Virus record (IMG/VR): IMGVR_UViG_3300043395_002349
Span: 1-64,000 of that record
DNA: 64,000 bases
Source: a virus
Direction: 5' to 3' (one strand)
This document shows positions 1-64,000 of this stretch, piece after piece. How positions within the stretch are numbered: the first letter of the stretch is position 1; every line of letters begins with the position of its first letter. The notes beneath the pieces are model-generated. The model made no database searches. It saw only the letters and a list, made by a program, of their open reading frames with translations, and was not told the origin of the DNA. A program made the position numbers and the translations under genes.

Positions 1-1415
1 AACATTGCATCATCTAACAATGCTTCTTTTTGTAATTCTGCTTCTTCGTAAGTGAAATTAAGTATATTTTTATAAATCCAATCTTTAGAAATAACTTTGA
101 TTTGATCCATTTTTTGAATTAAATCCATCTTCATTGTCCAAAGATTTATTTTTTCTTGTTCGTAAATTACCGATGGTAAAGTTAATTGTAATTCAAAGTT
201 TGTTAATTCACTATCATCAATACCCTGTGAATATAAGTGAGCAATTGCAATCTTTTCTAAACCATCTACAATAATTCTTTGGAATCTTTCAATAGTTTTT
301 GCAAATCGCATATCCATTGCAGCTAATGTAGCTTTTGAATTACCATCTTCTAAATAACCTAAGTGTTGTTTAGGTATTTTTAATGCTGCAAACATTTTAT
401 TCTTTAAATAATCAATATCATCCATTGGTGCATACTCTAAACCATCTAAATTTGTGATTTCAGTACCACTATCACCACCTCTAACAGGTAAATAGAAATC
501 TTCCATTAAATTTTGAATATTATACTTTAAGTTATATTCACCTGTTGTTTGATTTACATATGGAGTTTTCTTTGATTTTTGAATTACCTTTTGGATATAG
601 CTATCAACTTCTCCTGCAGGAATACCACCAACATCTAATTTAAAAATTCTTTTTTGTGGTGCTCTTACAATTCTATGGATAATCATTGCATCTTCCATCA
701 ATGATATTTGTTTCCATAATCTTCTTGCACCTTCTAATAACGATTTACCATAAGGTAAAAAATTTGTATCAGTTAATAAACGGAAGTGAGCAATTTCATA
801 ATTCTCATATTCAGTTTTTTGACCTGCGGTATACAACGATTTAGTTGCTAATGGTGTGTGAACAAATTTAACTGCTTGCCAATTGTTTGGGTCAAATCCT
901 TCAACTCTTGTAATTTCATATACTGATAATACCTGTACACCTACGATACCTAAATTTTCGGCTATCTCTAAGTGTAAAAACATATCACCATATTTAACCA
1001 AACTTCTAACCCAAGGCCATAAGTTAAACTCTACATTCACAATATCGTAAAATAAATTATCTAAAATAGATTTAATATGTTCGTTATTAGTTTTAATTTC
1101 TAACACTCTACCATATTCATTTCTACTTGTAGCTTCATCTGCGTATATATCTAATGCTGAACAAACTATTGGATCGGCATCCATAGCATCGTAATCTCTA
1201 AATAATTCTTGTCTAATTTGTTGATACGCTAAATAATTCTCATAGGTATTATTCATAGCCGATGAGTGTAAACGCATATATCTATCTCTTAGATTTGTTG
1301 CGATTGCTTGCGTTTCATCAAAATCAATAACTCTTAATTTACCCCCAACGTTTCTAACCATTGTAGAGGTTGAAAAGAGTTTTTTTAACCTACCGTAAAA
1401 TGAAGTATCTGCCAT
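1..1415 (-). CDS. Portal protein (T4 gp20-like), 3' end cut by window edge
   Basis: I translated this by hand; the frame is open from the ATG at 1413-1415 to the window edge, about 471 codons, so the C-terminus is missing. The protein begins MADTSFYGRLKKLFSTST and contains stretches typical of T4-family portals, such as DADPIVCSALDIYADEAT, LVKYGDMFLHLEI and KTPYVNQTTGEYNLKYNIQ. Portals form the dodecameric ring at the head vertex through which DNA is packaged and to which the tail attaches. The position two genes downstream of the large terminase supports the call. The start is preceded by an A-rich leader without a Shine-Dalgarno sequence. Identification rests on recognised family resemblance, not on a search. 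Confidence 0.88.
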   Translation of the reverse strand, partial: MADTSFYGRLKKLFSTSTMVRNVGGKLRVIDFDETQAIATNLRDRYMRLHSSAMNNTYENYLAYQQIRQELFRDYDAMDADPIVCSALDIYADEATSRNEYGRVLEIKTNNEHIKSILDNLFYDIVNVEFNLWPWVRSLVKYGDMFLHLEIAENLGIVGVQVLSVYEITRVEGFDPNNWQAVKFVHTPLATKSLYTAGQKTEYENYEIAHFRLLTDTNFLPYGKSLLEGARRLWKQISLMEDAMIIHRIVRAPQKRIFKLDVGGIPAGEVDSYIQKVIQKSKKTPYVNQTTGEYNLKYNIQNLMEDFYLPVRGGDSGTEITNLDGLEYAPMDDIDYLKNKMFAALKIPKQHLGYLEDGNSKATLAAMDMRFAKTIERFQRIIVDGLEKIAIAHLYSQGIDDSELTNFELQLTLPSVIYEQEKINLWTMKMDLIQKMDQIKVISKDWIYKNILNFTYEEAELQKEALLDDAM

Positions 1416-1427
1416 ATTTTTATTTTA

Positions 1428-1931
1428 TTACCACTTTCTACAAGACCAATATCTTGCTTTTGTTTTTGGTCCTGGATTATCACAATTATGTCTAGCTCTA
1501 AAAGATTTTCTCCTTTCAGGATTTGACTTTTTTATTCTCATATTAGGATCACCAAAGTTTACTTTTACAACTCTTCCAGATGGATTCATTACATAAACTT
1601 TAAACTTCTTAACATCACCTTGCATTGGTTTATTAAGGGTTACTTTATGACCTTGATATTCTGCTTCTTCAATAACACTTTCATTATAAGCTTCTTTTTC
1701 TTTCATTTTGGTTTTTAGAAAAGAAATAAAATCTTCATAATCATATTGATTTTCTACATCATATTCATCTGTCCAATCATCATTTACATCTTCGTTTGTT
1801 GGTTGAGGATTAAATGCGTTTGCATATGGGTCAGAATATACTTTGCCTAATTCAAAGGTTTTTCCGCCAATTGTTGTGGATTTAATATTTGATAATCCAA
1901 AAAATTCTTTTAAAATTGATTTCTTCTTCAT
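1428..1931 (-). CDS. Small head-region protein with conserved basic Cys-containing C-terminus
   Basis: This 167-residue protein has an acidic middle (about residues 40-70) and a strongly basic C-terminal third with the segments KKSNPERRKSFRARHNCDN and TKARYWSCRKW. I recognise that tail as one that recurs in T4-like phages of marine and freshwater bacteria, usually near head genes, but I cannot give it a proven function. A role in head assembly (core, scaffold or protease associated) is inferred only from its place between the terminase and the portal. The two cysteines and basic residues could bind metal or nucleic acid. The 17-base gap upstream contains the TATAAATAT element. Confidence 0.7.
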   Translation of the reverse strand: MKKKSILKEFFGLSNIKSTTIGGKTFELGKVYSDPYANAFNPQPTNEDVNDDWTDEYDVENQYDYEDFISFLKTKMKEKEAYNESVIEEAEYQGHKVTLNKPMQGDVKKFKVYVMNPSGRVVKVNFGDPNMRIKKSNPERRKSFRARHNCDNPGPKTKARYWSCRKW

Positions 1932-1935
1932 AATA

Positions 1936-1944
1936 TATAAATAT
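1936..1944 (-). promoter_or_regulatory. ATATTTATA start-proximal element
   Basis: Plus strand reads TATAAATAT, which is ATATTTATA in the direction of transcription. It fills most of the 17-base gap between the terminase stop and the ATG at 1929-1931. It is one of ten such sites in this window. The function (promoter -10 or leader signal) is inferred. Confidence 0.4.
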
Positions 1945-1948
1945 CAAT

Positions 1949-3535
1949 TTATCTAATAAGCCACCTTAAATCTTCAAAATCATCATTACCAACCTTCATT
2001 TGATATGGATTTTCTCTTAAATCACTTTGAGTATAAACAGGATTAAATTCAGTTTTTTGAAAACCACCTAATACTTGTCTATTCAAATCCATTCTTTCAT
2101 TTCTTAATCTTAATGCAGTATCTCTCACCCATAATCCGATACCTAATGCCATACAAAGGTCATCATTATATCCCTTTGCTGCGGTTGCTCTACCATTTTC
2201 CCAAATGAAAGTAAACAATTCATCTATCGTTCTTTTATCTCTAACAATTAATGATTTGTCTTTCATATATTGATCTATTTTAGATACAATCATAGGACGA
2301 GTTTTTGTAGTAATAGTAAATCCAGGTATCATTTGTTTTTGTTCTCTATACCATTTGTTTGTCCATTGAGTATCTACATCAACATACTGAACATCTCTAC
2401 TACTCCAAAATAAATTTTTATAATCTCTATCTAATATTTGTTGAATTGTAGCCCATCCAATATTTGCATTATCTACAATTAAAACTGCATCGTTATATTC
2501 AACTGAAAATGCAATTAACATATTACCGAAATCAACAGGTTCTATTTTACCTTTGTAACTAACAACCTGCTCACAACTTTCAACATCTATAATATGAAAT
2601 GCCGAATAGTCTTCACCATCACCTCTCGCAACATCTGCTGTAACAACATAACTTCTATTATAATCCGGTCTTTTCCAAATCCAAACGTTACCATCAAATC
2701 CTCTTTTATCAATTGGTTCTGTAACATTATTATCCATATACCATTGAAGAATTTCACCATCAATAACATTTGCACCTGAAGATATAAAATCACAATCACA
2801 TTCCTGTGCCGCTTGTTTTACACCTAATTGCTGTGTTTGTTCATCTCTCCATTGTTGATTTCTATCAGGGTGAACTGTCCAGTGTAATTTAATGGTATTA
2901 AATAAATTTTCACCATTTTCAGCACCCACCCACATTCTATGAAACCAATTACCTACACCATTAGGAGTTGAAAGTGCAATACAGTCACCACCCGTTGCCA
3001 ATGTCAACTGAGCCGCTGTCCAAATCTCATCAATATAATCAATGAATGCTGCTTCATCAAATACTAATAGGGATAATGCTTCAGAACGACCAGAGTCTGG
3101 TTTAGAAGATACTGCTTTTACTTGTGAACCATTTTTAAAACGTAATGAAAGTTTGTTATCTTCTTGCTCCGAAACTCTTAACCATACAGGTAAAAGTTGG
3201 TTCATTGTTCTAACTTTTAATACTAAGTTTTTTGCTACTTCTTGTTTGTTAGCAATAATAAGAACGTTAAAATCTTCATTAAATATCATCTTCCAAAGTG
3301 CGTAACCAGCTACTAAGGTTGAAATACCTAACTGACGTGATTTTAGAACAATATTATATCTGTGTGAGGCGAAATCTGCTAAAGCGTCTTCCTGAAACGG
3401 ATATAACTCAAATGGTATTTTTCCTCTGATTGGATGTTGAATTTTACAATATTTTTTCATGAAGTATATCGGGTCTGCCGCACACTTCTGATATTGTTCT
3501 CTAATTACATCTTTTAAAGATTTTTGATTATCCAT
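1949..3535 (-). CDS. terL: Terminase large subunit (T4 gp17-like)
   Basis: The 528-residue protein is the DNA-packaging motor and headful nuclease. The ATPase domain shows a Walker A variant SRQLGIST (66-73), Walker B LLVFDE (156-161) and the coupling motif ALSTPNG (about 187-193). The C-terminal RNase H-like nuclease domain shows its acidic residues in TADVARGDGEDYS (D301), LIVDNANIG (D355) and GYNDDLCMAL (D458/D459). Length and domain order match T4 gp17-type terminases, and the protein looks complete. It acts at the portal, encoded two genes downstream. No small terminase gene was recognised, although the 221-aa protein at 4157-4822 is a positional candidate. Confidence 0.97.
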   Translation of the reverse strand: MDNQKSLKDVIREQYQKCAADPIYFMKKYCKIQHPIRGKIPFELYPFQEDALADFASHRYNIVLKSRQLGISTLVAGYALWKMIFNEDFNVLIIANKQEVAKNLVLKVRTMNQLLPVWLRVSEQEDNKLSLRFKNGSQVKAVSSKPDSGRSEALSLLVFDEAAFIDYIDEIWTAAQLTLATGGDCIALSTPNGVGNWFHRMWVGAENGENLFNTIKLHWTVHPDRNQQWRDEQTQQLGVKQAAQECDCDFISSGANVIDGEILQWYMDNNVTEPIDKRGFDGNVWIWKRPDYNRSYVVTADVARGDGEDYSAFHIIDVESCEQVVSYKGKIEPVDFGNMLIAFSVEYNDAVLIVDNANIGWATIQQILDRDYKNLFWSSRDVQYVDVDTQWTNKWYREQKQMIPGFTITTKTRPMIVSKIDQYMKDKSLIVRDKRTIDELFTFIWENGRATAAKGYNDDLCMALGIGLWVRDTALRLRNERMDLNRQVLGGFQKTEFNPVYTQSDLRENPYQMKVGNDDFEDLRWLIR

Positions 3536-4176
3536 TATTTTTTTAATCTAATTTTCCAATATACACCGGCACCTACATATGGTGAAAGTTTACCATTAGT
3601 TCCATCTATTGTTCTGTTAGCAACACCTACTCCTAAATGGAATAATTTATCAGATTTGGTATTAATCATTATACCTGTTCCCATATGAGAAACAACATCC
3701 GCTTTATTAAATCCACCTTCTATACCAACAAACAATTTGGCTTTAGGTAATTCTTTAACAATTGTAGTATGTTCAACTAATCTTTCTTTAACTTTTGCGT
3801 TGAAAGTTCTTCCTAAAATTTGATTTTTAGTAATCGTATCGGTTAATGCTACAAAGCCCAGTCCATCTGGTAAATGCAATGTATCTTTGTAAATATTTTT
3901 AGCAAAATAATCTTTTAAAATAGATAATGTATCTACATTTGCCAATTTAACTAATGTATCATGTACAATTGTTTCATGATAAATATCAGCACCTTTTTTT
4001 GTTACAACTTTAGTTTTTTCTATTTCTGTTGTATCATGTATTTCTTTAATAATTTCATATCGTTTACCATCAACTACGGTTGTTTTTCCGATATTAATTT
4101 TGCCGGCTTTCATTTGATACAAAAAGAAAGCTATAAATCCTACTAATAGAATGTTCTTAATTGTTGAAAATTTCAT
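3535..4176 (-). CDS. Membrane-anchored protein with beta-rich C-terminus, unknown function
   Basis: This 213-residue protein starts with a short basic stretch and one hydrophobic segment (about residues 8-21, ILLVGFIAFFLYQ), consistent with a single N-terminal membrane anchor and the rest outside the cytoplasm. The middle (40-130) is charged and Lys/Thr/Asp rich. The last 65 residues alternate glycine and hydrophobic residues (for example FHLGVGVANRT and YVGAGVYWKIRLKK) and end like a beta-barrel or outer-membrane strand. The layout is compatible with an inner-membrane spanin-like or envelope protein in a Bacteroidota phage, but there is no lipobox and no holin or lysin beside it. It overlaps the next gene upstream by 20 bases and abuts terL. 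Function unknown. Confidence 0.7.
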   Translation of the reverse strand: MKFSTIKNILLVGFIAFFLYQMKAGKINIGKTTVVDGKRYEIIKEIHDTTEIEKTKVVTKKGADIYHETIVHDTLVKLANVDTLSILKDYFAKNIYKDTLHLPDGLGFVALTDTITKNQILGRTFNAKVKERLVEHTTIVKELPKAKLFVGIEGGFNKADVVSHMGTGIMINTKSDKLFHLGVGVANRTIDGTNGKLSPYVGAGVYWKIRLKK

Positions 4177-4822
4177 TGTATTTCTCCTTTATTATTTCCC
4201 AATCCTCATCTACTGCGGTTTGGAATTTGTTTATAATTTCAGATATATCTGTTATATCTTGTTCTAAATCTTTTCTAATTTTAGTTGTGTTTTCATTAAA
4301 CTCCCATTTCTCAATACTACCATCTTCATTTACAAATTGTGGTAATGTATCTAAATCTTTTAGTGCTTGTTCAAATCTTGCTTTTTCATCTTTTAATTTT
4401 CCTAATCCTACTGAGTTCATTTTCCAATATTCATAATTTTCATATAAACCCACTTCTCTCATTTTTGCTTCTCTTTTAACTAAACAATTTATACAAAATC
4501 CAGTTTGTCTGATAAATCTTAAGTTTGCTCCCTTTGCTCTACCGATTAAATCACAATCATTTCCTTTACAAGTTGAAATTTTATCTAAAAATTCTCTTGC
4601 TTCATCATATTTTGTAACACTAACTATAAATCCTTCTCTTTGTTCCCATTCTTTACCATCACTATCTGTCCATCTTTCACCAACTTCTCTTTTCTTTTTT
4701 ATTTCACCTTCATAACCAAAAGTACTTTTAGTATAAGTTCCATTCATTACATCTAAAACTTTTCTTCTACTTGGATGAATCCAGGTTTTCTTATCTTTGT
4801 TACCTTTACTTTTAATTAACAT
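4157..4822 (-). CDS. Hypothetical protein with C4 zinc-binding-like motif
   Basis: A 221-residue, highly charged protein. Cysteines at CKGNDC and, some 25 residues later, CINC form a C4 pattern that could bind zinc. The N-terminal 60 residues are basic (SKGNKDKKTWIHPSRRKVLD). The C-terminal 80 residues look helical and acidic and may form a coiled coil. The gene lies between the polyvalent-protein gene and the membrane protein, upstream of terL, so a packaging-related role such as a small terminase partner is possible but not shown. I do not recognise the family. An ATATTTATA element lies 14 bases upstream of the start. Confidence 0.65.
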   Translation of the reverse strand: MLIKSKGNKDKKTWIHPSRRKVLDVMNGTYTKSTFGYEGEIKKKREVGERWTDSDGKEWEQREGFIVSVTKYDEAREFLDKISTCKGNDCDLIGRAKGANLRFIRQTGFCINCLVKREAKMREVGLYENYEYWKMNSVGLGKLKDEKARFEQALKDLDTLPQFVNEDGSIEKWEFNENTTKIRKDLEQDITDISEIINKFQTAVDEDWEIIKEKYNEIFNN

Positions 4823-4836
4823 ATTTTATCTTTATA

Positions 4837-4845
4837 TATAAATAT
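4837..4845 (-). promoter_or_regulatory. ATATTTATA start-proximal element
   Basis: Plus strand TATAAATAT sits 14 bases upstream of the ATG ending at 4822, in the short gap after the polyvalent-protein gene. It lies within a run of alternating A and T. Member of the recurrent motif set; role inferred. Confidence 0.4.
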
Positions 4846-4851
4846 ATATTT

Positions 4852-7800
4852 TTATCGGCTAAACTTAAAAATACCGAGTATCTGATTTAAAGGGGCAAAT
4901 GCACCCGTTAATTTATAGGTATTTCCTTTGTAAAAGAATACCAATCCTTCATTTGGCACAATTTTTTCAAATCCTCCAATTGCATTTAATCTCGCTAATT
5001 CTTTTTCCAATTTTTTTATTTGAGTTATAGTACCACCATTCATAATTTGTTGTGCTGTACTTTCTAATGATTTTCGCATAGATTGCAATGCACTGTCAGG
5101 ATTTGCAGTTAATACTGAACCCATAAATGATAATACTTCTGCACCTACTCCTAAAAAGATATCTTCAAACTTTCTTAAATTACCTGCCATAATTGTAGTT
5201 TTAACACCTTTATCAATACCTTCTGCCCATTCTCTAGCTTTATTATCTTTTATATTTGCTATTCTAAAATTTTTATCATCAAATGCCCATCTTTTAATTA
5301 ACCCGGCTCTTTCAACTCCATCTATATTTTTTTTAGATTTAGTTATAAAATTATCCCACCAAGCCTGATGATAATCGGCTACACCATCATTATCTTTCAA
5401 ACTGAACTCTTTTTGAAGTTTACTTATCATTCCAATAAACTTTCCTTTTTTAGATGCCAATTCTTTATTTTTAGGTAATGTTGTAATTGGTGGTCCTTGT
5501 ATTGTATATTTTGATTGAATATGTGCATTAATTTGTTTTATCATTCCTGCTAATACACTTTCACCCCCATCTACTTTTCCAATTGCATTTCCACTTTCGT
5601 TATACTCAACTACGTTATGGAATACTAAAAGATTTTGTCCATACGGAATTACATTTGCATTTTCAGGATATATTACTTCTAAGTTTACAAAACATTTTCC
5701 GTTTTTAAATATTTTTTCTTTTTGTTTATCTGATAATCCTCTAATTGCGTTTTCCAAATCTTTTACTGCGAAAGAATATGCATCACTCAATGCACCTCTA
5801 CCACCGAATTTTGCACCTAATTGTGCCGCATCCATAGCACCTGCACCTGCATTTGCTAAATGTGATTTATTTCTTGCTGCAATCAATCTACCATTTTTCC
5901 AACTTACAGCCAATGCTTGTCCATCGGTTTTTTCTCTAACTATACCCAAATCTCCACTTAATGCACCATTTACTATATTTTTTAAATCACCAAATGTTAA
6001 ATTCATTTGAATATCAAATGGATGGTTCATATGACCGTATGCGCCACCTTCTAATATTAATCCTTCATCTACTTTTCTAAATGTAGTTGCTTGTTTACCA
6101 TTAATTGTTGGCATTCCATGTTGATCCTTACCTAAATCTTTTACAATAACTTTTTTGTTTTTGAATTTACCCATAAGGATTTCATCACCTTTATCTACAT
6201 CTACATTAATATCTTCTTCTATTTCAGTTATTACTTCATTTTGTTGTTGTGGCTTATCCCAATCATCTTCGTGTATCTTTCCATCTTCTTTATCATTATT
6301 ATAATCTTGTATTGCATTTTCCCAAACATCAGCAGGTATTTCACCTTCTTTCATCTGTTGTGCAAAATACAATGTAAACCATTCAATATATTTTTCATTA
6401 TCACCTTCCATTTCAGTTCCGGCAAATAATGCTGCTTTACCTATTCCACCTAATGCTAATTCTCCGGCAATATGTTCTGCTAAATGTCCACCCAAATGAC
6501 CTATAAATGTTGCTGCACCATGTCCTATTCCAGGACCCAATGCTACACCCAATGCACTTAGTGCTACTTGTTTTCCTAATGTTTTAAGTGCATCCTTTTG
6601 TCTATCATCTAATTGTTTTCCACTAAATAAATTTGCAATACCTTCACCCGCACTTCCATAAACATGTCCTAAATGTTGCATTTCTTTTTTAATTGATGGT
6701 AAAATGCCTTTTATTTTTGCATTAATAGTTTCACCAATACTTCGTCTAGTATTTGAATTTGGTTTTTGTTCTCCATTTCTAAAAAATGAACGTTCTTTTT
6801 CACTCCATTTTTTAATATTATTTTTAATTGCTTTTTTAACAATTTCTGGATTTTGTATAGCTTTGGTAACAACTTTTCCTACTCCCGCCGTTCTTGCATC
6901 TTTTTCTTTTGTAGATGTTGGTTGAATTCCTTGTGGTGTTTCTGTGTTTGCGTCTGCTGCTTTTGCTTGTACACCAATATCTTGTGCAAATTGATTAGAT
7001 ACGTTTACTAATTCTTCAATTGGCATATCTATCACTCTAACATTCATGTTTGCAGGTCTACCACTTGCTATTTCATGTGAGGTAACGGCTGCCCATCTAT
7101 GATGTCCATCTAATACATAACCATCTGAACTTACATAAATTGGTGCAGTTATACCTGGATGATTTGGATTTGCTTCCAATGCTTTTGTCATACCGGCTAC
7201 CTTTGCACCAACTAATTCTGTTTGTGTTGCTTTTAATTGATCTGCTGGTACTGATGTTGGTTCTGATACTTTAATACCCTTATCTTCTAACATTTTCTTA
7301 AATAATGCTTCGGTATCTACTTCACCATCTTTATCTTTTGGTAATTTATCTGCTTCTGAACCTGGTGTTGGTTTACCTTTAAATTGAGGCATTTTGGCTC
7401 TTTCAATTCCTTTGTTACCACCACAATATAAATTTGTACCGGGAATAGTAATTTGACAAAGATTAAAATTAGGTGCTTTTTCACCCTTTTCTTTTGCATC
7501 TTTTGCTGCTTGCGCTAATTGATCTATTTTGATAGATACTTCTTTTTGTTGCTTTGGTGTTATTTTATCAATATCTGATTTAGTACTTACATTAAAAGAA
7601 GGTATATCTTTTTTAACTTTATCCAAAGGAACATTTTGTTGAACAGGTTGTTGTGGTTGTCCTGCTCCTGGTTGAACCTTAGATGGTTGTTTAGGTTTGT
7701 TATTTGTAGGAACTACTGGCTGTTGTGCTTGTCCTCTATTTTGTATTGAGGGTTTTGCTTGCGTTGGTGCTGCCGTATGTTGTTTTGCAGCTGCCGTTTT

Positions 7801-9564
7801 CTTTATAGCAACAGGATGTTTTTGTTTACCTACTCTTTTCGATGGTAAATTTTTGTTTACTTGCCTTACTAATTTTATTGCCGCTTGATATGCAGGATGT
7901 TGTTTAGGATAATTTAATGCTGAACGAACTTTTACCATTTCGCCCGTTTCAGGATTTTTTACCATTTGGTCTAATGTTTTTTCATCATACCCACTACCTT
8001 TTACACTTGCTTCATCAATATCTTCCTTTGTATAAGGTCTATATAAATTAAGATTAACTTCAGGTTGTTCTTCTTCGCCAGGTGGGAATAGGTGACTTCC
8101 TATATTTCCACCAACAGATTTATGTTTTAGTGCTAACTGAGCTCTTAAAATTCTAACTGCTTCTTGTCTTGCAAAATCATCCACAGGTTGTTTAAGTGCT
8201 TGTCTTATTGTCATTTTTCTACCGGTTGCAGGATCAGCAAATTCAAAATCTAAAATATTTTCAAAATCCGTATCATCCGGTTGGTACATTGGATTTTCTT
8301 CTGTAATTTCTTTTGGATTTTCTATTTTTGCTAATTTATCATAATACATTAAATCTTCCGCAATATGATCTTTTGCTATTTCAGCTGCTAACTTAATATC
8401 AGAAGTGTGCTCTAATTCAATTTTAATACCTTTTTTAAGTTCTTCTTTTACTGTTTCTAATACATTTCTATAATCGTAGTAATCTCCTGAATATTTCTTT
8501 GCAATATCTATCAATGTTAAATTATCTGCTTTACCACCTGGAATATTATTAGTATTACTTATATTAATATTGGTATTTTCTTCTCTTTTCTTTTTGTTTT
8601 TCTTTGCAGAGGGTGCACCGTTTATATATCCCTGTGGTGAAGTTAAACCAATAAAAGCACCGCCAGGTAATCCTTCACTTAAATTTTTAAGATGTGTTAA
8701 ATCATTATTAGATATTTTATTTTTTACAATATTTTTTATATCTTTTGGATTAGGATTTTTAAGTGCTTTTTTAACATCAGAATCGTTTTTTAGTTTATTA
8801 ACAATTCTTTTGACATCACTATTATTTTTATGTTGTTTCCACCAATTTTTTATTTTTGCTACTATACCACCACTCATTAAATAGCTACCCAATGCACCTA
8901 TACTTAATCCAACCCCACCTTGTATTATAGCCAAAATTAATGCATCCAATACATCAAATGATTCGTTTATAACATTTTCATTTAATTTATTATCCAACGT
9001 GTTGTAAATTGTACTATCATATTTACCAAAAAATCTTTCAAACTCAGAATGTTTCTTTTTATCACCCAACCTTTTATTACGGAACATATTTCTAATATCC
9101 GTTGCTCCAAATGAATTTGATGGTAATTGAGTATAAACATATGCTTCTACTCCATATGGTTTCATCTTATTATCACCTTTATATGGTTTAAAGTATGCAC
9201 CACCTAATCTACTATTATCCTTTTCACCAACCGCTACAATTAATGCTGTTGTTTTTTCATCGTAATCTCTTAGTATTTCTATCGGTTGGTATGGATTTTT
9301 TACTTTTATAAATTTAGAAGATGGAATACCAAATAGTTTAGTTGCAATTTGTTTCTTTTCGTTAAAACTTAATGGAGATTTATCACTATCTTGTACATCA
9401 GATGATGCAATATATACATTTTTAGAACCAAATTTAGACACTAATGCATCATAAACTTTTTTATGTCCTTTATGAAATGGTTGAAATCTTCCACCATAAA
9501 CTATAACCTTATCTTTTACAGCATCTTTTAATACTGCTTCTACAATTTGATTTACTAATTCCAT
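4852..9564 (-). CDS. 1570-aa polyvalent protein: cytidylyltransferase-like, DUF5661-like, ParB-like and ligase-like nucleotidyltransferase domains
   Basis: Several enzyme-like modules lie on one chain. Residues 20-160 form a nucleotidyltransferase of the HxGH class (GRFQPFHKGH, 25-34; DIRNMF near its end), as in NMN or phosphopantetheine adenylyltransferases. Around 370-410 is a DUF5661-like segment (KIELEHTSDIKLAAEIAKDH). Residues 600-700 are a Pro/Gln/Lys-rich linker. Near 780-860 is a ParB/sulfiredoxin-like fold with YVLDGHHRWAA. Around 995-1030 is a Gly/His/Ala-rich hydrophobic stretch. Residues 1150-1570 carry motifs of covalent nucleotidyltransferases (RNA/DNA ligases): REKTDGQ (Lys about 1211), FVNLEVIYP, NEGLVFFY (about 1538) and TYKLTG (about 1551). 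Such polyvalent proteins are thought to be packaged and injected with DNA; here that is inference. Alternatively the N-terminal enzyme serves cofactor metabolism. Confidence 0.85.
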   Translation of the reverse strand: MELVNQIVEAVLKDAVKDKVIVYGGRFQPFHKGHKKVYDALVSKFGSKNVYIASSDVQDSDKSPLSFNEKKQIATKLFGIPSSKFIKVKNPYQPIEILRDYDEKTTALIVAVGEKDNSRLGGAYFKPYKGDNKMKPYGVEAYVYTQLPSNSFGATDIRNMFRNKRLGDKKKHSEFERFFGKYDSTIYNTLDNKLNENVINESFDVLDALILAIIQGGVGLSIGALGSYLMSGGIVAKIKNWWKQHKNNSDVKRIVNKLKNDSDVKKALKNPNPKDIKNIVKNKISNNDLTHLKNLSEGLPGGAFIGLTSPQGYINGAPSAKKNKKKREENTNINISNTNNIPGGKADNLTLIDIAKKYSGDYYDYRNVLETVKEELKKGIKIELEHTSDIKLAAEIAKDHIAEDLMYYDKLAKIENPKEITEENPMYQPDDTDFENILDFEFADPATGRKMTIRQALKQPVDDFARQEAVRILRAQLALKHKSVGGNIGSHLFPPGEEEQPEVNLNLYRPYTKEDIDEASVKGSGYDEKTLDQMVKNPETGEMVKVRSALNYPKQHPAYQAAIKLVRQVNKNLPSKRVGKQKHPVAIKKTAAAKQHTAAPTQAKPSIQNRGQAQQPVVPTNNKPKQPSKVQPGAGQPQQPVQQNVPLDKVKKDIPSFNVSTKSDIDKITPKQQKEVSIKIDQLAQAAKDAKEKGEKAPNFNLCQITIPGTNLYCGGNKGIERAKMPQFKGKPTPGSEADKLPKDKDGEVDTEALFKKMLEDKGIKVSEPTSVPADQLKATQTELVGAKVAGMTKALEANPNHPGITAPIYVSSDGYVLDGHHRWAAVTSHEIASGRPANMNVRVIDMPIEELVNVSNQFAQDIGVQAKAADANTETPQGIQPTSTKEKDARTAGVGKVVTKAIQNPEIVKKAIKNNIKKWSEKERSFFRNGEQKPNSNTRRSIGETINAKIKGILPSIKKEMQHLGHVYGSAGEGIANLFSGKQLDDRQKDALKTLGKQVALSALGVALGPGIGHGAATFIGHLGGHLAEHIAGELALGGIGKAALFAGTEMEGDNEKYIEWFTLYFAQQMKEGEIPADVWENAIQDYNNDKEDGKIHEDDWDKPQQQNEVITEIEEDINVDVDKGDEILMGKFKNKKVIVKDLGKDQHGMPTINGKQATTFRKVDEGLILEGGAYGHMNHPFDIQMNLTFGDLKNIVNGALSGDLGIVREKTDGQALAVSWKNGRLIAARNKSHLANAGAGAMDAAQLGAKFGGRGALSDAYSFAVKDLENAIRGLSDKQKEKIFKNGKCFVNLEVIYPENANVIPYGQNLLVFHNVVEYNESGNAIGKVDGGESVLAGMIKQINAHIQSKYTIQGPPITTLPKNKELASKKGKFIGMISKLQKEFSLKDNDGVADYHQAWWDNFITKSKKNIDGVERAGLIKRWAFDDKNFRIANIKDNKAREWAEGIDKGVKTTIMAGNLRKFEDIFLGVGAEVLSFMGSVLTANPDSALQSMRKSLESTAQQIMNGGTITQIKKLEKELARLNAIGGFEKIVPNEGLVFFYKGNTYKLTGAFAPLNQILGIFKFSR

Positions 9565-9567
9565 ACT

Positions 9568-9576
9568 AATAAATAT
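9568..9576 (-). promoter_or_regulatory. ATATTTATT start-proximal element (one mismatch)
   Basis: Plus strand AATAAATAT starts 4 bases upstream of the polyvalent-protein ATG (9562-9564), in the 23-base gap that separates this gene from the glycan cassette. It differs by one base from the consensus TATAAATAT. It suggests that the polyvalent gene starts a new transcription unit. Confidence 0.35.
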
Positions 9577-9587
9577 ATGATTACAAT

Positions 9588-10694
9588 TTATGTGTTACTT
9601 ACAAAATCAATAATAAATTTTATATACAAAGGCATTTCAAAATCATCAACTGCAACAATAGGTTTTATTAAATCAAAATTATGTTTTAACTTTGCTTTTA
9701 TTATACTATCATTGTACATATCATTCGGATATTTGTTAATCATTTCATAGAAATCTTTAAGACCCGCTAAACTATTATCATCAAAGAATGTTTCAAATCC
9801 TATTTCTTTTAAGAATTTAGTTGATGGATATTTGAATGAGAAATCATAAAATATATTACCCATAGCTAAAGGTATTACTGATTTTTCAGTAAGTGTGTAT
9901 CTAGGTATCATTCCTAATCTTTTATAATCTTCTACACTTAAATCAGGATTTTGCGTTTCTACAATTACATAATATTTGTAATCTAATGTATCAACTTTAC
10001 ATTGAACCTGGTTAAACCCTTCGTCTATTGTCCATTTATCATTTGTTATAGTATAATCAAAATCATTCTTTACATTTAAACTATCTATATAATATTTTAC
10101 TTTATTATTATGATGTTCATCTGGTTCACCACAATTATTGTATGTATATTTTAATATTGATTTATCATTTGTACAATAATTTTTTTGTAGTAAATATACT
10201 AAATCCCTATCCCATTTTCTTTTTCCTAAATATGTTTTAATTGTTTTATTTTTGTTTTCATTATATTGTATTTCTTTATAATGCTTACTTCGCCAAATTG
10301 AAATTTGTGCTTCAATTGGAAATGGATAAAAAGTATTATCATCAAACCACTCTTCAATTAAAGAATGATAATTTGGCATATGAGATATTACTGTTTTATT
10401 TCCTTTATAATTTTTAAGAATTGGCATTATAGTGTTTTTCATACGAATTTCATCTACATATTCATGCCTTTCAAATATAATAATTCTGTTGTATCTATTG
10501 ATTAAATCTAAAATATTTGGTAAATCAAAATGTCTACTAAAAATTAACAGAACATCATTCGGTAAAAACGTATCATTTATATTTTTTATAAATCTACACT
10601 TAAAATTAAATAATACATCATCAAGCATATATACTTCTTCACCATTTGTAAAAATATCAATTTGAAAAGAAGTTATTTTTTTATTGCTTTCCAT
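9588..10694 (-). CDS. Putative glycosyltransferase, GT-B-like paralogue 1
   Basis: The 368-residue protein is the last gene of the glycan cassette. Its C-terminal third carries LTEKSVIPLAMGN followed by TKFLKEIGFETFFDD, the same pattern (T-E-K/SEK...P...LK-x-GFxTF) found in four other cassette proteins (11480, 18892, 20181, 23601). I associate it with fucosyltransferase/exostosin-like GT-B enzymes, where this segment binds the nucleotide sugar. The N-terminal 200 residues are AT-rich, charged and diverged. The substrate cannot be read from sequence. Its start overlaps the upstream SGNH gene by 22 bases. A non-catalytic relative remains possible because no catalytic residue can be named with confidence. 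Confidence 0.68.
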   Translation of the reverse strand: MESNKKITSFQIDIFTNGEEVYMLDDVLFNFKCRFIKNINDTFLPNDVLLIFSRHFDLPNILDLINRYNRIIIFERHEYVDEIRMKNTIMPILKNYKGNKTVISHMPNYHSLIEEWFDDNTFYPFPIEAQISIWRSKHYKEIQYNENKNKTIKTYLGKRKWDRDLVYLLQKNYCTNDKSILKYTYNNCGEPDEHHNNKVKYYIDSLNVKNDFDYTITNDKWTIDEGFNQVQCKVDTLDYKYYVIVETQNPDLSVEDYKRLGMIPRYTLTEKSVIPLAMGNIFYDFSFKYPSTKFLKEIGFETFFDDNSLAGLKDFYEMINKYPNDMYNDSIIKAKLKHNFDLIKPIVAVDDFEMPLYIKFIIDFVSNT

Positions 10695-11377
10695 TTATTT
10701 ATTATTTTCTCTGCCAATTGTTTATGTCCCTGTTTATTTAAATGAAATTTTTTATTTCCTATATACAACTCTTTATCTATTTGCCATTTGTGTAATGATA
10801 TGTAATTATCTATTTTCACAATTGTTTCATCTTCTAATTCATTTTCATCAAACCATAATGTTATTAATTTTATTCCTTTTTGCTTACATATATCTTTTAA
10901 GATGTTAAGTTGTATTTGTATTCTTTGTTTTTCTTTCTCTTCATCAAATCCATATACTAAATAATATTGATAAAAGTCCGATAGTGTTTTTACAATATCA
11001 TTTTTATCAAAATCATAATATTTTTTATCATCACCATTATTGAATTTCTTTAATAACTGCTGTTCAGTCCACCAACTCTCTATTTCAAATGATTGATATG
11101 TTAACGATGGTTGAAAATGTATATAATCTTTAACTGCTTTAAACCAAAAGGACATTCTATGTAAATAACTAAACTGAATAATGATTGTATCTATATCGTT
11201 GTATGTATAAATTGATTCATATATTCTATCTAATATATTTTGGTTTGATATACCTTTCTCTGCTAATAATTGTAATTCTAATCCTACATTATTACCAAAT
11301 ATATCAAAATAGCCATCACCATCTACTGCATCGTAATCTCGTATACTATGCGAACAACCGGATACTAAAACCTTCAT
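10673..11377 (-). CDS. SGNH/GDSL hydrolase-like protein 1
   Basis: This 234-residue protein opens with a beta strand and a block I-like nucleophile segment, VLVSGCSHSIRD (Ser 9 candidate), in place of the canonical GDS. It ends with a block V-like segment, FHLNKQGHKQLAEKI, that supplies the catalytic His. The body contains DTIIIQFSYLHRMSFW, like the block III area of related proteins. SGNH enzymes de-acylate or acylate sugars and lipids. In this cassette a role in trimming or adding O-acetyl groups on a glycan is plausible but inferred. It is shorter than the two other SGNH-like proteins (12820 and 14232). Its ATG shares one base with the stop of the small upstream ORF (TAATG). Confidence 0.7.
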   Translation of the reverse strand: MKVLVSGCSHSIRDYDAVDGDGYFDIFGNNVGLELQLLAEKGISNQNILDRIYESIYTYNDIDTIIIQFSYLHRMSFWFKAVKDYIHFQPSLTYQSFEIESWWTEQQLLKKFNNGDDKKYYDFDKNDIVKTLSDFYQYYLVYGFDEEKEKQRIQIQLNILKDICKQKGIKLITLWFDENELEDETIVKIDNYISLHKWQIDKELYIGNKKFHLNKQGHKQLAEKIINKWKAIKK

Positions 11378-11496
11378 TATACATTTTTGTAAATAAATGG
11401 ATCTCTTTTTCTTAATTCTTTTATTTTCTTTTTAAATTCTCTTTTTAATTTCCAAGCTTTATAAATATTTTTAAGCTTATTAAATAATTTTTTCAT
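11377..11496 (-). CDS. Small basic ORF, 39 aa
   Basis: Read by hand between two cassette genes. ATG at 11494-11496, stop at 11377-11379. The product starts MKKLFNKLKNIYKAWKLKR and continues Lys/Arg/Glu-rich, a likely amphipathic helix. Its start lies inside the end of the upstream glycosyltransferase gene (17-base overlap) and its stop forms TAATG with the next start. This is exactly the overlap style of the cassette, which is the main argument that it is translated. It could instead be a coupling leader with no product function, or chance in AT-rich DNA. No function recognised. Confidence 0.5.
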   Translation of the reverse strand: MKKLFNKLKNIYKAWKLKREFKKKIKELRKRDPFIYKNV

Positions 11497-12823
11497 AATA
11501 ATAATCTAATTTAAATTCTTTAAATATATCTGAATAACTATAATTATCTTTTTTTATATTTTCTATTAAAAATCTTTCTATCTGTGCCGTTTTTGAACCA
11601 AATGAATTTAATAAGTTATGATTATGTAAAAGTGAATCAAAATTTTCATTTATTTTATCATGTAATTCTTGTAATGATAATTTATTTAGTTTTTGTATTT
11701 CATACACTATATATTCCATTCTTTTATCATTATCTTCAATATTATCATATTCTTCATTTATCAACCAATCAAAAGTTTTAAATCCAATTTCTTTTAAATA
11801 TTTTAATAAATGTGGCCTACCCACTACTATAAATGGATGAAAATTATATAATGGTTTCCATATTTTTTCTGAAATAAAATCATTATCTATATAAAACGAT
11901 GTTTCTGTGACAATGCTAAAATAGCTGTCTAAATATAAATTTTCGTTTTCATGATGATATCCATTTGTATTTTCTATATCATCTCTATCTGCCACTATTT
12001 TATTTGGCAAAGCATCATATTTTTCTAATAAATTATTTTCAATTAAAAATTTACTTACTTCACCTGTAATTAGGTTTTTATCAAATGATATAATTGAATC
12101 ATTTTTAATATCATTATAAATTTCACAAATTAGTTTAACTCTATGTAAATCAAGTCTTCTGTTTAAACATAAAAATTTATTATTTTTTACTTTTTTATGT
12201 TTTGATTTTAAATCCGTAATTCTATGTTTATTGAAAAAATAAGTTGATGATGCTTTGAGATAGAATGAATAATTTATAATTTTTGCAAATTTTTCAATAT
12301 CATATTTTTCTTTAAATAATTCTAATTTTGTTTTTAAATTATAATCGTTTAAAATTAAAATAATATTATCTAAATTAATATTTCTGTTTTTTGCACCCAA
12401 ATAAATTCCTTTCAATAACCATTCACTTACCCATCCTTCATGTGCATAATTAATAATAATTTTTCCTAAATTATTATTAACATCTTTTACAATTTGAATT
12501 GGAATTTTTTCAAAAAAATTTGCATAATCATCTTTTGCTTCTACATTTAATGAATACATTAAATGACCCCAAGGTTCTATTGGATAATACCATTTATCAT
12601 ATATTTGTTGACCATAGAAAATATGATTTGGTGGTGTCTTTTTTAATCCTAAATTACTTGCCCAAATATTATGTTTTGTTTTAAATTTTTTTTCTAATTC
12701 AAACGATAATTCCGTTGTATTATCATTTTCATTTTTATAAAAAATAAATTCTAAAACTGCTTCATCTAAACAATTTGGAAGAGAATTACCCAAAAACCAC
12801 TTATCATATAATAAATTTATCAT
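11480..12823 (-). CDS. Putative glycosyltransferase, GT-B-like paralogue 2
   Basis: 447 residues. The C-terminal half has the best-preserved version of the family signature: SYFSIVTETSFY, DFISEKIWKPLYNFHPFIVVG and LKYLKEIGFKTFDWLIN, as in fucosyltransferase/exostosin-like GT-B enzymes whose C-domain binds the nucleotide sugar. The middle segment KFLCLNRRLDLHRVKLI is also shared in spirit with the 18892 and 20181 proteins (SFNRNVKREHR, IFNRSVFKDHR), giving a second family motif of the form [L/F]NR...HR. It overlaps the SGNH-like gene upstream by 4 bases (ATGA). Acceptor and donor are unknown. Confidence 0.75.
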   Translation of the reverse strand: MINLLYDKWFLGNSLPNCLDEAVLEFIFYKNENDNTTELSFELEKKFKTKHNIWASNLGLKKTPPNHIFYGQQIYDKWYYPIEPWGHLMYSLNVEAKDDYANFFEKIPIQIVKDVNNNLGKIIINYAHEGWVSEWLLKGIYLGAKNRNINLDNIILILNDYNLKTKLELFKEKYDIEKFAKIINYSFYLKASSTYFFNKHRITDLKSKHKKVKNNKFLCLNRRLDLHRVKLICEIYNDIKNDSIISFDKNLITGEVSKFLIENNLLEKYDALPNKIVADRDDIENTNGYHHENENLYLDSYFSIVTETSFYIDNDFISEKIWKPLYNFHPFIVVGRPHLLKYLKEIGFKTFDWLINEEYDNIEDNDKRMEYIVYEIQKLNKLSLQELHDKINENFDSLLHNHNLLNSFGSKTAQIERFLIENIKKDNYSYSDIFKEFKLDYYYEKII

Positions 12824-13722
12824 ACATTATTTATTTCGTTTTTAATGTATGTTGCAATACTATTTGCAGTTATTCTATGACACTCTATTGTTTGATGATC
12901 ATCATTAACTTTATTTCCATTTAATCTGTAATCCGACTTACTTATCATAAATTTAGGATTATATTGAAATAAATTTACTAACGAGTCAAACTCCTGTCCA
13001 TCATATAAAAGTTTTATGTATCTTTCGTTTAAATAATTATTTTCTTTCAAAAATGGTATGTATTCATTGTGCCAGGTCCATATTCTACATTTAACACCTT
13101 TTTCTTCCAATTCTTTAAATAACTTTTCTACTAATTGTATATTTTGTTTACAAAAATAATCTTCCATTTCTTTATATGAAGAAAAATTATTTATATAAAA
13201 TTGAAAAAATTCTTCATACAATTCATCATCAATTTTTCCTTTAAAATTATCAATTGTATTTTTTTTGGTATTATCCCTCAATCTAATTTGTGCTATATTT
13301 AATGTTACTTTTTTATCTCCCAAATATATTTCATTGTTTCTAAATGGGTCAGTTAATTGTAAAATAACATAATCAATTTCATCAAAATCAAATTTTAAAT
13401 TTAAATCACCATTTAAATAACATTTAGATATTGGATGCTCGCCATGATGACCCATTGAAAATATATATTTTAACCACGCAATAGAACCGTCCTCAGAACC
13501 ACTATTTGTTAATCTATTTACTTCCCATGTCCCTAATTCATTTGCCACTAATCTACTCCATCTATTTGCACAGATAAATTTATATGTAGCATACGAAATA
13601 TATTTTGAATCGAATGTGCCATCGGATATTCTTGCATTTATATCTTTATGATTTGAGTACCATTCTAATCCGCCACCCCAAGTGTGTGAACATCCTATAC
13701 AAACAATACCTTTTTTAAGCAT
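12820..13722 (-). CDS. SGNH/GDSL hydrolase-like protein 2
   Basis: 300 residues. Block I-like GIVCIGCSHTWGGGLEWYS contains the candidate nucleophile Ser. The C-terminal NDDHQTIECHRITANSI carries the His of block V. A central strand DYVILQLTDPFRNNEIY matches DYVVVQLTDMFREEI of the 14232 protein, and NEYIPFLKENNYLNERYIKL matches its IIPFIHTNPFLNERFI segment, so the two are close paralogues. The family is common in phage and bacterial glycan clusters, often called GDSL-like lipase/acylhydrolase or acetylxylan esterase-like. The predicted role is ester hydrolysis or acyl transfer on a sugar, by inference. It overlaps neighbours by 8 and 4 bases. Confidence 0.75.
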   Translation of the reverse strand: MLKKGIVCIGCSHTWGGGLEWYSNHKDINARISDGTFDSKYISYATYKFICANRWSRLVANELGTWEVNRLTNSGSEDGSIAWLKYIFSMGHHGEHPISKCYLNGDLNLKFDFDEIDYVILQLTDPFRNNEIYLGDKKVTLNIAQIRLRDNTKKNTIDNFKGKIDDELYEEFFQFYINNFSSYKEMEDYFCKQNIQLVEKLFKELEEKGVKCRIWTWHNEYIPFLKENNYLNERYIKLLYDGQEFDSLVNLFQYNPKFMISKSDYRLNGNKVNDDHQTIECHRITANSIATYIKNEINNV

Positions 13723-14260
13723 AATATAATTCCGGATATTCTACCAATACATGAATACCACCTTCTTTGGTTGCGTATTTATAAGCTAATTCAATATCGG
13801 TAGGTGTTTTTAAATCGTGAAATTCAATATTTTTACAAATAGATTTAAATTCTTCAAAATAATTTCCTCTATGTTGGTGACCAGGGTCTAATGGTTTATC
13901 TGAACCCTTGCCTAATCTAATAATTAAATTTGGTTTCCATTTTCCATTGCTCATTAGTCCAATCTTATCAACGTGATTTATTAGTTGATTTGCTGCACAA
14001 ATGATAAAATCCCAACGAGGATAAAATGTAACTACAAATTTACCCTGCATAGCCATTCCTAAACTCATACCCATTTGTGATTCTTCCATTACAGGTACTT
14101 CTATCATTAAATCTTTTGATACATTTCCTAATGTTGTACTCATAGGATTTCCAGGATAAACAATCTGTTGCCCTATGAAAACAATATCATCTTTTTTTGC
14201 TAATTCTGTCATTGCATTTGTTAATGCATCTTTATATGGAGTGTATTCTGGTTGACTCAT
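13715..14260 (-). CDS. E1-beta-like thiamine-diphosphate enzyme subunit (pyrimidine-binding domain only)
   Basis: 181 residues resembling the N-terminal (Pyr) domain of 2-oxoacid dehydrogenase/acetoin dehydrogenase E1-beta and transketolase. YKDALTNAMTELAKKDDIVFIG opens the domain. IEVPVMEESQMGMSLGMAM (about 53-71) contains the Glu (E59/E60) expected to contact the aminopyrimidine of ThDP. FVVTFYPRWDFIICAANQL (75-93) follows the E1-beta pattern. The usual C-terminal transketolase domain of about 130 residues is absent. The matching E1-alpha-like half is encoded at 21674-22309, about 7.4 kb away in the same operon. The two could form one heteromeric ThDP enzyme that transfers a two-carbon unit to a keto-sugar. 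Confident of the fold; the reaction is inferred. Confidence 0.82.
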   Translation of the reverse strand: MSQPEYTPYKDALTNAMTELAKKDDIVFIGQQIVYPGNPMSTTLGNVSKDLMIEVPVMEESQMGMSLGMAMQGKFVVTFYPRWDFIICAANQLINHVDKIGLMSNGKWKPNLIIRLGKGSDKPLDPGHQHRGNYFEEFKSICKNIEFHDLKTPTDIELAYKYATKEGGIHVLVEYPELYYA

Positions 14261-15110
14261 TTTCTTCTATTTTTTTAATTATTGATTTTGCTATTATATT
14301 ATGTGCTGTAAGTGATGTATGTCCGTTAACTACTCTGATATTTTTTGTTACAAAATATAAATCATCACTTATGCTCATACTTTTTGGTCTATCGTTTCTA
14401 CTTTGTAAATCCCATATTGAATTAAAAGTATTTCCATCTATATCAAATGTAATAAATCTTTCATTTAAAAAAGGATTAGTATGAATAAATGGTATAATAT
14501 CGTTTTGCCATGTTATTAAAAAACATTTTTTAATTCCTTTATGTTCATATTCTTTAAATTTTGTTTCAATAAAATCTGCATAATTTTTTAAATATGAATT
14601 TGTAAATGTATTTATATCGTTATTAAATTTTTGTTCTATGTATTTATCAAATTTTGAATTTTTTATAGAATGTATATCTCTAATGTTACAACTATTAATT
14701 ATGCCTTCAAATTCAAATTTAATTTCTTCTCTAAACATATCCGTAAGTTGCACTACAACGTAATCGAAATCTTCATGAATAAATTTAAAAGCTCTATGTG
14801 CACCTTCTATTCCTAAATTATATGCATATTGATATGCGTTTTCAATTTTATCAATAAACTCAAAAATTTCAGCATTTGTTCCACCATTATTTCTTCTAAC
14901 TACATCAAATGTTTCAAAATAAGATGAAACTTTTCTTGCATATCTATTACATTTAATAAATTCTACTTGTGATGCTGATAGTTTATTTCTATCATATCCT
15001 ATATATTCATAATCATGTATAGGATTATTGTATTCAAAATGTAAATCTGAATAATAATGTAACCCTTCTCCCCAAGTATACGAATCACCTGCAAATATAA
15101 TACCTTTCAT
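14232..15110 (-). CDS. SGNH/GDSL hydrolase-like protein 3
   Basis: 292 residues with the most canonical block I of the three paralogues: IFAGDSYTWGEGLHYYSD, Ser of GDS as nucleophile. The C-terminus VVNGHTSLTAHNIIAKSI supplies the candidate catalytic His. The central DYVVVQLTDMFREEI is shared with the 12820 protein. Expected activity is esterase or acyl transfer on carbohydrate, as in other glycan loci. The start forms TAATG with the stop of the upstream epimerase gene, and the 3' end overlaps the E1-beta-like gene by 29 bases. Confidence 0.78.
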   Translation of the reverse strand: MKGIIFAGDSYTWGEGLHYYSDLHFEYNNPIHDYEYIGYDRNKLSASQVEFIKCNRYARKVSSYFETFDVVRRNNGGTNAEIFEFIDKIENAYQYAYNLGIEGAHRAFKFIHEDFDYVVVQLTDMFREEIKFEFEGIINSCNIRDIHSIKNSKFDKYIEQKFNNDINTFTNSYLKNYADFIETKFKEYEHKGIKKCFLITWQNDIIPFIHTNPFLNERFITFDIDGNTFNSIWDLQSRNDRPKSMSISDDLYFVTKNIRVVNGHTSLTAHNIIAKSIIKKIEENESTRIHSI

Positions 15111-16087
15111 TAGTTATTAAATTCATCTTTATGTTCTAAATACCACTCATATGCATTTGCCAACCCATCTTCTAATTTAGTTGTTGCTTGCCATCCTAAT
15201 TTATCATAAATCTTAAATGAATCAATCTTACGCGTTGGAATCATAGAAGGTTTACCTTTAATAAATTCAGTTGGTGCATCAAAATTTGCAATTCGTTTCA
15301 TTGCTTCTAATACTTCTAATACCGAATATACTCTATTAGAACCAATATTGTAAACTTGAAAATCTTCTGTTTCTTTTTCCATAACAATTTGCAATGCTTC
15401 ACAAAAATCTTCAATGTATAATAAATCTCTCAATTCACTACCATCACCCCAAATTGGAATAGGATTCATTTTATCTGCCACTTTTCTTATTGTTGCTGGA
15501 GTAACATGGCATTTATTAAAATCATACTTATCATGCGGTCCAAATAAATTTGCAGGTCTTATTACGGTACATTTCATTGTTGTAGGTAAATATTTTGCAT
15601 ATAATTCACATTGAACCTCTGCATATCTTTTCATCCAACCAACTGGAAAATAAACAGTATATGGAGCATCAAATAAGAAATCAGTTTCTACTACCGGTTT
15701 ATCTCCTTTTGGTGGATAAACAGTATTTGATGATAAGAAAATATAATGTTGAATTTTATTTCTCCAACTTGCATCAATTAAAAAATTATTCATTGCTACG
15801 TTTGGAGTAACATGTGCCAATGGGTCAACAACAGTGTCTACTGCATTTGAAGTACTTGCTGCACAATGATATACTACATCTATATCTTTAGTTGCTGCTA
15901 AACATCCTTCATACGTTTTTAAATCATAGTGTGTATACTCAACACCATCCAATTGTGTTCTTACACCTCTATTGTGTAAATTAATTCTTAAATTTTTATA
16001 ACCTTGTTTATATAATCTATTTGTTAAGTTTTGGCCAACTAAACCGGAACCACCTGTAATTAGGATTTTTGAATCTTTTGTAATCAT
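15110..16087 (-). CDS. NAD-dependent epimerase/dehydratase-like protein with altered catalytic motif
   Basis: 325 residues, an extended short-chain dehydrogenase of the nucleotide-sugar epimerase type. A Rossmann motif TGGSGLVG lies at 11-18, YHCAAST at 73-79, LSSNTVYP (the Ser region) at 118-125, RPANLFGPHD later, and a substrate-binding segment IWGDGSELRDLLYIED. The general look is GDP-fucose synthase-like. The catalytic YxxxK is not intact: around Lys153 the sequence reads YFPVGWMKR, with Val149 where Tyr is expected and the nearest Tyr at 146. The paralogue at 17954 has the same deviation. It may use another residue, catalyse a different step, or be a binding partner. Confidence 0.85.
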   Translation of the reverse strand: MITKDSKILITGGSGLVGQNLTNRLYKQGYKNLRINLHNRGVRTQLDGVEYTHYDLKTYEGCLAATKDIDVVYHCAASTSNAVDTVVDPLAHVTPNVAMNNFLIDASWRNKIQHYIFLSSNTVYPPKGDKPVVETDFLFDAPYTVYFPVGWMKRYAEVQCELYAKYLPTTMKCTVIRPANLFGPHDKYDFNKCHVTPATIRKVADKMNPIPIWGDGSELRDLLYIEDFCEALQIVMEKETEDFQVYNIGSNRVYSVLEVLEAMKRIANFDAPTEFIKGKPSMIPTRKIDSFKIYDKLGWQATTKLEDGLANAYEWYLEHKDEFNN

Positions 16088-16090
16088 ATT

Positions 16091-16753
16091 TTAATTTTCT
16101 TTGTAATTTAAATTTTTTTCTTTCATTATAAATGCTATTAAAGCCTTTCTGTTAAATATATCAGAAGTTACTTTTTTAACTTCGTGTTCTAAATTTCCAG
16201 TTATAAAATCTAATATTGCTATATTTCCAAACTTAGGTTCTATTTCAATTTTGTTTCCATTTTCATCGGTTATTATCAATTCACCACCCATACCCTTTTC
16301 CCAATCTTTATTTAAATATAAAATAATAACACATAATCTTTTATCATCATTATCATATCCATCTTTATGATTTTTTATAAAACATCCATTATTATAAATT
16401 GATATATTAAATGATGGAGCCCCAAATACATATTGATTTGAATAAAATTCTCTTAATTTAGTGTAGCAATACTGCCCAAGTTCATTTGTTCCAAATATTT
16501 CATTAGTTTTTGATTGAAACCAAAATTGAACAATATCTTTATTATTTAATAATTTTTCTTTTTTTTCATTTTGTATTGCAAAAGTATCATTTTGAATTAT
16601 TTTTACATTATTTACTTCATTTTTAGATAAAATAATTTCAAAACTATCTTCTATTGCTGGTAAGTCAATATATACTTTTTCTAGTAAATTTTCGTATTTT
16701 TCACCAAAAAAATCAATTCCACTTCCTATAATATATCCGTTATCAATTTTCAT
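16091..16753 (-). CDS. 2-oxoglutarate/Fe(II)-dependent oxygenase (prolyl-4-hydroxylase-like) 1
   Basis: 220 residues. The C-terminal double-stranded beta-helix has the iron triad in NHKDG (H129, D131) and EHEVKKV (H190), and R202 in NRKALIAF to bind the 2-oxoglutarate carboxylate. The flanking GGELII and FGNIAILDF strands are characteristic. These enzymes hydroxylate protein or small-molecule carbons. With glycosyltransferases around it, a hydroxylated side chain could be a glycan acceptor, but that is inference. It overlaps the 16743 oxygenase gene by 11 bases, giving an adjacent pair. Confidence 0.9.
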   Translation of the reverse strand: MKIDNGYIIGSGIDFFGEKYENLLEKVYIDLPAIEDSFEIILSKNEVNNVKIIQNDTFAIQNEKKEKLLNNKDIVQFWFQSKTNEIFGTNELGQYCYTKLREFYSNQYVFGAPSFNISIYNNGCFIKNHKDGYDNDDKRLCVIILYLNKDWEKGMGGELIITDENGNKIEIEPKFGNIAILDFITGNLEHEVKKVTSDIFNRKALIAFIMKEKNLNYKEN

Positions 16754-17468
16754 TTAAAATAACAAAATTAAGATATGCAAACCTATTAAAATCTCCAATC
16801 ACTTTATGTACAGCGTGAACTGGTGTATTTTTTGTAAAATCTAATACGGCATATGTACCTAAAGTTGGATATGCAATATCAATTGTATTTCTTTTATTTT
16901 TTAAAACCAATTCACCACCATTTCCTGCTTTATAGAATTCTTCTGGTGTAAGATATATTAAAACACCACATAATCTATCATTTATTGGTCCATCATCATG
17001 CATTTTTATAAAATCACCTTCGGTATACCAAGTTAATTGGGCCCTCATTTCAAAATTTTTAGCTGTTATATTTTTGTTATATAACTTATTAACTATTTTT
17101 GCACAAAGATTATCTAAAAAAGAATACAATTCATCAAAAAAGAATTCATCAATACCTACTTCTTTTGTAAATTCAGATATATGTGTATGAACTAATTTAT
17201 TTTGTTGGTGTGGTTCATCTAATGGATTTTTACCCATATCAACAAATGTTTTTAATTCTAAAAATTCATCTTTTGTATAATATGCCGAATCTCTTCTTAT
17301 TGGGTGGTTTGCACCACATGAATACAAAAATGTTACAAATTCGTTATTATCTTTAAATTTTATTAAAGTATCATAATAAGATTGTATTTTGATTTTTTCA
17401 TTTTCATTTAAAAATTCCCAAATACTACCTATTTTATATTCATTTTTTTGTATTTCTAAAATATCCAT
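16743..17468 (-). CDS. 2-oxoglutarate/Fe(II)-dependent oxygenase 2
   Basis: 241 residues. The iron and co-substrate residues are visible: MHDDG (H157, D159), TPVHAVHKV (H218) and NRFAYLNF (R229). GNGGELVL and LGTYAVLDF are the usual core strands. The N-terminal 100 residues are distinct from the neighbouring 16091 enzyme, so the two probably have different substrates rather than being a recent duplication. The gene starts one base after the coiled-coil gene stop. The target may be an amino acid side chain of a virion protein or a sugar intermediate. Confidence 0.9.
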   Translation of the reverse strand: MDILEIQKNEYKIGSIWEFLNENEKIKIQSYYDTLIKFKDNNEFVTFLYSCGANHPIRRDSAYYTKDEFLELKTFVDMGKNPLDEPHQQNKLVHTHISEFTKEVGIDEFFFDELYSFLDNLCAKIVNKLYNKNITAKNFEMRAQLTWYTEGDFIKMHDDGPINDRLCGVLIYLTPEEFYKAGNGGELVLKNKRNTIDIAYPTLGTYAVLDFTKNTPVHAVHKVIGDFNRFAYLNFVILNEN

Positions 17469-17469
17469 A

Positions 17470-17985
17470 TTAAATAAGTTTTAATGCTACTTTTTTCTCC
17501 TCTACTCTTGTATTTTCAATTGCAATTAATTCATGTAATTCTCTTCTAATAGAATCCAATCTTTTTCTATCTTCAGATAAATTATCTTCTAATTCTTTTT
17601 CCTTGTCTTTTCTTATTTTTTGATTATACTTGTTCAAATCATCCACAATTTCTTTTCTTAATTTGGAAACTCTTTTTCTTTCTTTTTCTAGTTCTTTTTC
17701 TAAACCCTCTACTTTTTCTTTTTTTATTTTTTCAATTTCTAATTGTGTCAATTCTTCGTATTCTTTATGAATTTTTGCTAATTCATCACCTAAATTTTTT
17801 CTAAGTGTATCAACACGTTCTCTATCCATTGCAATTGAATCTTCTGTTTCTTGTATTTCTTTCCACTCATAATATAATCTGCTGCGCTCGATCATTATTT
17901 TTTCTCGCTCTGCATTAATTATATTTTTTTGTTTTTCTAAATACTCTAATTCTCTATCTATTTCTTTTTGAGATATAACTTTCAT
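17470..17985 (-). CDS. Coiled-coil protein
   Basis: 171 residues, nearly all Glu/Lys/Arg/Leu/Ile with heptad-like spacing from about residue 5 to 160 (for example KEIDRELEYLEKQKNI and LRKEIVDDLNKYNQKIRK), so a long continuous coiled coil is expected. There is no signal peptide, membrane segment or enzyme motif. It lies between an epimerase gene and two oxygenase genes, overlapping the former by 32 bases. It might scaffold cassette enzymes or be a virion component; neither is shown. Confidence 0.75.
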   Translation of the reverse strand: MKVISQKEIDRELEYLEKQKNIINAEREKIMIERSRLYYEWKEIQETEDSIAMDRERVDTLRKNLGDELAKIHKEYEELTQLEIEKIKKEKVEGLEKELEKERKRVSKLRKEIVDDLNKYNQKIRKDKEKELEDNLSEDRKRLDSIRRELHELIAIENTRVEEKKVALKLI

Positions 17986-18892
17986 ATGTTAATTTTAATG
18001 CTTCTTTAAAACCGTTAAGTGGTAACAAACCTATTTCTTTTTGTTTAGTAGTATCCATTTGTCTACGAATATCACCATTAGGTTTAGTAGTATCCCATTT
18101 GATATATATATCTTTTCCACTAATTTTTATTAGTTGTTCAATCATTGATTTGATTGTGATTTCTTCACCTGCACCAAAGTTAATAGTAGTATGAATTTGT
18201 CTTTCATATAATGATAAAATTGCATTTGCTACATCACCTGCATATACAAAATCTCTGATGGGCGTTCCATCACCCCATGCTTCTATTTCATTTTCTGCTT
18301 CAAATACTTTTTTACATTGAGTTGCAATAACCGTTCCTGTTCCATCAAAATTATCATACTCACCAAAAATGTTTGCTGGTCGTATGATTGCCCAATTTGT
18401 ATAACTATATTGAACTTTATATGCTTCCAATAAAACTTCACCCATTCTCTTACTCCAACTTGGAAACCAGTCTGCTTCTGATGGTAATGTTTTCCACACA
18501 CTATCTTCTACAAATGTTTCTGCCGGAGCGTATACACCAACTGAACTAACAAATATTAACCAAATATTATTCTTTGCACATTGGTTGATAATTTCAGTAT
18601 TGATTTTAAATGATGGATATAAAAAGTCTACTGGTTTTTCTTTAGCTCTTAATGGTGAACCTTTTACTCCAAAACAATTAAATACAACATCCGGAGTTTC
18701 ATAGAAAAATAATTGTTCTATATTTTCTGTTTTTGTTAAATCCATTTCATAGAATGTAAATTTTTGTGATATTGGTAAATCATCAGATTTTTTCATATCT
18801 ACACCAATTACTTCATATCCTTTTGCTAAACATTGTTTTACTAAATGTATTCCTACTAATCCACTGCAGCCTGTTATTAAAACTTTTTTCAT
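17954..18892 (-). CDS. NAD-dependent epimerase/dehydratase-like protein lacking the YxxxK tyrosine
   Basis: 312 residues, extended SDR fold. TGCSGLVG (7-14) binds NAD(P), VSSVGVYAP gives the Ser region, and RPANIFGEYDNFDG and AWGDGTPIRDFVYAGD are sugar-nucleotide epimerase/GDP-fucose synthase-like signatures. Where YxxxK is expected the sequence is DWFPSWSKRMGE: Lys148 is present but position 144 is Pro and no Tyr is nearby. The 15110 protein shows a similar change. It overlaps the next gene downstream by 32 bases and shares TAATG with the gene upstream. Sequence otherwise looks intact, with no frameshift. Confidence 0.85.
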   Translation of the reverse strand: MKKVLITGCSGLVGIHLVKQCLAKGYEVIGVDMKKSDDLPISQKFTFYEMDLTKTENIEQLFFYETPDVVFNCFGVKGSPLRAKEKPVDFLYPSFKINTEIINQCAKNNIWLIFVSSVGVYAPAETFVEDSVWKTLPSEADWFPSWSKRMGEVLLEAYKVQYSYTNWAIIRPANIFGEYDNFDGTGTVIATQCKKVFEAENEIEAWGDGTPIRDFVYAGDVANAILSLYERQIHTTINFGAGEEITIKSMIEQLIKISGKDIYIKWDTTKPNGDIRRQMDTTKQKEIGLLPLNGFKEALKLTYESYISKRNR

Positions 18893-20184
18893 TATATAAT
18901 TTTTGTTTCTATTAATTTAGAATAATAATCGTAAAGAACTTGATTTCTGTCAAATCCTAATAATAGTTTTTGATTTTGTTCAATTCTATCCATATCAAAG
19001 GTAGGAAGTTTTTCGTTTTCTTCAAAATATTTAATTAATTTTTTAATTTGTTCAAATGTTTTTACTAATCTTAACCAAGGAAATTCTTCACTATCAATAT
19101 AATCATAATCTATAAAAGGTGGAATATAAAATCCCATATCTTCCAAAATTTTTGTTGTATATCTTGGTCCAATTACAATAAACGGATGACAATTCGCAAT
19201 CGGTCTTAATACTTTTTCCGAAATCATTATATCTCTTTCAAAATATTTTGTTTCTAAAACTATTGAAAAATAACTTTCTGCATATAACCAAGCATCATTA
19301 TTCCAATTATGTAAAAGATTTTCAACATATCCTGGATCATTTTTTCTCACATCTACCGATACTTCATCATGTGGTGCATTGTCAATATAAAATTGTTTAT
19401 ATTCATTTAATATTGGCATTCCCATTGTTTCATAAAATTTTACATGTTCATCTGGAAATTCTAAAAAAGAAATATAATTATCTTCTATTAAGTTTTCTAA
19501 TCTACAAAAATTATAAAACCAAAAACGATGTTCTCTTTTTACATTTCGATTAAATGATAAAATCATTTTTCTTTTTCCTACATTTTCATACATTTCTCTA
19601 TTACACACACTAAATATGCTTCCATCGTTTTTAAAATTATGGTCTAAATCATACGTTAAAAATGGAAAAAATATATGGTTTCCTTTTGAAAATTGTTTTA
19701 TATTATAACAAGGTGTTATGGTATATATTTGTGAGTGATATTTGTTATTATTTATCCATTCATAAAATTTTGTATAAACTCCACTTTCATGAAAACTAAC
19801 AAATAAAATTTTGTTTCCCTGTTCTAAAATAGAATCATAATGTGGAAGATATTCATGTAAATCTTCCATGTGAACTTTTGGTGTAACTAAATAATAATTA
19901 GCTACTGCTCCTTCTAATTTTGGTTTATCTGTTAATACAATTTTTAAATCTTTATATTCAAATGCAACTGCATAACGTTTTTCACCATATTTTGCTCTTA
20001 GAAAAATTTCATTCAAACTACTTTGTAATTGTGAATCTCTTATTTCATCAATTACACCTGTAAAGTTATTTGACGCAAACGTTTGTGTAAAATTAAAATC
20101 TTTAACCCCATTTGGTAGTGGGGTAAACCCATCATTTATACCATCATTTGCCCAATTTTCAATATAAAAATTTATTATTTTCAT
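18892..20184 (-). CDS. Putative glycosyltransferase, GT-B-like paralogue 3
   Basis: 430 residues. The C-terminal domain has SYFSIVLETKYFERD, ISEKVLRPIANCHPFIVIG and ILEDMGFYIPPF, the cassette's shared GT-B-like pattern. In the middle is LSFNRNVKREHRFWFYNF, shared with the 20181 protein (LIFNRSVFKDHRFWYLSQ). An early segment LFVSFHESGVYTKFYEWI is mirrored there too (IIATFHEGGVHYESFF), so these two adjacent genes are close paralogues and probably a tandem duplication. ATGA overlap with 20181, TAATG with 17954. Donor and acceptor unknown. Confidence 0.75.
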   Translation of the reverse strand: MKIINFYIENWANDGINDGFTPLPNGVKDFNFTQTFASNNFTGVIDEIRDSQLQSSLNEIFLRAKYGEKRYAVAFEYKDLKIVLTDKPKLEGAVANYYLVTPKVHMEDLHEYLPHYDSILEQGNKILFVSFHESGVYTKFYEWINNNKYHSQIYTITPCYNIKQFSKGNHIFFPFLTYDLDHNFKNDGSIFSVCNREMYENVGKRKMILSFNRNVKREHRFWFYNFCRLENLIEDNYISFLEFPDEHVKFYETMGMPILNEYKQFYIDNAPHDEVSVDVRKNDPGYVENLLHNWNNDAWLYAESYFSIVLETKYFERDIMISEKVLRPIANCHPFIVIGPRYTTKILEDMGFYIPPFIDYDYIDSEEFPWLRLVKTFEQIKKLIKYFEENEKLPTFDMDRIEQNQKLLLGFDRNQVLYDYYSKLIETKII

Positions 20185-21674
20185 TTTGTTAAAATTGTAT
20201 GAAATAGTTCTTGAATTGTATCATGTGCACTAAATTTTCTACATAGATGTGAATTATAAATTACATCTTCTTTACTATCCATAAATATTTTATGTAATTT
20301 TTTACTATCATTTAATTCCGTTGTTAATTTAAGAACGGCATTCATTCTATCTTTATGATTAAAAATTTTATCATAACTTTCATCATAATATTTGTCAAAA
20401 GTTCTAAATCCTTTTTCTTTACACATTTCCAAATACAACGGGCCGGCTAATGCAATAAATGGATGATAGTATCGTAATCCTTTCACCCCTTTTTCAGAAA
20501 CCTGACAACTAGTAAATGATGATTCAGTAAGTAAAGTCATATATGTTCTTAAAAAGGTAAAATCAAAAGTAGGTTTAGCCCAATCAATCCATCCATAATG
20601 AACTCTTTTCCCTTTAACAAAATATGTAGAATCTTCAAATGTATCTATATCATCTATTTTTATAGAACCCATATCTTTTAATTCTTGCATCCATTTCATG
20701 TTTTGATTAAATTCTTCTTCTGATGTAAATGCTGCAAATCCTCTATATGTATCTTGTCCATATTGAATATCTCTATCATATGGAAAAATCATTGAAAATA
20801 AACAATCTTTTAAAACATTATTTTTATGTAATTGTGATAAATACCAAAATCTATGGTCTTTAAATACTGAACGATTGAATATTAAAAAATTCTTTTCTCT
20901 TGGTCCTTCGTATTCTAACACCTCTTCGTCATATGGATTATTAGAATACGCTCCACATGCAGTTGTGAATAACCAATCAACAAAATGACAATTTATTTTT
21001 TTATAAATAAATTTTCCTTCACAATAACTATTATGTTTTAAATGTATATTAAAATCGGCGTTTACATAATGGATATCAGTAGGGTCTAATCCTAATTCTT
21101 TACAACTCATATAAATTTTTTCAAAAAAAGATTCATAATGAACACCACCTTCGTGGAAAGTTGCAATAATTAATTTACAATCTTTATTTTTAATTGCATT
21201 TATTATTTCATCATTAAAATTAAACAAATGTAATCTATTATGTGATTGTATTTCTTCACAATTTTTTACCGTAAGTGCCGGTCTTTGAAATAAGAAATCT
21301 TCATTACCAAACAAATTAACAATATAAAAGTTTTTTTCTCCTTTTACAATTTCATTTGGTTTAATCAAATTAACTTCAAATTTAGTATCATTTTTTTCAA
21401 AATAATATTTTTTATAATTAATTTCATTAAAATAAAATAAAATATTTTCGTATAGTGTTCTTGTATAAAATACATTAAACGTTTTATCTGGATATTTTGC
21501 AGATAAATTGATTACATTATGATGATCGGTAAATCCTTCGGTAAAGAATTTTTTTGTTGATATTTCATGTAGTTTTATTTGCTCTACTGTACTTAAATAT
21601 GCATCATGTGTTAAACCATTTGGAAAAATAATTCCATCTTGTTCATATTCGTATATAAAATTAATTTTTTCCAT
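20181..21674 (-). CDS. Putative glycosyltransferase, GT-B-like paralogue 4
   Basis: 497 residues from the ATG at 21672-21674. I prefer this start because it forms the TAATG overlap typical of this operon; an in-frame ATG five codons upstream (21689) is possible. The C-terminal signature reads MTLLTESSFTSCQVSEKGVK, YYHPFIALAG and MCKEKGFRTFDKYY. It shares HEGGVH and FNRSVFKDHRFWYL with the 18892 paralogue. The N-terminal half includes YIVNLFGNEDFLF. No signal peptide or membrane segment is seen, so it is probably cytoplasmic. Part of the block of sugar-assembly genes. Confidence 0.75.
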   Translation of the reverse strand: MEKINFIYEYEQDGIIFPNGLTHDAYLSTVEQIKLHEISTKKFFTEGFTDHHNVINLSAKYPDKTFNVFYTRTLYENILFYFNEINYKKYYFEKNDTKFEVNLIKPNEIVKGEKNFYIVNLFGNEDFLFQRPALTVKNCEEIQSHNRLHLFNFNDEIINAIKNKDCKLIIATFHEGGVHYESFFEKIYMSCKELGLDPTDIHYVNADFNIHLKHNSYCEGKFIYKKINCHFVDWLFTTACGAYSNNPYDEEVLEYEGPREKNFLIFNRSVFKDHRFWYLSQLHKNNVLKDCLFSMIFPYDRDIQYGQDTYRGFAAFTSEEEFNQNMKWMQELKDMGSIKIDDIDTFEDSTYFVKGKRVHYGWIDWAKPTFDFTFLRTYMTLLTESSFTSCQVSEKGVKGLRYYHPFIALAGPLYLEMCKEKGFRTFDKYYDESYDKIFNHKDRMNAVLKLTTELNDSKKLHKIFMDSKEDVIYNSHLCRKFSAHDTIQELFHTILTK

Positions 21675-22309
21675 TAAAATATAACCCATTTACCTGTTCC
21701 ATAATGCGGCCAAACTTTTTCATAATTGTACCAAATAACTTTTTCTGCAGGTATATCTTTTTTAATTCCACCCCAAGTTGCTTCTGTTGGTGTGTTTGTA
21801 GATACACCATTATCTTCTACAACGAATACAATTGGAAGGTCTAAATTTACTGCGTATTTATGCATTTCATAAAATCCCCCAGTTTCAAATGCCATATCAC
21901 CTACAAAACACCACACTTTGTCATCTTTACCATCTCTTTTATTTGCCAATGCTACACCTGTTGCTATTGGGATGATTGCACCCACAATTGCTGATGCATA
22001 GAATCTTTGTTCTTCACTTACAATTGTAATACTTCTACCTGCTAATATTTCTTCTTCTAACCAAACTGGACAAACTCCTTTGATTAATGCGTGGTAGTGA
22101 GAACGCCAAGTTGAGAATACCCAATCGGTTTCCTTAATACGTTTACCTATTTCAATTAATTCATCTTCGTTTCCACCACTTAAATGAACAGGTCCTTTAA
22201 TTCTACCTGCTTCCCAATGGTCTGCAATCATTCTTTCGTATGCAATAAGTTCATCCTTTGTAAATCTAGCTTCTGATACAATTGGATATTTGTTTAAGTA
22301 ATTTATCAT
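21674..22309 (-). CDS. E1-alpha-like thiamine-diphosphate enzyme subunit (PP domain), compact
   Basis: 211 residues matching the core of 2-oxoacid/acetoin dehydrogenase E1-alpha. DWVFSTWRSHYHALIKG (62-78) corresponds to the family's conserved FSxxRSHxHxLAKG. The ThDP diphosphate/Mg motif is GDMAFETGGFYEMHKYA (from 137) ending in VVEDNGVSTNTP (N167), a GDG...N motif with Met in place of the second Gly. Family members are usually over 300 residues, so this is a short version that ends soon after the cofactor motif. Next to a DegT-like aminotransferase gene (ATGA overlap) and with an E1-beta-like gene at 13715-14260, it probably forms a two-subunit ThDP carboligase or dehydrogenase acting on an activated sugar. 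Reaction inferred. Confidence 0.85.
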   Translation of the reverse strand: MINYLNKYPIVSEARFTKDELIAYERMIADHWEAGRIKGPVHLSGGNEDELIEIGKRIKETDWVFSTWRSHYHALIKGVCPVWLEEEILAGRSITIVSEEQRFYASAIVGAIIPIATGVALANKRDGKDDKVWCFVGDMAFETGGFYEMHKYAVNLDLPIVFVVEDNGVSTNTPTEATWGGIKKDIPAEKVIWYNYEKVWPHYGTGKWVIF

Positions 22310-22932
22310 ATGTATTGTTTAAATATATTTTGTTTTGTTAAATCATTGTACGTTTCCCAATTACCACAGTTTTCATTATAACTATTTAATGTTTTAAATA
22401 TTTCTATTCCTTTTTTTGCGTCTTCTGGTGTCATATACATATGATAACCTATACATTCTAATTCATCTTCATTATACATTGTATTAATATGTCTTCCATC
22501 GTAAATCATAGGTCTACACCAATATACAAAATTTTTATCATTTGTCAAAATCATTCCACCCTTTCCTATATTTAAAATTTTTCTATGGTGAAATGAAAGT
22601 ATCATATAAGTTTCATCCAACGTATCGTAATACATTCCTTCATAAAAAGCAGCTGCAGCATCTACGATTGGTACTCCTCCAAACTTATATTTACCTTCCC
22701 AATGAATTTCATCAAATTTAGGAATATTACCACTATGTATAATTTGCATTGGAACAGATGCATATGTGTTTTTTGGAATTATTATTTCCGTATTTTTTAC
22801 ATTAAGATATTCTAATACCAATTTGATTGCATTTGAATTACTATCACATGCTACTGCATATTTTGACCCACAATAATTTGCAATTAGTTGTTCAAATTCT
22901 AATACTATATCCCAATCATTATTTAATTTCAT
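22306..22932 (-). CDS. Compact DegT/DnrJ/EryC1/StrS-type PLP aminotransferase-like protein
   Basis: 208 residues covering only the large PLP-binding part of a sugar aminotransferase (family length about 370). LEFEQLIANYCGSKYAVAC and EIIIPKNTYASVPMQII are typical opening segments. PIVDAAAAFY carries the Asp (D91) that contacts the PLP ring nitrogen. ILSFHHRKILNIGKGGMIL contains the Lys (K118) expected to form the Schiff base. The C-terminal small domain is missing, yet there is no obvious frameshift and the gene overlaps both neighbours normally, so the short form is probably genuine. It may aminate or dehydrate a nucleotide-linked keto-sugar, perhaps with the adjacent ThDP subunit. Confidence 0.82.
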   Translation of the reverse strand: MKLNNDWDIVLEFEQLIANYCGSKYAVACDSNSNAIKLVLEYLNVKNTEIIIPKNTYASVPMQIIHSGNIPKFDEIHWEGKYKFGGVPIVDAAAAFYEGMYYDTLDETYMILSFHHRKILNIGKGGMILTNDKNFVYWCRPMIYDGRHINTMYNEDELECIGYHMYMTPEDAKKGIEIFKTLNSYNENCGNWETYNDLTKQNIFKQYI

Positions 22933-23614
22933 CTATTGCTTTTTCACCATCAAACCAATATAAACTTCTATGTGGATTTTCGTTTGTAGAATTTGATGTA
23001 TAATAAAATAATCTAAACCCATCTCTATATTCACCATCGGGGCAATCTATCGGATTTGGGTGGCCATGAAATCCTAATTCATCATATTCCCATATAACAC
23101 AATTACCCCAATCTGGAAAATATTTTTGTACACATTTTTTGTTTTGTTTATCCCAAAATTGTATATCTCCATTCCATTTCTTATCCCAATTCCTATTTAA
23201 ATAAATAACTAATGTTAGCACTCTATTCAATTTTATATCAGCTTGCCAATTAAAATCCGTATGTACTTTTAAACTATCACCCTTACCACATCTCATATAT
23301 CCTGCACCATGTAAATGTATATCAGGAATTAAACCATTAATATTTGTTAAATTCTCTAACCACTTTACAAAATCTGATGAATGAAAATAAGAAATTAAAT
23401 CGTATGCAAATGGTGTAGTTGATTGATTATAGTTTGTCCATTCATACATCATTGAACCATTTCTATCAAATACTTTAAATTCTTTTTTCCTAAATTCAAA
23501 CAATTCTTCAACTTCACATTTTAAATTCGCTGCAGCCTGATATGGTAAAAATTTAGGAAATAACCAATGTCGTATTGGTTCTATTTCTTTTATATGTTCT
23601 TTATTTAATATCAT
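22919..23614 (-). CDS. 2-oxoglutarate/Fe(II)-dependent oxygenase 3
   Basis: 231 residues of the phage prolyl-hydroxylase-like type. KVHTDFNW gives H118 and D120; ELGFHGHPNPID gives the distal His (H183 or H185); DGFRLFYY gives R201. LVIYLNRNWDKKWNGDIQFWD and GNCVIWEY are the surrounding core strands. The family is known for a hydroxylase acting on a flexible loop substrate, but the natural substrate in phages is mostly unknown. It lies between the aminotransferase and a glycosyltransferase, with 14-base overlaps on both sides. Confidence 0.9.
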   Translation of the reverse strand: MILNKEHIKEIEPIRHWLFPKFLPYQAAANLKCEVEELFEFRKKEFKVFDRNGSMMYEWTNYNQSTTPFAYDLISYFHSSDFVKWLENLTNINGLIPDIHLHGAGYMRCGKGDSLKVHTDFNWQADIKLNRVLTLVIYLNRNWDKKWNGDIQFWDKQNKKCVQKYFPDWGNCVIWEYDELGFHGHPNPIDCPDGEYRDGFRLFYYTSNSTNENPHRSLYWFDGEKAIDEIK

Positions 23615-24740
23615 CTATAATTTTTTCAATAAAAGTATTATTTTTAACATACTCATCAAATATTTTTATATTTTCGTTTGCCATTTCATACAATTCAGTT
23701 TTTATTAATTCATATTCTTCAGTTTTTGCTTTAGCTATATAATCAATAATTTGCAATTCGTTTTTTCCTTCAAATCTTTTTAAATTTTTATAATTTAAAA
23801 ATCCAAATTTTTCCATAAAATCATCTGTAATTTTACACATTGCAATAAAAGGTTTTCCGATTGCTAACATATCATATGTTTTTTCGGTCACTAAATTTTT
23901 TTGCATATCGCCATTATCACCATTATCTGTTTCCATTAGGATTGAAATATCACTTTTGATTGTAGTATTTACAAATTTTCTAAAATTAATTTTATAATCT
24001 AAACCACCATTTCCTTGATAAAAATCATCTATTATATATTCATTTGGTAAATTAATAATAAATCCCAAATCTTCTTTGTACATGTCTTTCATTCTTTCAT
24101 ATTGTCCAAATAATTCAGGATTATATTTGTTTAATGTTTCATTTTCCTTTATATTTTTTATATGAAAACTATTTACAGAATAGAATAGATTTTTATATCT
24201 TTTATAAAAATATCTTAAATATTTAATTCTATTTGGCTTGAATGGTAGATAAACTGAAAAATCTAATCTATACTCTTTTTTATTTAATTGTTTAAATGTA
24301 TCTCTTAAATAATAGTGTGTATTCCAATCTCTATGATAAATAAAACGATTTAGTATCAATCCTAAATCAAATATACAATCCTCTTCATCAGTAATTTCAG
24401 ATACTAAATATTTTACATTTGGGTAATCTTTTGATGCTTTTTTAGGTAAATGATGGTCTAAGTTTATTGGGCATAATTCATAAAACATTTTATCAGGATT
24501 TGCTTTAATAATACTTTCCATTTCAGGATAACTTGCACAATCCCACATAAAATTTACATCATAAACAAAATCAGGTTCAAATCGTATATCATGTTTATCA
24601 ATTAAATTGTAATATGCTAATTCCCAATTGTAATCATTCATAAAATACTCATCAAATCTGGTGTTTTTAAACATAAAATAAAACTCACTTGCTCTTGAAA
24701 GTGGAGTCATTGTACCTCTAAAAAAAATTCCTATTTCCAT
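23601..24740 (-). CDS. Putative glycosyltransferase, GT-B-like paralogue 5
   Basis: 379 residues. The C-terminal signature NLVTEKTYDMLAIGKPFIAM and DFMEKFGFLNYKN follows the cassette's GT-B-like pattern, with TEK and KPFI conserved. ILMETDNGDNGDMQ lies just ahead, at the position where the paralogues have the ETSFY-type segment. The N-terminal half has LYNLIDKHDIRFEPDF-like diverged sequence without a motif I can name. TAATG overlap with rmlC upstream suggests coupled translation. The residues needed for catalysis cannot be assigned by eye. Confidence 0.7.
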   Translation of the reverse strand: MEIGIFFRGTMTPLSRASEFYFMFKNTRFDEYFMNDYNWELAYYNLIDKHDIRFEPDFVYDVNFMWDCASYPEMESIIKANPDKMFYELCPINLDHHLPKKASKDYPNVKYLVSEITDEEDCIFDLGLILNRFIYHRDWNTHYYLRDTFKQLNKKEYRLDFSVYLPFKPNRIKYLRYFYKRYKNLFYSVNSFHIKNIKENETLNKYNPELFGQYERMKDMYKEDLGFIINLPNEYIIDDFYQGNGGLDYKINFRKFVNTTIKSDISILMETDNGDNGDMQKNLVTEKTYDMLAIGKPFIAMCKITDDFMEKFGFLNYKNLKRFEGKNELQIIDYIAKAKTEEYELIKTELYEMANENIKIFDEYVKNNTFIEKIIDDIK

Positions 24741-25288
24741 TATCTATCTCTTTTTTGTAATATTGGATTTGTAGTTGGCCATTCCATTTGATATTCCGGG
24801 TCGTTCCATTTTACTACACCTTGTTCATCTGCATCTACATAACCATCTTTGTAGAATAAGTTATAGTGAAACATACAATCAGTTAATGCATAGTGTCCAT
24901 TTGCAAACCCAGGTGGAACTAACACCTGATTTCTTAATCTTTCTGTTATAATAAAACTTTCCCACTCACCATATGTTTTAGATTGAGGTCTCATATCTAA
25001 TACAACTAAATATATATCACCCACTGCTGCTTGTACTAATTTCCACGTTTTATTATCCCAATGTAATCCTCTTAATACACCTTTATAGGAACGAGAAAAT
25101 CTCCCATGAATAGAAAGTTCTTCTTTATTGTAATGTATTTGATTCATTACCGGATGTTCTTCGGAGTGATATGTTGTAAATATTTCCCCTCTATATTCTC
25201 TAAATACCGATGGTTGATACATCGGAACTTCATAACCAAATTTCTTTGATGGAGTAATTTGGAACTCATCCCATTTATTGCTCATCAT
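24740..25288 (-). CDS. rmlC: dTDP-4-dehydrorhamnose 3,5-epimerase family protein
   Basis: 182 residues, the usual RmlC length, single cupin. GVLRGLHW (70-77) carries the catalytic His (H76). LVQAAVGDIYLVVLDMR, SKTYGEW, LVPPGFANGHYAL and VKWNDPEYQMEWP follow the family order. RmlC epimerises C3 and C5 of a dTDP-4-keto-6-deoxyhexose; related enzymes act at one carbon only. It implies that the phage or host supplies a 4-keto-6-deoxy sugar nucleotide. I see RmlC here, while RmlA, RmlB and RmlD were not specifically recognised, although the four epimerase-like proteins could include RmlB or RmlD roles. The start at 25288 or 25285 (two adjacent ATGs) overlaps the upstream radical SAM gene. Confidence 0.92.
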   Translation of the reverse strand: MMSNKWDEFQITPSKKFGYEVPMYQPSVFREYRGEIFTTYHSEEHPVMNQIHYNKEELSIHGRFSRSYKGVLRGLHWDNKTWKLVQAAVGDIYLVVLDMRPQSKTYGEWESFIITERLRNQVLVPPGFANGHYALTDCMFHYNLFYKDGYVDADEQGVVKWNDPEYQMEWPTTNPILQKRDR

Positions 25289-26825
25289 TTAAATGTTTTA
25301 TAATTTCATTTTCTAAATCATCTGTTATAATTCCTTCTTCCAATGCTCTTTTTTCATAATCTTTTTTGTAAAGATTGTTTTCATCACCTCTTACTTTTCT
25401 AATTTCTTGAGTATAATCTACTTTTGTTGCTCTTACTCTTTCCCACCAATCTTCTAATTCAGGAAAAGTTTCTAAAAAGTTTTTACCTCTACGAACATCA
25501 TATTGTTGATAGAAGGATTTAAAATCTCGTTGTCTATGTCTAACATCGGATGAAAATCTATGACCTGTTGTAACTTCTCTTAGATATTCACATAATCTAT
25601 ATATTTGATTTACTAACCCCCATAAATCCGTATCATTGTAATATGAAGGTTTACTCTTAATAAAGTTTTCAACCCAATTTTGAAGGTGTTCTGCCCTTTC
25701 TAAACGTATTTCTTCAGGTAGTGTAGATACTGATTGGAAAGATGGAAAGCGTAAAATATTAAGTGTCATTAATAAAGGTGTTTTATTAATATACTTTTCT
25801 CTTAATAAATTCATTTCATCTAAAAACTCTGTAATACTAAATAAACATAATGCATTTATTGTCATCATTACATTCATTGTTCTTACGTTACCATCTCTTA
25901 AAATCTTTTCTACATTACTTATCCATCTATCCCAATTTTTTCCATCTCTGATATATTCTGCATGCTTTCCTACACTTTCACCACTTGTATAAATGTCTAT
26001 TTCTTTAAAGTTATGGGTTGCTTTAATTAATCTATCAACTAATTCTTGTTTTTGTCCTAAATTTGAATTAACTGCAAATCTTACATCACATTCTTTATTT
26101 TTTTCCCACCAATCCATTAACTTCCAAAAGTCTTTACTCATAGTAGGTTCACCACCCGTAACTCTTAATTCTCGTAATGAATGTTGTAAATCACCTTCCC
26201 ACCATTTCCAAAATGCCTCAACGTATGGATTACCCTCATTATATTTTCCATATAACATTGCATCATCGCCTGCGTGATGGAATGCAGGTGCTCCATCGGT
26301 TGTTAAATTTTGGTATGCACCATTTGTTTTGATATCGGTTTGCCATGTTGTACTAAAAGATGCATTGCAATATGAACAAGCAAAATTACAATTAGCATCA
26401 AAACTTATTTCTAATGTTTTTAAATCTACATCTTTTGTATATCCAAATTTTTCCTTTGCTTCTTTTAATTCATCATCTGAATAAATTACTGATTTATAAA
26501 CTCTATCACTAACTTTATCTACTCCTAAATCCTCTACTCGCCAACAATATTCACATTCGGCAGGTCTAATTCCTTCCAACATTTCTTTTCTCACTAATTT
26601 TTTATAATGAGTATTATGAAGCGCCTTATATGATTTTTGTAATTCTTCTAATGGTATTTTGTGTGCAGGTGGATGATGACATGAAGTAGTTTGTCCCATA
26701 TTTAACCATATAGTAGCATTGTACCACTTTGCACCACAGAATGATGGAGATATAGAATTTATTGCTCTATCTCTATATTCTTGATATGATTCATCGCCTT
26801 TTTTACCCCAAACAAATTTAGCCAT
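25275..26825 (-). CDS. Radical SAM protein, twitch-type, paralogue A
   Basis: 516 residues. The radical SAM cluster motif is DANCNFACSYC (C146, C150, C153, spacing Cx3Cx2C), followed by ELRVTGGEPTMSKDFWKLMD, the GGE motif that binds SAM. A Cys pair CEYCW (91-94) near the N-terminus, with SFCGAKWYNATIWLNMG before it, marks the twitch-domain family often seen in phage and bacterial glycan clusters. The substrate is unknown; relatives are suspected to modify sugars or peptides. It is paralogous along its whole length to the 28482 protein. Iron-sulfur assembly would depend on the host. Confidence 0.9.
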   Translation of the reverse strand: MAKFVWGKKGDESYQEYRDRAINSISPSFCGAKWYNATIWLNMGQTTSCHHPPAHKIPLEELQKSYKALHNTHYKKLVRKEMLEGIRPAECEYCWRVEDLGVDKVSDRVYKSVIYSDDELKEAKEKFGYTKDVDLKTLEISFDANCNFACSYCNASFSTTWQTDIKTNGAYQNLTTDGAPAFHHAGDDAMLYGKYNEGNPYVEAFWKWWEGDLQHSLRELRVTGGEPTMSKDFWKLMDWWEKNKECDVRFAVNSNLGQKQELVDRLIKATHNFKEIDIYTSGESVGKHAEYIRDGKNWDRWISNVEKILRDGNVRTMNVMMTINALCLFSITEFLDEMNLLREKYINKTPLLMTLNILRFPSFQSVSTLPEEIRLERAEHLQNWVENFIKSKPSYYNDTDLWGLVNQIYRLCEYLREVTTGHRFSSDVRHRQRDFKSFYQQYDVRRGKNFLETFPELEDWWERVRATKVDYTQEIRKVRGDENNLYKKDYEKRALEEGIITDDLENEIIKHLNDEQ

Positions 26826-26826
26826 A

Positions 26827-27795
26827 TTAAAAGTTTTGTGCGTATCCTAATGGAAAACCGTTTCTAAATTCAGATGTCATTTTTGGAATTAATATCTGGT
26901 ACCCCCTAATCAATTCTTCTATACCCATATCCAGTGTATATTCTGGTTTCCAACCGGTGTTTTCTATTTTTTTGTTTGAAACAATATAATCTCTTTTATC
27001 CGGGTCTTCATAAAAATCTGAGTATGTAATTGCAAAATCAGGAATATGTTGTTGTATTTTTTCTAACAATTCCTGCTTACTTAAATTTGCATTACTTAAT
27101 CCTACATTATAAACATTGTGTTTCATTTTTTCATAATTATTTAATGCCCAAACGAATACGTTTCCAACATCTTGTATATGAATAAAATTACGTTTAAAAT
27201 GTCTTTCAAAGACAGTAATGTATTTATCGGTTAATGCTTTATAAACAAATTCATTAACTAATAAATCTGTTCTCATTCTTGGTGAAACACCAAATACAGT
27301 TGCTAACCGAAAACAAACCGCTGATGAACTTTCTAATAACAATTTTTCCGCTGCTACTTTACTTTCACCATAAACTGAAATTGGATTTAGTGGTGATGTT
27401 TCCGTACATTCTGTTTGTCCTTCACCGATACCATATCCACTATTTGTATTAGGATAAAGTATAATATGATGTTCATCTATTACATCTAATATTGTCTTTA
27501 TTTGCTCAAAGTTAACTTCCCATGCTAATTGTGGGTCTGCTTTACAAGCAGGAAAACCTACAATTGCTGCTAATGGAATAATTACATCATTATCTGCAAC
27601 TAATTTTTGTAATAAATTTTTGTTTCTAACATCACCAAAAATAAATTTGTAATTTATATTGGATACTAATTGTAAGGGTGATAGTTGTTTAAAACTTAAA
27701 TTATCTAAAACGGTAATTTTATGTCCTTGTTCTAACATTTTTTTAGAAATAACCGATCCTAAATAACCTGCCCCACCTGTAATTAAAATATTCAT
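26827..27795 (-). CDS. NAD-dependent nucleotide-sugar epimerase/dehydratase (canonical)
   Basis: 322 residues, extended SDR. TGGAGYLG (6-13) binds NAD(P). PISVYGESKVAAEK supplies the catalytic Tyr142 and Lys146. FGDVRNKN and IPLAAIVGFPACK are typical of UDP-glucose 4-epimerase-like proteins, and the Cys in GFPACKADP is characteristic of one subfamily seen in O-antigen clusters. The likely role is C4 epimerisation or reduction of a nucleotide sugar. Unlike the 15110 and 17954 proteins, its catalytic residues are intact. It lies one base downstream of the radical SAM gene and one base upstream of the LamG gene. Confidence 0.92.
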   Translation of the reverse strand: MNILITGGAGYLGSVISKKMLEQGHKITVLDNLSFKQLSPLQLVSNINYKFIFGDVRNKNLLQKLVADNDVIIPLAAIVGFPACKADPQLAWEVNFEQIKTILDVIDEHHIILYPNTNSGYGIGEGQTECTETSPLNPISVYGESKVAAEKLLLESSSAVCFRLATVFGVSPRMRTDLLVNEFVYKALTDKYITVFERHFKRNFIHIQDVGNVFVWALNNYEKMKHNVYNVGLSNANLSKQELLEKIQQHIPDFAITYSDFYEDPDKRDYIVSNKKIENTGWKPEYTLDMGIEELIRGYQILIPKMTSEFRNGFPLGYAQNF

Positions 27796-28482
27796 TTATA
27801 TTAAAGTTTGTGTTAATGTTGTAGATGCTTTTAATGGGTTTCCTGAAATCATAATATTTAATCTTTCCTGTAATTTTACATTTCCGTATTCTTCAACATA
27901 GGCGTGATTTCCATTACCACTTTTATCTAATACTTTAAATCTGTTTACGTTTGTAAAATCAATATCACATACTATGCCAAATTTATCAACTATTTCAAAT
28001 TTACTAATAACTCCGTTTAAATAATTTTTATTTTGAACAAACGGATTTGAAGTACCTATCCATAATGGAACATTATTATAATCACTTACTATTCCTTCAA
28101 AATTAATTTCTTTAATTTTATCGTTTACTATCGCTCTGAAAATATTCTTTTCCGTATCTATTTGATAGATTATTGAAAAATCAACATCATATTCAAAATC
28201 AAAACTATGTGTTATCGTTTCATCTGAAAAATTGTTTGTATTTTTATTAACCGATAATTCAAATTTGATTGTGTTATTTTCTATATAAACACCACTATCT
28301 ACAATACCTTGTTTTGCAAAAATATATTGTTTTTTTCCATTATTTTTTGCATTAAAAATACAATTAATTGTCAAATCGTTTTGAAACAATCCTTTTAATA
28401 AATTAGGTCTTATTGATGTGTTATACTTTGTTTCTTTAAATAAAGAACAACAAAACGTATCTTTAAATTCAAATAGTTCCAT
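27796..28482 (-). CDS. Stand-alone LamG/concanavalin A-like lectin domain protein
   Basis: 228 residues, predicted all-beta. It ends with FTNVNRFKVLDKSGNGNHAY, matching the D-x-S/T-G-N-x-N-H segment of the LamG insertions in the neighbouring GT7 proteins (LTDNGNHGEIYD, LSGNKNNGLIYN). WIGTSNPFVQNKNYLNGVISKFEIVD in the middle (without quoting further) resembles their YIGTTTS...FKGDIAKIMMWD part. No catalytic residues are seen, so glycan or protein binding is the best guess. It forms TAATG with radical SAM paralogue B. It could be an acceptor-binding partner for a cassette enzyme or a virion lectin. Confidence 0.72.
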   Translation of the reverse strand: MELFEFKDTFCCSLFKETKYNTSIRPNLLKGLFQNDLTINCIFNAKNNGKKQYIFAKQGIVDSGVYIENNTIKFELSVNKNTNNFSDETITHSFDFEYDVDFSIIYQIDTEKNIFRAIVNDKIKEINFEGIVSDYNNVPLWIGTSNPFVQNKNYLNGVISKFEIVDKFGIVCDIDFTNVNRFKVLDKSGNGNHAYVEEYGNVKLQERLNIMISGNPLKASTTLTQTLI

Positions 28483-29873
28483 TATTTCATTTCTTTACAT
28501 TTGTTATAAAAATCGGCTAATTCAGGGAATGTTTTTTCAAAATTGGTTCCCCTTCTTCTATCATGCTCACTAAAGAAATTATAAAAATCTTTTCTATGTG
28601 TTAATCTATCTTCATCTGCGATTGATGTAAAGTAATCATAAATTCTTCTTACTTTTACAATTTCTACATCACTAAACCCATAACAATTTACATCTTCTCT
28701 TAACATTTCATAAAATTCAACCAATTGTGCTTGTTTCCAAATTTCGTCTGCCCATTCCTTATCTAAAATTTTGATAGATTGATGATTTGGATATCGAAGA
28801 TATGAACTATCTAACAATAATGGCTGCCTATAATATCTTAATGCGTTTGTGTGTTTTGCTTTTAATGAATACACATCTGTAATTAATTTACGATATGATG
28901 GTACTGATAATGCATTATATGTACTCATTATATCAATTGTTAATCTTGGTATATATTCACATAAATCATCAATTCTATCCATTAATTGATTATATACTAA
29001 ACCATTCCTTTGATATTCGGCCTGTGCACCATATCCATCACAACTTGTATATAAAATCAATTCTTTCACTAATCCCTTTTCAGAAATTATTTTAAACTTT
29101 TCTTTAAATTTATTATATAATGCATCGGGTACTCCTAAATTTGAATTTATACTCAATGATAATTCTTTATTAGGATTATCAGTTTCAATGATATAATCTA
29201 AAATTTTCATTGTATCTCTATGCATCATTGGTTCGCCACCGGTAACTCTAAATGTATACAAATCATTATATAATTCAGGCCACCATTTCCAAAATGCCTC
29301 AACGTATGGGTTGTATTCATTTTGTGGAATTGGTATTCTACCACTACCAACAAAATGTTCCAATCCATTAAAATTATCGGATGTTGGATATCCCCCATGT
29401 TGTTCAATTTCTTCCATCCATTTTGTTGAGAATGGTGGTGCACAATATGAACATTTAAAGTTACACGCGTTTGAGAATGCAACTTCAACGTAAGATGGAT
29501 TTATATTATCTCTCCAATCTGAATTTTTTATTTTTTCTATTTGTGGATATGCCCATGGTTCAGAAGATTTAAATGTTCTATCGCTAAATTGATTTGAACT
29601 ATCTTCTACACCCCAACAATAATCACATTCTGTCGGGCGTTGACCTTCTAACATTTCTCTACGCTTTTGTTTCTTAAAACGTGTATTATGCAGTGCGGAT
29701 GGATTTCTTTGAATTTCTGTTGTAGAAATTTGATGTGTCATCGGATGGTGACAACTATGATTATGTCCTATATGTAGATGTAATGTAACCTGCATCCATT
29801 TTGCCAAACAGAATCCTGGTCCTATTTCATTTAACTCTGCTCTTACTTTTTCAAATTTTTCGTAACTTGCCAT
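28482..29873 (-). CDS. Radical SAM protein, twitch-type, paralogue B
   Basis: 463 residues. SNACNFKCSYC gives the 4Fe-4S ligands C137, C141, C144; YTFRVTGGEPMMHRDTMK gives the SAM-binding GGE. The N-terminal CDYCWGVED (83-91) pairs with CEYCWRVED in paralogue A, and both proteins share ADRRRG/DVRRGKNF-type C-terminal segments ahead of the last 20 residues. The two genes are separated by an epimerase and a LamG gene, so a duplication followed by insertion or shuffling is likely. Probable role: radical chemistry on a sugar or peptide during glycan synthesis, not assignable further. Confidence 0.9.
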   Translation of the reverse strand: MASYEKFEKVRAELNEIGPGFCLAKWMQVTLHLHIGHNHSCHHPMTHQISTTEIQRNPSALHNTRFKKQKRREMLEGQRPTECDYCWGVEDSSNQFSDRTFKSSEPWAYPQIEKIKNSDWRDNINPSYVEVAFSNACNFKCSYCAPPFSTKWMEEIEQHGGYPTSDNFNGLEHFVGSGRIPIPQNEYNPYVEAFWKWWPELYNDLYTFRVTGGEPMMHRDTMKILDYIIETDNPNKELSLSINSNLGVPDALYNKFKEKFKIISEKGLVKELILYTSCDGYGAQAEYQRNGLVYNQLMDRIDDLCEYIPRLTIDIMSTYNALSVPSYRKLITDVYSLKAKHTNALRYYRQPLLLDSSYLRYPNHQSIKILDKEWADEIWKQAQLVEFYEMLREDVNCYGFSDVEIVKVRRIYDYFTSIADEDRLTHRKDFYNFFSEHDRRRGTNFEKTFPELADFYNKCKEMK

Positions 29874-31318
29874 TATGCTTTACAATTTATTATTACTGAA
29901 TTATTACCAATATCATCTACTGATAATAATTCATATTTTAAATTATTCATTCCGTCTTCTTTCCAATCATATTTTCCTTGCTGCATTTCTAACACATATC
30001 TTCTTTCATTTCTTGCAGTTGTTTCACCTTTTGCCCATTTATCAACACCACCTACACTTATTAATCCTTCGGTTTGATGTGGTAAACATTCAAACTTACC
30101 ATCTCTACGGAAAGGTAAGATAGTATGATGAATTTTTAAAATATCTTCTTCTTTTATTTCAACATCATAGATTTCGCCGTGATTTCCATTATCGGTTAAA
30201 TCTTCTAGTATATTTCCATTTGTATTATTAAAATCATAATGTGCCACCATATCTTCTGGGAACTCCATTATTTCATTTTCTTCTAAACATCTGTCCCACA
30301 TCATAATTTTTGCAATATCCCCTTTAAACCACCTATTAACCTCATCTATCCCTACTGATGTTGTCGTTCCTATATAATAAGGTTCTGTACCATATCTTTT
30401 TAATAATCCATTATATTCCATTGGTGATGTAACGCCTGTTCCGAATCGTGCATCACTCTTTCTACCATTAATATAAAGTGATATCTGTTTGCTATCATCA
30501 TCAACCGTTAATGTTACCCATGTCCATTGTTGTTCATATCTTTTAGCCCATAGGTATAAAAATTCTCTTTCATTGTTCCATAACATTGTAGTAAATGCTC
30601 TACTATTATTATAAGATATACCCCAATCATGTCCGGGTCTGCGAAATACAGGATATTCACAAAATCTTCTATCTTCATCACCGATTAAATAGATAGGCAC
30701 TTTTTCTTCTTGTTGATGTGCTTTAACTAAAATAGAAACTGAATGTGAACGTGAACATATATTGCGAATAGTTCTTGTTGGTTCTATTTTTACATATGAA
30801 TTACGTCCATTAAAATATCCGTATTTTTGATTTTTAATTATTGGTAAATAATGTTGTTCTGCATTATCAGTTAATACACATCTCCAAAATAAATCATCAT
30901 CTTCCATACCCCAATCCCAATAATCATTTGAGTAACCATTTGTAGCTTCTACTTGTTCTTTTGTAAATAGTACTGCACCTCCAAAATATTCCTCATATTT
31001 AAGGTTATAATCCGTTTGTGATATTCTTACTGCCAAATGCTTTGGGTTCTCAGGATTGTAACTATAATCACAAGAATCATCTTCGGGTACCATATCAATA
31101 TCATGCCAAACTATATAATCACATCCATCATCAAATGCGTGTTTTGCGGCTATGTTTTTCATCTTACCTCGATTGAACAATTTATCATCACATTGATGTG
31201 CAAAATAAATCTTATGTTCAATACCTCTTTCTTCTAAGAATTTATGAACTCTAGGCGAAAACTCTTTTAAATGAGCTTCTCTATTTCTATATGGTACACA
31301 AACACCTAACTTATGCAT
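29873..31318 (-). CDS. GT7 (beta-1,4-galactosyltransferase-like) enzyme with nested LamG domain, copy 1
   Basis: 481 residues. The first 150 are a GT-A glycosyltransferase of family 7: CVPYRNREAHL, DKLFNRGKMKNIA, HDIDMVP with the metal-binding DxD (D73, D75), YFGGAVLF and NGYSNDYWDWGMEDDDL, the acceptor/catalytic loop. Residues about 160-390 are a LamG-like lectin domain ending LTDNGNHGEIYD. After it, LPFRRDGKFECLPHQ and DGMNNLKYELL resume the C-terminal strands usually found directly after EDDD in GT7. The lectin is therefore inserted inside the transferase, not appended. It probably transfers Gal, GalNAc or a similar sugar; donor not provable. TAATG overlaps on both sides. Confidence 0.88.
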   Translation of the reverse strand: MHKLGVCVPYRNREAHLKEFSPRVHKFLEERGIEHKIYFAHQCDDKLFNRGKMKNIAAKHAFDDGCDYIVWHDIDMVPEDDSCDYSYNPENPKHLAVRISQTDYNLKYEEYFGGAVLFTKEQVEATNGYSNDYWDWGMEDDDLFWRCVLTDNAEQHYLPIIKNQKYGYFNGRNSYVKIEPTRTIRNICSRSHSVSILVKAHQQEEKVPIYLIGDEDRRFCEYPVFRRPGHDWGISYNNSRAFTTMLWNNEREFLYLWAKRYEQQWTWVTLTVDDDSKQISLYINGRKSDARFGTGVTSPMEYNGLLKRYGTEPYYIGTTTSVGIDEVNRWFKGDIAKIMMWDRCLEENEIMEFPEDMVAHYDFNNTNGNILEDLTDNGNHGEIYDVEIKEEDILKIHHTILPFRRDGKFECLPHQTEGLISVGGVDKWAKGETTARNERRYVLEMQQGKYDWKEDGMNNLKYELLSVDDIGNNSVIINCKA

Positions 31319-32736
31319 TATAAATTAACTTTTATTTTTATTGCGTTATTTGTTATATCTTCTCGTTCTACTTCTTTATACACACAGGTATTTAATCCAT
31401 CTATACTCAAATCTACAACATTTCCCTTCATTTCATTATAAAATCTTTCCTGATTTTTTCTAGTTTCAGAATGTACCCAATTATTTCCTATTGTAGAATT
31501 GGAAGTATGTTTTAATGTTTTAAATTTACCTTCTCTACGAATTGGTACAATTATATCTGTCTGAAATTTATCTAACATTACATCATCTTCACAGTTATAA
31601 ATCAATCCATTATTTTTATTTCCACTTAAATCTTGTAATATATCACCTTTAAAATTTTTAAAATCATAATAACATTTTAAAAACTTTGATTTGTTATATT
31701 TTTTAAAATCATTTACAATAGATTTATACAAAGAATTTTCATAAATATCTTTTATATTATTTTCATCTAATGCAATATTCCAAATAGCGAACTCTGCTAT
31801 TAATCCTTTAAAATAAAATTGATTAGTATCTAATGTAGGATTACCAGCACCTAAATACAAATAATCCACATCATATGGAAATATTTGCTCAGTTATTTCT
31901 TTTTTATCTACTAATTCACCATTCATATAAAAACAAAATTCATCATCTGTTTTTGTTATTACTAAATGTGACCAAATTTCATTTAATATTTCGGTTTGAA
32001 TTGATATAGATTTATCATCTTTTGTCCACATTTCACCTTTATATCTTTTGAATGATGTATATGATATACCTGTATTTCTACCTGGTATTGATACAATTTG
32101 ATATTCATCAAAGTCAGTATTAAGTGAAGTTTTACAATCTTCTGGTTTTATTTTTATTGAAATTGTAAAGTCATTATTAAAGATTGATGTTAAATTTTTG
32201 TATGGAACTTTTACATAAGAACTTTTTCCATCAAATTTAAAATAATTAATTAAATAATTTTTATCTTCAATACCAAATGAAATTTTATCTAATGGAATAT
32301 TTCTCTGAATGCATCTATAAAGTAAATCGTCATCTTCAAATCCCCAACCCCAATACTCATTGGAATATCCATTAACAAGTTTGTAATCATGCACATTAAA
32401 CAAAGTAACTCCACCAAAATAATCCATAAATGGAATATCTTTGTTTATTTTAGAAACTAAATGAATAGGTGTTTCTGAATATGAATAATCCACTCCTTTT
32501 AAGGGTAACATATCCACATCATGTAATGCAAAATAATCAAACCCCTCTTTAATAGCAATTCTAGCACCTACATTTAGAAGTTTACCTCTATTAAAAGGTT
32601 TATTATCATTTTGTTCAATGACAAAGATTTTGTAATCGTAATCCTTTAAATATTCTTGCATATAAGGAACGAAAACTTCTAAATGAGATTGTCTGTCTCT
32701 ATAAGGAACTATTATTGCTAATTTCTTATTCTTCAT
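31318..32736 (-). CDS. GT7-like glycosyltransferase with nested LamG domain, copy 2
   Basis: 472 residues from ATG 32734-32736. I prefer this start because the product then begins MKNKKLAIIVPYRDR, like copy 3; an in-frame ATG five codons upstream (32751) exists. GT7 motifs: PFNRGKLLNVG, LHDVDMLP (D73, D75), YFGGVTLF and NEYWGWGFEDDDL, intact. A LamG-like domain spans about 155-385 and ends LSGNKNNGLIYN. VPIRREGKFKTLKH and DGLNTCVYKEV complete the transferase fold. It is expected to act in the cytoplasm on a nucleotide sugar, with the lectin perhaps holding the acceptor glycan or glycoprotein. Middle of a tandem array with copies 1 and 3. Confidence 0.88.
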   Translation of the reverse strand: MKNKKLAIIVPYRDRQSHLEVFVPYMQEYLKDYDYKIFVIEQNDNKPFNRGKLLNVGARIAIKEGFDYFALHDVDMLPLKGVDYSYSETPIHLVSKINKDIPFMDYFGGVTLFNVHDYKLVNGYSNEYWGWGFEDDDLLYRCIQRNIPLDKISFGIEDKNYLINYFKFDGKSSYVKVPYKNLTSIFNNDFTISIKIKPEDCKTSLNTDFDEYQIVSIPGRNTGISYTSFKRYKGEMWTKDDKSISIQTEILNEIWSHLVITKTDDEFCFYMNGELVDKKEITEQIFPYDVDYLYLGAGNPTLDTNQFYFKGLIAEFAIWNIALDENNIKDIYENSLYKSIVNDFKKYNKSKFLKCYYDFKNFKGDILQDLSGNKNNGLIYNCEDDVMLDKFQTDIIVPIRREGKFKTLKHTSNSTIGNNWVHSETRKNQERFYNEMKGNVVDLSIDGLNTCVYKEVEREDITNNAIKIKVNL

Positions 32737-32959
32737 TAAAATCTCTTTCAATTCCCTTGTCAGGTCTTGTAGAAGAACCTACACTTTTAGTTTTAGCTAT
32801 GTTATAAAATTCATTCAAATACCATTCTAATCTTGTAGACCATCCTGCGGTATCTAAATCGTATAACCAATCACTAATGTCTTGCATAGAGTGTGCAATA
32901 CTTTCTAAAGCCTTTACACCTCTTTCTTCTGTTGATAATTCTGTTTTTTTGTCTGCCAT
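32726..32959 (-). CDS. Small acidic helical protein, unknown
   Basis: 77 residues, no cysteines, predicted mostly helical (VKALESIAHSMQDISDWLYD). No motif recognised. It lies between two GT7-LamG genes and overlaps the start of copy 2 by 11 bases. Its conservation of overlaps and sensible composition support translation. It may be an accessory or structural component; nothing more can be said. Confidence 0.6.
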   Translation of the reverse strand: MADKKTELSTEERGVKALESIAHSMQDISDWLYDLDTAGWSTRLEWYLNEFYNIAKTKSVGSSTRPDKGIERDFNEE

Positions 32960-32969
32960 ATTATTTGTT

Positions 32970-33275
32970 TTAATAATTTAATAATTTATTTATAACTTCA
33001 TCAAATACTATTTTTTCATGTCCTTCTACCCAAACCTTATCTTTTATTTGTTTTAATTTTTCTCTTTCTACAACAAATTTTTCATATTGTAACACATATT
33101 CAAACGTATTAGAACCATTCGGATGATATATTTTCATTAAACCTTCCATACATAAAATAAATTTAGGTAAGAAAAATTTAAAATCTCCTTTTCCTTCTTT
33201 TAATGTTTGAAACTCTTCTGCAATTTGCTCTAATTTTTTTACAAAAGTTTCATTATTTAATAAATCTTTTATCAT
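32970..33275 (-). CDS. Small hypothetical protein, 101 aa
   Basis: From the ATG at 33273-33275, which overlaps the stop of GT7 copy 3 as ATGA; an upstream in-frame ATG at 33293 is the alternative and would add six residues. The product is charged and helical (TFVKKLEQIAEEFQTLKEG, EREKLKQIKDKVWVEG), without transmembrane or catalytic motifs. It sits with the 77-aa gene between GT7 copies 2 and 3, suggesting that these two small genes travelled or were inserted together within the GT7 array. No family recognised. Confidence 0.62.
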   Translation of the reverse strand: MIKDLLNNETFVKKLEQIAEEFQTLKEGKGDFKFFLPKFILCMEGLMKIYHPNGSNTFEYVLQYEKFVVEREKLKQIKDKVWVEGHEKIVFDEVINKLLNY

Positions 33276-34753
33276 AAAATAATTTTTAACCATTCAGTTT
33301 TTTTATCAAAACTTTCTTGTTTTACTAATTTAAATTTAATATTACTTAATCCTATTTTATTTGTAGGAATTTTCTTTGTTAATATATCATTAAAAAATAT
33401 ATCACCATTTTCTAAAATGTCAGGATCATATGATTTATATCTTTCTACTATATCCGTATCGTTTTCATGTGGTAATGATTGGAAATTGGCTTCTATTCTT
33501 TTTGGTAATTTTATTTTAGAAGTTTTTAATATTTCATCTTCTTTTAAATAAGCTGAATAATTACTACCAAAGTTATTATAAACCGTTGCGTGATTATGAT
33601 TTTTTGTTTCATCTATTATAAAATTTTTATAAAACTTTGTAAAACTATATTTTACAACTGGTTCGAATTGTGTTTGTAATTTTCTATTAAATACTAATCC
33701 ATTTAAATACAAATTTTTGATTTCAGAATCACTTAATACATAATCAAAAAAATATAAATTTGCTAACTTTCCTCTAAATAAATTTTTGTTGTGTGAACCT
33801 GCTCCTAAATAAATTTTATCTTTTGTGTAATCCCATAATGGTAATTCAAAGTCAGTAAGAGTATCTTGTTTTTTACCTTCTTCAAATGTATCTACTATCA
33901 ATCGTAGTTTATTAGAATCAAAATCCATTATACATACAATGTGATGCCATTGATTTGGTGCTAATTTTCTATAATTAAAATAATATTTTTTATCTTTACC
34001 CCAAAAATTAAATCTTAATGTATTATCTGGTTGAATAGAAATTCCACTATTAAATCCTGGAAATGAAATAACATATTGTTCATCTTTAACAAATTCATCA
34101 AAATTAATCCAGGCTGAAATTGTAAATGAATCCGCGGTAATTCCTTTTAAAAATTTATTTGGTATAATTTCAACTTGTGTTTCACCATCAAAATTTAAAT
34201 ATGTTATCTTTTCTTTTTTTATAGAATCAGTAATTCTTAATCTATCTATTTCGTAATTATTATCTATTCGTGGATAAACATATTCGGAATCTAATTTAAT
34301 ACCGTTTTGTTCCATTCTAAATAATAAATCTAAATCCGTATATCCCCAACCATAATATTCATTTGAGTATCCATTTATTGATTGAAAATCTTCTTTAGAA
34401 ATAATAAAAACACCACCTGTGTATTGTAAATATGGTAAGGTATTTTCGTGAACTTGTACTCTTGTTGCTAAATGTGTTGGTATTTTTTTATACGAATAAT
34501 CTGCTTTATCTGATGTTGGTAACATATCTACATCGTGAAAACAGAAATAATCATACTCATCTTTTAATAAATGAAATGCAGAGTTACAAAGTTTTCCATA
34601 ATTAAATGGTTTATCATCGCTTTGTTCAATTACAAATATTTTATAATCAAAATTTTTATCTTTTAGAAACGATTGTATGTGTGGCAAGAAAATATCAAGA
34701 TGTTCTCTCCTATCTCTATACGGAACAATAATTGCTAATTTATGTTTATCCAT
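33272..34753 (-). CDS. GT7-like glycosyltransferase with nested LamG domain, copy 3, altered acidic loop
   Basis: 493 residues. Same architecture as the two copies downstream: GT7 N-part (IIVPYRDRREHL, KPFNYGKLCN, FHDVDMLPT with D74 and D76, YTGGVFII), LamG-like insertion at about 175-410, then KLPKRIEANFQSLPH and IGLSNIKFKLV. The acceptor loop differs: YYGWGYTDLDLLFR instead of WGWGxEDDDL, so the Glu and the second Asp are replaced by Thr and Leu while the first and third acidic positions remain. FNRGK is also FNYGK. This suggests a changed acceptor or donor preference rather than loss of function, but that needs modelling. It precedes a 35-base gap, one of the longest in the cassette. Confidence 0.86.
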   Translation of the reverse strand: MDKHKLAIIVPYRDRREHLDIFLPHIQSFLKDKNFDYKIFVIEQSDDKPFNYGKLCNSAFHLLKDEYDYFCFHDVDMLPTSDKADYSYKKIPTHLATRVQVHENTLPYLQYTGGVFIISKEDFQSINGYSNEYYGWGYTDLDLLFRMEQNGIKLDSEYVYPRIDNNYEIDRLRITDSIKKEKITYLNFDGETQVEIIPNKFLKGITADSFTISAWINFDEFVKDEQYVISFPGFNSGISIQPDNTLRFNFWGKDKKYYFNYRKLAPNQWHHIVCIMDFDSNKLRLIVDTFEEGKKQDTLTDFELPLWDYTKDKIYLGAGSHNKNLFRGKLANLYFFDYVLSDSEIKNLYLNGLVFNRKLQTQFEPVVKYSFTKFYKNFIIDETKNHNHATVYNNFGSNYSAYLKEDEILKTSKIKLPKRIEANFQSLPHENDTDIVERYKSYDPDILENGDIFFNDILTKKIPTNKIGLSNIKFKLVKQESFDKKTEWLKIIL

Positions 34754-34788
34754 ACCTAAATGTAACGAAGTTTTACTATAAAACCAAA

Positions 34789-35628
34789 TTAAATTGATTG
34801 AATCTTTTTGAAAAGTTTATCCCAGTGTGAATATCCCCATATTCCACAATTTTCAATCATAAACCTCTCATCATATATATCAATTTTAAAATTATTTGAT
34901 TTTATAGCATCATACATTTTCTGATATTCATTAGAATAAGAATGTTCTTTTTTAATATCCGCAACTGCTTTAATTCTTTCTACACAAGTACTATCCCACT
35001 TAAAATGATTAACTATAACATTGTATCTATCGGTAGGTGCAATTAATGGATGATTCCAACCTTGCCATTTCCAAGTTGTTTGCCCGTCTATTTTTGCGTA
35101 ATGTTGACCAGGTGTAAGTTCTACATATCCCTTCATTATACAAACTTTATTAGGGCATGCACCCGAAAGTGGATATCTAAAAAATCCTGCTAATGGAAAT
35201 TGTTTAAATATGTCTTCGTTTTCTTTTATCTCTACAAATTCACCATCTATACCAATTCTATCTACAAAACCACCTCTAACTAATTCCCATCCATTTATTT
35301 CACATTCTTCTATTATAGAATCTATATCCTTTGAATATTCATGAAATTCATCATCATCTGCTACAATCCACCAATCATTAGGATGTAATAATTTAGTTTG
35401 ATTGTATAAATGAGTAACATGTTCCCAATTAAATTTTTCTTTTTTAGAACGTTTGATTATTTGTACATTTGGAAAATTTGATGCAATTTTTTTAACTTCA
35501 TCATATGTACTCATGTCATCCCATTCGTACACAACCACATAAATCTCATCTACTAAATTTTCATAATAAGAAAAAAAATGGTTAAGAGTATTTGTTCTAC
35601 TTCCTGTAACTGTAACTAATCTTGTCAT
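34789..35628 (-). CDS. GT2/GT92-like glycosyltransferase
   Basis: 279 residues. The N-terminus LVTVTGSRTNTLNHFFSYYE and EIYVVVYEWDD form a Rossmann-like GT-A start. DWWIVADDDEFHEY (about 95-108) contains the DxD that binds the metal-nucleotide sugar. Later HYAKIDGQTTWKWQGWNHP and VNHFKWDS have the His residues often seen in GT92-like enzymes. No membrane segment. ATGA overlap with the epimerase gene upstream. Likely a soluble transferase adding one sugar in the cassette's glycan. Linkage unknown. Confidence 0.82.
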   Translation of the reverse strand: MTRLVTVTGSRTNTLNHFFSYYENLVDEIYVVVYEWDDMSTYDEVKKIASNFPNVQIIKRSKKEKFNWEHVTHLYNQTKLLHPNDWWIVADDDEFHEYSKDIDSIIEECEINGWELVRGGFVDRIGIDGEFVEIKENEDIFKQFPLAGFFRYPLSGACPNKVCIMKGYVELTPGQHYAKIDGQTTWKWQGWNHPLIAPTDRYNVIVNHFKWDSTCVERIKAVADIKKEHSYSNEYQKMYDAIKSNNFKIDIYDERFMIENCGIWGYSHWDKLFKKIQSI

Positions 35629-36467
35629 AAACTATTTATATATTCTTTTAATTTATCTTTGGGGTGCCAATTTAATTTTTCTACATCATTATTTAATCGT
35701 TTTCCGTTTTTATAATTTCCTAAAACAGATGCTGCATATCTAACTTTTAACTTTCCAAATTTCTCTTCAAACATTTTAAAAATTTGTATAATACTATATG
35801 ATTTTGTATTTCCCATTTCCCAACCTGAAAGGTTTTTCTTCTTAGTTGTTAAAAGTATTTCTAAACCATCAACTACATCATCTATATGTGTAAATGCTCT
35901 ATGAGGCATTCCTAATTGATGTATTGTTATATGTTTTTTATTTTTAATTTGGTTTCTCCATTTGCCAATCAACGCTGCCATATGTGATTCTACTAATTCA
36001 CCTGGTCCGTAAACGTTATATAATCTTACAATTGTAATATCCATTTTTAATCCATCTCTATAAAATCTACATAATTCTTCACCCATTCTTTTTGATGTTG
36101 AATATGGTGATATAGAGTGATGAATTGATGATGAACTACTGAAAATAACTTTACAATTATTTCTAAGTGCATAATCTAATACTTCTTTAGTACCCGTTAC
36201 ATTTACTGAATATGTAATGTTTTGATTTTTGTATGAAGGTAAGACTCTACTATATGCTGCTAAATGATAGATACAATCATAATGTTTATTTGGTATATTT
36301 CCCATTGCTCTAATATCACCACCTAAAAAGTTAGCACCTTCTACTATTTCTGCTTCTTTTCCAATATAAAGATTATCTATAATATCAACTTCATACCCTT
36401 TATCTAAAAATCGTTTGGTTAACGCTTTGCCAATAAAACCACAACCACCTGTAATTAGTATTTTCAT
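35625..36467 (-). CDS. NAD-dependent nucleotide-sugar epimerase/dehydratase (canonical)
   Basis: 280 residues, complete extended SDR. TGGCGFIG (6-13) binds NAD(P); SSSSIHHSISPYSTSKRMGE supplies Ser, Tyr122 and Lys126 of the catalytic set; VRLYNVYGPGE and TKSYSIIQIFKMFEEKFG are typical of UDP-glucose 4-epimerase and dTDP-glucose dehydratase relatives. It is a little shorter than average. ATGA overlaps at both ends place it in a tight GT2-epimerase-methyltransferase-GT4 group (34789-38229). Substrate unknown; C4 epimerase is the commonest role for this look. Confidence 0.92.
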   Translation of the reverse strand: MKILITGGCGFIGKALTKRFLDKGYEVDIIDNLYIGKEAEIVEGANFLGGDIRAMGNIPNKHYDCIYHLAAYSRVLPSYKNQNITYSVNVTGTKEVLDYALRNNCKVIFSSSSSIHHSISPYSTSKRMGEELCRFYRDGLKMDITIVRLYNVYGPGELVESHMAALIGKWRNQIKNKKHITIHQLGMPHRAFTHIDDVVDGLEILLTTKKKNLSGWEMGNTKSYSIIQIFKMFEEKFGKLKVRYAASVLGNYKNGKRLNNDVEKLNWHPKDKLKEYINSL

Positions 36468-37219
36468 TTTCTTCTTACTAAAGTTAATCCTGTTGATGCC
36501 GGTTTATTTTTTATGATACCAAAATTGAATAGGTCAAACACTTGCCATTTTTCAGTATCTATTTCTTTTGCTAATTGAATCGGCCCATTCCAATCATCGA
36601 AATCACCTCTGTCTTTAACCTCATTTGTGACTATGTATTTATCTGCGTAATTAGGGTCAGTATCATGAATTGAAATAATACCATTTTCATTTACTAATTG
36701 AGAATATAATTCAAAATCTTCTTTTACGTTTTCGTAACTATGACCGGCATCAATATGTAAATAATCAATCTTAATATCATTTAATACAAAGAAATTATGA
36801 AATGCATTTGCAGTTGTGTCATTTATAATTCTAGGTGAAAATAATCTTCTAAAGAAACTTTCTTCTTTAAACCAATTTACATTACCACCTATACCATTCA
36901 TCGCATCTACAACATAAGTTGTTCCAATATCACCCCAACTTTTATCATTGTTTCCTTCAAAAATATTTTGAGAATGTAAATCCATTCTAGCCTGTGTCAT
37001 TATTCTAGGTATAAATCCACCACCGCTTCCTAAACATACACATACCTTTGCTCTCATATACTGAATTAGTGAATATACGATTAACCCATCTCCGAGATGG
37101 TCATCTGTTGCACCATGTGACCAACGATATGGGACATCTTTTAAAACTTCTTCACCAACTTCATTAAATTCTTGGTTATTTGTAATAAATTCTTTAACGT
37201 AACTTTTATTAATTATCAT
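36464..37219 (-). CDS. Class I SAM-dependent methyltransferase (Methyltransf_24-like)
   Basis: 251 residues. KVCVCLGSGGGFIPRIMTQA is the glycine-rich SAM-binding loop. IDYLHIDAGHSYENVKEDF and GIISIHDTDPNYADKY follow the pattern of the Methyltransf_24/cephalosporin hydroxylase-like group, in which the acidic and His residues also bind a metal. Such enzymes O-methylate sugars or small molecules. Terminal sugar O-methylation is a common capping step in surface glycans, so that is the favoured role here, by inference. ATGA overlaps with both neighbours. Confidence 0.85.
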   Translation of the reverse strand: MIINKSYVKEFITNNQEFNEVGEEVLKDVPYRWSHGATDDHLGDGLIVYSLIQYMRAKVCVCLGSGGGFIPRIMTQARMDLHSQNIFEGNNDKSWGDIGTTYVVDAMNGIGGNVNWFKEESFFRRLFSPRIINDTTANAFHNFFVLNDIKIDYLHIDAGHSYENVKEDFELYSQLVNENGIISIHDTDPNYADKYIVTNEVKDRGDFDDWNGPIQLAKEIDTEKWQVFDLFNFGIIKNKPASTGLTLVRRK

Positions 37220-38229
37220 TTGTTTAATAGGTTTACAATTTCATAAATCCATTCTTCTTTGTTAGTATAAGATTCTAATTCATCTTTTAGTTTATCAAAC
37301 CAATATTGTCTTTCTACTTCAAAATCATTACACATTGTTTGATACACTTTTTTAAATTCTTCTTTTGTTGATGCTCTATATTTGTAATCAATATTAGGTA
37401 ACCAATATTTGTGTATAATTGGAAGTTTACCATAATCAATTGCGTTGAATATAGAATAACCAAACGGTTCATTTACATAACAAGCGTGAAATGGTGTAAA
37501 CTCTAAGTTAAAAAAATTTTTGTGATTTTCCAAAGAATATGGATAAAATCTTATTTTTCGTAAATCTAAGTTTAGCCCTTCTTTTAAATTTTCAAACCCT
37601 ATTTTATCCGTACATGCAAATCCTTTCATACCATCTAAAAAATGAAAACATTTACGAGTTTCACTTCTTGCTGCATATCCTATTTTTTCACTTTCCCATT
37701 TATATTCTCTTTGTTCTTTCCATTCATAATAGTTTGGTATATTAATAGTTTTATTTTTAAAATCTTTTTGAACCATTCCATTATTACATCCTATCCAAAT
37801 TATTTTTTTACATTGATTTAATACATCTTGTTCCCATTGTAAATCCATAGTAGTAGGTAACCAAACTCTATCTAATCCTAAATCTATATTTGTATTTATA
37901 ATTTCTTTAATATAAGCGTGACAAAATATGGTATGAAATTTATGTTTATATTCCCACAATTCATCTCTACGGAAATAGTTGTTATGTAAAAAATGTATTT
38001 TTCTTGCATTTCTTAATATTGGTTCTACTAACAATGGTGCTTCTTTTGTAAACACATATTTACAAGGAATAGATAGTGGATTAAATCCAACTGGCTTTTT
38101 ACTATCAATTAACAGAACAATAGGGTAGTTTAAATATGGTACTACATATTCTATAAATTTGTTTACCCAAATATCACTACCACCAAATGTAACATTTCCG
38201 GCGCCCGTTGTAACTAAAACATCAAACAT
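37216..38229 (-). CDS. GT4-like GT-B glycosyltransferase
   Basis: 337 residues, first gene of the cassette after the tail-fibre unit. VLVTTGAGNVTFGGSDIWVN is a GT-B N-terminal glycine-rich start. CYVNEPFGYSIFNAIDYGKL corresponds to the E-x7-E region of GT4, but the second Glu is Asn (EPFGYSIFN). KIIWIGCNNGMVQKDF lies before it. It is slightly short for GT4. The altered motif may change donor handling. Gap of 8 bases to the small gene upstream, ATGA overlap with the methyltransferase. Confidence 0.78.
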   Translation of the reverse strand: MFDVLVTTGAGNVTFGGSDIWVNKFIEYVVPYLNYPIVLLIDSKKPVGFNPLSIPCKYVFTKEAPLLVEPILRNARKIHFLHNNYFRRDELWEYKHKFHTIFCHAYIKEIINTNIDLGLDRVWLPTTMDLQWEQDVLNQCKKIIWIGCNNGMVQKDFKNKTINIPNYYEWKEQREYKWESEKIGYAARSETRKCFHFLDGMKGFACTDKIGFENLKEGLNLDLRKIRFYPYSLENHKNFFNLEFTPFHACYVNEPFGYSIFNAIDYGKLPIIHKYWLPNIDYKYRASTKEEFKKVYQTMCNDFEVERQYWFDKLKDELESYTNKEEWIYEIVNLLNK

Positions 38230-38237
38230 ATTTTACT

Positions 38238-38504
38238 TTATAATTCAGGATCAAATGAACATACGATTTCATCATCGTATTTTAAACAACCATATGAAAT
38301 AGTACCATCAATATTAGTCTTTGTTGGTTCTATTTTAAATTTTAATAAAACTGGCTGAAAAGGGTATGTGAATTGAAGTGATGTTTCATTTGATTTTACT
38401 AATACTACTTCTTTTCCTGTATTTTCTACATCTTGTGTATTATCATAATTAATGGTAATTTCCCAATCTATGCCATCATTTCCTTTGTAATTTAATTGTT
38501 TCAT
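38238..38504 (-). CDS. Small hypothetical protein between tail fibre and glycan cassette
   Basis: 88 residues, probably beta-rich (GIDWEITINYDNTQDVE, LQFTYPFQPVLLKFKIEP). No signal peptide or motif recognised. It is only 4 bases downstream of the tail-fibre stop and 8 bases upstream of the GT4-like gene. A tail-fibre accessory or chaperone is a reasonable guess by position, as in other phages that carry small genes after the fibre, but the sequence does not show it. Confidence 0.62.
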   Translation of the reverse strand: MKQLNYKGNDGIDWEITINYDNTQDVENTGKEVVLVKSNETSLQFTYPFQPVLLKFKIEPTKTNIDGTISYGCLKYDDEIVCSFDPEL

Positions 38505-38508
38505 AACT

Positions 38509-41500
38509 TTATTTTAATTTATTCTCTAATAATTCTACTTTTTTTGTTAATTCCTGAACTGCTTTCCACAAAATTGATGTTACTTTTTCATAATCAATAC
38601 CCGAAACTTTTTCTTCTTCATAAATTGCTTTACCATTTTTATCTGCTTCATATGTTACGGCTTGCCAAAAACCGTTATTATGTAAATCTTCTGCAATTAA
38701 ACCAAATGTTTCAACTTCATCATCTGCCCATTTTTTATATTTAAATCTTTCAACAGGAACTTTTTGTATAATTTCTAATACATTTTCGTTTTCTTTCCAA
38801 TTTCCAAAAATATTTTTTGTTTTACGCGATGATGAACTTGAAAATACATATCCATTACTTCTTACAATTTTAAGAGTATCATTTGTACCTGGATTAGATG
38901 GATTTAAAACTACACTAGTTAAATAAAGTTGATTATGTATATTGGTACTTCCACCCGTTCCTAATCCTGGTCCTGCAAAATAGTGAGAACCTGCTGCAAT
39001 TGTTGCAAATCCCTGGTTTAAATCGGATGTATTTTCAATATACATTCCACCATTTGTATATATACTAGACAATGAATTAGTAGTTCCGGTACTATTATTC
39101 ATAGCAATATAAATCGGCGATGATGCATTTGTTCCTGCTACTTCTGAATAAAATTTAATACCCACACCTATTCCTGTACTTCCAGAATAACCATCCATTT
39201 GGCTATAAACCACTTGACTTGTTGGTGCTACACCGGCTGTTAATCTAATACCACCTGGTACTATTTCAGTAAAGGAATTTAATTGTGGTGTACCAATAAA
39301 TCCAGTTCCTGCTGGCCATTCCATTGTAGGATGTGTATTACCAATTCTAACTCTATAATAATTTGTATTACTAGAATCCATCACTGCAAATTCTTTGTTT
39401 GTACTATCTAATCTAGTAATATTATCAGTTGATTTCAATTTATCAGTAGCAATATCCCAACCACCAATAGAACCAAGAGTTGCAGTTACAGTACCATTAA
39501 TACTTAGTGTAGAACCATCCCAACTTAATTTATCTTTTAATGAAAATTGGCCACTTCCATCTAAATATACGGATGTATCTGTGTTATTATAATTTCCCGC
39601 TCCAACATAAATTCTTCTTGTTGCTGTTGTTGCATCTAAAACAATTGAGTTTGTATTACCAACCGTTACTTTTCCACTAAAATAACCTAAATTACCTGCT
39701 ATGATTGGTGATGCAATGGTTGTACTACTTATAAACGTTCCACCACTATATGTTCCAGCGGCAATTGAATCTGCTACTGCTTTTGCATTTGTATATGCAG
39801 CACTTGCCATTGTCCACGCACTTCCACTTGCTGAACTTATTGCATTTGATTGTGCACTATTTGCTGAAGTGGTTGCCATCGTATATGCACTTCCACTTGC
39901 TGAACTTATTGCATTTGATTCTGCACTATTTGCAGCATTTGTTGCAACAGTATATACACTCGCTGATGTTGCAGCATTACCGCCTGCTACTGTTATATTT
40001 CCATTAATGCTTAATGTAGTTCCATCCCATGTAAGTTTATCTTTTAATGAAAATTGGCCAGCACCATCCATATAAACAGCTGTATTGGTATTATTATATG
40101 TACCTGTTCCCACATATATTCTTCTAGTTGCGGTTGTAGCATCTAATACAATTGGGTTTGCTCCACTACCTACCGTCACTTTACCACTAAAGTATCCTAA
40201 ATTACCTGCTATAATTGGTGATATTACACTACTTCCGTTTATAAATGTTCCATTACTTGAACCAGATGCAATTGAATCCGCTACTGCTTTTGCATTTGTA
40301 TATGCAGAACTTGCTTGCAAATAAGCACTTGCAGATGCATTTGTATATGCTGCTCCCGCTTGGGTATAAGCACTTGCAGATGCATTTGTATATGCTGTAT
40401 TTGCTGATGTAGTTGCAACACTATAAACACTTGCCGATGTTGCTGCTGTTCCACCCGTTACATTTATTGTTCCATTGATTGTAAGATTTGAACCATCCCA
40501 TAATAATGCATTCCCACCTGCACTTCCTGTCAAATAAAATATACCCGATGAACTTAAGAATGATGACCATTTTCCACCATCATAGTAACCTAAATTTTTA
40601 CTTCCTAAATATAAACCTGCACCGGATGGTGTTGCTGTTTTATTTATTAAACCGACAGTATCATTGAATATTCTACTATCTAAATTATTTGTAGTCGTAT
40701 ATATTGATGATGAGTATGCAGATGCTGATGTGTATGATCCCCATGCCGATGCTGATATAGTATTAACCGATGATGTTGTTGCTGCGTTTCCACCAACAAT
40801 ATTAATTGCACCTGCAATAGTTAAAACATTATTTTGCCATGTAAGATAATTAGAACCAGTTCCACTTAAATAGAAATTACCGGTATTATCCATATATGTT
40901 TTCCAACTACTACCACTATAAAATCCTAAATTTGTACTACCTAAATATAAACCATTCGATGTACCTACTAATACGTTTGGTGGTCTTACTATATTTCCAC
41001 TAACATCTGTAAATATATTTGGTGTTATCGAAGCACTTAAGGATGATGTTCCACTATTAACACTTGCAGTTACTCCCGCTTTTGTTGCAGCGTTTGTAAT
41101 CCCACCTTCTTGTATATTAATTTGTCCTTGAACTTGTAGTGTTCCTAATTGACCTGCCCATGCTAAAAATTGCCCATTTGAACCCGTTAAATAAAAATCA
41201 CCCTGGTTATCCATATAGGTTTTCCAACCACTTGTAGATGAAGTTGCACTTGAACTATAAAATCCTAAATAAGTTGAACCTAAAAATAAACCGTTTCCAC
41301 TGGCAGTTGGTGGTTGATTTAATTTACCATTTTGATCGGTAAAAATAAATGTATCTAAAAATTGCGATGCAGAATAAACATTATACAATGAATTTGATTG
41401 TGCCGTATAAATCGAACTACTTAAATTAGATAAAGATGTACTTACAGATGAACTTAAATTATATACACTTCCACTTACTACATTTATAGATGAACTTAAT

Positions 41501-42972
41501 GAACCACTAACTAATATAATAAAATTAGCGGATGATGCACTTACTTCACTTGCTGATTTAGAAATACTGCTTGTTAAACTTCCACTTAATGAATTACTTC
41601 CACTCCAAACATCTTTAAAATATGATTGAGAAAATTCACTTGTATATGCATTTGATGCGGATGTTGATGAACTTATTATTATTAAAGTTCCACCTATATT
41701 GTTATTACCACCATTAAATAAAGCACTTGCAGTTACGGCTACTGGAACATAATTATTGTTTATATCATAAAACTCAAACTTAAAATTAAATGTTTCGTTT
41801 CCCAATACCGTCGGCATAGATGTAATAAAACTAATTTCGTTTGGAGAAAATGCAGTATCTTGTGAAAGATTTAAACTTATATTACCAATATGCCATTGAT
41901 TAGTTCCGCTAGATTGTGAAAAATATAAACTTGCAGTTGGCTCATCTTTTGGTATTGTAAATGCTGTCGTAGTTGTTCCAAAATTTTTGGTTGGTATTGA
42001 ACCAGTAAATGTTGTAATTGGAAACTCTCCGTTTTGTGTACCACTTATATATGCTACTAAATTTCTTTCATGTGAACCAGTATAAAATGCATCTAGTTGT
42101 AGTTCATATGTATTCGAAGCTAATAGGTTCAATGAAGATGTATATTTTAATGTTCCACTACCTGTTAATTCTACGCCATCATCCACCCATGTAGAATTTA
42201 ATGTTGCGTTTAATGAACTTGTATTCCATACCGCACTTAAAGATTCTGATGTAAATAAACCCGCGTTTGCAACCACACTACTACTTAATTCATATGTGGT
42301 TAATAAATTTCTAGATTCAATACCAATATCTTGTATTAACTCATAATCTGATATATCTCCCGCAGATGTTCTAAATACTTTTACTCTTGCTACATCACCT
42401 GCGAATGTTTCTAATTGATTTACAGTTATACTTGCAAATGATTGTGTTACTAATGATGCAACTTTACTACCACTTACAATTGAATATAGAGGTTCTAATA
42501 ATTCTGTAATCGTAACTTTTGGTCTTTTATAAAATCTTACTCTTGTTGTATTTGGAAGTGCAGGATTAATATTAATGGTTTTTGTCCATTTAACACTATA
42601 TCTATTATTCCATTCAATTGGTGTATCTTTTAGTTGACCTAATATCGTAATTGTAGCTGGTCCAAATGCAGTATCAGTTGGATATACATAAACAGCACAT
42701 ACCTTAGAATTTCCTTCATAATAATCAACTGGATATCCATTTGAAAATTCATGATAAAGAACCTTTCCATTAGCATCTCTAATTTGTACTTTTACTTCTG
42801 TATTAGACAAAAGTTTATCAGAACCTGCTATTAGGAACGCATTTTTACCTCCTGATAATGTATCAGGAAGTTCTGTAATATTAAAATATTCTGATGTTGG
42901 GTTGGTATCTTCTATTAGAACTTGAACTAATTCTAATTTTTCATCAGGTGCAACTTTTATTTCAACTGCCAT
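38509..42972 (-). CDS. Tail fibre protein with repeats and C-terminal S74 chaperone domain
   Basis: 1487 residues. The N-terminal 150 are beta-rich and may attach to the virion (KVAPDEKLELVQVLIED). The middle is dominated by Ser/Thr/Ala/Gly-rich repeats of the type FYLTGSNGQFLAWAG and LGYFSGKVTVG, a fibrous trimer-like composition. The last 110 residues are an S74 intramolecular chaperone: SSSRKTKNIFGNW has the Ser/Lys pair of the autocleavage site (about 1385), and GLIAEDLHNNGFW and KVTSILWKAVQELTKKVE give the family's end. After trimerisation the chaperone is expected to cleave itself off. It is the likely receptor-binding fibre and a plausible target for the glycosylation enzymes downstream. 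Confidence 0.93.
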   Translation of the reverse strand: MAVEIKVAPDEKLELVQVLIEDTNPTSEYFNITELPDTLSGGKNAFLIAGSDKLLSNTEVKVQIRDANGKVLYHEFSNGYPVDYYEGNSKVCAVYVYPTDTAFGPATITILGQLKDTPIEWNNRYSVKWTKTININPALPNTTRVRFYKRPKVTITELLEPLYSIVSGSKVASLVTQSFASITVNQLETFAGDVARVKVFRTSAGDISDYELIQDIGIESRNLLTTYELSSSVVANAGLFTSESLSAVWNTSSLNATLNSTWVDDGVELTGSGTLKYTSSLNLLASNTYELQLDAFYTGSHERNLVAYISGTQNGEFPITTFTGSIPTKNFGTTTTAFTIPKDEPTASLYFSQSSGTNQWHIGNISLNLSQDTAFSPNEISFITSMPTVLGNETFNFKFEFYDINNNYVPVAVTASALFNGGNNNIGGTLIIISSSTSASNAYTSEFSQSYFKDVWSGSNSLSGSLTSSISKSASEVSASSANFIILVSGSLSSSINVVSGSVYNLSSSVSTSLSNLSSSIYTAQSNSLYNVYSASQFLDTFIFTDQNGKLNQPPTASGNGLFLGSTYLGFYSSSATSSTSGWKTYMDNQGDFYLTGSNGQFLAWAGQLGTLQVQGQINIQEGGITNAATKAGVTASVNSGTSSLSASITPNIFTDVSGNIVRPPNVLVGTSNGLYLGSTNLGFYSGSSWKTYMDNTGNFYLSGTGSNYLTWQNNVLTIAGAINIVGGNAATTSSVNTISASAWGSYTSASAYSSSIYTTTNNLDSRIFNDTVGLINKTATPSGAGLYLGSKNLGYYDGGKWSSFLSSSGIFYLTGSAGGNALLWDGSNLTINGTINVTGGTAATSASVYSVATTSANTAYTNASASAYTQAGAAYTNASASAYLQASSAYTNAKAVADSIASGSSNGTFINGSSVISPIIAGNLGYFSGKVTVGSGANPIVLDATTATRRIYVGTGTYNNTNTAVYMDGAGQFSLKDKLTWDGTTLSINGNITVAGGNAATSASVYTVATNAANSAESNAISSASGSAYTMATTSANSAQSNAISSASGSAWTMASAAYTNAKAVADSIAAGTYSGGTFISSTTIASPIIAGNLGYFSGKVTVGNTNSIVLDATTATRRIYVGAGNYNNTDTSVYLDGSGQFSLKDKLSWDGSTLSINGTVTATLGSIGGWDIATDKLKSTDNITRLDSTNKEFAVMDSSNTNYYRVRIGNTHPTMEWPAGTGFIGTPQLNSFTEIVPGGIRLTAGVAPTSQVVYSQMDGYSGSTGIGVGIKFYSEVAGTNASSPIYIAMNNSTGTTNSLSSIYTNGGMYIENTSDLNQGFATIAAGSHYFAGPGLGTGGSTNIHNQLYLTSVVLNPSNPGTNDTLKIVRSNGYVFSSSSSRKTKNIFGNWKENENVLEIIQKVPVERFKYKKWADDEVETFGLIAEDLHNNGFWQAVTYEADKNGKAIYEEEKVSGIDYEKVTSILWKAVQELTKKVELLENKLK
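39484..40315 (-). repeat. Two-copy internal repeat in tail-fibre gene, period about 508 bp
   Basis: The segment around 39484-39806 recurs, diverged, at about 39992-40315. Both encode a module running from a DGTTLSINGN-like strand through DATTATRRIYVG, FSLKDKLTWDG and GNLGYFSGKVTVG to AYTNAKAVADSIA. It is a tandem structural module of the fibre shaft. Copies are near but not identical, so it is an old duplication. Confidence 0.75.
39818..39955 (-). repeat. 69-bp tandem repeat, two copies, in tail-fibre gene
   Basis: Copies at 39818-39886 and 39887-39955 differ at few positions. Each encodes 23 residues containing SNAISSASGSA, an Ala/Ser-rich helical or linker unit. Confidence 0.8.
40325..40414 (-). 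repeat. 45-bp tandem repeat, two copies, in tail-fibre gene
   Basis: Two adjacent 45-base units (start points 40325 and 40370) share gcacttgcagatgcatttg and encode 15-residue Ala/Ser/Tyr-rich units such as YTNASASAYTQAGAA. Copy number may vary between related phages. Confidence 0.65.
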
Positions 42973-42993
42973 ATGCTAAACAAATATTCTTTG

Positions 42994-43659
42994 TTATAAA
43001 TATTTGTTCTCTGGATAATGTAACGTTTCAATTAAAGGTATTGATGTAAGAAACGTTTTTCTTTCAAATGTTTCGTTTAATATTGGTGTTACTTGGTGTT
43101 CCGGATTTGAATAGTAAAAATCAATAACGCCATATCTTCCAAATTCAGGTTTTATAATATGTTCTTTTTCTACAACCAATTCACCACCATCACCTTCTTT
43201 ATAATCTTCATTTAAATAAAATAAAATATTACATAATGCGGCACCACTACCACCATCTCTGTGGTTTTTTATGAAACATCCTTTATCAAACAAAGTGTAA
43301 TTAATATGTTTTATTTGATCAAATTTTGAAAATACTTCAATCGGATATAATTCCACAACAATTTTATTACATATATTTTTAAACCATTCAAACTCATCCT
43401 TTTCCCATCTGATAGATGAATCAAAATACCAATATTGCCAAGCTGTATTTTTTTCTAAACAATCTATTTTTTTAGATTTTAATTCTTTAAAAGGAGTATT
43501 ATTAGAATAGTTATTTCCATATCCAGTATGACATGCGTTTGTAAAATTTCCTTCTTGGTGGTTTATGAAAATATTTTTAAGAATATTATAGTCTTCTTGA
43601 TTTAATTTATCCGTATAACAACCATTTGATTTTAATAAATTATTTTTTTCTATATTCAT
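42994..43659 (-). CDS. 2-oxoglutarate/Fe(II)-dependent oxygenase 4
   Basis: 221 residues. FIKNHRDGG gives H133 and D135; NPEHQVTPI gives H188; FERKTFLTSI gives R200 for 2-oxoglutarate. DGGELVV and YGVIDFYYS are core strands. It resembles the 16091 enzyme more than its direct neighbour. It lies immediately upstream of the tail-fibre gene and outside the cassette proper, so the fibre or another virion protein is a plausible hydroxylation target. ATGA overlap with the 43656 gene. Confidence 0.9.
   Translation of the reverse strand: MNIEKNNLLKSNGCYTDKLNQEDYNILKNIFINHQEGNFTNACHTGYGNNYSNNTPFKELKSKKIDCLEKNTAWQYWYFDSSIRWEKDEFEWFKNICNKIVVELYPIEVFSKFDQIKHINYTLFDKGCFIKNHRDGGSGAALCNILFYLNEDYKEGDGGELVVEKEHIIKPEFGRYGVIDFYYSNPEHQVTPILNETFERKTFLTSIPLIETLHYPENKYL
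42995..43003 (-). promoter_or_regulatory. ATATTTATA start-proximal element upstream of tail fibre
   Basis: Plus strand TATAAATAT lies 22 bases upstream of the tail-fibre ATG and overlaps the stop region of the oxygenase gene at 42994. It is the last such exact site upstream of a start before the glycan cassette, so it may drive fibre and cassette together. Confidence 0.4.
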
Positions 43660-44411
43660 TTTGTTGTATATTGGTTATATAGTTCATCATTTAAAGGAGT
43701 ATAAATTGAATATCGTACTCTATCACTATAATTTGTAGTGACTTCATGCCTATAATTATAAATTTTTTGTTCCAATATAACAACTTTTGTAAAATCTGGA
43801 ACTATTTCTATAACATCATTTTCTGAAAATATTTTTAATAACGATCCATCTTCTATCGTTCTATTTGAATTTATAAAAAATAAAGTAGTAAATAATCTAT
43901 CGTTATTTGTAGTTTCATCGGTATGATCTTTAATGAAAGAATTTTTTGGATAAACATTAATATGTCCAAAATTTATTCTCACACCACTTAAGTTCAACTC
44001 AGTATCAAATAAATGTTCTAAAATATTTTTATATGCTTTTTTATATAATTCTTCTATTTCGGAATTAAAAAAATATACAATATCATCTTTTAAACTATTA
44101 AATGGTTGTCGATACATCATACAAAAATTAAAATAATCTTCCTTAGAAAATCCAAATTTTTGGTTAAATTCATTTAAATAAGAAAAATCATTATAATTTA
44201 GATATTCTTTTTTTAACAAAGAGTTATAAAAATTAATATCGGTTTCTATAAGTTTTGTTTCTACTCTTTTAGACCATGCTAAAGATTTATAATGACATTT
44301 AAAATAATCAAATGGTATATAAAAATGTGCTACTAATGTTTGTAACTTTTCAAATTCTGCTCTCGTTAAAAAATCTTCTATTTGAAAAATTTTATAAGGA
44401 AAATCTATCAT
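43656..44411 (-). CDS. 2-oxoglutarate/Fe(II)-dependent oxygenase 5
   Basis: 251 residues. FIKDHTDET gives H163 and D165; NYRHEVTTN gives H222; DRVRYSIYTP gives R231 or R233. The N-terminal 120 residues are unrelated to the other four oxygenases. FGHINVYPKNSF is a typical entry strand. It is the first gene after the SbcD-SbcC gene in the order of the genome but is transcribed before the tail fibre. Together with the 42994 gene it forms a second oxygenase pair, like 16091/16743. Confidence 0.86.
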   Translation of the reverse strand: MIDFPYKIFQIEDFLTRAEFEKLQTLVAHFYIPFDYFKCHYKSLAWSKRVETKLIETDINFYNSLLKKEYLNYNDFSYLNEFNQKFGFSKEDYFNFCMMYRQPFNSLKDDIVYFFNSEIEELYKKAYKNILEHLFDTELNLSGVRINFGHINVYPKNSFIKDHTDETTNNDRLFTTLFFINSNRTIEDGSLLKIFSENDVIEIVPDFTKVVILEQKIYNYRHEVTTNYSDRVRYSIYTPLNDELYNQYTTK

Positions 44412-44414
44412 ACG

Positions 44415-44423
44415 AATAAATAT
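44415..44423 (-). promoter_or_regulatory. ATATTTATT start-proximal element (one mismatch)
   Basis: Plus strand AATAAATAT begins 4 bases upstream of the ATG ending at 44411, in the 11-base gap behind the SbcD-SbcC stop. Same spacing and mismatch as the element at 9568. Confidence 0.33.
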
Positions 44424-47400
44424 TACTTATATTGTATTTGTGAGAACCCATCTATTTTTTTAATCTCAACCAAAGTATCTACAATATCTCGCATTGCATC
44501 CAAATGAGAAATGATATTAATAAAATCAAATTGTGTTTTAAGATAATCAAACATCATAAAGATAGATTGTAAATTATCGCTATCTAATGTACCAAATCCT
44601 TCATCAATCACTAAGAAATTAGGACGAGGTAAATTACATACATTAATAAGTGCAACTCTGATTGCCAATCCACTAATAAACTTCTCCATACCACTACACA
44701 TTTCCAATGGCCAATGTTGATCCTCATATACAATCCTAGCGTTCACATTTTTACCACTCATATCAAATACGATACCAAACTCTACAATTTGTTGTAAAAT
44801 GTTATTAACCTCACCTTCTATCACAGGTAGAGCCTTTGCAATTAATTCATATGATACACCATCTCTCTTAACTGCATCTAAGTAATATTCATAGATTTTG
44901 AACTGCTCTTCCAATCCTTTTGCTTCTTCCATCTTATCTACAACTGATTGGATATAACCTTTTGTTTTTGCTATATCTGCATTTGCACTCAATAACTTTT
45001 GATTAATTTCTCTTAAATCTTTTGTTACACTACCTAACTCACTTCTTTTAGTTTCAATCTCATTATTTAATCTTTCGTTGTTTTGAATACTTGCTTCGTT
45101 AGCATGGTATCTTTCAATATCAGATTCAACAGTTTCTAAATTCTTTTGTTGTAATTCTAAATCTTTATGTTGTGTAGCTAATTCTGCCTTTGCTCTATCT
45201 ATAATGATTTTAGCTTTCTGATGTTTTTCTTTTAGTTCTTTATATTCATTATATTGTTCTTCTATACCTTCCCATCTATCTAACGTTTGTTGAATAGAGG
45301 TAGCATCTACTAATGCATCTGTAACTATTTGTTGTAATTCCGGCAATGCATTTTTTGCATTCATTGCATCTTTAACAAATGTATTATCACAACAAAACTT
45401 ACAATTAGGGTCGTACTGATGATTATCTAAGTGTTTAATTTTTTCTTCTGCTAAACTCAAATATACTTTTGCATTTGAATATACTTTCTCTGCTTCTACT
45501 AATTTCTTTTGTTCTTCTTGTAAATTTGAATACGCGATTTCTATATCAATACCATCTGATTTAGCTTTTTGTTTAATAACATCCGAAAGTTCTTCAATCT
45601 TTTCACTATAAGTTTTAATATTGCTTTCTTTTGTTTCAATTACATTTTCAGTATTTTTTATGGCTCTCAAAACACCATCTCTCTTATCACTTAATTGTGT
45701 TACGTTTAAATTACCATCAATAGGAATTAACTGAGCAGATAATTCATTAATCTGTTCGTTTAATTCTTCTTGTCTATCTTCGTAACCTTCTTTCTCAATT
45801 TCTTCTTCTTCGTATAGTTCTTCTAATTCTTCTAACTTATTTTCTGCATTTGCCAATTCTGTTGTAAAATCAGTTCTCTTAAAATTTTTTAATAGAACTG
45901 CTACTTCTTTAATGTCTTCACTTGCTAAATCATACAATTTATCAAATACATTAATACCCATAAACTGAGCCAATAAATCTTTTCTTTCTGATTGTGATTT
46001 ATCAATGAATAATGAATTGTTACCCTGTAAAGATAATGCAGTTAAAACGAAATCTTCGTATTTTCCTAAATAACTTTCAATCATCTTATCGGTATCTCTA
46101 CGTTCTGTTCCGTTTAGTGATACTACTTCATCACCTTCCATTTTGTAAAACTGAACATCTACTTTAACAGCATCACCCTTCTTATTCATTTTAGCAGTTC
46201 TCTCAATAAAAAATCTTTCTTCATTGATTTCAAACTCTAACTTACAAAAGAATTCTGATTTACGATTATTTAATACATTTTGTGCTTTAAATGCTCTACT
46301 ACTTTTATCAAAGATACAAAAAGATAATGCATCAAATAGAGAAGATTTACCACTAGCATTTGGAGCAAATACACCCAATAAACCTTTCATATTTTCAAAG
46401 TTTACTATGTTATTCTCACCATAACTGAACATATTAGAAAACTCAAACTTAATTGGTTTCCAAAGTATGTTTCTTACTAAATCATCATCAGTCAAACGTT
46501 TGTTTAACTTATTATTTAAATCTTCAATCTTACCTAATGTATCATCATCTAACATATAATTTCTAGTTAGATAATCTTTAATAAGACCCGATTGATATTG
46601 TGCATCGTTTACATTACCTACATTTAATTTACCATCCCTATTACCAGTCCTTAATCTTGCTAATGTATCGGTACGTGTGATCGTAAATTCATCAACCTTA
46701 TATTTCTTTTTAATTTCGGTTGTTACTCTTTTCATATCTGATGCATCTGTCTTAGATACCAAAACTCTTAATCTTGGTTTCTTAGGCATATCGGTTACAT
46801 CAGGTACTTCACCATTCTCTACCATTAAAGTATAATAACCATAATCATTTGGAACATCTGCATATTCAACTGATAAATCTTCTAAATTCCAAATAGCGTA
46901 ACCATGTTCAGTTAATTTCTCACCATGATTTTGCTGAACTAATGAACCAGGATAGACTACTTTACATCCTTTTGGTGAAATCATTTGTTGCCTTCTATGA
47001 ATATCACCTAAAAGAGCCAAATCATATCCATCAAACATTTCTGTTGTAAAATGACGAGAAGAAATAGTAAATCCTATATCGGTTGTTGCATCTAAAATAG
47101 GTCCGTGAAATAAAGCAATGTTAATTGTATCTGAATTTAACTCATCAAATTTCCAATTTTCTTTATCATCAAAGATAGAAAAAGTATCAAATCTAACTCC
47201 ACCATAAACATAGGTAGAAGTATCTCTTAGATAAACTAAATTGGGTAAATTAAGTGCATCTACAATTGGACTCAATACGTCCAATCTACCTACGTTGTTA
47301 AGATTACAATCGTGGTTTCCTGCAATTAAAATGGTATGGGTTAATTCACTACACCTTTTAAGGAAGTAATTTATTTCATTTACTAACTCAGGTGACATTT

Positions 47401-47569
47401 CTAATTTAGCGTGTGCTAGGTCACCCGCTAAATAAATTAAGGAGTCTTCAACTCCTCTTTTCTTAATATCATCAAACAATCTATCAAAAACTTCTCTATA
47501 CTCTTGATGTCTTTTTAAGTTTCTAATATGAATGTCTGCGATATGATAAATTCTTTTTATTTTATTCAT
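44423..47569 (-). CDS. Fused SbcD-SbcC (Mre11-Rad50, T4 gp47-gp46) recombination nuclease/ATPase
   Basis: 1048 residues. The N-terminal 330 form an Mre11/SbcD-type phosphoesterase: HIADIHIRN (D12, H14), LAGDLAHA, IAGNHDCN and LLGDIHRRQ supply the di-metal site. From about 360 comes a Rad50/SbcC ABC ATPase: Walker A GVFAPNASGKSS (about 398-410), a long coiled coil broken by the zinc hook CKFC (about 723), signature CSGMEKFISGLA and Walker B NFLVIDEGFGTLD (about 985). In T4 and most bacteria these are two genes; here they are one continuous frame. The protein should resect DNA ends for recombination-dependent replication. I see no stop or frameshift at the junction. Confidence 0.93.
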   Translation of the reverse strand: MNKIKRIYHIADIHIRNLKRHQEYREVFDRLFDDIKKRGVEDSLIYLAGDLAHAKLEMSPELVNEINYFLKRCSELTHTILIAGNHDCNLNNVGRLDVLSPIVDALNLPNLVYLRDTSTYVYGGVRFDTFSIFDDKENWKFDELNSDTINIALFHGPILDATTDIGFTISSRHFTTEMFDGYDLALLGDIHRRQQMISPKGCKVVYPGSLVQQNHGEKLTEHGYAIWNLEDLSVEYADVPNDYGYYTLMVENGEVPDVTDMPKKPRLRVLVSKTDASDMKRVTTEIKKKYKVDEFTITRTDTLARLRTGNRDGKLNVGNVNDAQYQSGLIKDYLTRNYMLDDDTLGKIEDLNNKLNKRLTDDDLVRNILWKPIKFEFSNMFSYGENNIVNFENMKGLLGVFAPNASGKSSLFDALSFCIFDKSSRAFKAQNVLNNRKSEFFCKLEFEINEERFFIERTAKMNKKGDAVKVDVQFYKMEGDEVVSLNGTERRDTDKMIESYLGKYEDFVLTALSLQGNNSLFIDKSQSERKDLLAQFMGINVFDKLYDLASEDIKEVAVLLKNFKRTDFTTELANAENKLEELEELYEEEEIEKEGYEDRQEELNEQINELSAQLIPIDGNLNVTQLSDKRDGVLRAIKNTENVIETKESNIKTYSEKIEELSDVIKQKAKSDGIDIEIAYSNLQEEQKKLVEAEKVYSNAKVYLSLAEEKIKHLDNHQYDPNCKFCCDNTFVKDAMNAKNALPELQQIVTDALVDATSIQQTLDRWEGIEEQYNEYKELKEKHQKAKIIIDRAKAELATQHKDLELQQKNLETVESDIERYHANEASIQNNERLNNEIETKRSELGSVTKDLREINQKLLSANADIAKTKGYIQSVVDKMEEAKGLEEQFKIYEYYLDAVKRDGVSYELIAKALPVIEGEVNNILQQIVEFGIVFDMSGKNVNARIVYEDQHWPLEMCSGMEKFISGLAIRVALINVCNLPRPNFLVIDEGFGTLDSDNLQSIFMMFDYLKTQFDFINIISHLDAMRDIVDTLVEIKKIDGFSQIQYK

Positions 47570-47572
47570 ATC

Positions 47573-48583
47573 TTATTTTAAAATGGAAGAACTTATATTA
47601 TATAGTTTTTCTTTTAATAAGCTTTCCCAACTCAAAGTTACGGATTTTTTCTGATATTTCAAAATATTTTGGAAGGAAATTTCACCAGCATCTTTCTCAT
47701 CTAACTTAATGTTTTTCACCGACTTTACATATGATTTAATTTTATCATATAAGTTTAACGCATCATCTTGAGCATCATTATCTAAACATATATAAACCAT
47801 TTCAGGTTTTCTACTCTTTAATTCGTTATCTAACCTTTTTTGTATAAATTTACCCAATAACGGTATAGCATTTCTTTTTAGACCTATTGCATCAAATACA
47901 CCCTCACATAAAGTAATAGGTGCATTCCAATTTACTTGATTTTCGAATACAATTACATCTTTACTAACAGGAGGATTTTTGTACTTTTGTTTTTCATCCA
48001 CAAATATACTTCTTGCTATAAAGTAATTTAATTGATTATTTTTATCATAAGAAGGTATTATAATTCTACCAGCATACAAACCCGTTTTACAAAAACCAAT
48101 GTTATATCTGATAATATGTTTTTTATTTATACCTCTTCTTTTTAAATATGCAATTGCTTGTCCTTCAATTGGAGATTCTAAATTATAACTTAAATCTAAT
48201 GCAGAAATAAATTCTTCAGGTAATAATAAAGTTGAATGTGAATCATCTTCTTCATCAACCATTTCATCTAAATTTTCTAATATATCTTTTATTGTTGTAA
48301 TCCAATCGTTATTATTCTTTTTTATTTTTTCTAATATCTTTGAATATGTTCCGGTAAAACTAGATAGATTAATTAAATCGGTATCATTCATACCAACTCT
48401 TTTTCCTAAATAATGTAAGTTACCACCCGCATTACAAGTCCAACAATGGAACTTATGTGATTTATCGTTTATCTGTAATTTTTGTTTGTGGTGATGACAA
48501 AATGGACAATAATACGCATACTCATTCTTTTTAAGAGTAAGATGTGAACCTAAATACTTGTCAAATAGTTGTATTATTTCCAT
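47573..48583 (-). CDS. DNA primase, DnaG/T4 gp61-type
   Basis: 336 residues. An N-terminal CHC2-like zinc finger, YYCPFCHHH with HCWTCNAGG (C26, C29, C47, C50), recognises template. A TOPRIM-type catalytic domain at about 220-290 shows LCEGVFDAIGL with the conserved Glu and YICLDNDAQDDAL with the Asp residues. The size fits gp61-like primases that work with a gp41-like helicase, not seen in this window. It makes RNA primers for lagging-strand synthesis. It lies 3 bases from the SbcD-SbcC gene and 26 bases from the polymerase gene, so these three form a replication/recombination block. Confidence 0.92.
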   Translation of the reverse strand: MEIIQLFDKYLGSHLTLKKNEYAYYCPFCHHHKQKLQINDKSHKFHCWTCNAGGNLHYLGKRVGMNDTDLINLSSFTGTYSKILEKIKKNNNDWITTIKDILENLDEMVDEEDDSHSTLLLPEEFISALDLSYNLESPIEGQAIAYLKRRGINKKHIIRYNIGFCKTGLYAGRIIIPSYDKNNQLNYFIARSIFVDEKQKYKNPPVSKDVIVFENQVNWNAPITLCEGVFDAIGLKRNAIPLLGKFIQKRLDNELKSRKPEMVYICLDNDAQDDALNLYDKIKSYVKSVKNIKLDEKDAGEISFQNILKYQKKSVTLSWESLLKEKLYNISSSILK

Positions 48584-48587
48584 TAAT

Positions 48588-48595
48588 CAAATATA
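48588..48595 (-). promoter_or_regulatory. Possible Bacteroidota-type -7 element upstream of primase
   Basis: The minus strand reads TATATTTG just upstream of the primase ATG, matching the TAnnTTTG -7 consensus known for Bacteroidota housekeeping promoters. No convincing TTG at -33 is seen, and the start would be nearly leaderless. AT-rich sequence makes chance likely. Confidence 0.2.
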
Positions 48596-48608
48596 CAAAA
48601 AAAATACC

Positions 48609-50270
48609 TTAAATAAAAAAGTTTTCTAGTTTCTTTTCTGTACTTCCCACTAAATTATAAGGTCTAAAATCTTGTACTTCTATAAATGTTGAATTAAATT
48701 GTTCTTTTTCAATTCCCCAACCCTCAATACAACTATAATAACCAAACGGATATTTTTTTGTAATTACTAAATCTAAATATTTTCCATTACCAACCCCAAT
48801 TGTCATCAACACACAACTTTTACCATATCGGTTTAACTTTCTAAAATTTGCTACTAATCCTACAAAATATGTTTGATTACCTTCCGTTTCAACCCCCATA
48901 TCAGGTAAGAACTCCTTTTTATCCCACCATCCTGTCTTTGTTAATTGATCGTATATTGTACCACTATTATCGTTTTGTAACTGCACACCATTGATTATTG
49001 CTTCTCTTTTGTGTACCCACTTTTTATATGATGATTGATTATGTTTAAGTGTTGCTTCCCAAAACTTTTTAGGATTACGTGCTTTATGATATGCTAATGC
49101 CCAAACCATTTGACCGTATGCTATTGAATGTCCTTTTGCAAACGAATATTTACGAAGATGTGTTAATTCTTCTAATACAGATTTATTATTACATCTTTCT
49201 TTAAATTCTTTTATTATATCCTGTCTTAAATTTGCAAATCCTCTACGATACCTATCTGCTTCTGAAAGTGTACATCCAACTGCCGATGATATAAATGTAA
49301 GTGCATCTTCATCATACACAAACATTGCTTTTCCATCTCTAAAATAACTTGCCTTTCTACCACCATCCGCTGCTGCAGGTCTGATAAGTGCTAATGCTAA
49401 TGCAACATCGTACATATTCTTTGGTTGGATAGCTAGAATAGTTTTTCTCATTGTTCTACTCTCACTTTGTGTCAACCCTAATACATCACCACTACATAAT
49501 AATTCTGATGTAAGTTTATCATCAAATGGATAATCACATAATTTAGTTTGTGGATCTAATTCTCTTAGTTGTGCTAACCCTCTATTACAAAGTAAATCAA
49601 TTTTTATCCAATTGTTATCTTCAACATCGTATTTATCTACTGCTATTTGGTTTTCTTTTAAAATTAAATCTTCAGGTATACCATCTTTCCAAATTACAAT
49701 ACCACCACAATGTTTACTCCAATTTCGTTGTGTACCCATTAATTCTTCGGCAATCTGATAACACTTTTGTTGTGTTTCTTTGTCACTAAAAATCTTTTCT
49801 ACTTTAAAATATTTGGGAACGAACTTGCGATAACCACATTGTCGGATTGCTTCTCTTAATGCAGTTTTTTCAGAATATTTTACTCTGTTTGAAATACGAG
49901 AAACCATATTAGGATATATCTCACCCACATCTGAAAGTATTGTATCTCTTACATCGTATGGTACATCAATATCAAAATCAGGCTGGTCTTCTCTTGTCCA
50001 ATTTAAGAATCTTTCTAACGGAATATTTTCTTTTATGGGGTCTATATCGTGAATACCCATATAGTATGCTACCAATGAACTAGCACCACTTCCTCTTAAT
50101 AACCAAAGTGAATTTCTTCGTTTGATAACTTGTACAATATCCCACACTTGTTTATAGGTTTCTACAAATCCCTTTGCCTCAATTATTTCAAACTCTTCTT
50201 TTAACCTTCTAACGTAATCAATGTGTGTTGGATATTCTTTTACAAATCGTTCTATCAACACTTTTGACAT
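48609..50270 (-). CDS. Compact DnaE-like (family C) DNA polymerase lacking PHP domain
   Basis: 553 residues, about half of a bacterial Pol III alpha. LLRGSGASSLVAYYMGIHDIDP matches the family's GRGSAAGSLVAY segment. QPDFDIDVPYDVRD holds two catalytic Asp (D100, D102). WIKIDLLCNRG holds the third (D225). VLGLTQSESRTMRKTI, ALALIRPAAADGG and FAKGHSIAYGQMVWALAYHKA match finger/palm segments. A likely OB fold (YFVGLVANFRKLNRYGKS) lies at about 460-530. The N-terminal PHP proofreading domain and the tau-binding tail are absent. It could be the replicative polymerase of this phage or a specialised one; no T4 gp43-type enzyme is in the window. Confidence 0.88.
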   Translation of the reverse strand: MSKVLIERFVKEYPTHIDYVRRLKEEFEIIEAKGFVETYKQVWDIVQVIKRRNSLWLLRGSGASSLVAYYMGIHDIDPIKENIPLERFLNWTREDQPDFDIDVPYDVRDTILSDVGEIYPNMVSRISNRVKYSEKTALREAIRQCGYRKFVPKYFKVEKIFSDKETQQKCYQIAEELMGTQRNWSKHCGGIVIWKDGIPEDLILKENQIAVDKYDVEDNNWIKIDLLCNRGLAQLRELDPQTKLCDYPFDDKLTSELLCSGDVLGLTQSESRTMRKTILAIQPKNMYDVALALALIRPAAADGGRKASYFRDGKAMFVYDEDALTFISSAVGCTLSEADRYRRGFANLRQDIIKEFKERCNNKSVLEELTHLRKYSFAKGHSIAYGQMVWALAYHKARNPKKFWEATLKHNQSSYKKWVHKREAIINGVQLQNDNSGTIYDQLTKTGWWDKKEFLPDMGVETEGNQTYFVGLVANFRKLNRYGKSCVLMTIGVGNGKYLDLVITKKYPFGYYSCIEGWGIEKEQFNSTFIEVQDFRPYNLVGSTEKKLENFFI

Positions 50271-50275
50271 ATAAC

Positions 50276-50689
50276 TTATTCATCAAACCACTTATCTGGT
50301 ATGGTTTTATCGGCATATTTAAAACCGTTTTTCTCACACCAATCTGCGTAAGTTGTTTTGGATTTTTTATTAATTTTGTTTTTGGAATTCGTAAATACAA
50401 AACGAATATCTAAATTAGGATTTTGTTCCTTTACTAATAAATGTTTCTTCCTATCTGCAAGAACAAATCTACCTTTCGTTTCTACCCTAATACCATTGGG
50501 TAACTTAAAATCAGGATTGTAAGTATGTTCAGAAGCAGGTATAATATAAGCCACTTTTTCGGACTCATATTCAACTTTAATACCTTTACTTTCGATTTGT
50601 TGGGATATAGACTCCTCAAGACCTGATTTAAATCCATTCTTTTTTCCTACCCATTTTGAACTTTTTTTTGTAACCTTTTTCTTTGTCAT
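50276..50689 (-). CDS. T7 endonuclease I-like Holliday-junction resolvase
   Basis: 137 residues, close to T7 gp3 (149). GFKSGLEESISQQIESKGI gives E25; KVEYESEKVAYIIP gives E40; TYNPDFKLPNGIRVETKGRF gives D60, E70 and K72. These match the T7 active-site set E20, E35, D55, E65, K67 with a constant offset of five. KTTYADWCEKNGFKYADK near the end is also characteristic. It resolves branched DNA before packaging. T4 uses an unrelated enzyme (gp49) for this step, so the gene is a mosaic element. The strongly basic N-terminus may bind DNA. It lies 5 bases upstream of the polymerase gene. Confidence 0.95.
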   Translation of the reverse strand: MTKKKVTKKSSKWVGKKNGFKSGLEESISQQIESKGIKVEYESEKVAYIIPASEHTYNPDFKLPNGIRVETKGRFVLADRKKHLLVKEQNPNLDIRFVFTNSKNKINKKSKTTYADWCEKNGFKYADKTIPDKWFDE

Positions 50690-50694
50690 TAACC

Positions 50695-51072
50695 TTATGG
50701 ATTTGTAGGTTTTTTGTATCTTTTCACAGAGTTAAATCCTGTAATATTTGCACCATTGTATTTATAATCGTTATTAATATCTAATGGATCAAAATCTGCG
50801 TTAGTTGTTTGTCCGCCTTCATTAATCATATTGAACAAACTAAAATTTTTATCACCAGGAGTTAAATTTGCAGTAAATCCTGAACTAGCATCACCCTTAT
50901 ATTTAACAGGTCTTTCTTGTGGAGTTATACCTTTAATAAAGTCAGTTGTTACAGGTGCAGTTCCACCTGCTGCTTTAGCATTATCAAACCCAACATATTC
51001 ACCACCAAACTTTTTATTATCTTTGTAGGTATCTAATATTGAACCCTTCCATTGTACGCCATTTATTGCCAT
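50695..51072 (-). CDS. Hypothetical protein, possibly structural
   Basis: 125 residues, Gly/Asn/Asp/Lys-rich and without hydrophobic core segments (for example KAAGGTAPVTTDFIKGITP, NNDYKYNGANITGFNS). Probably flexible. No family recognised. It has its own leader with an ATATTTATA element and one of the few purine-rich AAAGGAA stretches, about 10 bases upstream of the ATG, which may be a ribosome-binding site. It starts the replication block by position, but a minor virion protein is equally possible. Confidence 0.62.
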   Translation of the reverse strand: MAINGVQWKGSILDTYKDNKKFGGEYVGFDNAKAAGGTAPVTTDFIKGITPQERPVKYKGDASSGFTANLTPGDKNFSLFNMINEGGQTTNADFDPLDINNDYKYNGANITGFNSVKRYKKPTNP

Positions 51073-51094
51073 AGCTTAAATTCCTTTTGTTTTA

Positions 51095-51103
51095 TATAAA
51101 TAT
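51095..51103 (-). promoter_or_regulatory. ATATTTATA start-proximal element
   Basis: Plus strand TATAAATAT lies 22 bases upstream of the ATG ending at 51072, in the 37-base gap between the 51110 glycosyltransferase-like gene and the replication block. Candidate promoter for 50695, endonuclease, polymerase, primase and SbcD-SbcC. Confidence 0.42.
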
Positions 51104-51109
51104 AATTAT

Positions 51110-51778
51110 TTATTTTATTTCGTAATCTTCTCTTTTAAAATAGGTATTATTAAAATCTATATTTTTTCTAATTGGATATGCTTCATAAATTAATGGATTT
51201 TTTCCTAATCCCCAAAATCTGTTTTCAACATCCGTTCTTATAGTTCTATCACCAATTCTAGTATCTACTGATTTTGCGTATTCACCACTAACCGCCCAAA
51301 AATTACCTGTCATAAACCAAAACGGTTTATCCCAATCATATTCATGTTTACTTACACCATAAACATTATAATTTTTATTATCTAATATTTTTTTAATATT
51401 ATCTATTTTTTCTAATAAAAAATAATTCATCATTTGTCTCCATGTAACAATTGAATTATAATTAGATTTATCAAAATGAGTAATTCCTTTTGTATGAATA
51501 TAAATTATAATATCACTATCTTGAAATTTTTCCTTATCACCTTCTATAAGATTTAATGTACACCATTCTGAGTGGGCTGTTTGTAAATCTCTAATAATTC
51601 TTTTTTTATTTCTTAAAAAATGACATATATCATCTAACACTTTTATTTCATTCTCTAAACAAATTCCTATATTTAATTCGTAATCAAAATTAAAGTGTTT
51701 TTCTATTAATGAAATTTGTTCTTCTACTATTGGAAGTACACCTTGTTTTGCAAAAATGTTGTAATAAATTCTAACCAT
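51110..51778 (-). CDS. Glycosyltransferase-like protein among structural genes
   Basis: 222 residues. SDIIIYIHTKGITHFDKSN, VTWRQMMNYFLLEKIDNI and PFWFMTGNFWAVSGEYAKS form the pattern of a family of small GT-like proteins frequent in marine phages and O-antigen clusters (HTKG, WR.MM.YFL, GNFW). Function is inferred from those contexts. It lies outside the main cassette, after the terminator-bounded structural block, and its start abuts the stop of the 428-aa structural protein. It may glycosylate a tail protein made at the same time. Confidence 0.68.
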   Translation of the reverse strand: MVRIYYNIFAKQGVLPIVEEQISLIEKHFNFDYELNIGICLENEIKVLDDICHFLRNKKRIIRDLQTAHSEWCTLNLIEGDKEKFQDSDIIIYIHTKGITHFDKSNYNSIVTWRQMMNYFLLEKIDNIKKILDNKNYNVYGVSKHEYDWDKPFWFMTGNFWAVSGEYAKSVDTRIGDRTIRTDVENRFWGLGKNPLIYEAYPIRKNIDFNNTYFKREDYEIK

Positions 51779-53064
51779 TATGTATCAAATCTAACTAAAA
51801 AGTTCACAGGTAAATCAGGCATTGATTTTACAGGTGTTGCTAATTTAGCTACTGCAACCATTTCCATATTTTCATCATATAACCCAATTGTTGTAATATA
51901 AGGTGCCACATAACTTCCAGTTGGATCAATTGATGAACTATATTCATATTCTAAAAACATATCCTTTTGGTATTTGTCACTATTTCTCCATTTTACCACA
52001 TTATCACTAAATTTTTGTAACGAACACCCAATCAAACCATCCTCTAAAATTTCTCTAGCAAAAAAATCATAAATAGTGTTTGTATCTATTGCTAATGTTA
52101 CTTCATTACCACCATCATCAGTATAACGTACAAATCCACCATCACCACCTAATAAATCTGCTGCAGATGCATCTATTTGATATTTGGTTATTGTATTTAG
52201 ATATATTGTACCAACTTCAACATTAGTTTCTGTTATTGCAGTTGGATTTGTTGAAGCATTAAATTCATCTTCACCTACTACGATTAAATATTCGTTTTCA
52301 TATATTGTATTTGTAGATTTAAACAATAAATCAAACGTAGGAATATCTTCTCTATTTCCACCTTCATTAGAATCACCTGTAATTATTACAATGCCATGTG
52401 AATATATAAGATTCCCTATAATTCCTTTTTCTAAATTTGAATTAGTAAATATTCCTAAAAATGTAATTTTATTTGTTTGAAAATTTACCAAAACATCTAA
52501 AAATATATCTTCGTCTTGCAACAACATGCTACCATTTTCTAAATTAATAGAAATAATTTTTAATACTATTTCATTATTTGTTGCATCTAAAAAATAAAAA
52601 TCATCATTTTGAAAATCAATTGATATAAAATCAAATTCATTGAGATTTGATATTAAATTTCCAAATCCATCATCATATATTGTTTCATTTAAATTTTCAT
52701 TATATAATTGAAATGATAATGGTTTTATTTCTTCTCCAAATTTAATTTGCGGAATAGTAAATACTAATGCTCTTTCTTTTAAATTACGTTGTTTCCCTAA
52801 TTCATTTTCTGTGTAAATAGGCTTAAATGTACCATATGATATAAATGGATTTAATGAATTATTTGCATTATAATACATTGTTTTTAATTGATGATACAAT
52901 CCATTTTCTTTCAACTGTTCGTCTGTTAAAGTTGAAATATCACTTGAACTATAATCTTTTGCAATTAATTTTTTTAACCACCCATCACTCTCAGTTGCAG
53001 CCCATCTTTTGTAAGCTTTAAATGGTCTAATATTAATATCTGATTTTGGTATCTGTTTTAACAT
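51778..53064 (-). CDS. Virion structural protein (tail/baseplate region), 428 aa
   Basis: The C-terminal 35 residues, YVAPYITTIGLYDENMEMV and AVAKLATPVKS, match the end of the 408-aa protein at 53137 (MTYITTVGLYNDANELLAV, AKTSQPIAKS). I know this tail from T4-like phage structural proteins of aquatic phages. A segment at about 295-351 (YQIDASAADLLGGDGGFVRY and FFAREILEDGLIGC) recurs in the 1688-aa protein, pointing to a shared beta module. The N-terminal half is AT-rich and unrecognised. Likely baseplate or tail-fibre connector; exact role unknown. An ATATTTATA element and a terminator precede it. Confidence 0.75.
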   Translation of the reverse strand: MLKQIPKSDINIRPFKAYKRWAATESDGWLKKLIAKDYSSSDISTLTDEQLKENGLYHQLKTMYYNANNSLNPFISYGTFKPIYTENELGKQRNLKERALVFTIPQIKFGEEIKPLSFQLYNENLNETIYDDGFGNLISNLNEFDFISIDFQNDDFYFLDATNNEIVLKIISINLENGSMLLQDEDIFLDVLVNFQTNKITFLGIFTNSNLEKGIIGNLIYSHGIVIITGDSNEGGNREDIPTFDLLFKSTNTIYENEYLIVVGEDEFNASTNPTAITETNVEVGTIYLNTITKYQIDASAADLLGGDGGFVRYTDDGGNEVTLAIDTNTIYDFFAREILEDGLIGCSLQKFSDNVVKWRNSDKYQKDMFLEYEYSSSIDPTGSYVAPYITTIGLYDENMEMVAVAKLATPVKSMPDLPVNFLVRFDT

Positions 53065-53070
53065 ATCGTA

Positions 53071-53079
53071 TATAAATAT
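53071..53079 (-). promoter_or_regulatory. ATATTTATA start-proximal element
   Basis: Plus strand TATAAATAT, 6 bases upstream of the ATG ending at 53064 and 12 bases beyond the terminator at 53091-53112. A terminator immediately followed by this element before a new start is the best support in this window that the motif belongs to initiation. Confidence 0.48.
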
Positions 53080-53090
53080 CTCTTTAACTA

Positions 53091-53112
53091 AAAACCCACC
53101 AAAAGGTGGGTC
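53091..53112 (-). terminator. Rho-independent terminator after 408-aa structural gene
   Basis: On the minus strand the sequence reads ACCCACC-TTTT-GGTGGGT followed by TTTTAG. The 7-bp GC-rich stem with a 4-base loop and T-run is unusual in this AT-rich genome and lies about 25 bases after the stop of 53137-54363. It is the only terminator I found. Confidence 0.9.
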
Positions 53113-53136
53113 ATTAGGTTATATGTTATATTATAA

Positions 53137-54363
53137 TTAGAAATCTAATTTAACTTTTAATAATAATTCTTTACTAAATGATTTTGCAATTGGTTGTGAA
53201 GTTTTTGCTACTGCTAATAATTCATTTGCATCGTTGTATAAACCTACTGTTGTAATGTAAGTCATAGGTTCAACCACAAATGTTGGTTCTGTAAATGAAC
53301 CAGTAGCATCTACAAATGTTGGATTATTTGAGAAGTTAAATTCTCTATTATTAACTCTTACAAAATAATGTGCTGTTGATACATTTTCTATTCTTCTTGC
53401 TTCAAAATATTCACCCTTTTTAATTGCGTTGAATAATTTTTTATGGTTATATTCATCTGATATATAAGAACCAGATGGAGTTAATTCGCTACCTATTAAA
53501 TTAGATAATGCACTAGGATTAAATACTAATACACCATAATCAGGATAAAATTTACCAAAACCATATCCGTTTGATGCAGTATAAGTTGAGATAGTAGCAT
53601 CGTTATTTGTTCCTAAATTTAATGTTCCACTTACAATATTAAATTCATTTGTACCACTATTTGTGATATTGAATTTTTCACCACTATTATCAATAAATGT
53701 AAATTCTCCATTAGAACCACTTAAACTAATTTCCCAGTTTCCTGCATCTATTCTTTCTCTATAATTAGAACGTGCTACGTTAATTACATAGATATCATCC
53801 GATGCATATCCATCTTGAGTTGTTCCATCATAAAAACGGAATTTGTTTTCACCCGTATCTGTCAATAATGCTCTATATTGAAAATATGTAGCTTGTGTAG
53901 ATAAAGTTGCATTAGGGTCAGCTGCTGTTGTTGGGGCTCCTGCACCACTAATATGTCCGTATGATACCGCAAATTCAACTCCTAAAGAAGAAGTTAATGC
54001 AGGATCTCCACTATATACGTTATAATAGTATTTACTTGCACTTGAACCATTATGACCAGCAATATTACTTGTAGAACCCGTATAAAACTCATATAAAGTT
54101 CCATTTCCGTTGCTCCATAATCCTGTAGTAACAATTTCATTTTTAGCTGGAACAATATCCGTTGTATTAAATGTTTTATATACAGAGTTTGTAGTTACTC
54201 CTGTTTCCATCACCAATTTTTCACCCGTTGTAAGGTAATTGTTGATAATTGCAGCTAATTGTGTTGTATCTAACACTCCATTAGCACTTTGTCTTTGTTG
54301 ATTAAGATAATTTGCTAAATCGTTGGTTAATTGTGTACCAGTTGTTGAACCTAATGTTGCCAT
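53137..54363 (-). CDS. Virion structural protein of T4-like aquatic phage type, 408 aa
   Basis: TGTQLTNDLANYLNQQRQS, VEFAVSYGHISGAGAPTTA, YFQYRALLTDTGENKFRF and RSNYRERIDAGNWEISLSG together are a pattern I associate with a structural protein conserved in T4-like cyanophages and their relatives. The C-terminus MTYITTVGLYNDANELLAV is shared with the 51778 protein. There is no enzyme motif, and the protein is rich in Asn, Ser, Gly and Thr. Location in the baseplate or tail is likely, but the precise name is not recoverable. It lies 17 bases after the 54381 gene and ends in a strong terminator. Confidence 0.8.
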   Translation of the reverse strand: MATLGSTTGTQLTNDLANYLNQQRQSANGVLDTTQLAAIINNYLTTGEKLVMETGVTTNSVYKTFNTTDIVPAKNEIVTTGLWSNGNGTLYEFYTGSTSNIAGHNGSSASKYYYNVYSGDPALTSSLGVEFAVSYGHISGAGAPTTAADPNATLSTQATYFQYRALLTDTGENKFRFYDGTTQDGYASDDIYVINVARSNYRERIDAGNWEISLSGSNGEFTFIDNSGEKFNITNSGTNEFNIVSGTLNLGTNNDATISTYTASNGYGFGKFYPDYGVLVFNPSALSNLIGSELTPSGSYISDEYNHKKLFNAIKKGEYFEARRIENVSTAHYFVRVNNREFNFSNNPTFVDATGSFTEPTFVVEPMTYITTVGLYNDANELLAVAKTSQPIAKSFSKELLLKVKLDF

Positions 54364-54380
54364 ATCAATGTTTTATATTT

Positions 54381-55001
54381 TTATCCTGCTACATAAGTAA
54401 CTGTTACTGGAATAGTTACACTACCACCAGTTTCATTACCAAATATAGTCAATGTTGTTATTAATGTTGAAGTTAATGAACTATTTGGAATAAACGTAAA
54501 CGTTAAACCTCTTTCTACTTGTGCTGTTGCTGTTACACTATTAGTAAATGTTGTTGTAGTTGTTACGTTTGATAAACCTTCACCAACAATAGTTCCCGCA
54601 TTTTTATTACCTAAAACAGCAGTGTATCCACCATTCTTATTCCCAGCAGGAGATGTAGAAGGATTAATAGGATATTGACCACCTGTTGTTTTTGCTGCAA
54701 TCGAAGATACATTGATAGAAACAACTGGAATTTTTTGAGTTCCCTTTGGTAAAGTTACTAATTTATATTTTAATGCCTGAGTTTCATCAGGAGATGCTTC
54801 TAAAATTGGAGTTTTTAAAATTGCGTAATCATAAAAGGAAGAACCCTTTGGATGTCCCGTATCATATAAATCATAATCAATTTCATCATCACCCAACGCA
54901 AATTGTGTAATGTTCAAAGGTTGTCCTGCCGCTAATTTTTCTCTACCTTTTTTAGTTAAGATAGCGTCTACTGTAATTGTTGTGTTATCTAAGTATGCCA
55001 T
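54381..55001 (-). CDS. Virion structural protein, 206 aa
   Basis: The N-terminus AYLDNTTITVDAILTKKGRE and LNITQFALGDDEIDYDLYD is a recognisable phage structural pattern (ILTKKGRExL...FALGDDEIDY) found beside tail/baseplate genes in T4-like phages. The C-terminal half is a Thr/Val/Ser-rich beta domain (TTTTTFTNSVTATAQVERG), possibly Ig-like. No enzymatic signature. It has its own leader of 55 bases with an ATATTTATA element, so it may start a transcription unit with the 53137 gene that ends at the terminator. Confidence 0.75.
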   Translation of the reverse strand: MAYLDNTTITVDAILTKKGREKLAAGQPLNITQFALGDDEIDYDLYDTGHPKGSSFYDYAILKTPILEASPDETQALKYKLVTLPKGTQKIPVVSINVSSIAAKTTGGQYPINPSTSPAGNKNGGYTAVLGNKNAGTIVGEGLSNVTTTTTFTNSVTATAQVERGLTFTFIPNSSLTSTLITTLTIFGNETGGSVTIPVTVTYVAG

Positions 55002-55020
55002 AGTTCGTTTATTATTCTTT

Positions 55021-55029
55021 TATAAATAT
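55021..55029 (-). promoter_or_regulatory. ATATTTATA start-proximal element
   Basis: Plus strand TATAAATAT, 19 bases upstream of the ATG ending at 55001, in a 55-base gap. The unit it would start (54381, 53137) is closed by the terminator at 53091. Confidence 0.45.
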
Positions 55030-55056
55030 ATAAAATATTTTTTCTTTACATTATTT

Positions 55057-58000
55057 TTAATCAACTTCTAATATCGGTTCATTATTACTTCTACCTTGAG
55101 CGGTTACTCTTAATGTAGTTGGATTAGTTGTGAATGTTTCAACTGCTGCTTTACCATCTATCGTTGTATATGTAGTTTGTTTAGAACCAAAATAGTAAGA
55201 GTTTTGTAAACCTGTTGTTTTATCCCCAGTATAAATATAATGCGTAGGTAAATATCCACTTGCAGTTACTACATTAACAATGTTAGAATCTACTTCTAAA
55301 CTTGATGATTGATTTAATTCTTGGATTATAAATTCAGTACGATATGATGGTACAACTACACTTTGTTGTGTATTTTGTACGTTTACTAATATACAATCTA
55401 TTAAAGCATTTGTATTTATTTCTCTTGCCGAAAAATTGTATTCATTTCCAGGAATAGGTGCTAAAACTTGTTCTACACCATTTAAATCTGTATAATTTAC
55501 GAATCCGGCGCCACTTAAAGGATTTATTGCAGTTGCATCTATATAATATCCTGAATTTATTTGAGTTATTGTTGGTGTCTGTTTAGTTACTAAAAATCCT
55601 CTAATTCCCTTAGATTTAAATACCCCATTTTCCTCGTAATGATATTTTCCATATCCATTTGTAAAATAAGTATTAAAACCATAATTAATATATTTTTCAT
55701 CCATCCCAATAATCTGTCCTGCATTTAAAATATCCAATTCAGTTAATATAGATGCACTAATTCTATTATAATTAATAGTTCCATCATATGTAATCCAATC
55801 ACCATTTGCAATATTATCTGTTATACCAAATATTTCAGCAGTATGTGTAATATTATCTGCACCAAAGTTATATATTTTAGATGCATCTAAATCTGCATCT
55901 TTTGATATAACATCACCATTAATTTTTTCAATAGATTCTGTTAAATTTAAAATACCTTCATTATAATCAAATGTAGAGTATAAATCAGTAATTTGCGTAT
56001 CAGTTACAACACCTTCTAAACTTTCCGCCTGTACTGATGGTTTATTTCTTTTTACTTTACTCCTTTCCAAAAAGTGTGGTGCTATTAATAAACCAGTAGT
56101 AACAACTGCTCTAGCTGGTAACATTTCTCTTAAATTGATAAATAAAGATTTATCATAATATTTTACCAAACGTATAAATTCATATAAATTTCTTTCACCA
56201 ACTCGTCTGAAATAATAGGTTCTTAATTCATCTAATTCAGGATATGTTGTATATCCGTATTCGTATTCCGGATTTCCTATATAATCATCTAAACTTTCAC
56301 CACCCAATGATTTTGCAATATCCAAATCCAAATCTTTATTAGGTGAGAAAAATAATCCAACTCTATTAGAATCCTTTGCTGAAGTATCAAACGCTTTTTT
56401 GGTTGCTCTTTTTGTTGGCGATAAATTTGCTACTAAAGTTTGTTCTTCTAATCTTACTTTATTTGTATAGTATCTACTTGCACCGGTGTTAGGTATAACT
56501 AAAGAAATTTCTCTTTCATATACTTCATAGTTAAATGGATAATTAGTCTGAACACCAAACCCACTTGCACTCACATTTGTTACATAATCTAAATATGGTG
56601 CTACATTATTAATTGAACCGGTTAATGATAAATCTTGTGGTCTTTCAAAATCAAGTCTTATCAATAAATCATCAGTAGATGCTGAAATATGATTACCATT
56701 AATTGCTTCTGAATTTATAACATGATTATCAAACACACTTTCACTCAATGCTGTTTTCCAAATTCTTAATTCTTCTAAACTACCACTAAAACCATGTCCA
56801 TTTCCACCAAAATAAAGTGAAGTATTATTAGTAAAATCAACACTACTTGTTATCCACTCACCTTGTGTTACAATTGTATCTTTATCATTTGAGGCAGCAT
56901 ATACTATAAATGAAGAACCACTTAATTGTGCCAATATTGTATGATAGTTACCATCATAAAAAGGATAAGAAGTAGAAACCTGATTTCCATTAATTGTAAA
57001 TTTACCAAATATTCCATTTGTATTAATTACACTAATTCCCAATTCAAACCCACTTGCACTTATAAACGTATAGTTTTCTAATTCTGCAGGTTTTATTTTA
57101 AATTCAATTGCCTCAAATGTTGATGCTGTAACTGGAACTTCTATTTTTGCATTTGTATTATCAAATACTAAATTATGTGTTAAACTATTATAAATAAATT
57201 TAGGCGAATCCGTTACCGTATCTGTATTTGGTCCACCAAATTCTATAATAGATAAATTAGATGATGGAATACCATAACAAGTTAATAATGCATTTATACC
57301 TCTTATACTTCCTCTGTGCTTTAATAAATAAGGTAAGTTATTTGCAATTCTTCTCCAAATTTGTTTTGTTGCTTGTTGTGGTGTTATTAAAGTGTCATTA
57401 TCACCTAAATAATTATCGGATGTAAGTGAACCTACAACTCCATCATTATTTACACCAAATGTATATTCCCAAAGTTGTTTATTTGAATTAAGATTTTTTG
57501 CATCCCACCCAAATGATTTCAAATATTGATATAAAAAATCATCATTAATACCAACTGTATTTGTTTCACTAATTTTCTTTTGTTCTGTGATTCCTTTGAT
57601 ATATGCCCAAATAATATCAAAATAATTACCAATCATATCTAAGAATAATAAAAATTCTGCATTATTACTATCTTCTATAATGTGTAATGGTAAATTTCTT
57701 TTTAATAAGTTGTTATTATCTTTATCATATGTACTTGCTAATTCATAATAATCTGCATATAAATTTGTAGTATTTGAATAATAACCAACAGGTTTTCCAC
57801 TACTAAATCCACCCGATACAAATGAAGATGTGAATATACTTTGTGTAAGGTATGTTTCCCAACCATCAAAACCGGTAATTAAATTGGATTTTTTAGTTTC
57901 AATATTCTTTATATCTAAATTTAATGTAATTGTATTATTTGATGAACTTACACTTAAATTTTGTATTTGCCAATCATAATATTCGGCTAATTCTTTTTTA

Positions 58001-60123
58001 TATCTAAAATTAGCTAATCTTTCAACGGCGCTACTATATTTTATAAAATTATTAAATGTGCTATAATCAATATTAACACCACTTACATCTATAAAATTTT
58101 CTGCTAAATAATATTCTACCAGTTGTTGTGTAGTTTGTGAACCACTTAGTAGTATTGAATCGTATGAATCAATACCGGTTGATTGCATTTTGACAAAATC
58201 AACATCTACATTAAAATTTGCCGATCTAAGAGGAATACATATTTCTTCATTATTTCCACTTAATATAACAGACTGTAAAATTGGAAGTGCGGATAATTCC
58301 GAAACCCAAAATGTATCATTTTTATTAATAGTGGTAGGTAATGGTTCGTATAATTTTAATACAATACTTTTGTTTATCTGACCGTCTGGAACCTGGTTAC
58401 CTAATTCATCTGTTTTAAATTTAGTGAAGGTAGTGTTATCAACTTCCCAGTTTGAAACTAATATTTGCTTATCATCAATTTCAAAAGATGCTAAATGATT
58501 TAAATATTTAGATTTATCTATACTTAATTTTAAATTTGATTGAATAGCATTTAATAATTCATCTTTAAAATTTTGTGTTGATATATAAAACTCACTATCT
58601 TCAAAATTAATTATTATTCTTTCTATCTCACCTTTAATATTTCCGTTATAAGGAATTATCAATAAATCTAATGGTGAATTAATTATTTTTCTATTTTTTA
58701 AATCTTTATAATTTAAAATAATAGAATTTTTATTAGAAAAGTTTCCTAATATTGTTGTATCGTCTTCTTTTGTATGATAAACTAAAACATGCGTTGCTAA
58801 TGTAGATTCAAACTCAATTTTAAAATTTACATCACCAAAAGTATAAGAAGGTATATAAACATCAGTTGGATAGTTAATTTTATTTATAATTGGTATATCT
58901 AACTGCTTTGATATTTTTAATGTAAATGATTGTGAATTTCCATCACCATAAAAATTAGAATATGGAGTTAATATAATTTTAAATTCACCTTCATTATTTT
59001 CAAAATCGGTTTTTAAATCAAAATCAATATATTTTTTAACCGCATTAACCGCTGTAATAGTTGTATTGTATTCTTTATATGGAGTTTTTACTTTTACAAT
59101 GTCAGAATTAGATAATGTAAATTCTACTCTTATTTTTTCCGATTTGGTTGATGATACAAATATTGATTCTGCAATTACTTTATTGATAACATTTGAATCT
59201 AACGTTAATTTAGGATATAAACTATCGTTTGGTTCTACTTCAATTAATACAACTATGTTTGAATTAAATACATTAGCAGGAATTGTTATTGTAGTATCGT
59301 TTCCTATTACGTTAAAATCATTTATATTAAAAACATAATTAGAATCAAATTTATTAGCGTATTGAAATCTTATATTTTTTAAACTAAAATAATTTAATCC
59401 ACTAATAGTAACCTTTAAATCCGATGAACTATTTTTAATATTTACAATGTCAAGAGATTCACCTAATTTTAAAATTCTATCATTAATTAAATCAGAAGAA
59501 GAAAGTTTTACAATAAGTTCATCTTTTAATTTTTGTGTATCATAGTTTGATGCTACATATACCGTTTGAATTCTTTCAAGTGTTGGTTGTACAATTGTTT
59601 TTTGTTCTAAATCAAATCCTAAATCTATTATTGCAGGTAATTGAACTTCTGAATAACTTTTCTGTGCACCCTCTGTTGAAAATTCTGATACAATTAATCC
59701 CGAAACTTTTATTGTTTCTATTATACCATTAATTTCAATATCTTTGTTTATTAATGCTTTTTCTAATTTCCAATAATTAGTAGATTTAAACCCATCTTCT
59801 ACTATCGGTTGTAATATTAAAACATCATTAATAGTGTTATAATTAAGTAAAGCTGAAGAGCCCTCAAAATACAACGAATTTTGAATATTAAACGTCATTT
59901 TATTTTTAAACGAACTTATATTCGTAAAAAATAATTTAATATCAGTATTGTTTTCTAATGTAGGAGATGATGGTATAGGTTGTTGTAATGGTTCAGTAAC
60001 AGATTGTTGTGAGGTATATGTTACACCACCGCCGCCAGATACTACACCTACAAATACATCATTGTATGGATAATATGTACCATTGTACATTTGACTGCTA
60101 TATAATTCATCTAAAGTACTCAT
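55057..60123 (-). CDS. Large tail/baseplate structural protein with LamG domain, 1688 aa
   Basis: The N-terminal 600 residues are Asn/Ile/Lys-rich beta sequence. Around 830-960, NYFDIIWAYIKGITEQKKI and YLLKHRGSIRGINALLTCYG are a pattern typical of phage tail proteins with an assembly or tail-fibre-attachment role. Residues about 978-1155 are LamG-like (IEFKIKPAELENYTF, LYFGGNGHGFSGSLEELRIW). Near 1521-1574 is a module shared with the 51778 protein (YYIDATAINPLSGAGFVNY, FSAREINTNALIDC). Glycan binding is plausible for the LamG part. It is too large to match a single T4 protein by eye. Start preceded by an ATATTTATA element. Confidence 0.82.
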   Translation of the reverse strand: MSTLDELYSSQMYNGTYYPYNDVFVGVVSGGGGVTYTSQQSVTEPLQQPIPSSPTLENNTDIKLFFTNISSFKNKMTFNIQNSLYFEGSSALLNYNTINDVLILQPIVEDGFKSTNYWKLEKALINKDIEINGIIETIKVSGLIVSEFSTEGAQKSYSEVQLPAIIDLGFDLEQKTIVQPTLERIQTVYVASNYDTQKLKDELIVKLSSSDLINDRILKLGESLDIVNIKNSSSDLKVTISGLNYFSLKNIRFQYANKFDSNYVFNINDFNVIGNDTTITIPANVFNSNIVVLIEVEPNDSLYPKLTLDSNVINKVIAESIFVSSTKSEKIRVEFTLSNSDIVKVKTPYKEYNTTITAVNAVKKYIDFDLKTDFENNEGEFKIILTPYSNFYGDGNSQSFTLKISKQLDIPIINKINYPTDVYIPSYTFGDVNFKIEFESTLATHVLVYHTKEDDTTILGNFSNKNSIILNYKDLKNRKIINSPLDLLIIPYNGNIKGEIERIIINFEDSEFYISTQNFKDELLNAIQSNLKLSIDKSKYLNHLASFEIDDKQILVSNWEVDNTTFTKFKTDELGNQVPDGQINKSIVLKLYEPLPTTINKNDTFWVSELSALPILQSVILSGNNEEICIPLRSANFNVDVDFVKMQSTGIDSYDSILLSGSQTTQQLVEYYLAENFIDVSGVNIDYSTFNNFIKYSSAVERLANFRYKKELAEYYDWQIQNLSVSSSNNTITLNLDIKNIETKKSNLITGFDGWETYLTQSIFTSSFVSGGFSSGKPVGYYSNTTNLYADYYELASTYDKDNNNLLKRNLPLHIIEDSNNAEFLLFLDMIGNYFDIIWAYIKGITEQKKISETNTVGINDDFLYQYLKSFGWDAKNLNSNKQLWEYTFGVNNDGVVGSLTSDNYLGDNDTLITPQQATKQIWRRIANNLPYLLKHRGSIRGINALLTCYGIPSSNLSIIEFGGPNTDTVTDSPKFIYNSLTHNLVFDNTNAKIEVPVTASTFEAIEFKIKPAELENYTFISASGFELGISVINTNGIFGKFTINGNQVSTSYPFYDGNYHTILAQLSGSSFIVYAASNDKDTIVTQGEWITSSVDFTNNTSLYFGGNGHGFSGSLEELRIWKTALSESVFDNHVINSEAINGNHISASTDDLLIRLDFERPQDLSLTGSINNVAPYLDYVTNVSASGFGVQTNYPFNYEVYEREISLVIPNTGASRYYTNKVRLEEQTLVANLSPTKRATKKAFDTSAKDSNRVGLFFSPNKDLDLDIAKSLGGESLDDYIGNPEYEYGYTTYPELDELRTYYFRRVGERNLYEFIRLVKYYDKSLFINLREMLPARAVVTTGLLIAPHFLERSKVKRNKPSVQAESLEGVVTDTQITDLYSTFDYNEGILNLTESIEKINGDVISKDADLDASKIYNFGADNITHTAEIFGITDNIANGDWITYDGTINYNRISASILTELDILNAGQIIGMDEKYINYGFNTYFTNGYGKYHYEENGVFKSKGIRGFLVTKQTPTITQINSGYYIDATAINPLSGAGFVNYTDLNGVEQVLAPIPGNEYNFSAREINTNALIDCILVNVQNTQQSVVVPSYRTEFIIQELNQSSSLEVDSNIVNVVTASGYLPTHYIYTGDKTTGLQNSYYFGSKQTTYTTIDGKAAVETFTTNPTTLRVTAQGRSNNEPILEVD

Positions 60124-60127
60124 TCAC

Positions 60128-60136
60128 TATAAATAT
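60128..60136 (-). promoter_or_regulatory. ATATTTATA start-proximal element
   Basis: Plus strand TATAAATAT, 4 bases upstream of the ATG ending at 60123, in the 20-base gap before the 1688-aa gene. Confidence 0.42.
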
Positions 60137-60143
60137 TTTTTAT

Positions 60144-61373
60144 TTACAATATTGTAATTGTATTGTAATTAATATAATTTGCATCTCGCATATTTCCGGT
60201 ATAAACACTTGTGTAAGTACTTCCTCCTCCACCTCCCCCTCCATATGTAGGAGCGCCAGTTTCTATTGGTAAAATAGTTGATGGTGGTGGTCCTTCTATT
60301 TCTATTATTATAGGTGGATTTTCTTTAGGGGTTGTTTCTATTACAACCGCTTCAGGTTTAATAGTACCAAGTTTTTCTGTTTGTGTTAAATTACTTATTT
60401 CTTTATAGTTTGTTGTCAATAAAGATTGTAATATTTGATTATCTTCTTTTGTTTGAATATAATCCTTAATATTTTGTGGAATTTCAATTTGAGATATATC
60501 TTTTGCGTTATATTCTATTGAATCACTTAATCTATTTACTATTAATTGATTTATTTCAACAGAACTTATAAAATCATCTAAACTTAATCCTAAATTACTA
60601 TAACTGCCATATGTAGTCGAATTTATATCAAAATCTTTTCCTTCTAATTGATAATATACGGAAGTTCTAAAATCCTTATAAACTTTTTGTTTAAATAGAT
60701 TATATCTATTTTCACTTCCAAATTTAAAATCTCGTAATAAAACATTCAGCCAACCTTGTCCATGTTTTTCAATAAAATATTTATCAATTAATGTACTTAT
60801 ATCATTTTCAATAAGATCAATAGATTTTTTTATATCATTTATTACACTTCTTAATTCACTTCCTTTATTTAAAAATGAATTATATCTTTTTTGTATTAAA
60901 GTATTTTGAGTTTCATCCGTAGTTAATAAAGGCATTATCCTTAATTCGGTTCTACTTGGTGAAACTTCATGAATCCAAACTCTTTGTTTTAAATTATCAC
61001 TACCTAAATAATTTTTTAAAAAATTAAAAGCAATTTTAAACTCACCATTACCATAACCTGCTTCTCTAATTAATTTTTCTACATCTATATCAAATATTCT
61101 TTCTTGTGTAGTTGGATTGATTTCATTTTTTAAATATTTTGGTAAATCATCCTTTTTAATATATCTTACTTTTATTCCATTTGTTTGTTCTAACAAGTTA
61201 TTTGAAATATCATATATTCTAAATTCAATAACATCATTTTTAGACATTCCAAAATCAGTAACAATTTTAGCTGAACTTTTAAATATGTTTAAGTCCTTAG
61301 AGTCTATTAATTGTCCTTGTGAATCTAAGTTAAGATTTATGTTTTCAATATTTTTAAAATCGTTTATTGCCAT
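60144..61373 (-). CDS. Virion structural protein with C-terminal glycine run, 409 aa
   Basis: The opening FKNIENINLNLDSQGQLID, then FEFRIYDISN-type strands and EAGYGNGEFKIAFNFLKNY, is a beta-sandwich pattern seen in phage tail or baseplate proteins. QKRYNSFLNKGSELRSVIND starts a helical middle. The C-terminus has YGGGGGGGSTYTS, a flexible glycine linker, then a short end. No enzyme motif. It lies between the coiled-coil 340-aa protein and the 1688-aa protein, probably in the same baseplate subassembly. Confidence 0.7.
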   Translation of the reverse strand: MAINDFKNIENINLNLDSQGQLIDSKDLNIFKSSAKIVTDFGMSKNDVIEFRIYDISNNLLEQTNGIKVRYIKKDDLPKYLKNEINPTTQERIFDIDVEKLIREAGYGNGEFKIAFNFLKNYLGSDNLKQRVWIHEVSPSRTELRIMPLLTTDETQNTLIQKRYNSFLNKGSELRSVINDIKKSIDLIENDISTLIDKYFIEKHGQGWLNVLLRDFKFGSENRYNLFKQKVYKDFRTSVYYQLEGKDFDINSTTYGSYSNLGLSLDDFISSVEINQLIVNRLSDSIEYNAKDISQIEIPQNIKDYIQTKEDNQILQSLLTTNYKEISNLTQTEKLGTIKPEAVVIETTPKENPPIIIEIEGPPPSTILPIETGAPTYGGGGGGGSTYTSVYTGNMRDANYINYNTITIL

Positions 61374-61379
61374 AAGTTA

Positions 61380-62402
61380 TTATAAATAAGAATGAACTTT
61401 TCCTTTAAATGTTTTTGTTTCGGTACTACCACCCGTATCAGTATTTGTAACGTTAAAAGTAATAGTTTCTTCATAATCTATCCTACTACTTCCCCATCCC
61501 AAAAATCCTCTATCACCGGATGGTACTCTACTTTGTATTGGTCTATCAAATGTTATTTTTTTAGTTGCATTTGCCTTTAATGTAAATGAACTTTCAATAC
61601 TAAAAAATGTTTGTAATATTTGTACATTTATATCTTTAGCACCCGCTACAATCTCTACAAAATTACTACTCCACGCCCCAGCATATCCGGCCGGCCCTTT
61701 AACATGGGCACCACCCTGGTCTAAATCCATATCATACGCATATCCATTCGCACCATTTTTAGATGGATCACCCTTTTCCCAAACTAACGTAGCTAATTCA
61801 CCGGTTGAAACTCCACCCGCTGCCATAGCCTGTTGTTTAGCACTTAATTGTTGTTGTGCTACTTGTATTGTCGCATTTGCTTGTGCTAATAAATTATTCA
61901 ACGTATCAATTTGTTTAATTAAAGCATTTTTTTGAGCGGCTAAACCAGCGTTTTCTGCTTCTAACGCCGTTCTTTCTGTTGCCTCATTTAATGCTTTTGT
62001 CAATGATGTAGTTAAATTGCTTCTTAATTCAAATACAGTTTGTTGTGTAGAATATAAGGTATTTTCAAATTTTGCATTAACAATTCGTAAATTATCATTA
62101 TCCGCATATAACGAACTGCTATCTGTTGTTAATAATTGTACCTGTGTTGTTAAAAAATCAATTGTTAATTGTAAATCATTAATTTGATTTTCTAATTCTA
62201 TACTTCTCGTAACTTCTGCATCATAAATTGGTTTTGGAACTAAATCTAAATTAACATCCGGTAATGGTTTTATTAATTCTGTAACTTTTATATCCAATGA
62301 TTTTTCTAACTGAGACACATTGTATTCATCAACATATAATTTAGTTGCAACTGAAGCGTCGGTTACATCGCTGAAATTTATATATTTTTTTTCTATTGCC
62401 AT
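61380..62402 (-). CDS. Coiled-coil virion protein with beta C-terminus, 340 aa
   Basis: Residues 60-200 are a long coiled coil rich in Leu/Gln/Ala/Asn (RSIELENQINDLQLTIDFL, NAGLAAQKNALIKQIDTLN). After KQQAMAAGGVSTG the last 140 residues are beta-rich, with GGAHVKGPAGYAGAWSSNF and GDRGFLGWGSSRIDYEETI. This layout resembles a trimeric fibrous connector with a globular tip. It follows the DNRLRE-like protein and precedes the 409-aa protein in the same direction, with gaps of 4 and 6 bases. Function inferred as a baseplate or tail component. Confidence 0.7.
   Translation of the reverse strand: MAIEKKYINFSDVTDASVATKLYVDEYNVSQLEKSLDIKVTELIKPLPDVNLDLVPKPIYDAEVTRSIELENQINDLQLTIDFLTTQVQLLTTDSSSLYADNDNLRIVNAKFENTLYSTQQTVFELRSNLTTSLTKALNEATERTALEAENAGLAAQKNALIKQIDTLNNLLAQANATIQVAQQQLSAKQQAMAAGGVSTGELATLVWEKGDPSKNGANGYAYDMDLDQGGAHVKGPAGYAGAWSSNFVEIVAGAKDINVQILQTFFSIESSFTLKANATKKITFDRPIQSRVPSGDRGFLGWGSSRIDYEETITFNVTNTDTGGSTETKTFKGKVHSYL
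61381..61389 (-). promoter_or_regulatory. TTATTTATA start-proximal element (one mismatch)
   Basis: Plus strand TATAAATAA, 7 bases upstream of the ATG ending at 61373, overlapping the end of the 61380 gene. Differs from consensus in the last base. Confidence 0.3.
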
Positions 62403-62406
62403 TTAA

Positions 62407-63513
62407 TTATTTAACAATTTCAAACGTTCCTATTTCAAAATATTCTTGATTATGATCATCAATTGATTTAACAAACAATGTGTATGTTCTTCCTTCTTCC
62501 CAATTTGTAAAATTAAGTTTTATAATATTATTGTATTGTCCCTTAATAACCCTAGTATTTACAGAATATGGTATAATATATTCACCAGTAATTGTATCCA
62601 TTATGGCGTAATAAGATTCATCTGGTAAATAATATTTTCTTTGATATGCAAATGTAGAATTAAATTGTTTTACTGGATATAATTCTCTTGCATCAATTTT
62701 TATACTTACAGTTTGTCCTTTATAATAAGATGTTTTTAAATTTGGTGAATAACAACGATATACAACATCATATGAAGAACTTGCTGCAAAATCTAAAATG
62801 TTTTCTAAATCACCAGGAGTATCTAATTCACCATAACTTATAACTAATTTTGGATGATATATTGTATTTGATTCTTTTGAAAATATTTTTAATGAACCAT
62901 AGTCTACGGTATCATTTTCTAAACTTCCACTAAATTTAATAATCAATCCGTTATTTTCATATGAACCACTATTCCAATTTCTAATAAAATCGGTTATATC
63001 TAATTTTATATCTTCTAATGTATAATTAAAATCTTGAGTAGTTACTGATTCGGTATACCAAGCACCACCCAATCCATCCCAACTACCGGTAACTCCTGTA
63101 CTATAAGATGCTGTAATTCCATCCATTGTATTATACCAATGAGTAGATGTATTATCACCATTTCTATAATACCAGCTAGTACCATTTGTAGTTAAATTAT
63201 CAAAACGCGTACCGGTTCCCATTTCCCAACTACCACTAATAGCATATGCTTCTATACTAAATTTAGCTGGTATTTCATTTGCTTCAGTAATTTTTAATTC
63301 TAATGATGCTGTAAATGTATTTGCATCTATTGTTCCATCTACTAAACTTTTTGATATATTATTTAAATCAAATTGAATTAATATTCTACTATTATCTCTG
63401 GTATCACCATAATATACCTTAGATATTTCTAATATTTCATCTATACCTGTATTTTGATAAGGTTGTTGTAGGTAAATACTTGCATCTTTGGATGCTGTAT
63501 AAAATAGTATCAT
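62407..63513 (-). CDS. DNRLRE/CBM96-like virion protein, 368 aa
   Basis: The N-terminal 230 residues match a DNRLRE-type beta domain: ASKDASIYLQQPYQNTGIDE, NSRILIQFDLNNIS, KLDITDFIRNWNSGSYENNG and PKLVISYGEL. Such domains mediate surface or carbohydrate attachment in bacterial extracellular proteins and occur in phage tail proteins. The C-terminal 130 residues (YYKGQTVSIKIDARELYPVK, NIIKLNFTNWEEGRTYTLF) form another beta domain. TAATG overlap with the gp6-like gene upstream. No enzyme motif is seen, so a structural or binding role in the baseplate or tail is likely. Confidence 0.75.
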   Translation of the reverse strand: MILFYTASKDASIYLQQPYQNTGIDEILEISKVYYGDTRDNSRILIQFDLNNISKSLVDGTIDANTFTASLELKITEANEIPAKFSIEAYAISGSWEMGTGTRFDNLTTNGTSWYYRNGDNTSTHWYNTMDGITASYSTGVTGSWDGLGGAWYTESVTTQDFNYTLEDIKLDITDFIRNWNSGSYENNGLIIKFSGSLENDTVDYGSLKIFSKESNTIYHPKLVISYGELDTPGDLENILDFAASSSYDVVYRCYSPNLKTSYYKGQTVSIKIDARELYPVKQFNSTFAYQRKYYLPDESYYAIMDTITGEYIIPYSVNTRVIKGQYNNIIKLNFTNWEEGRTYTLFVKSIDDHNQEYFEIGTFEIVK

Positions 63514-64000
63514 TATAATGCTCTCCCTTTAATATCTTTGTTAGGAAATTTAAGTTCAAAAATAGAAGGGTCTAATGATGGATAAACTATTTTGTTTTTA
63601 GTTGCCTCTTTAATATCATATGAATATAGAGAATATCCACTACTTGTACCATCACCACATATATTATATATTTCAACTTTAGGCACCGAAGCAACTCCTT
63701 CAACGTTTGCAATTTCTAATTCTATTTCACTAATATTAATTGTTTGATTTATTTTTCTATTATAAACATTAAAATAATTTGTAATTGCTTGAATACAATT
63801 TAAAAGAACTTCTCTTTTATTGTAATTTGTATATGTTGTAATTTCAAAATCCACACCAATGTTAATAATAAACCCGTCTAATATATTAATAGCATCAGTA
63901 ACCATTCTATATTCATTCAAATATGTTTTTAAATTTTGTTTTGTCAATGTATTTGCCTGAACTAATTTTGCATTTGAATCATAACTTAATATGTACATAT
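63513..64000 (-). CDS. Baseplate wedge protein gp6-like, 5' end cut by window edge
   Basis: The frame is open to the window edge; the Met at 63996-63998 is probably internal. The visible 161 residues match the C-terminal part of T4 gp6/baseplate J-like proteins: TKQNLKTYLNEYRMVTDAI, ILDGFIINIGVDFEI, CIQAITNYFNVYNRKIN and ISEIELEIANVEGVASVPK. gp6 forms the continuous ring of the inner baseplate. The N-terminal domains cannot be assessed. Position at the head of the structural block fits. Confidence 0.88.
   Translation of the reverse strand, partial: MYILSYDSNAKLVQANTLTKQNLKTYLNEYRMVTDAINILDGFIINIGVDFEITTYTNYNKREVLLNCIQAITNYFNVYNRKINQTINISEIELEIANVEGVASVPKVEIYNICGDGTSSGYSLYSYDIKEATKNKIVYPSLDPSIFELKFPNKDIKGRAL

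What the first reader, a model, noticed from the sequence alone, without database searches (positions are those of the whole stretch)
9588..38229. A 28-kb phage glycan-synthesis cassette of about 32 overlapping genes
Ten putative glycosyltransferases, four nucleotide-sugar epimerases, RmlC, a DegT-type aminotransferase, a two-part ThDP enzyme, two radical SAM proteins, a methyltransferase, three SGNH proteins and three 2OG oxygenases are packed in one direction, mostly with 1-14-base overlaps. It lies between the tail fibre and the polyvalent/terminase genes. Seen directly: gene order, motifs, overlaps. Inferred: that it builds an unusual sugar chain on virion proteins at late times. Phage glycosyltransferases are known, but a self-contained pathway of this size and enzyme mix is remarkable.
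Basis: partly seen in the sequence, partly recalled or inferred. Interest (0 to 1): 0.93.

Follow-up and report, generated by a model that had tools for sequence, protein, structure and literature searches.

The report
Phage sugar cassette behind tail fibre
A large, uncultivated virus of bacteria carries about 32 tightly packed genes that probably build an unusual branched sugar and attach it to the virus's own tail fibre; the same gene order recurs in many related virus contigs from metagenomes, yet no cultured phage has it as a whole.

Summary
The cassette is real: 32 co-directional ORFs (9588-38504), 23 of 31 junctions overlapping. Eight of the ten claimed glycosyltransferases are supported: three GT7/beta-4-GalT enzymes with LamG domains, one GT2-like, one GT-B fold (AlphaFold pLDDT 93), and three of a new, weakly GT-B-like family. 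It is an optional island of a T4-like myovirus, probably of Bacteroidota, inserted between tail fibre and NMNAT-polyvalent/TerL genes. Its core order (GTf-MT-GT2-GT7b-GT7a-rSAM2-SDR3-RmlC-ThDP alpha ... SDR2-SDR1 ... ThDP beta) recurs in dozens of IMG/VR contigs (GT7a in 226), under TerL-like purifying selection. The GT7 genes have no match in 50,697 cultured-phage records. Indirect evidence points to the tail fibre as acceptor: in 50 of 57 loci a large Ser/Thr-rich, often S74-type fibre gene lies directly upstream; a late-promoter-like motif precedes the fibre and none occurs in the cassette body; no flippase, initiating transferase or membrane protein is present; in predatory bacteria the same radical SAM family sits beside PqqD and an S74 protein. 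ThDP + RmlC suggests a C2-branched deoxysugar. Big phage sugar cassettes are known from cyanophages, so this is a new variant. The acceptor and sugar are inferred.

The parts
42995..43003 (-). ATATTTATA late-promoter-like element 22 nt upstream of the tail-fibre start
   Evidence: 14 copies on the coding strand, 0 on the other; 11 of 14 within 45 nt upstream of a start; none between 11.5 and 38.5 kb
38509..42972 (-). Tail fibre, 1487 aa, 25% Ser+Thr, C-terminal S74 chaperone domain; proposed acceptor
   Evidence: S74 E 5.9e-4 and iterated S74 HMM 1.2e-19; Ser/Thr content
38238..38504 (-). 88-aa ORF of unknown function between fibre and cassette
37216..38229 (-). GTf: GT-B fold glycosyltransferase, first gene of the core
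   Evidence: AlphaFold2 pLDDT 93.2; top PDB folds are GT4-type glycosyltransferases, E 7.8e-10; found in 69 of 80 GT7a loci
36464..37219 (-). MT: class I methyltransferase (Methyltransf_24)
   Evidence: E 1.7e-10; 90% identical in a relative, dN/dS 0.08
35625..36467 (-). SDR4: nucleotide-sugar epimerase/dehydratase family, YxxxK present
   Evidence: PF01370 3.4e-41
34789..35628 (-). GT2-like glycosyltransferase
   Evidence: PF13704 1.6e-5, just under the gathering score; 76 of 80 GT7a loci
33272..34753 (-). GT7c: GT7 domain + LamG
   Evidence: PF13733 7e-25, LamG 2.4e-21; altered GWGYTDLD motif
32970..33293 (-). 107-aa ORF, unknown, seen in five close relatives
32726..32959 (-). 77-aa ORF, unknown
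31318..32751 (-). GT7b: GT7 domain + LamG; motifs HDVD and GWGFEDDD
29873..31318 (-). GT7a: beta-1,4-galactosyltransferase-like + LamG; motifs HDID and WDWGMEDDD
   Evidence: beta4GalT1 2e-30; motif kept in 75 of 75 homologues
28482..29873 (-). rSAM2: twitch-domain radical SAM protein
   Evidence: NF033640 322 bits against a cut-off of 170; CxxxCxxC in 140 of 140; 80 of 80 GT7a loci
27796..28482 (-). Stand-alone LamG-like domain
   Evidence: HMM built from the GT7 LamG domains, 2.9e-5
26827..27795 (-). SDR3: GalE/RmlB-like SDR, YxxxK present
25275..26825 (-). rSAM1: twitch-domain radical SAM protein
   Evidence: NF033640 315 bits; at least 598 viral relatives
24740..25288 (-). RmlC-type 3,5-epimerase
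   Evidence: PF00908 4.8e-32
23601..24740 (-). Claimed glycosyltransferase; no family found
22919..23614 (-). 2OG-Fe(II) oxygenase (P4H-like), HxD...H
   Evidence: PF13640 1.5e-14
22306..22932 (-). Short DegT-family protein, 208 aa, with SFHxxK lysine motif
   Evidence: PF01041 4.3e-21; short form conserved
21674..22309 (-). ThDP enzyme, PDH-E1-alpha-like half (211 aa)
   Evidence: PF00676 6e-17; fused homologue SSM2_198 44%
20181..21689 (-). GTc: GTa-family glycosyltransferase
   Evidence: GTa HMM 1.4e-53
18892..20184 (-). GTb: GTa-family glycosyltransferase
   Evidence: GTa HMM 1.6e-39
17954..18892 (-). SDR2: SDR without canonical YxxxK Tyr
   Evidence: PF01370 3.6e-41
17470..17985 (-). Coiled-coil-like 171-aa protein
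   Evidence: no convincing family
16743..17468 (-). 2OG-Fe(II) oxygenase (P4H-like)
   Evidence: PF13640 9e-7; HDD...H
16091..16753 (-). 2OG-Fe(II) oxygenase (P4H-like)
   Evidence: PF13640 9.2e-13
15110..16087 (-). SDR1: GDP-fucose-synthase-like SDR without canonical YxxxK Tyr
   Evidence: PF01370 5.2e-42, NF047922 2.6e-41
14232..15110 (-). SGNH-like hydrolase
   Evidence: invariant S10, N75, H264 over 15 homologues
13715..14260 (-). ThDP enzyme, PDH-E1-beta-like Pyr half (181 aa)
   Evidence: PF02779 1.1e-7; co-occurs with the alpha half in 41 of 44 loci
12820..13722 (-). SGNH-like hydrolase
11480..12823 (-). GTa: founder of a large new GT-B-like family
   Evidence: 139 homologous ORFs; model pLDDT 89.5, weak GT-B matches E 4.5e-4
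10673..11377 (-). SGNH-like protein (GCSHS motif at the N-terminus)
   Evidence: sequence; present in close relative L261
9588..10694 (-). Claimed glycosyltransferase; no family found

Best explanation
The cassette is a phage-encoded glycan pathway inserted between the tail fibre and the NMNAT-polyvalent/terminase genes, and probably transcribed late together with the fibre. It takes a host nucleotide-deoxysugar and reshapes it with SDR3, RmlC and SDR1/SDR2. A minimal two-part ThDP enzyme then probably adds a two-carbon branch from pyruvate, as proposed for avilamycin and paulomycin sugars. Soluble glycosyltransferases (GT-B GTf, GT2-like, LamG-carrying GT7, GTa family) assemble the chain in the cytoplasm. 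Methyltransferase, 2OG oxygenases and SGNH proteins decorate it. The product is most likely attached to the Ser/Thr-rich S74 tail fibre encoded just upstream, with the twitch radical SAM enzymes modifying the fibre polypeptide or its sugar. The likely benefit is a shield for the fibre or a changed specificity. Shown: gene content, conserved order, purifying selection, fibre linkage, absence of recognised export genes. Inferred: sugar structure, acceptor, timing and benefit.
For: Enzyme families; GT-B fold of GTf. Core order conserved: 80 of 80 GT7a loci have GT7b and rSAM2, 75 MT, 69 GTf, 53 ThDP alpha, 50 RmlC. ThDP alpha and beta co-occur in 41 of 44 loci, adjacent in the minimal operon and fused in S-SM2. 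All 15 phage records searched carry GT7, including four picked for ThDP alpha (L146, L148, L161, L162) whose fetched stretch shows no GT7. 50 of 57 loci have a 604-1908-aa ORF with 21-29% Ser+Thr upstream of GTf, many of them S74. ATATTTATA element upstream of the fibre, none inside the cassette body. No Wzx (0 of 15), no initiating phosphoglycosyltransferase (0 of 15), no multi-span hydrophobic protein. Most core dN/dS 0.08-0.21, like TerL 0.11. In Halobacteriovorax rSAM, PqqD and S74 genes are contiguous. C2-branch precedent: PMC4425429, PMC4802897.
Against: No direct chemistry, transcript or virion data. Fibres are Ser/Thr-rich in general, so that feature alone means little. Fibre neighbourhoods are also hot spots for unrelated cargo. 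In several loci the ThDP module is on the opposite strand or away from the GT7 genes (L007, L148, L161-L164). Phages can hijack host export machinery, so absence of Wzx is not proof. No RmlA and no clear 4,6-dehydratase feed the pathway. The S74-rSAM link in bacteria is limited to related Bacteriovoracaceae, and phages with rSAM arrays but no GT7 mostly lack a detected S74 neighbour (1 of 47).
Confidence: 0.55

Rival explanations
1. Host-surface remodelling: the products change host LPS, capsule or glycoproteins during infection to block other phages or mask receptors, as proposed for cyanophage and pelagimyophage clusters.
For: Published reading for similar clusters (PMC7029224, PMC3037559). 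RmlC/SDR/SGNH/methyltransferase genes are typical of O-antigen loci. Variable accessory genes (SGNH, 2OG, LamG, dN/dS 0.34-0.53) resemble serotype diversification.
Against: No flippase, initiating transferase or membrane-spanning protein. The run of genes starts at the tail fibre with a late-type motif. The rSAM family is linked to S74 fibre-type proteins outside phages.
Confidence: 0.2
2. Glycosylation of another virion part (capsid, tail tube, baseplate, LamG tail protein) rather than the S74 fibre, as in mycobacteriophages.
For: Capsid and tail-tube glycans are known in mycobacteriophages (cited in PMC12619734). The 1688-aa tail protein carries a LamG-like domain as the GT7 enzymes do.
Against: Conserved adjacency is to the fibre, not to capsid or tube genes. 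The LamG similarity is weak (E 0.0017).
Confidence: 0.15
3. A diffusible or secreted glycopeptide (RiPP-like) product made during infection, using the radical SAM enzymes on a small peptide.
For: Twitch radical SAM proteins and a PqqD partner in bacteria recall RiPP systems.
Against: No PqqD, precursor peptide or exporter recognised in the cassette; the small ORFs are poorly conserved.
Confidence: 0.05
4. DNA hypermodification: the glycosyltransferases decorate modified bases against restriction.
For: Phage glycosyltransferases on hydroxymethylated bases are established; 2OG oxygenases are present.
Against: The 2OG proteins match P4H-type Pfam families, not Tet_JBP. Thymidylate-synthase-family matches in only 5 of 15 records and none in the 100-kb record. 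LamG domains and S74 linkage do not fit.
Confidence: 0.03
5. Non-functional stuffer DNA or recent bacterial cargo.
For: Suggested as a possibility for cyanophage LPS clusters (PMC3037559). Relatives live without it.
Against: Low dN/dS, conserved order and conserved catalytic motifs over dozens of contigs; no bacterial locus with the full set was found.
Confidence: 0.02

Closest known systems
T4-like cyanophage 'LPS' clusters (S-SM2, P-TIM68, S-SSM7, P-SSM2)
   Same: T4-like phage, many packed sugar genes, homologous ThDP enzyme (44% for the alpha half), SDRs, glycosyltransferases
   Different: There near tRNAs/hli genes and with heptose enzymes, kinases and a Zn-alcohol dehydrogenase; in S-SM2 and P-TIM68 no match to the GT7, radical SAM or RmlC genes of this cassette; ThDP halves fused
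Pelagimyophage host-recognition region (Zaragoza-Solas 2020, PMC7029224)
   Same: Hypervariable region at the tail fibres holding glycosyltransferases and radical SAM cassettes
   Different: GT8-type enzymes and varying content described; homology to the present genes not tested
Moraphages (PMC12619734)
   Same: Large aquatic phages of predicted Flavobacteriia hosts with four core glycosyltransferase groups
   Different: No radical SAM, epimerase or oxygenase mentioned; whether they carry this cassette was not tested
Avilamycin AviB1/AviB2 and paulomycin Pau11/12 = Plm8/9 PDH-like branching enzymes
   Same: E1-alpha/beta-like pair in a cluster with a 3,5-epimerase, deoxysugar enzymes and glycosyltransferases
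   Different: Full-length 325/345-aa subunits in antibiotic clusters; phage halves are minimal (211/181 aa); activity untested
Bdellovibrio mosaic adhesive trimer (MAT) fibres
   Same: S74-chaperoned trimeric fibres of phage type; an S74 protein next to the same radical SAM family in Bacteriovoracaceae
   Different: No GT7/RmlC/ThDP set found at those loci; modification of MAT fibres is not known

Membership tests
Cyanophage-type sugar (LPS) cassettes | Multi-gene nucleotide-sugar and glycosyltransferase cluster in a T4-like phage | tested here: met
Cyanophage-type sugar (LPS) cassettes | Shared homologous genes | tested here: met
   ThDP halves 44% and 33% to SSM2_198; remaining hits only generic SDRs
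Cyanophage-type sugar (LPS) cassettes | Location by tRNAs/hli/phoH | tested here: not met
   no tRNA in the window; cassette lies between fibre and NMNAT-polyvalent
Wzx/Wzy-type O-antigen or capsule locus | Flippase (PF01943) | tested here: not met
   0 of 15 records, controls 13 of 14
Wzx/Wzy-type O-antigen or capsule locus | Polyprenyl-phosphate initiating transferase (PF02397) | tested here: not met
   0 of 15 records, controls 9 of 14
Virion glycosylation system (mycobacteriophage type) | Covalent glycan on virion protein | not testable with these tools
   needs mass spectrometry
Virion glycosylation system (mycobacteriophage type) | Glycosyltransferase genes with virion genes | tested here: met
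   fibre-like ORF upstream in 50 of 57 loci
PDH-E1-type C2-branching sugar pathway | E1-alpha-like and E1-beta-like pair | tested here: met
PDH-E1-type C2-branching sugar pathway | Linked 3,5-epimerase | tested here: met
   RmlC in 38 of 44 ThDP-alpha loci
PDH-E1-type C2-branching sugar pathway | 4-ketosugar supply (RmlA/RmlB) | tested here: inconclusive
   NTP_transferase in 1 of 15 records, none in own record; SDR3 is GalE/RmlB-like but lacks an RmlB-type DE motif by eye
PDH-E1-type C2-branching sugar pathway | Pyruvate as two-carbon donor | not testable with these tools
   needs enzymology
N_Twi_rSAM (NF033640) | Score over the curated cut-off and CxxxCxxC | tested here: met
   315 and 322 bits against 170
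GT7 (beta-4-galactosyltransferase) | GT7N/GT7C domains, HDxD and WGWGxEDDD-type motifs | tested here: met
   (GT7c with altered second motif)
GT7 (beta-4-galactosyltransferase) | Type II membrane anchor of animal members | tested here: not met
   no hydrophobic segment; soluble LamG fusion instead
RiPP system | PqqD/RRE and precursor peptide with the radical SAM enzyme | tested here: not met
   none found by Pfam in the phage cassette; PqqD seen only in the bacterial relatives

The most novel reading that the evidence does not exclude
The twitch radical SAM (N_Twi_rSAM) family includes a dedicated modifying system for S74-chaperoned trimeric fibres, shared by large phages and predatory Bdellovibrionota, and in these phages it is coupled to a cytoplasmic pathway that puts a C2-branched sugar chain on the tail fibre.
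Probability: 0.25. Interest if true: 0.92.

Novelty: new variant of a known kind. Interest (0 to 1): 0.78.

Why it matters
Large sugar clusters in marine T4-like phages have been known for many years without a proven function; 'stuffer DNA' was still an open reading. Here a cluster is found with a conserved order, selection as strong as on the terminase, a specific predicted sugar chemistry and a specific predicted acceptor. That makes the old question testable: purify the fibre and look. If right, hundreds of uncultivated aquatic phages carry glycosylated tail fibres, which bears on host range, recognition of virions and counter-defence. The S74-radical SAM link to predatory bacteria would give a first substrate hypothesis for a large orphan radical SAM family.

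Tried and rejected
Nucleotide search of the cassette in cultured phages: nothing. GT7 proteins in cultured phages: nothing. PHROGs for the unannotated genes: nothing usable. Profile searches of the PDB with GTf, GTa, SGNH and MT alignments: no relatives by sequence, so folds were predicted for two. T4 TATAAATA late promoter: no enrichment on the coding strand; ATATTTATA is the enriched element, although its total count in the window is not above chance, only its strand and position are. Bacteroidota TAnnTTTG promoter: not enriched. The Tet_JBP search rang in no control, so its absence is weak. S74 next to radical SAM arrays in phages without GT7: only 1 of 47 loci, so the S74 link is not general to all phage N_Twi_rSAM. 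The whole-genome S74/rSAM distance test is biased because eight of the genomes were chosen after seeing an S74; the fair figure is 8 of 40 unselected bacterial loci. Stuffer DNA rejected by selection analysis. DNA glycosylation disfavoured on gene content.

Full report
Observation. The window is positions 1-64000 of a 100,089-base linear virus record. On its minus strand 30 ORFs of at least 80 aa fill 9588-38229, with one 77-aa and one 88-aa ORF more; 23 of 31 junctions overlap. Pfam confirms four SDRs, RmlC, a DegT-family protein, both ThDP halves, two radical SAM proteins, a methyltransferase, three 2OG oxygenases and three GT7 enzymes that each carry a LamG domain. NCBIfam names both radical SAM proteins N_Twi_rSAM far above cut-off. 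GT7a matches mammalian beta-1,4-galactosyltransferase 1 at 2e-30, with both catalytic motifs kept in all 75 distinct homologues. GTf folds with pLDDT 93 into a GT-B fold closest to GT4 enzymes. GTa, GTb and GTc are one family; the GTa model (pLDDT 89.5) gives only weak GT-B matches. The ORFs at 9588 and 23601 remain unassigned.

What carries it. TerL is 55% identical to Flavobacterium phage immuto and 53% to Microcystis phage Mel-JY01. Tail, baseplate, primase, SbcC-like, NMNAT-polyvalent and TerL genes are syntenic with these T4-like phages. There is no Shine-Dalgarno signal (6 of 108 genes; background 8%), which fits a Bacteroidota host but does not prove it.

A slot island. In immuto one gene lies between exonuclease and NMNAT gene; in Mel-JY01 a few, including an FkbM methyltransferase. 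In L298, whose TerL is 62.5% identical, fibre and NMNAT-polyvalent are separated by three genes only. The cassette is thus an optional insertion at a fixed place directly downstream of the tail fibre. Its base composition (26.7% GC) differs little from the rest (28.2%).

Distribution. In the 80 best GT7a loci, GT7b and rSAM2 are always present, GT2 in 76, MT in 75, GTf in 69, SDR3 in 60, ThDP alpha in 53, RmlC in 50, and the order GTf-MT-GT2-(GT7c)-GT7b-GT7a-rSAM2-(rSAM1)-SDR3-RmlC-ThDP alpha-...-SDR2-SDR1-...-ThDP beta is kept. Cultured phages (50,697 records) have no GT7-LamG match and only a distant rSAM; the best ThDP relatives among them are in cyanophages S-SM2 and P-TIM68.

Two modules, one pathway. 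Some phages have a minimal operon SDR3-RmlC-ThDP alpha-ThDP beta, the halves 21-22 bases apart; in S-SM2 and P-TIM68 they are one protein. In the window the halves are 7.4 kb apart because other genes lie between. Short lengths (211 and 181 aa) are conserved over 100 and 65 ORFs. Fifteen phage records (100-336 kb), chosen for ThDP alpha or GT7a and including the window's own, all carry two or three GT7 genes, also the four (L146, L148, L161, L162) whose stretch around ThDP alpha shows none. The two modules travel together.

Selection. Against the homologous contig 3300042562_000747, dN/dS is 0.08-0.17 for MT, GT7a-c, rSAM1/2, RmlC, ThDP and SDR1/2, as for TerL (0.11); 0.21-0.30 for SDR3, GTf, GT2, GTb, GTc; and 0.34-0.53 for LamG, 2OG and SGNH genes. 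A conserved core with fast-changing decorating genes is what a variable surface glycan would show, wherever it is attached.

Acceptor. (a) In 50 of 57 loci with enough sequence, a 604-1908-aa ORF with 21-29% Ser+Thr precedes GTf; in 42 of 57 the upstream ORF ends within 800 bases; many end in an S74 chaperone domain. (b) The motif ATATTTATA occurs 14 times on the coding strand of the record and never on the other, 11 times within 45 bases upstream of a start; one copy stands before the fibre, one at 11460, none between. Several relatives show the same element before the fibre. Its role as a late promoter is inferred. (c) No cassette protein has a multi-span hydrophobic profile and none of 15 phage records has a Wzx-type flippase or an initiating phosphoglycosyltransferase, whereas 13 and 9 of 14 control genomes do. 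(d) Outside phages, rSAM1 relatives are found mostly in Bdellovibrionota, with 5-28 family matches per genome at E up to 0.001. In Halobacteriovorax contigs L117, L122 and L129 the order is rSAM, PqqD, then a 144-150-aa S74 protein. S74 lies within the fetched stretch in 8 of 40 such loci, although most of these genomes hold only 0-2 S74 genes. The genomes are related, so this may be one or a few events, but it is an independent pointer to fibre-type proteins; Bdellovibrio is known to use S74 fibres (PMC10769870). PqqD is a peptide-binding partner of radical SAM enzymes (general knowledge), which favours a polypeptide substrate.

Sugar. A PDH-E1-like alpha/beta pair with a 3,5-epimerase is a signature of C2-branched deoxysugars: AviB1/AviB2 (with iron enzyme AviO2), Pau11/Pau12, Plm8/Plm9 with Plm42 (PMC4425429, PMC4802897, PMC4753412). 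This is an analogy by family and company, not a test. RmlA is missing from the record, so precursors must come from the host or from the unsequenced part of the genome.

Known and new. Large sugar clusters in T4-like phages are known: S-SSM7 and P-SSM2 owe most of their extra genome size to them and their function is open (PMC3037559); pelagimyophages hold glycosyltransferases and radical SAM cassettes at the fibre region (PMC7029224); moraphages have four core glycosyltransferase groups (PMC12619734). New here are the GT7-LamG/twitch-rSAM/RmlC-ThDP combination, its conserved order and selection, its fixed place behind an S74-type fibre, and the S74 link in predatory bacteria. I rate it a new variant of a known kind.

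Noticed in passing
L117:9968-12198, L129:9971-12180, L122:1639-3888: Halobacteriovorax: N_Twi_rSAM, PqqD and a 144-150-aa S74 protein contiguous; followed in L117 by two DegT aminotransferases and two SGNH proteins.
   Followed up: partly
window 1936, 4837, 11460, 42995, 51095, 53071, 55021, 60128 (minus strand): ATATTTATA element, coding strand only, mostly 4-25 nt upstream of starts; candidate phage-specific late promoter different from T4 TATAAATA.
   Followed up: partly
window 15110-16087 and 17954-18892: Two highly conserved SDRs lack the YxxxK tyrosine (FPVGWMKR, WFPSWSKR) in most homologues.
   Followed up: partly
window 22306-22932: A half-length DegT-family protein (about 209 aa) that keeps the PLP-lysine motif is conserved in seven phage loci.
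   Followed up: no
L007-L033, L037-L083: Tandem arrays of further radical SAM paralogues (20-30% identity) behind rSAM1 in large phages, often with GTa-family genes, in many cases without GT7.
   Followed up: no
L123, L134, L135: Contigs in GTDB bins named Gammaproteobacteria, Pelagibacterales and Flavobacteriales that carry the phage cassette; probably phage contigs binned with bacteria.
   Followed up: no
window 55057-60123: 1688-aa tail protein with a LamG-like domain (1005-1128), weakly similar to the LamG domains of the GT7 enzymes.
   Followed up: partly
window 34754-34788: TTTG-N20-TACATTTA, resembling a Bacteroidota promoter, before GT7c; not statistically supported.
   Followed up: no
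window 4852-9564: 1570-aa NMNAT-like/polyvalent protein next to the cassette, recurring at the cassette's end in many relatives.
   Followed up: no

What the first reader, a model, noticed from the sequence alone, without database searches (positions are those of the whole stretch)
29873..34753. Lectin domain nested inside a GT7 galactosyltransferase, in three tandem copies
Each protein has the GT7 N-part up to the acceptor loop (WGxEDDD or variant), then about 230 residues of LamG-like sequence, then the segment R-x-GKF/ANF-x-x-LxH and DGL/DGM/IGL-x-x-x-x-Y/F that normally follows the loop directly. The lectin thus interrupts the catalytic domain at the acceptor-binding side. A built-in carbohydrate-binding domain there could dictate acceptor choice. 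I do not know of a described enzyme with this nesting.
Basis: partly seen in the sequence, partly recalled or inferred. Interest (0 to 1): 0.85.

Follow-up and report, generated by a model that had tools for sequence, protein, structure and literature searches.

The report
Sugar-transferase with nested lectin domain
Large uncultured viruses of aquatic bacteria carry two or three sister galactose-transferring enzymes in which a whole lectin-like domain is spliced into the catalytic domain at a segment that helps choose the acceptor; the anatomy is firmly established, what the lectin binds is not known.

Summary
Three adjacent minus-strand genes (29873-34753) encode GT7 (beta-1,4-galactosyltransferase-type) GT-A enzymes with a ~230-residue LamG jelly roll inside the catalytic domain. 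AlphaFold models of two (pLDDT 93, pTM 0.87-0.88) align 214-217 residues, from both flanks of the insert, with B4GALT1 (Z 27-28); the insert matches LamG/pentraxin folds (best Z 21-22). A profile of only the post-insert segment finds insert-free bacterial GT7s directly after their N-part, so the nesting is real. Viral relatives are either insert-free (linker 0-11 residues) or LamG-bearing (200-340), with nothing between. The insert precedes the metal-binding histidine, in GT-A hypervariable region 3, part of the acceptor site. The three copies are old paralogues, not recent duplicates. Two keep the key catalytic residues; the third (33272-34753) belongs to a clade with an eroded active site. 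All sit in a conserved phage sugar cassette with radical-SAM genes and a free-standing LamG protein. None matches any of 50,697 phage records, but two Fibrobacterota MAGs carry a copy, one clearly in a bacterial context. A lectin dictating acceptor choice is the most likely mechanism, untested; docking is the main rival.

The parts
29873..31318 (-). GT7-LamG paralogue C (P0001, 481 aa), key catalytic residues present
30869..31318 (-). GT7 N-part of paralogue C (DxD = HDIDM, acceptor loop WDWGMEDDD)
30137..30835 (-). nested LamG domain of paralogue C
29876..30136 (-). GT7 C-terminal segment of paralogue C (RRDGKFECLPH, DGM)
31318..32751 (-). GT7-LamG paralogue B (P0002, 477 aa; TTG start, ATG at 32736 possible); modelled
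32281..32727 (-). GT7 N-part of paralogue B (HDVDM, WGWGFEDDD)
31564..32265 (-). nested LamG domain of paralogue B
31318..31563 (-). GT7 C-terminal segment of paralogue B (RREGKFKTLKH with C-His; NQERF; DGL)
33272..34753 (-). GT7-LamG paralogue A (P0003, 493 aa), substituted active site (FNYGK, GWGYTDLD, IGL); modelled
34274..34753 (-). GT7 N-part of paralogue A
33518..34222 (-). nested LamG domain of paralogue A
33272..33517 (-). GT7 C-terminal segment of paralogue A
28482..29873 (-). twitch-domain radical SAM protein, next gene, homologue in 79 of 80 related loci
27796..28482 (-). free-standing LamG protein related to the nested LamG (P0004); a counterpart stands at this place in 77 of 80 related loci
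34789..35628 (-). GT2-like glycosyltransferase of the cassette (homologue in 76 of 80 loci); Pfam match weak
36464..37219 (-). methyltransferase (Methyltransf_24) of the cassette (homologue in 74 of 80 loci)
26827..27795 (-). NAD-dependent sugar epimerase/dehydratase of the cassette (homologue in 57 of 80 loci)
24740..25288 (-). RmlC-like dTDP-sugar epimerase of the cassette (homologue in 49 of 80 loci)

Best explanation
The proteins are inverting, metal-dependent GT7 glycosyltransferases (most likely UDP-Gal-dependent) in which a LamG/ConA-like domain was inserted, most simply once, into the segment between the xED helix and the metal-binding histidine (GT-A hypervariable region 3), before two gene duplications. 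The GT7 segments on both sides of the insert fold together into one catalytic domain (modelled). Inferred: the LamG domain is a built-in carbohydrate-binding module that holds the growing glycan or glycosylated acceptor over the active site and so sets acceptor choice, as terminal lectin domains do in GALNTs and MGAT4A. Paralogues B and C are active enzymes; paralogue A is a diverged partner with altered or lost catalysis that keeps its LamG. They act in a phage-encoded cassette (nucleotide-sugar enzymes, GT2, methyltransferase, radical SAM, free LamG protein) that makes or modifies a glycan on the infected cell or on the virion. Shown: predicted fold, nesting, paralogy, catalytic motifs, cassette. 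Not shown: donor, acceptor, ligand of the LamG, biological target.
For: Pfam and phmmer (B4GALT1, E 7.6e-30); two confident models with both GT halves on B4GALT1 and the insert on LamG folds; CT-only profile finds insert-free GT7s; spacing either 200-340 or 0-11 residues; one origin not rejected (AU p 0.54); GT and LamG trees give the same three clades of 19, 21 and 24 rows; DxD, W314, E317, D318 and C-His positions invariant in 45 of 45 B and C proteins; the residue aligned with donor-selecting Tyr289 is Tyr in 43 of these 45; LamG evolves ~2.1 times faster than the N-part in all three clades, as a specificity module might; cassette conserved. The insertion point lies in HV3, which contributes acceptor contacts in B4GALT1 (PMC7185993, PMC7948508).
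Against: LamG folds often bind proteins or act as spacers (PAPP-A and pentraxins are among the best fold matches); no sugar-binding residues could be identified; fast LamG evolution also fits relaxed constraint (the C-terminal GT segment is 1.8 times faster too); the distance from LamG to the acceptor groove was not measured; no enzyme of this architecture has been assayed.
Confidence: 0.52

Rival explanations
1. The nested LamG is a protein-protein docking or oligomerisation module: it tethers the enzyme to a protein acceptor (a tail fibre or the free-standing LamG protein) or to the other paralogues and the radical SAM enzyme, and is not a lectin.
For: A free-standing LamG relative stands two genes downstream in 77 of 80 loci; two or three LamG-bearing paralogues and a radical SAM gene are kept together; in one contig paralogue C and the radical SAM protein form a single 914-aa ORF; the fold matches include protein-binding PAPP-A and oligomeric pentraxins; a gene with an S74 chaperone-like end, probably a tail fibre, lies nearby (38509-42972, weak match).
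Against: Insertion into a segment that contributes to the acceptor site is not needed for docking, and a terminal fusion would do; the best single fold match is annotated as a putative carbohydrate-binding protein (4dqa), though that label is untested. The 914-aa ORF may be an indel artefact.
Confidence: 0.28
2. The LamG is a conformational modulator that reshapes the acceptor pocket without binding glycan itself, like alpha-lactalbumin bound to B4GALT1 but covalent.
For: The insert is directly upstream of the C-His and of the segment carrying the N-acetyl pocket; alpha-lactalbumin acts on that pocket in B4GALT1 (PMC7565966).
Against: No spatial measurement was possible; insert-free relatives with the same motifs exist, so the insert is not required for the fold.
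Confidence: 0.12
3. The whole set are pseudoenzymes: LamG-bearing binding proteins on a dead GT scaffold.
For: Clade A shows W314-position changes in 14 of 19, loss of the D318 position in 6 of 19 and of C-His in 7 of 19.
Against: Clades B and C keep the five key catalytic positions in all 45 proteins.
Confidence: 0.04
4. Assembly or annotation artefact.
For: None found.
Against: 189 ORFs with the same architecture in 80 contigs, plus bacterial examples.
Confidence: 0.01

Closest known systems
GT7 beta-1,4-galactosyltransferases (B4GALT1, B4GALT7; Pfam PF13733 + PF02709)
   Same: GT-A fold over both flanks of the insert, DxD, GWGxEDDD loop, C-His, FNR motif and N-x-x-R-F segment (clades B, C)
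   Different: the B4GALT1 and B4GALT7 structures matched here have no folded domain between the xED helix and the C-His; the Met344 metal ligand is replaced by Leu/Ser/Thr/Cys in nearly all
Insert-free GT7 proteins of phages and bacteria (e.g. L159, L090, L092)
   Same: same catalytic segments; L090 is 54% identical to P0002-type N-parts
   Different: linker of 0-11 residues in place of the LamG
GALNT (GT27) with C-terminal ricin-type lectin; MGAT4A (GT54) with C-terminal CBM32-like lectin; POMGNT1 with N-terminal lectin domain
   Same: a GT-A enzyme carrying its own lectin domain; in the first two it governs activity or acceptor use (PMC9296478)
   Different: lectin is terminal and of another fold; here it is nested and LamG
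LamG / Laminin_G_3 domains (BACOVA_03559 4dqa, PAPP-A, pentraxins)
   Same: fold (Z 17-22)
   Different: 11-20% identity; inserted in an enzyme; ligand unknown
Glycosyltransferase-rich hypervariable islands of pelagimyophages (PMC7029224)
   Same: large aquatic myophages with glycosyltransferase and radical SAM genes near tail fibres; host-surface modification proposed
   Different: GT8 dominates there; laminin and lectin are not mentioned; this cassette is GT7-LamG based

Membership tests
GT7 glycosyltransferase | sequence match to GT7 N and C Pfam families above cut-off | tested here: met
   all three proteins
GT7 glycosyltransferase | complete GT-A catalytic domain including the segment after the acceptor loop | tested here: met
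   models of P0002 and P0003 align 217 and 214 residues with B4GALT1 through the C-terminus; P0001 by sequence only
GT7 glycosyltransferase | DxD, xED base and C-His | tested here: met
   45 of 45 proteins of clades B and C; in clade A (P0003's clade) partly lost, although P0003 itself keeps DxD, the D318 position and the His
GT7 glycosyltransferase | transfer of Gal (or GalNAc) from UDP-sugar with inversion | not testable with these tools
   needs an assay
LamG / ConA-like lectin domain | Laminin_G_3 sequence match and jelly-roll fold | tested here: met
LamG / ConA-like lectin domain | carbohydrate binding | not testable with these tools
   needs glycan array or binding assay
GT-A enzymes with terminal lectin (GALNT, MGAT4A type) | lectin domain outside the catalytic domain | tested here: not met
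   LamG lies between two parts of the catalytic domain

The most novel reading that the evidence does not exclude
A new way of programming glycosyltransferase specificity: a complete lectin domain inserted into the HV3 acceptor region of a GT-A enzyme, duplicated into paralogues with separately evolving lectins (one on an eroded catalytic site acting as partner), serving a phage glycan-building system unknown in any cultured phage.
Probability: 0.35. Interest if true: 0.8.

Novelty: new variant of a known kind. Interest (0 to 1): 0.62.

Why it matters
Acceptor specificity of GT-A enzymes is set by hypervariable loops; here evolution put a whole lectin fold into one of them and kept it in at least 189 viral sequences. 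Comparing LamG-bearing enzymes with natural insert-free relatives makes the role of an inserted lectin directly testable, and the enzymes could be starting points for glycan engineering. The cassette also points to an unstudied phage programme for making or changing surface glycans.

Tried and rejected
Searches of 50,697 deposited phage records with P0002, P0003, the radical SAM protein and an insert-free phage GT7 found nothing, so no annotated phage could be used for context. PHROGs gave only weak matches. Recent tandem duplication was rejected: the copies fall into three supported clades with orthologues in many phages. Lectin swapping between paralogues was rejected: the LamG tree has the same three clades. 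A single origin of the insert is neither shown nor rejected (2 changes on the tree, AU p 0.54). That the architecture is phage-only was considered and rejected: two of 167 genomes of one phylum hold it, one of them (L089) on a contig with ordinary bacterial genes; L084 and L086 carry the phage cassette order. I looked for other domains at the same site: none in 140 viral GT7 ORFs. No tRNA in the window. That no nested-lectin GT appears in the PDB fold lists is not evidence that none exists.

Full report
THE OBSERVATION. The three ORFs at 29873-31318, 31318-32751 and 33272-34753 (minus strand) each carry Pfam Glyco_transf_7N, the first ~60 of 78 positions of Glyco_transf_7C, and then Laminin_G_3, all above the curated cut-offs. 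phmmer finds B4GALT1 at E 7.6e-30, but only over residues 9-156 of P0002. In a joint alignment the other two are 36 and 31% identical to P0001. I call them A (33272-34753), B (31318-32751) and C (29873-31318).

IS THE LECTIN REALLY NESTED? Three tests say yes. First, an HMM built only from the segments after the LamG finds, in insert-free GT7 proteins of bacteria, the stretch that begins a few residues after the end of the N-part (e.g. GTN 20-177 then CT 181-246 in L093). The alignment shows R-x-G-x-F-x-x-L-x-H following the xED helix by about ten residues. Second, AlphaFold models from alignments of family members are confident: P0002 pLDDT 93.2, pTM 0.88; P0003 93.3, 0.87. VIA-align places 217 and 214 residues, spanning both flanks up to the C-terminus, on B4GALT1 (Z 27.0, rmsd 2.5; Z 28.2, rmsd 1.8), while the insert aligns with LamG and pentraxin folds (best Z 22.4 and 21.1). 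P0001 was not modelled. Third, in viral contigs the spacing between the two GT segments is either 0-11 residues (43 ORFs, no LamG) or 200-340 (93 ORFs, all LamG); nothing lies between.

WHERE IT SITS. In the P0002 model the xED helix (139-149) is followed by a strand (155-159), then the LamG from about 165 to 396, then strands 398-402 and 409-412 and the His aligned with B4GALT1 His347 (His415). In the GT-A scheme, hypervariable region 3 is the tail after strand beta-8 and holds the C-His (PMC7185993); HV2 and HV3 supply acceptor contacts in B4GALT1 (PMC7948508). So the insert opens HV3. That beta-8 equals strand 155-159 is my reading of the secondary-structure order. The distance to the acceptor groove was not measured because no coordinates are given out.

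CATALYTIC STATE. Bovine B4GALT1 binds Mn through Asp254, Met344 and His347, and holds the acceptor N-acetyl group with Arg359, Phe360, Ile363 (PMC7565966); the roles of Trp314, Glu317 and Asp318 are from general knowledge. In 21 B and 24 C proteins the DxD, W314, E317, D318 and H347 positions are invariant; M344 is replaced by L/S/T/C in nearly all. The position aligned with Tyr289 (Gal versus GalNAc donor, general knowledge) is Tyr in 43 of 45. Clade A differs: W314 position changed in 14 of 19, D319 position never Asp, D318 position lost in 6, C-His lost in 7, and the Asp of DGL replaced in all. P0003 itself keeps DxD, the D318 position and the His, but has FNYGK in place of FNRGK. A is therefore a diverged enzyme, and in one subclade probably a pseudoenzyme.

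HISTORY. A scan of IMG/VR gave 80 loci (493 relatives) with 189 full-length ORFs of the same order. A tree of the GT segments alone and one of the LamG alone both show the three clades A, B, C with the same 19, 21 and 24 members, so the insertion most simply preceded both duplications, and lectins were not swapped. In a careful tree with insert-free viral and bacterial GT7s the three clades have 100/99 or better support; one origin of the insert is not rejected (AU p 0.54) nor shown. LamG distances are a median 2.1 times those of the GT N-part in each clade, and those of the C-terminal segment 1.8 times.

SURROUNDINGS. The window is 64 kb of a 100,089-bp virus record whose terminase is nearest (53-55%) to Flavobacterium phage immuto and Microcystis phage Mel-JY01; immuto encodes T4-like gp20 and gp23. 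Around the three genes the same cassette recurs: C in 80 of 80 loci, radical SAM (NCBIfam N_Twi_rSAM) 79, B 79, GT2-like 76, methyltransferase 74, epimerase 57, RmlC-like 49, A 34. Between the radical SAM and epimerase genes stands a free LamG protein in 77 of 80 loci by position; 71 of 78 sequences match the nested-LamG profile at E below 1e-3 (hhalign probability 99.7). Six contigs of 198-287 kb hold two or three nested copies each, and four of them a detected free one.

DISTRIBUTION. No record of 50,697 phages matches P0002, P0003, the radical SAM protein or an insert-free phage GT7. In genome contigs several full-length hits look like phage contigs in MAGs: the same gene order, and several terminases in one MAG. 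L089 is different: its 66-kb contig carries cytochrome bd oxidase, Rnf-type and DsbD genes, and the GT7-LamG gene is followed by GT2, ABC exporter and HlyD-like genes. Only 2 of 167 genomes of that phylum have it (the other, L088, is titled Fibrobacter succinogenes, the link of L088 to that genome being inferred from the match). Of 395 genomes sampled from the phylum of a Flavobacteriales MAG, only that MAG matched.

MECHANISM. Best reading: active GT7 galactosyltransferases whose nested LamG binds the acceptor or product glycan and sets specificity. Terminal lectin domains do this in GALNT and MGAT4A (PMC9296478), but there they lie outside the catalytic domain. Main rival: LamG as docking module, given the free LamG protein and the tight gene linkage. 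A glycan target (host surface or virion) is inferred from the cassette; pelagimyophage islands with glycosyltransferases have been read as host-surface modification (PMC7029224).

NOVELTY. A new variant of a known kind: both domains are known; the nesting in HV3 and the paralogue set are, as far as I could search, undescribed. The search covered open-access papers only.

Noticed in passing
27796-28482: Free-standing LamG protein without Pfam match, related to the nested LamG domains; a fast-evolving counterpart stands at the same place in 77 of 80 loci.
   Followed up: yes
L073:4175-6919: Paralogue C and the radical SAM protein form one 914-aa ORF; the ~20 C-terminal residues of the GT are missing, so an indel or assembly error is as likely as a true fusion.
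   Followed up: partly
L089, L232, L233: Bacterial-context GT7-LamG gene, apparently in a Fibrobacterota MAG, next to GT2, ABC exporter and HlyD-like genes.
   Followed up: partly
32970-33293: 107-aa ORF between paralogues A and B, homologue in only 3 of 80 loci; other phages have different small ORFs (136-185 aa) near there.
   Followed up: no
25275-26825 and 28482-29873: Two twitch-domain radical SAM proteins (N_Twi_rSAM, E 6e-94 and 4e-96) of unknown role in a glycan cassette.
   Followed up: partly
21674-22309, 22306-22932, 13715-14260: Half-sized enzymes: a TPP-dependent E1-type domain, a short DegT-type aminotransferase, and a separate Transket_pyr domain 8 kb away, perhaps a split transketolase-like enzyme.
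   Followed up: no
16091-17468, 22919-23614, 42994-44411: Five 2OG-Fe(II) oxygenase genes.
   Followed up: no
44423-47569: One ORF with an N-terminal calcineurin-like phosphoesterase and a C-terminal SbcC-like ATPase: an apparent SbcD-SbcC fusion.
   Followed up: no
48609-50270: 553-aa DNA polymerase III alpha-like protein covering only catalytic and finger parts; 56% identical to a 484-kb uncultured phage.
   Followed up: no
4852-9564: 1570-aa protein with a cytidylyltransferase-like N-terminus and DUF5661.
   Followed up: no
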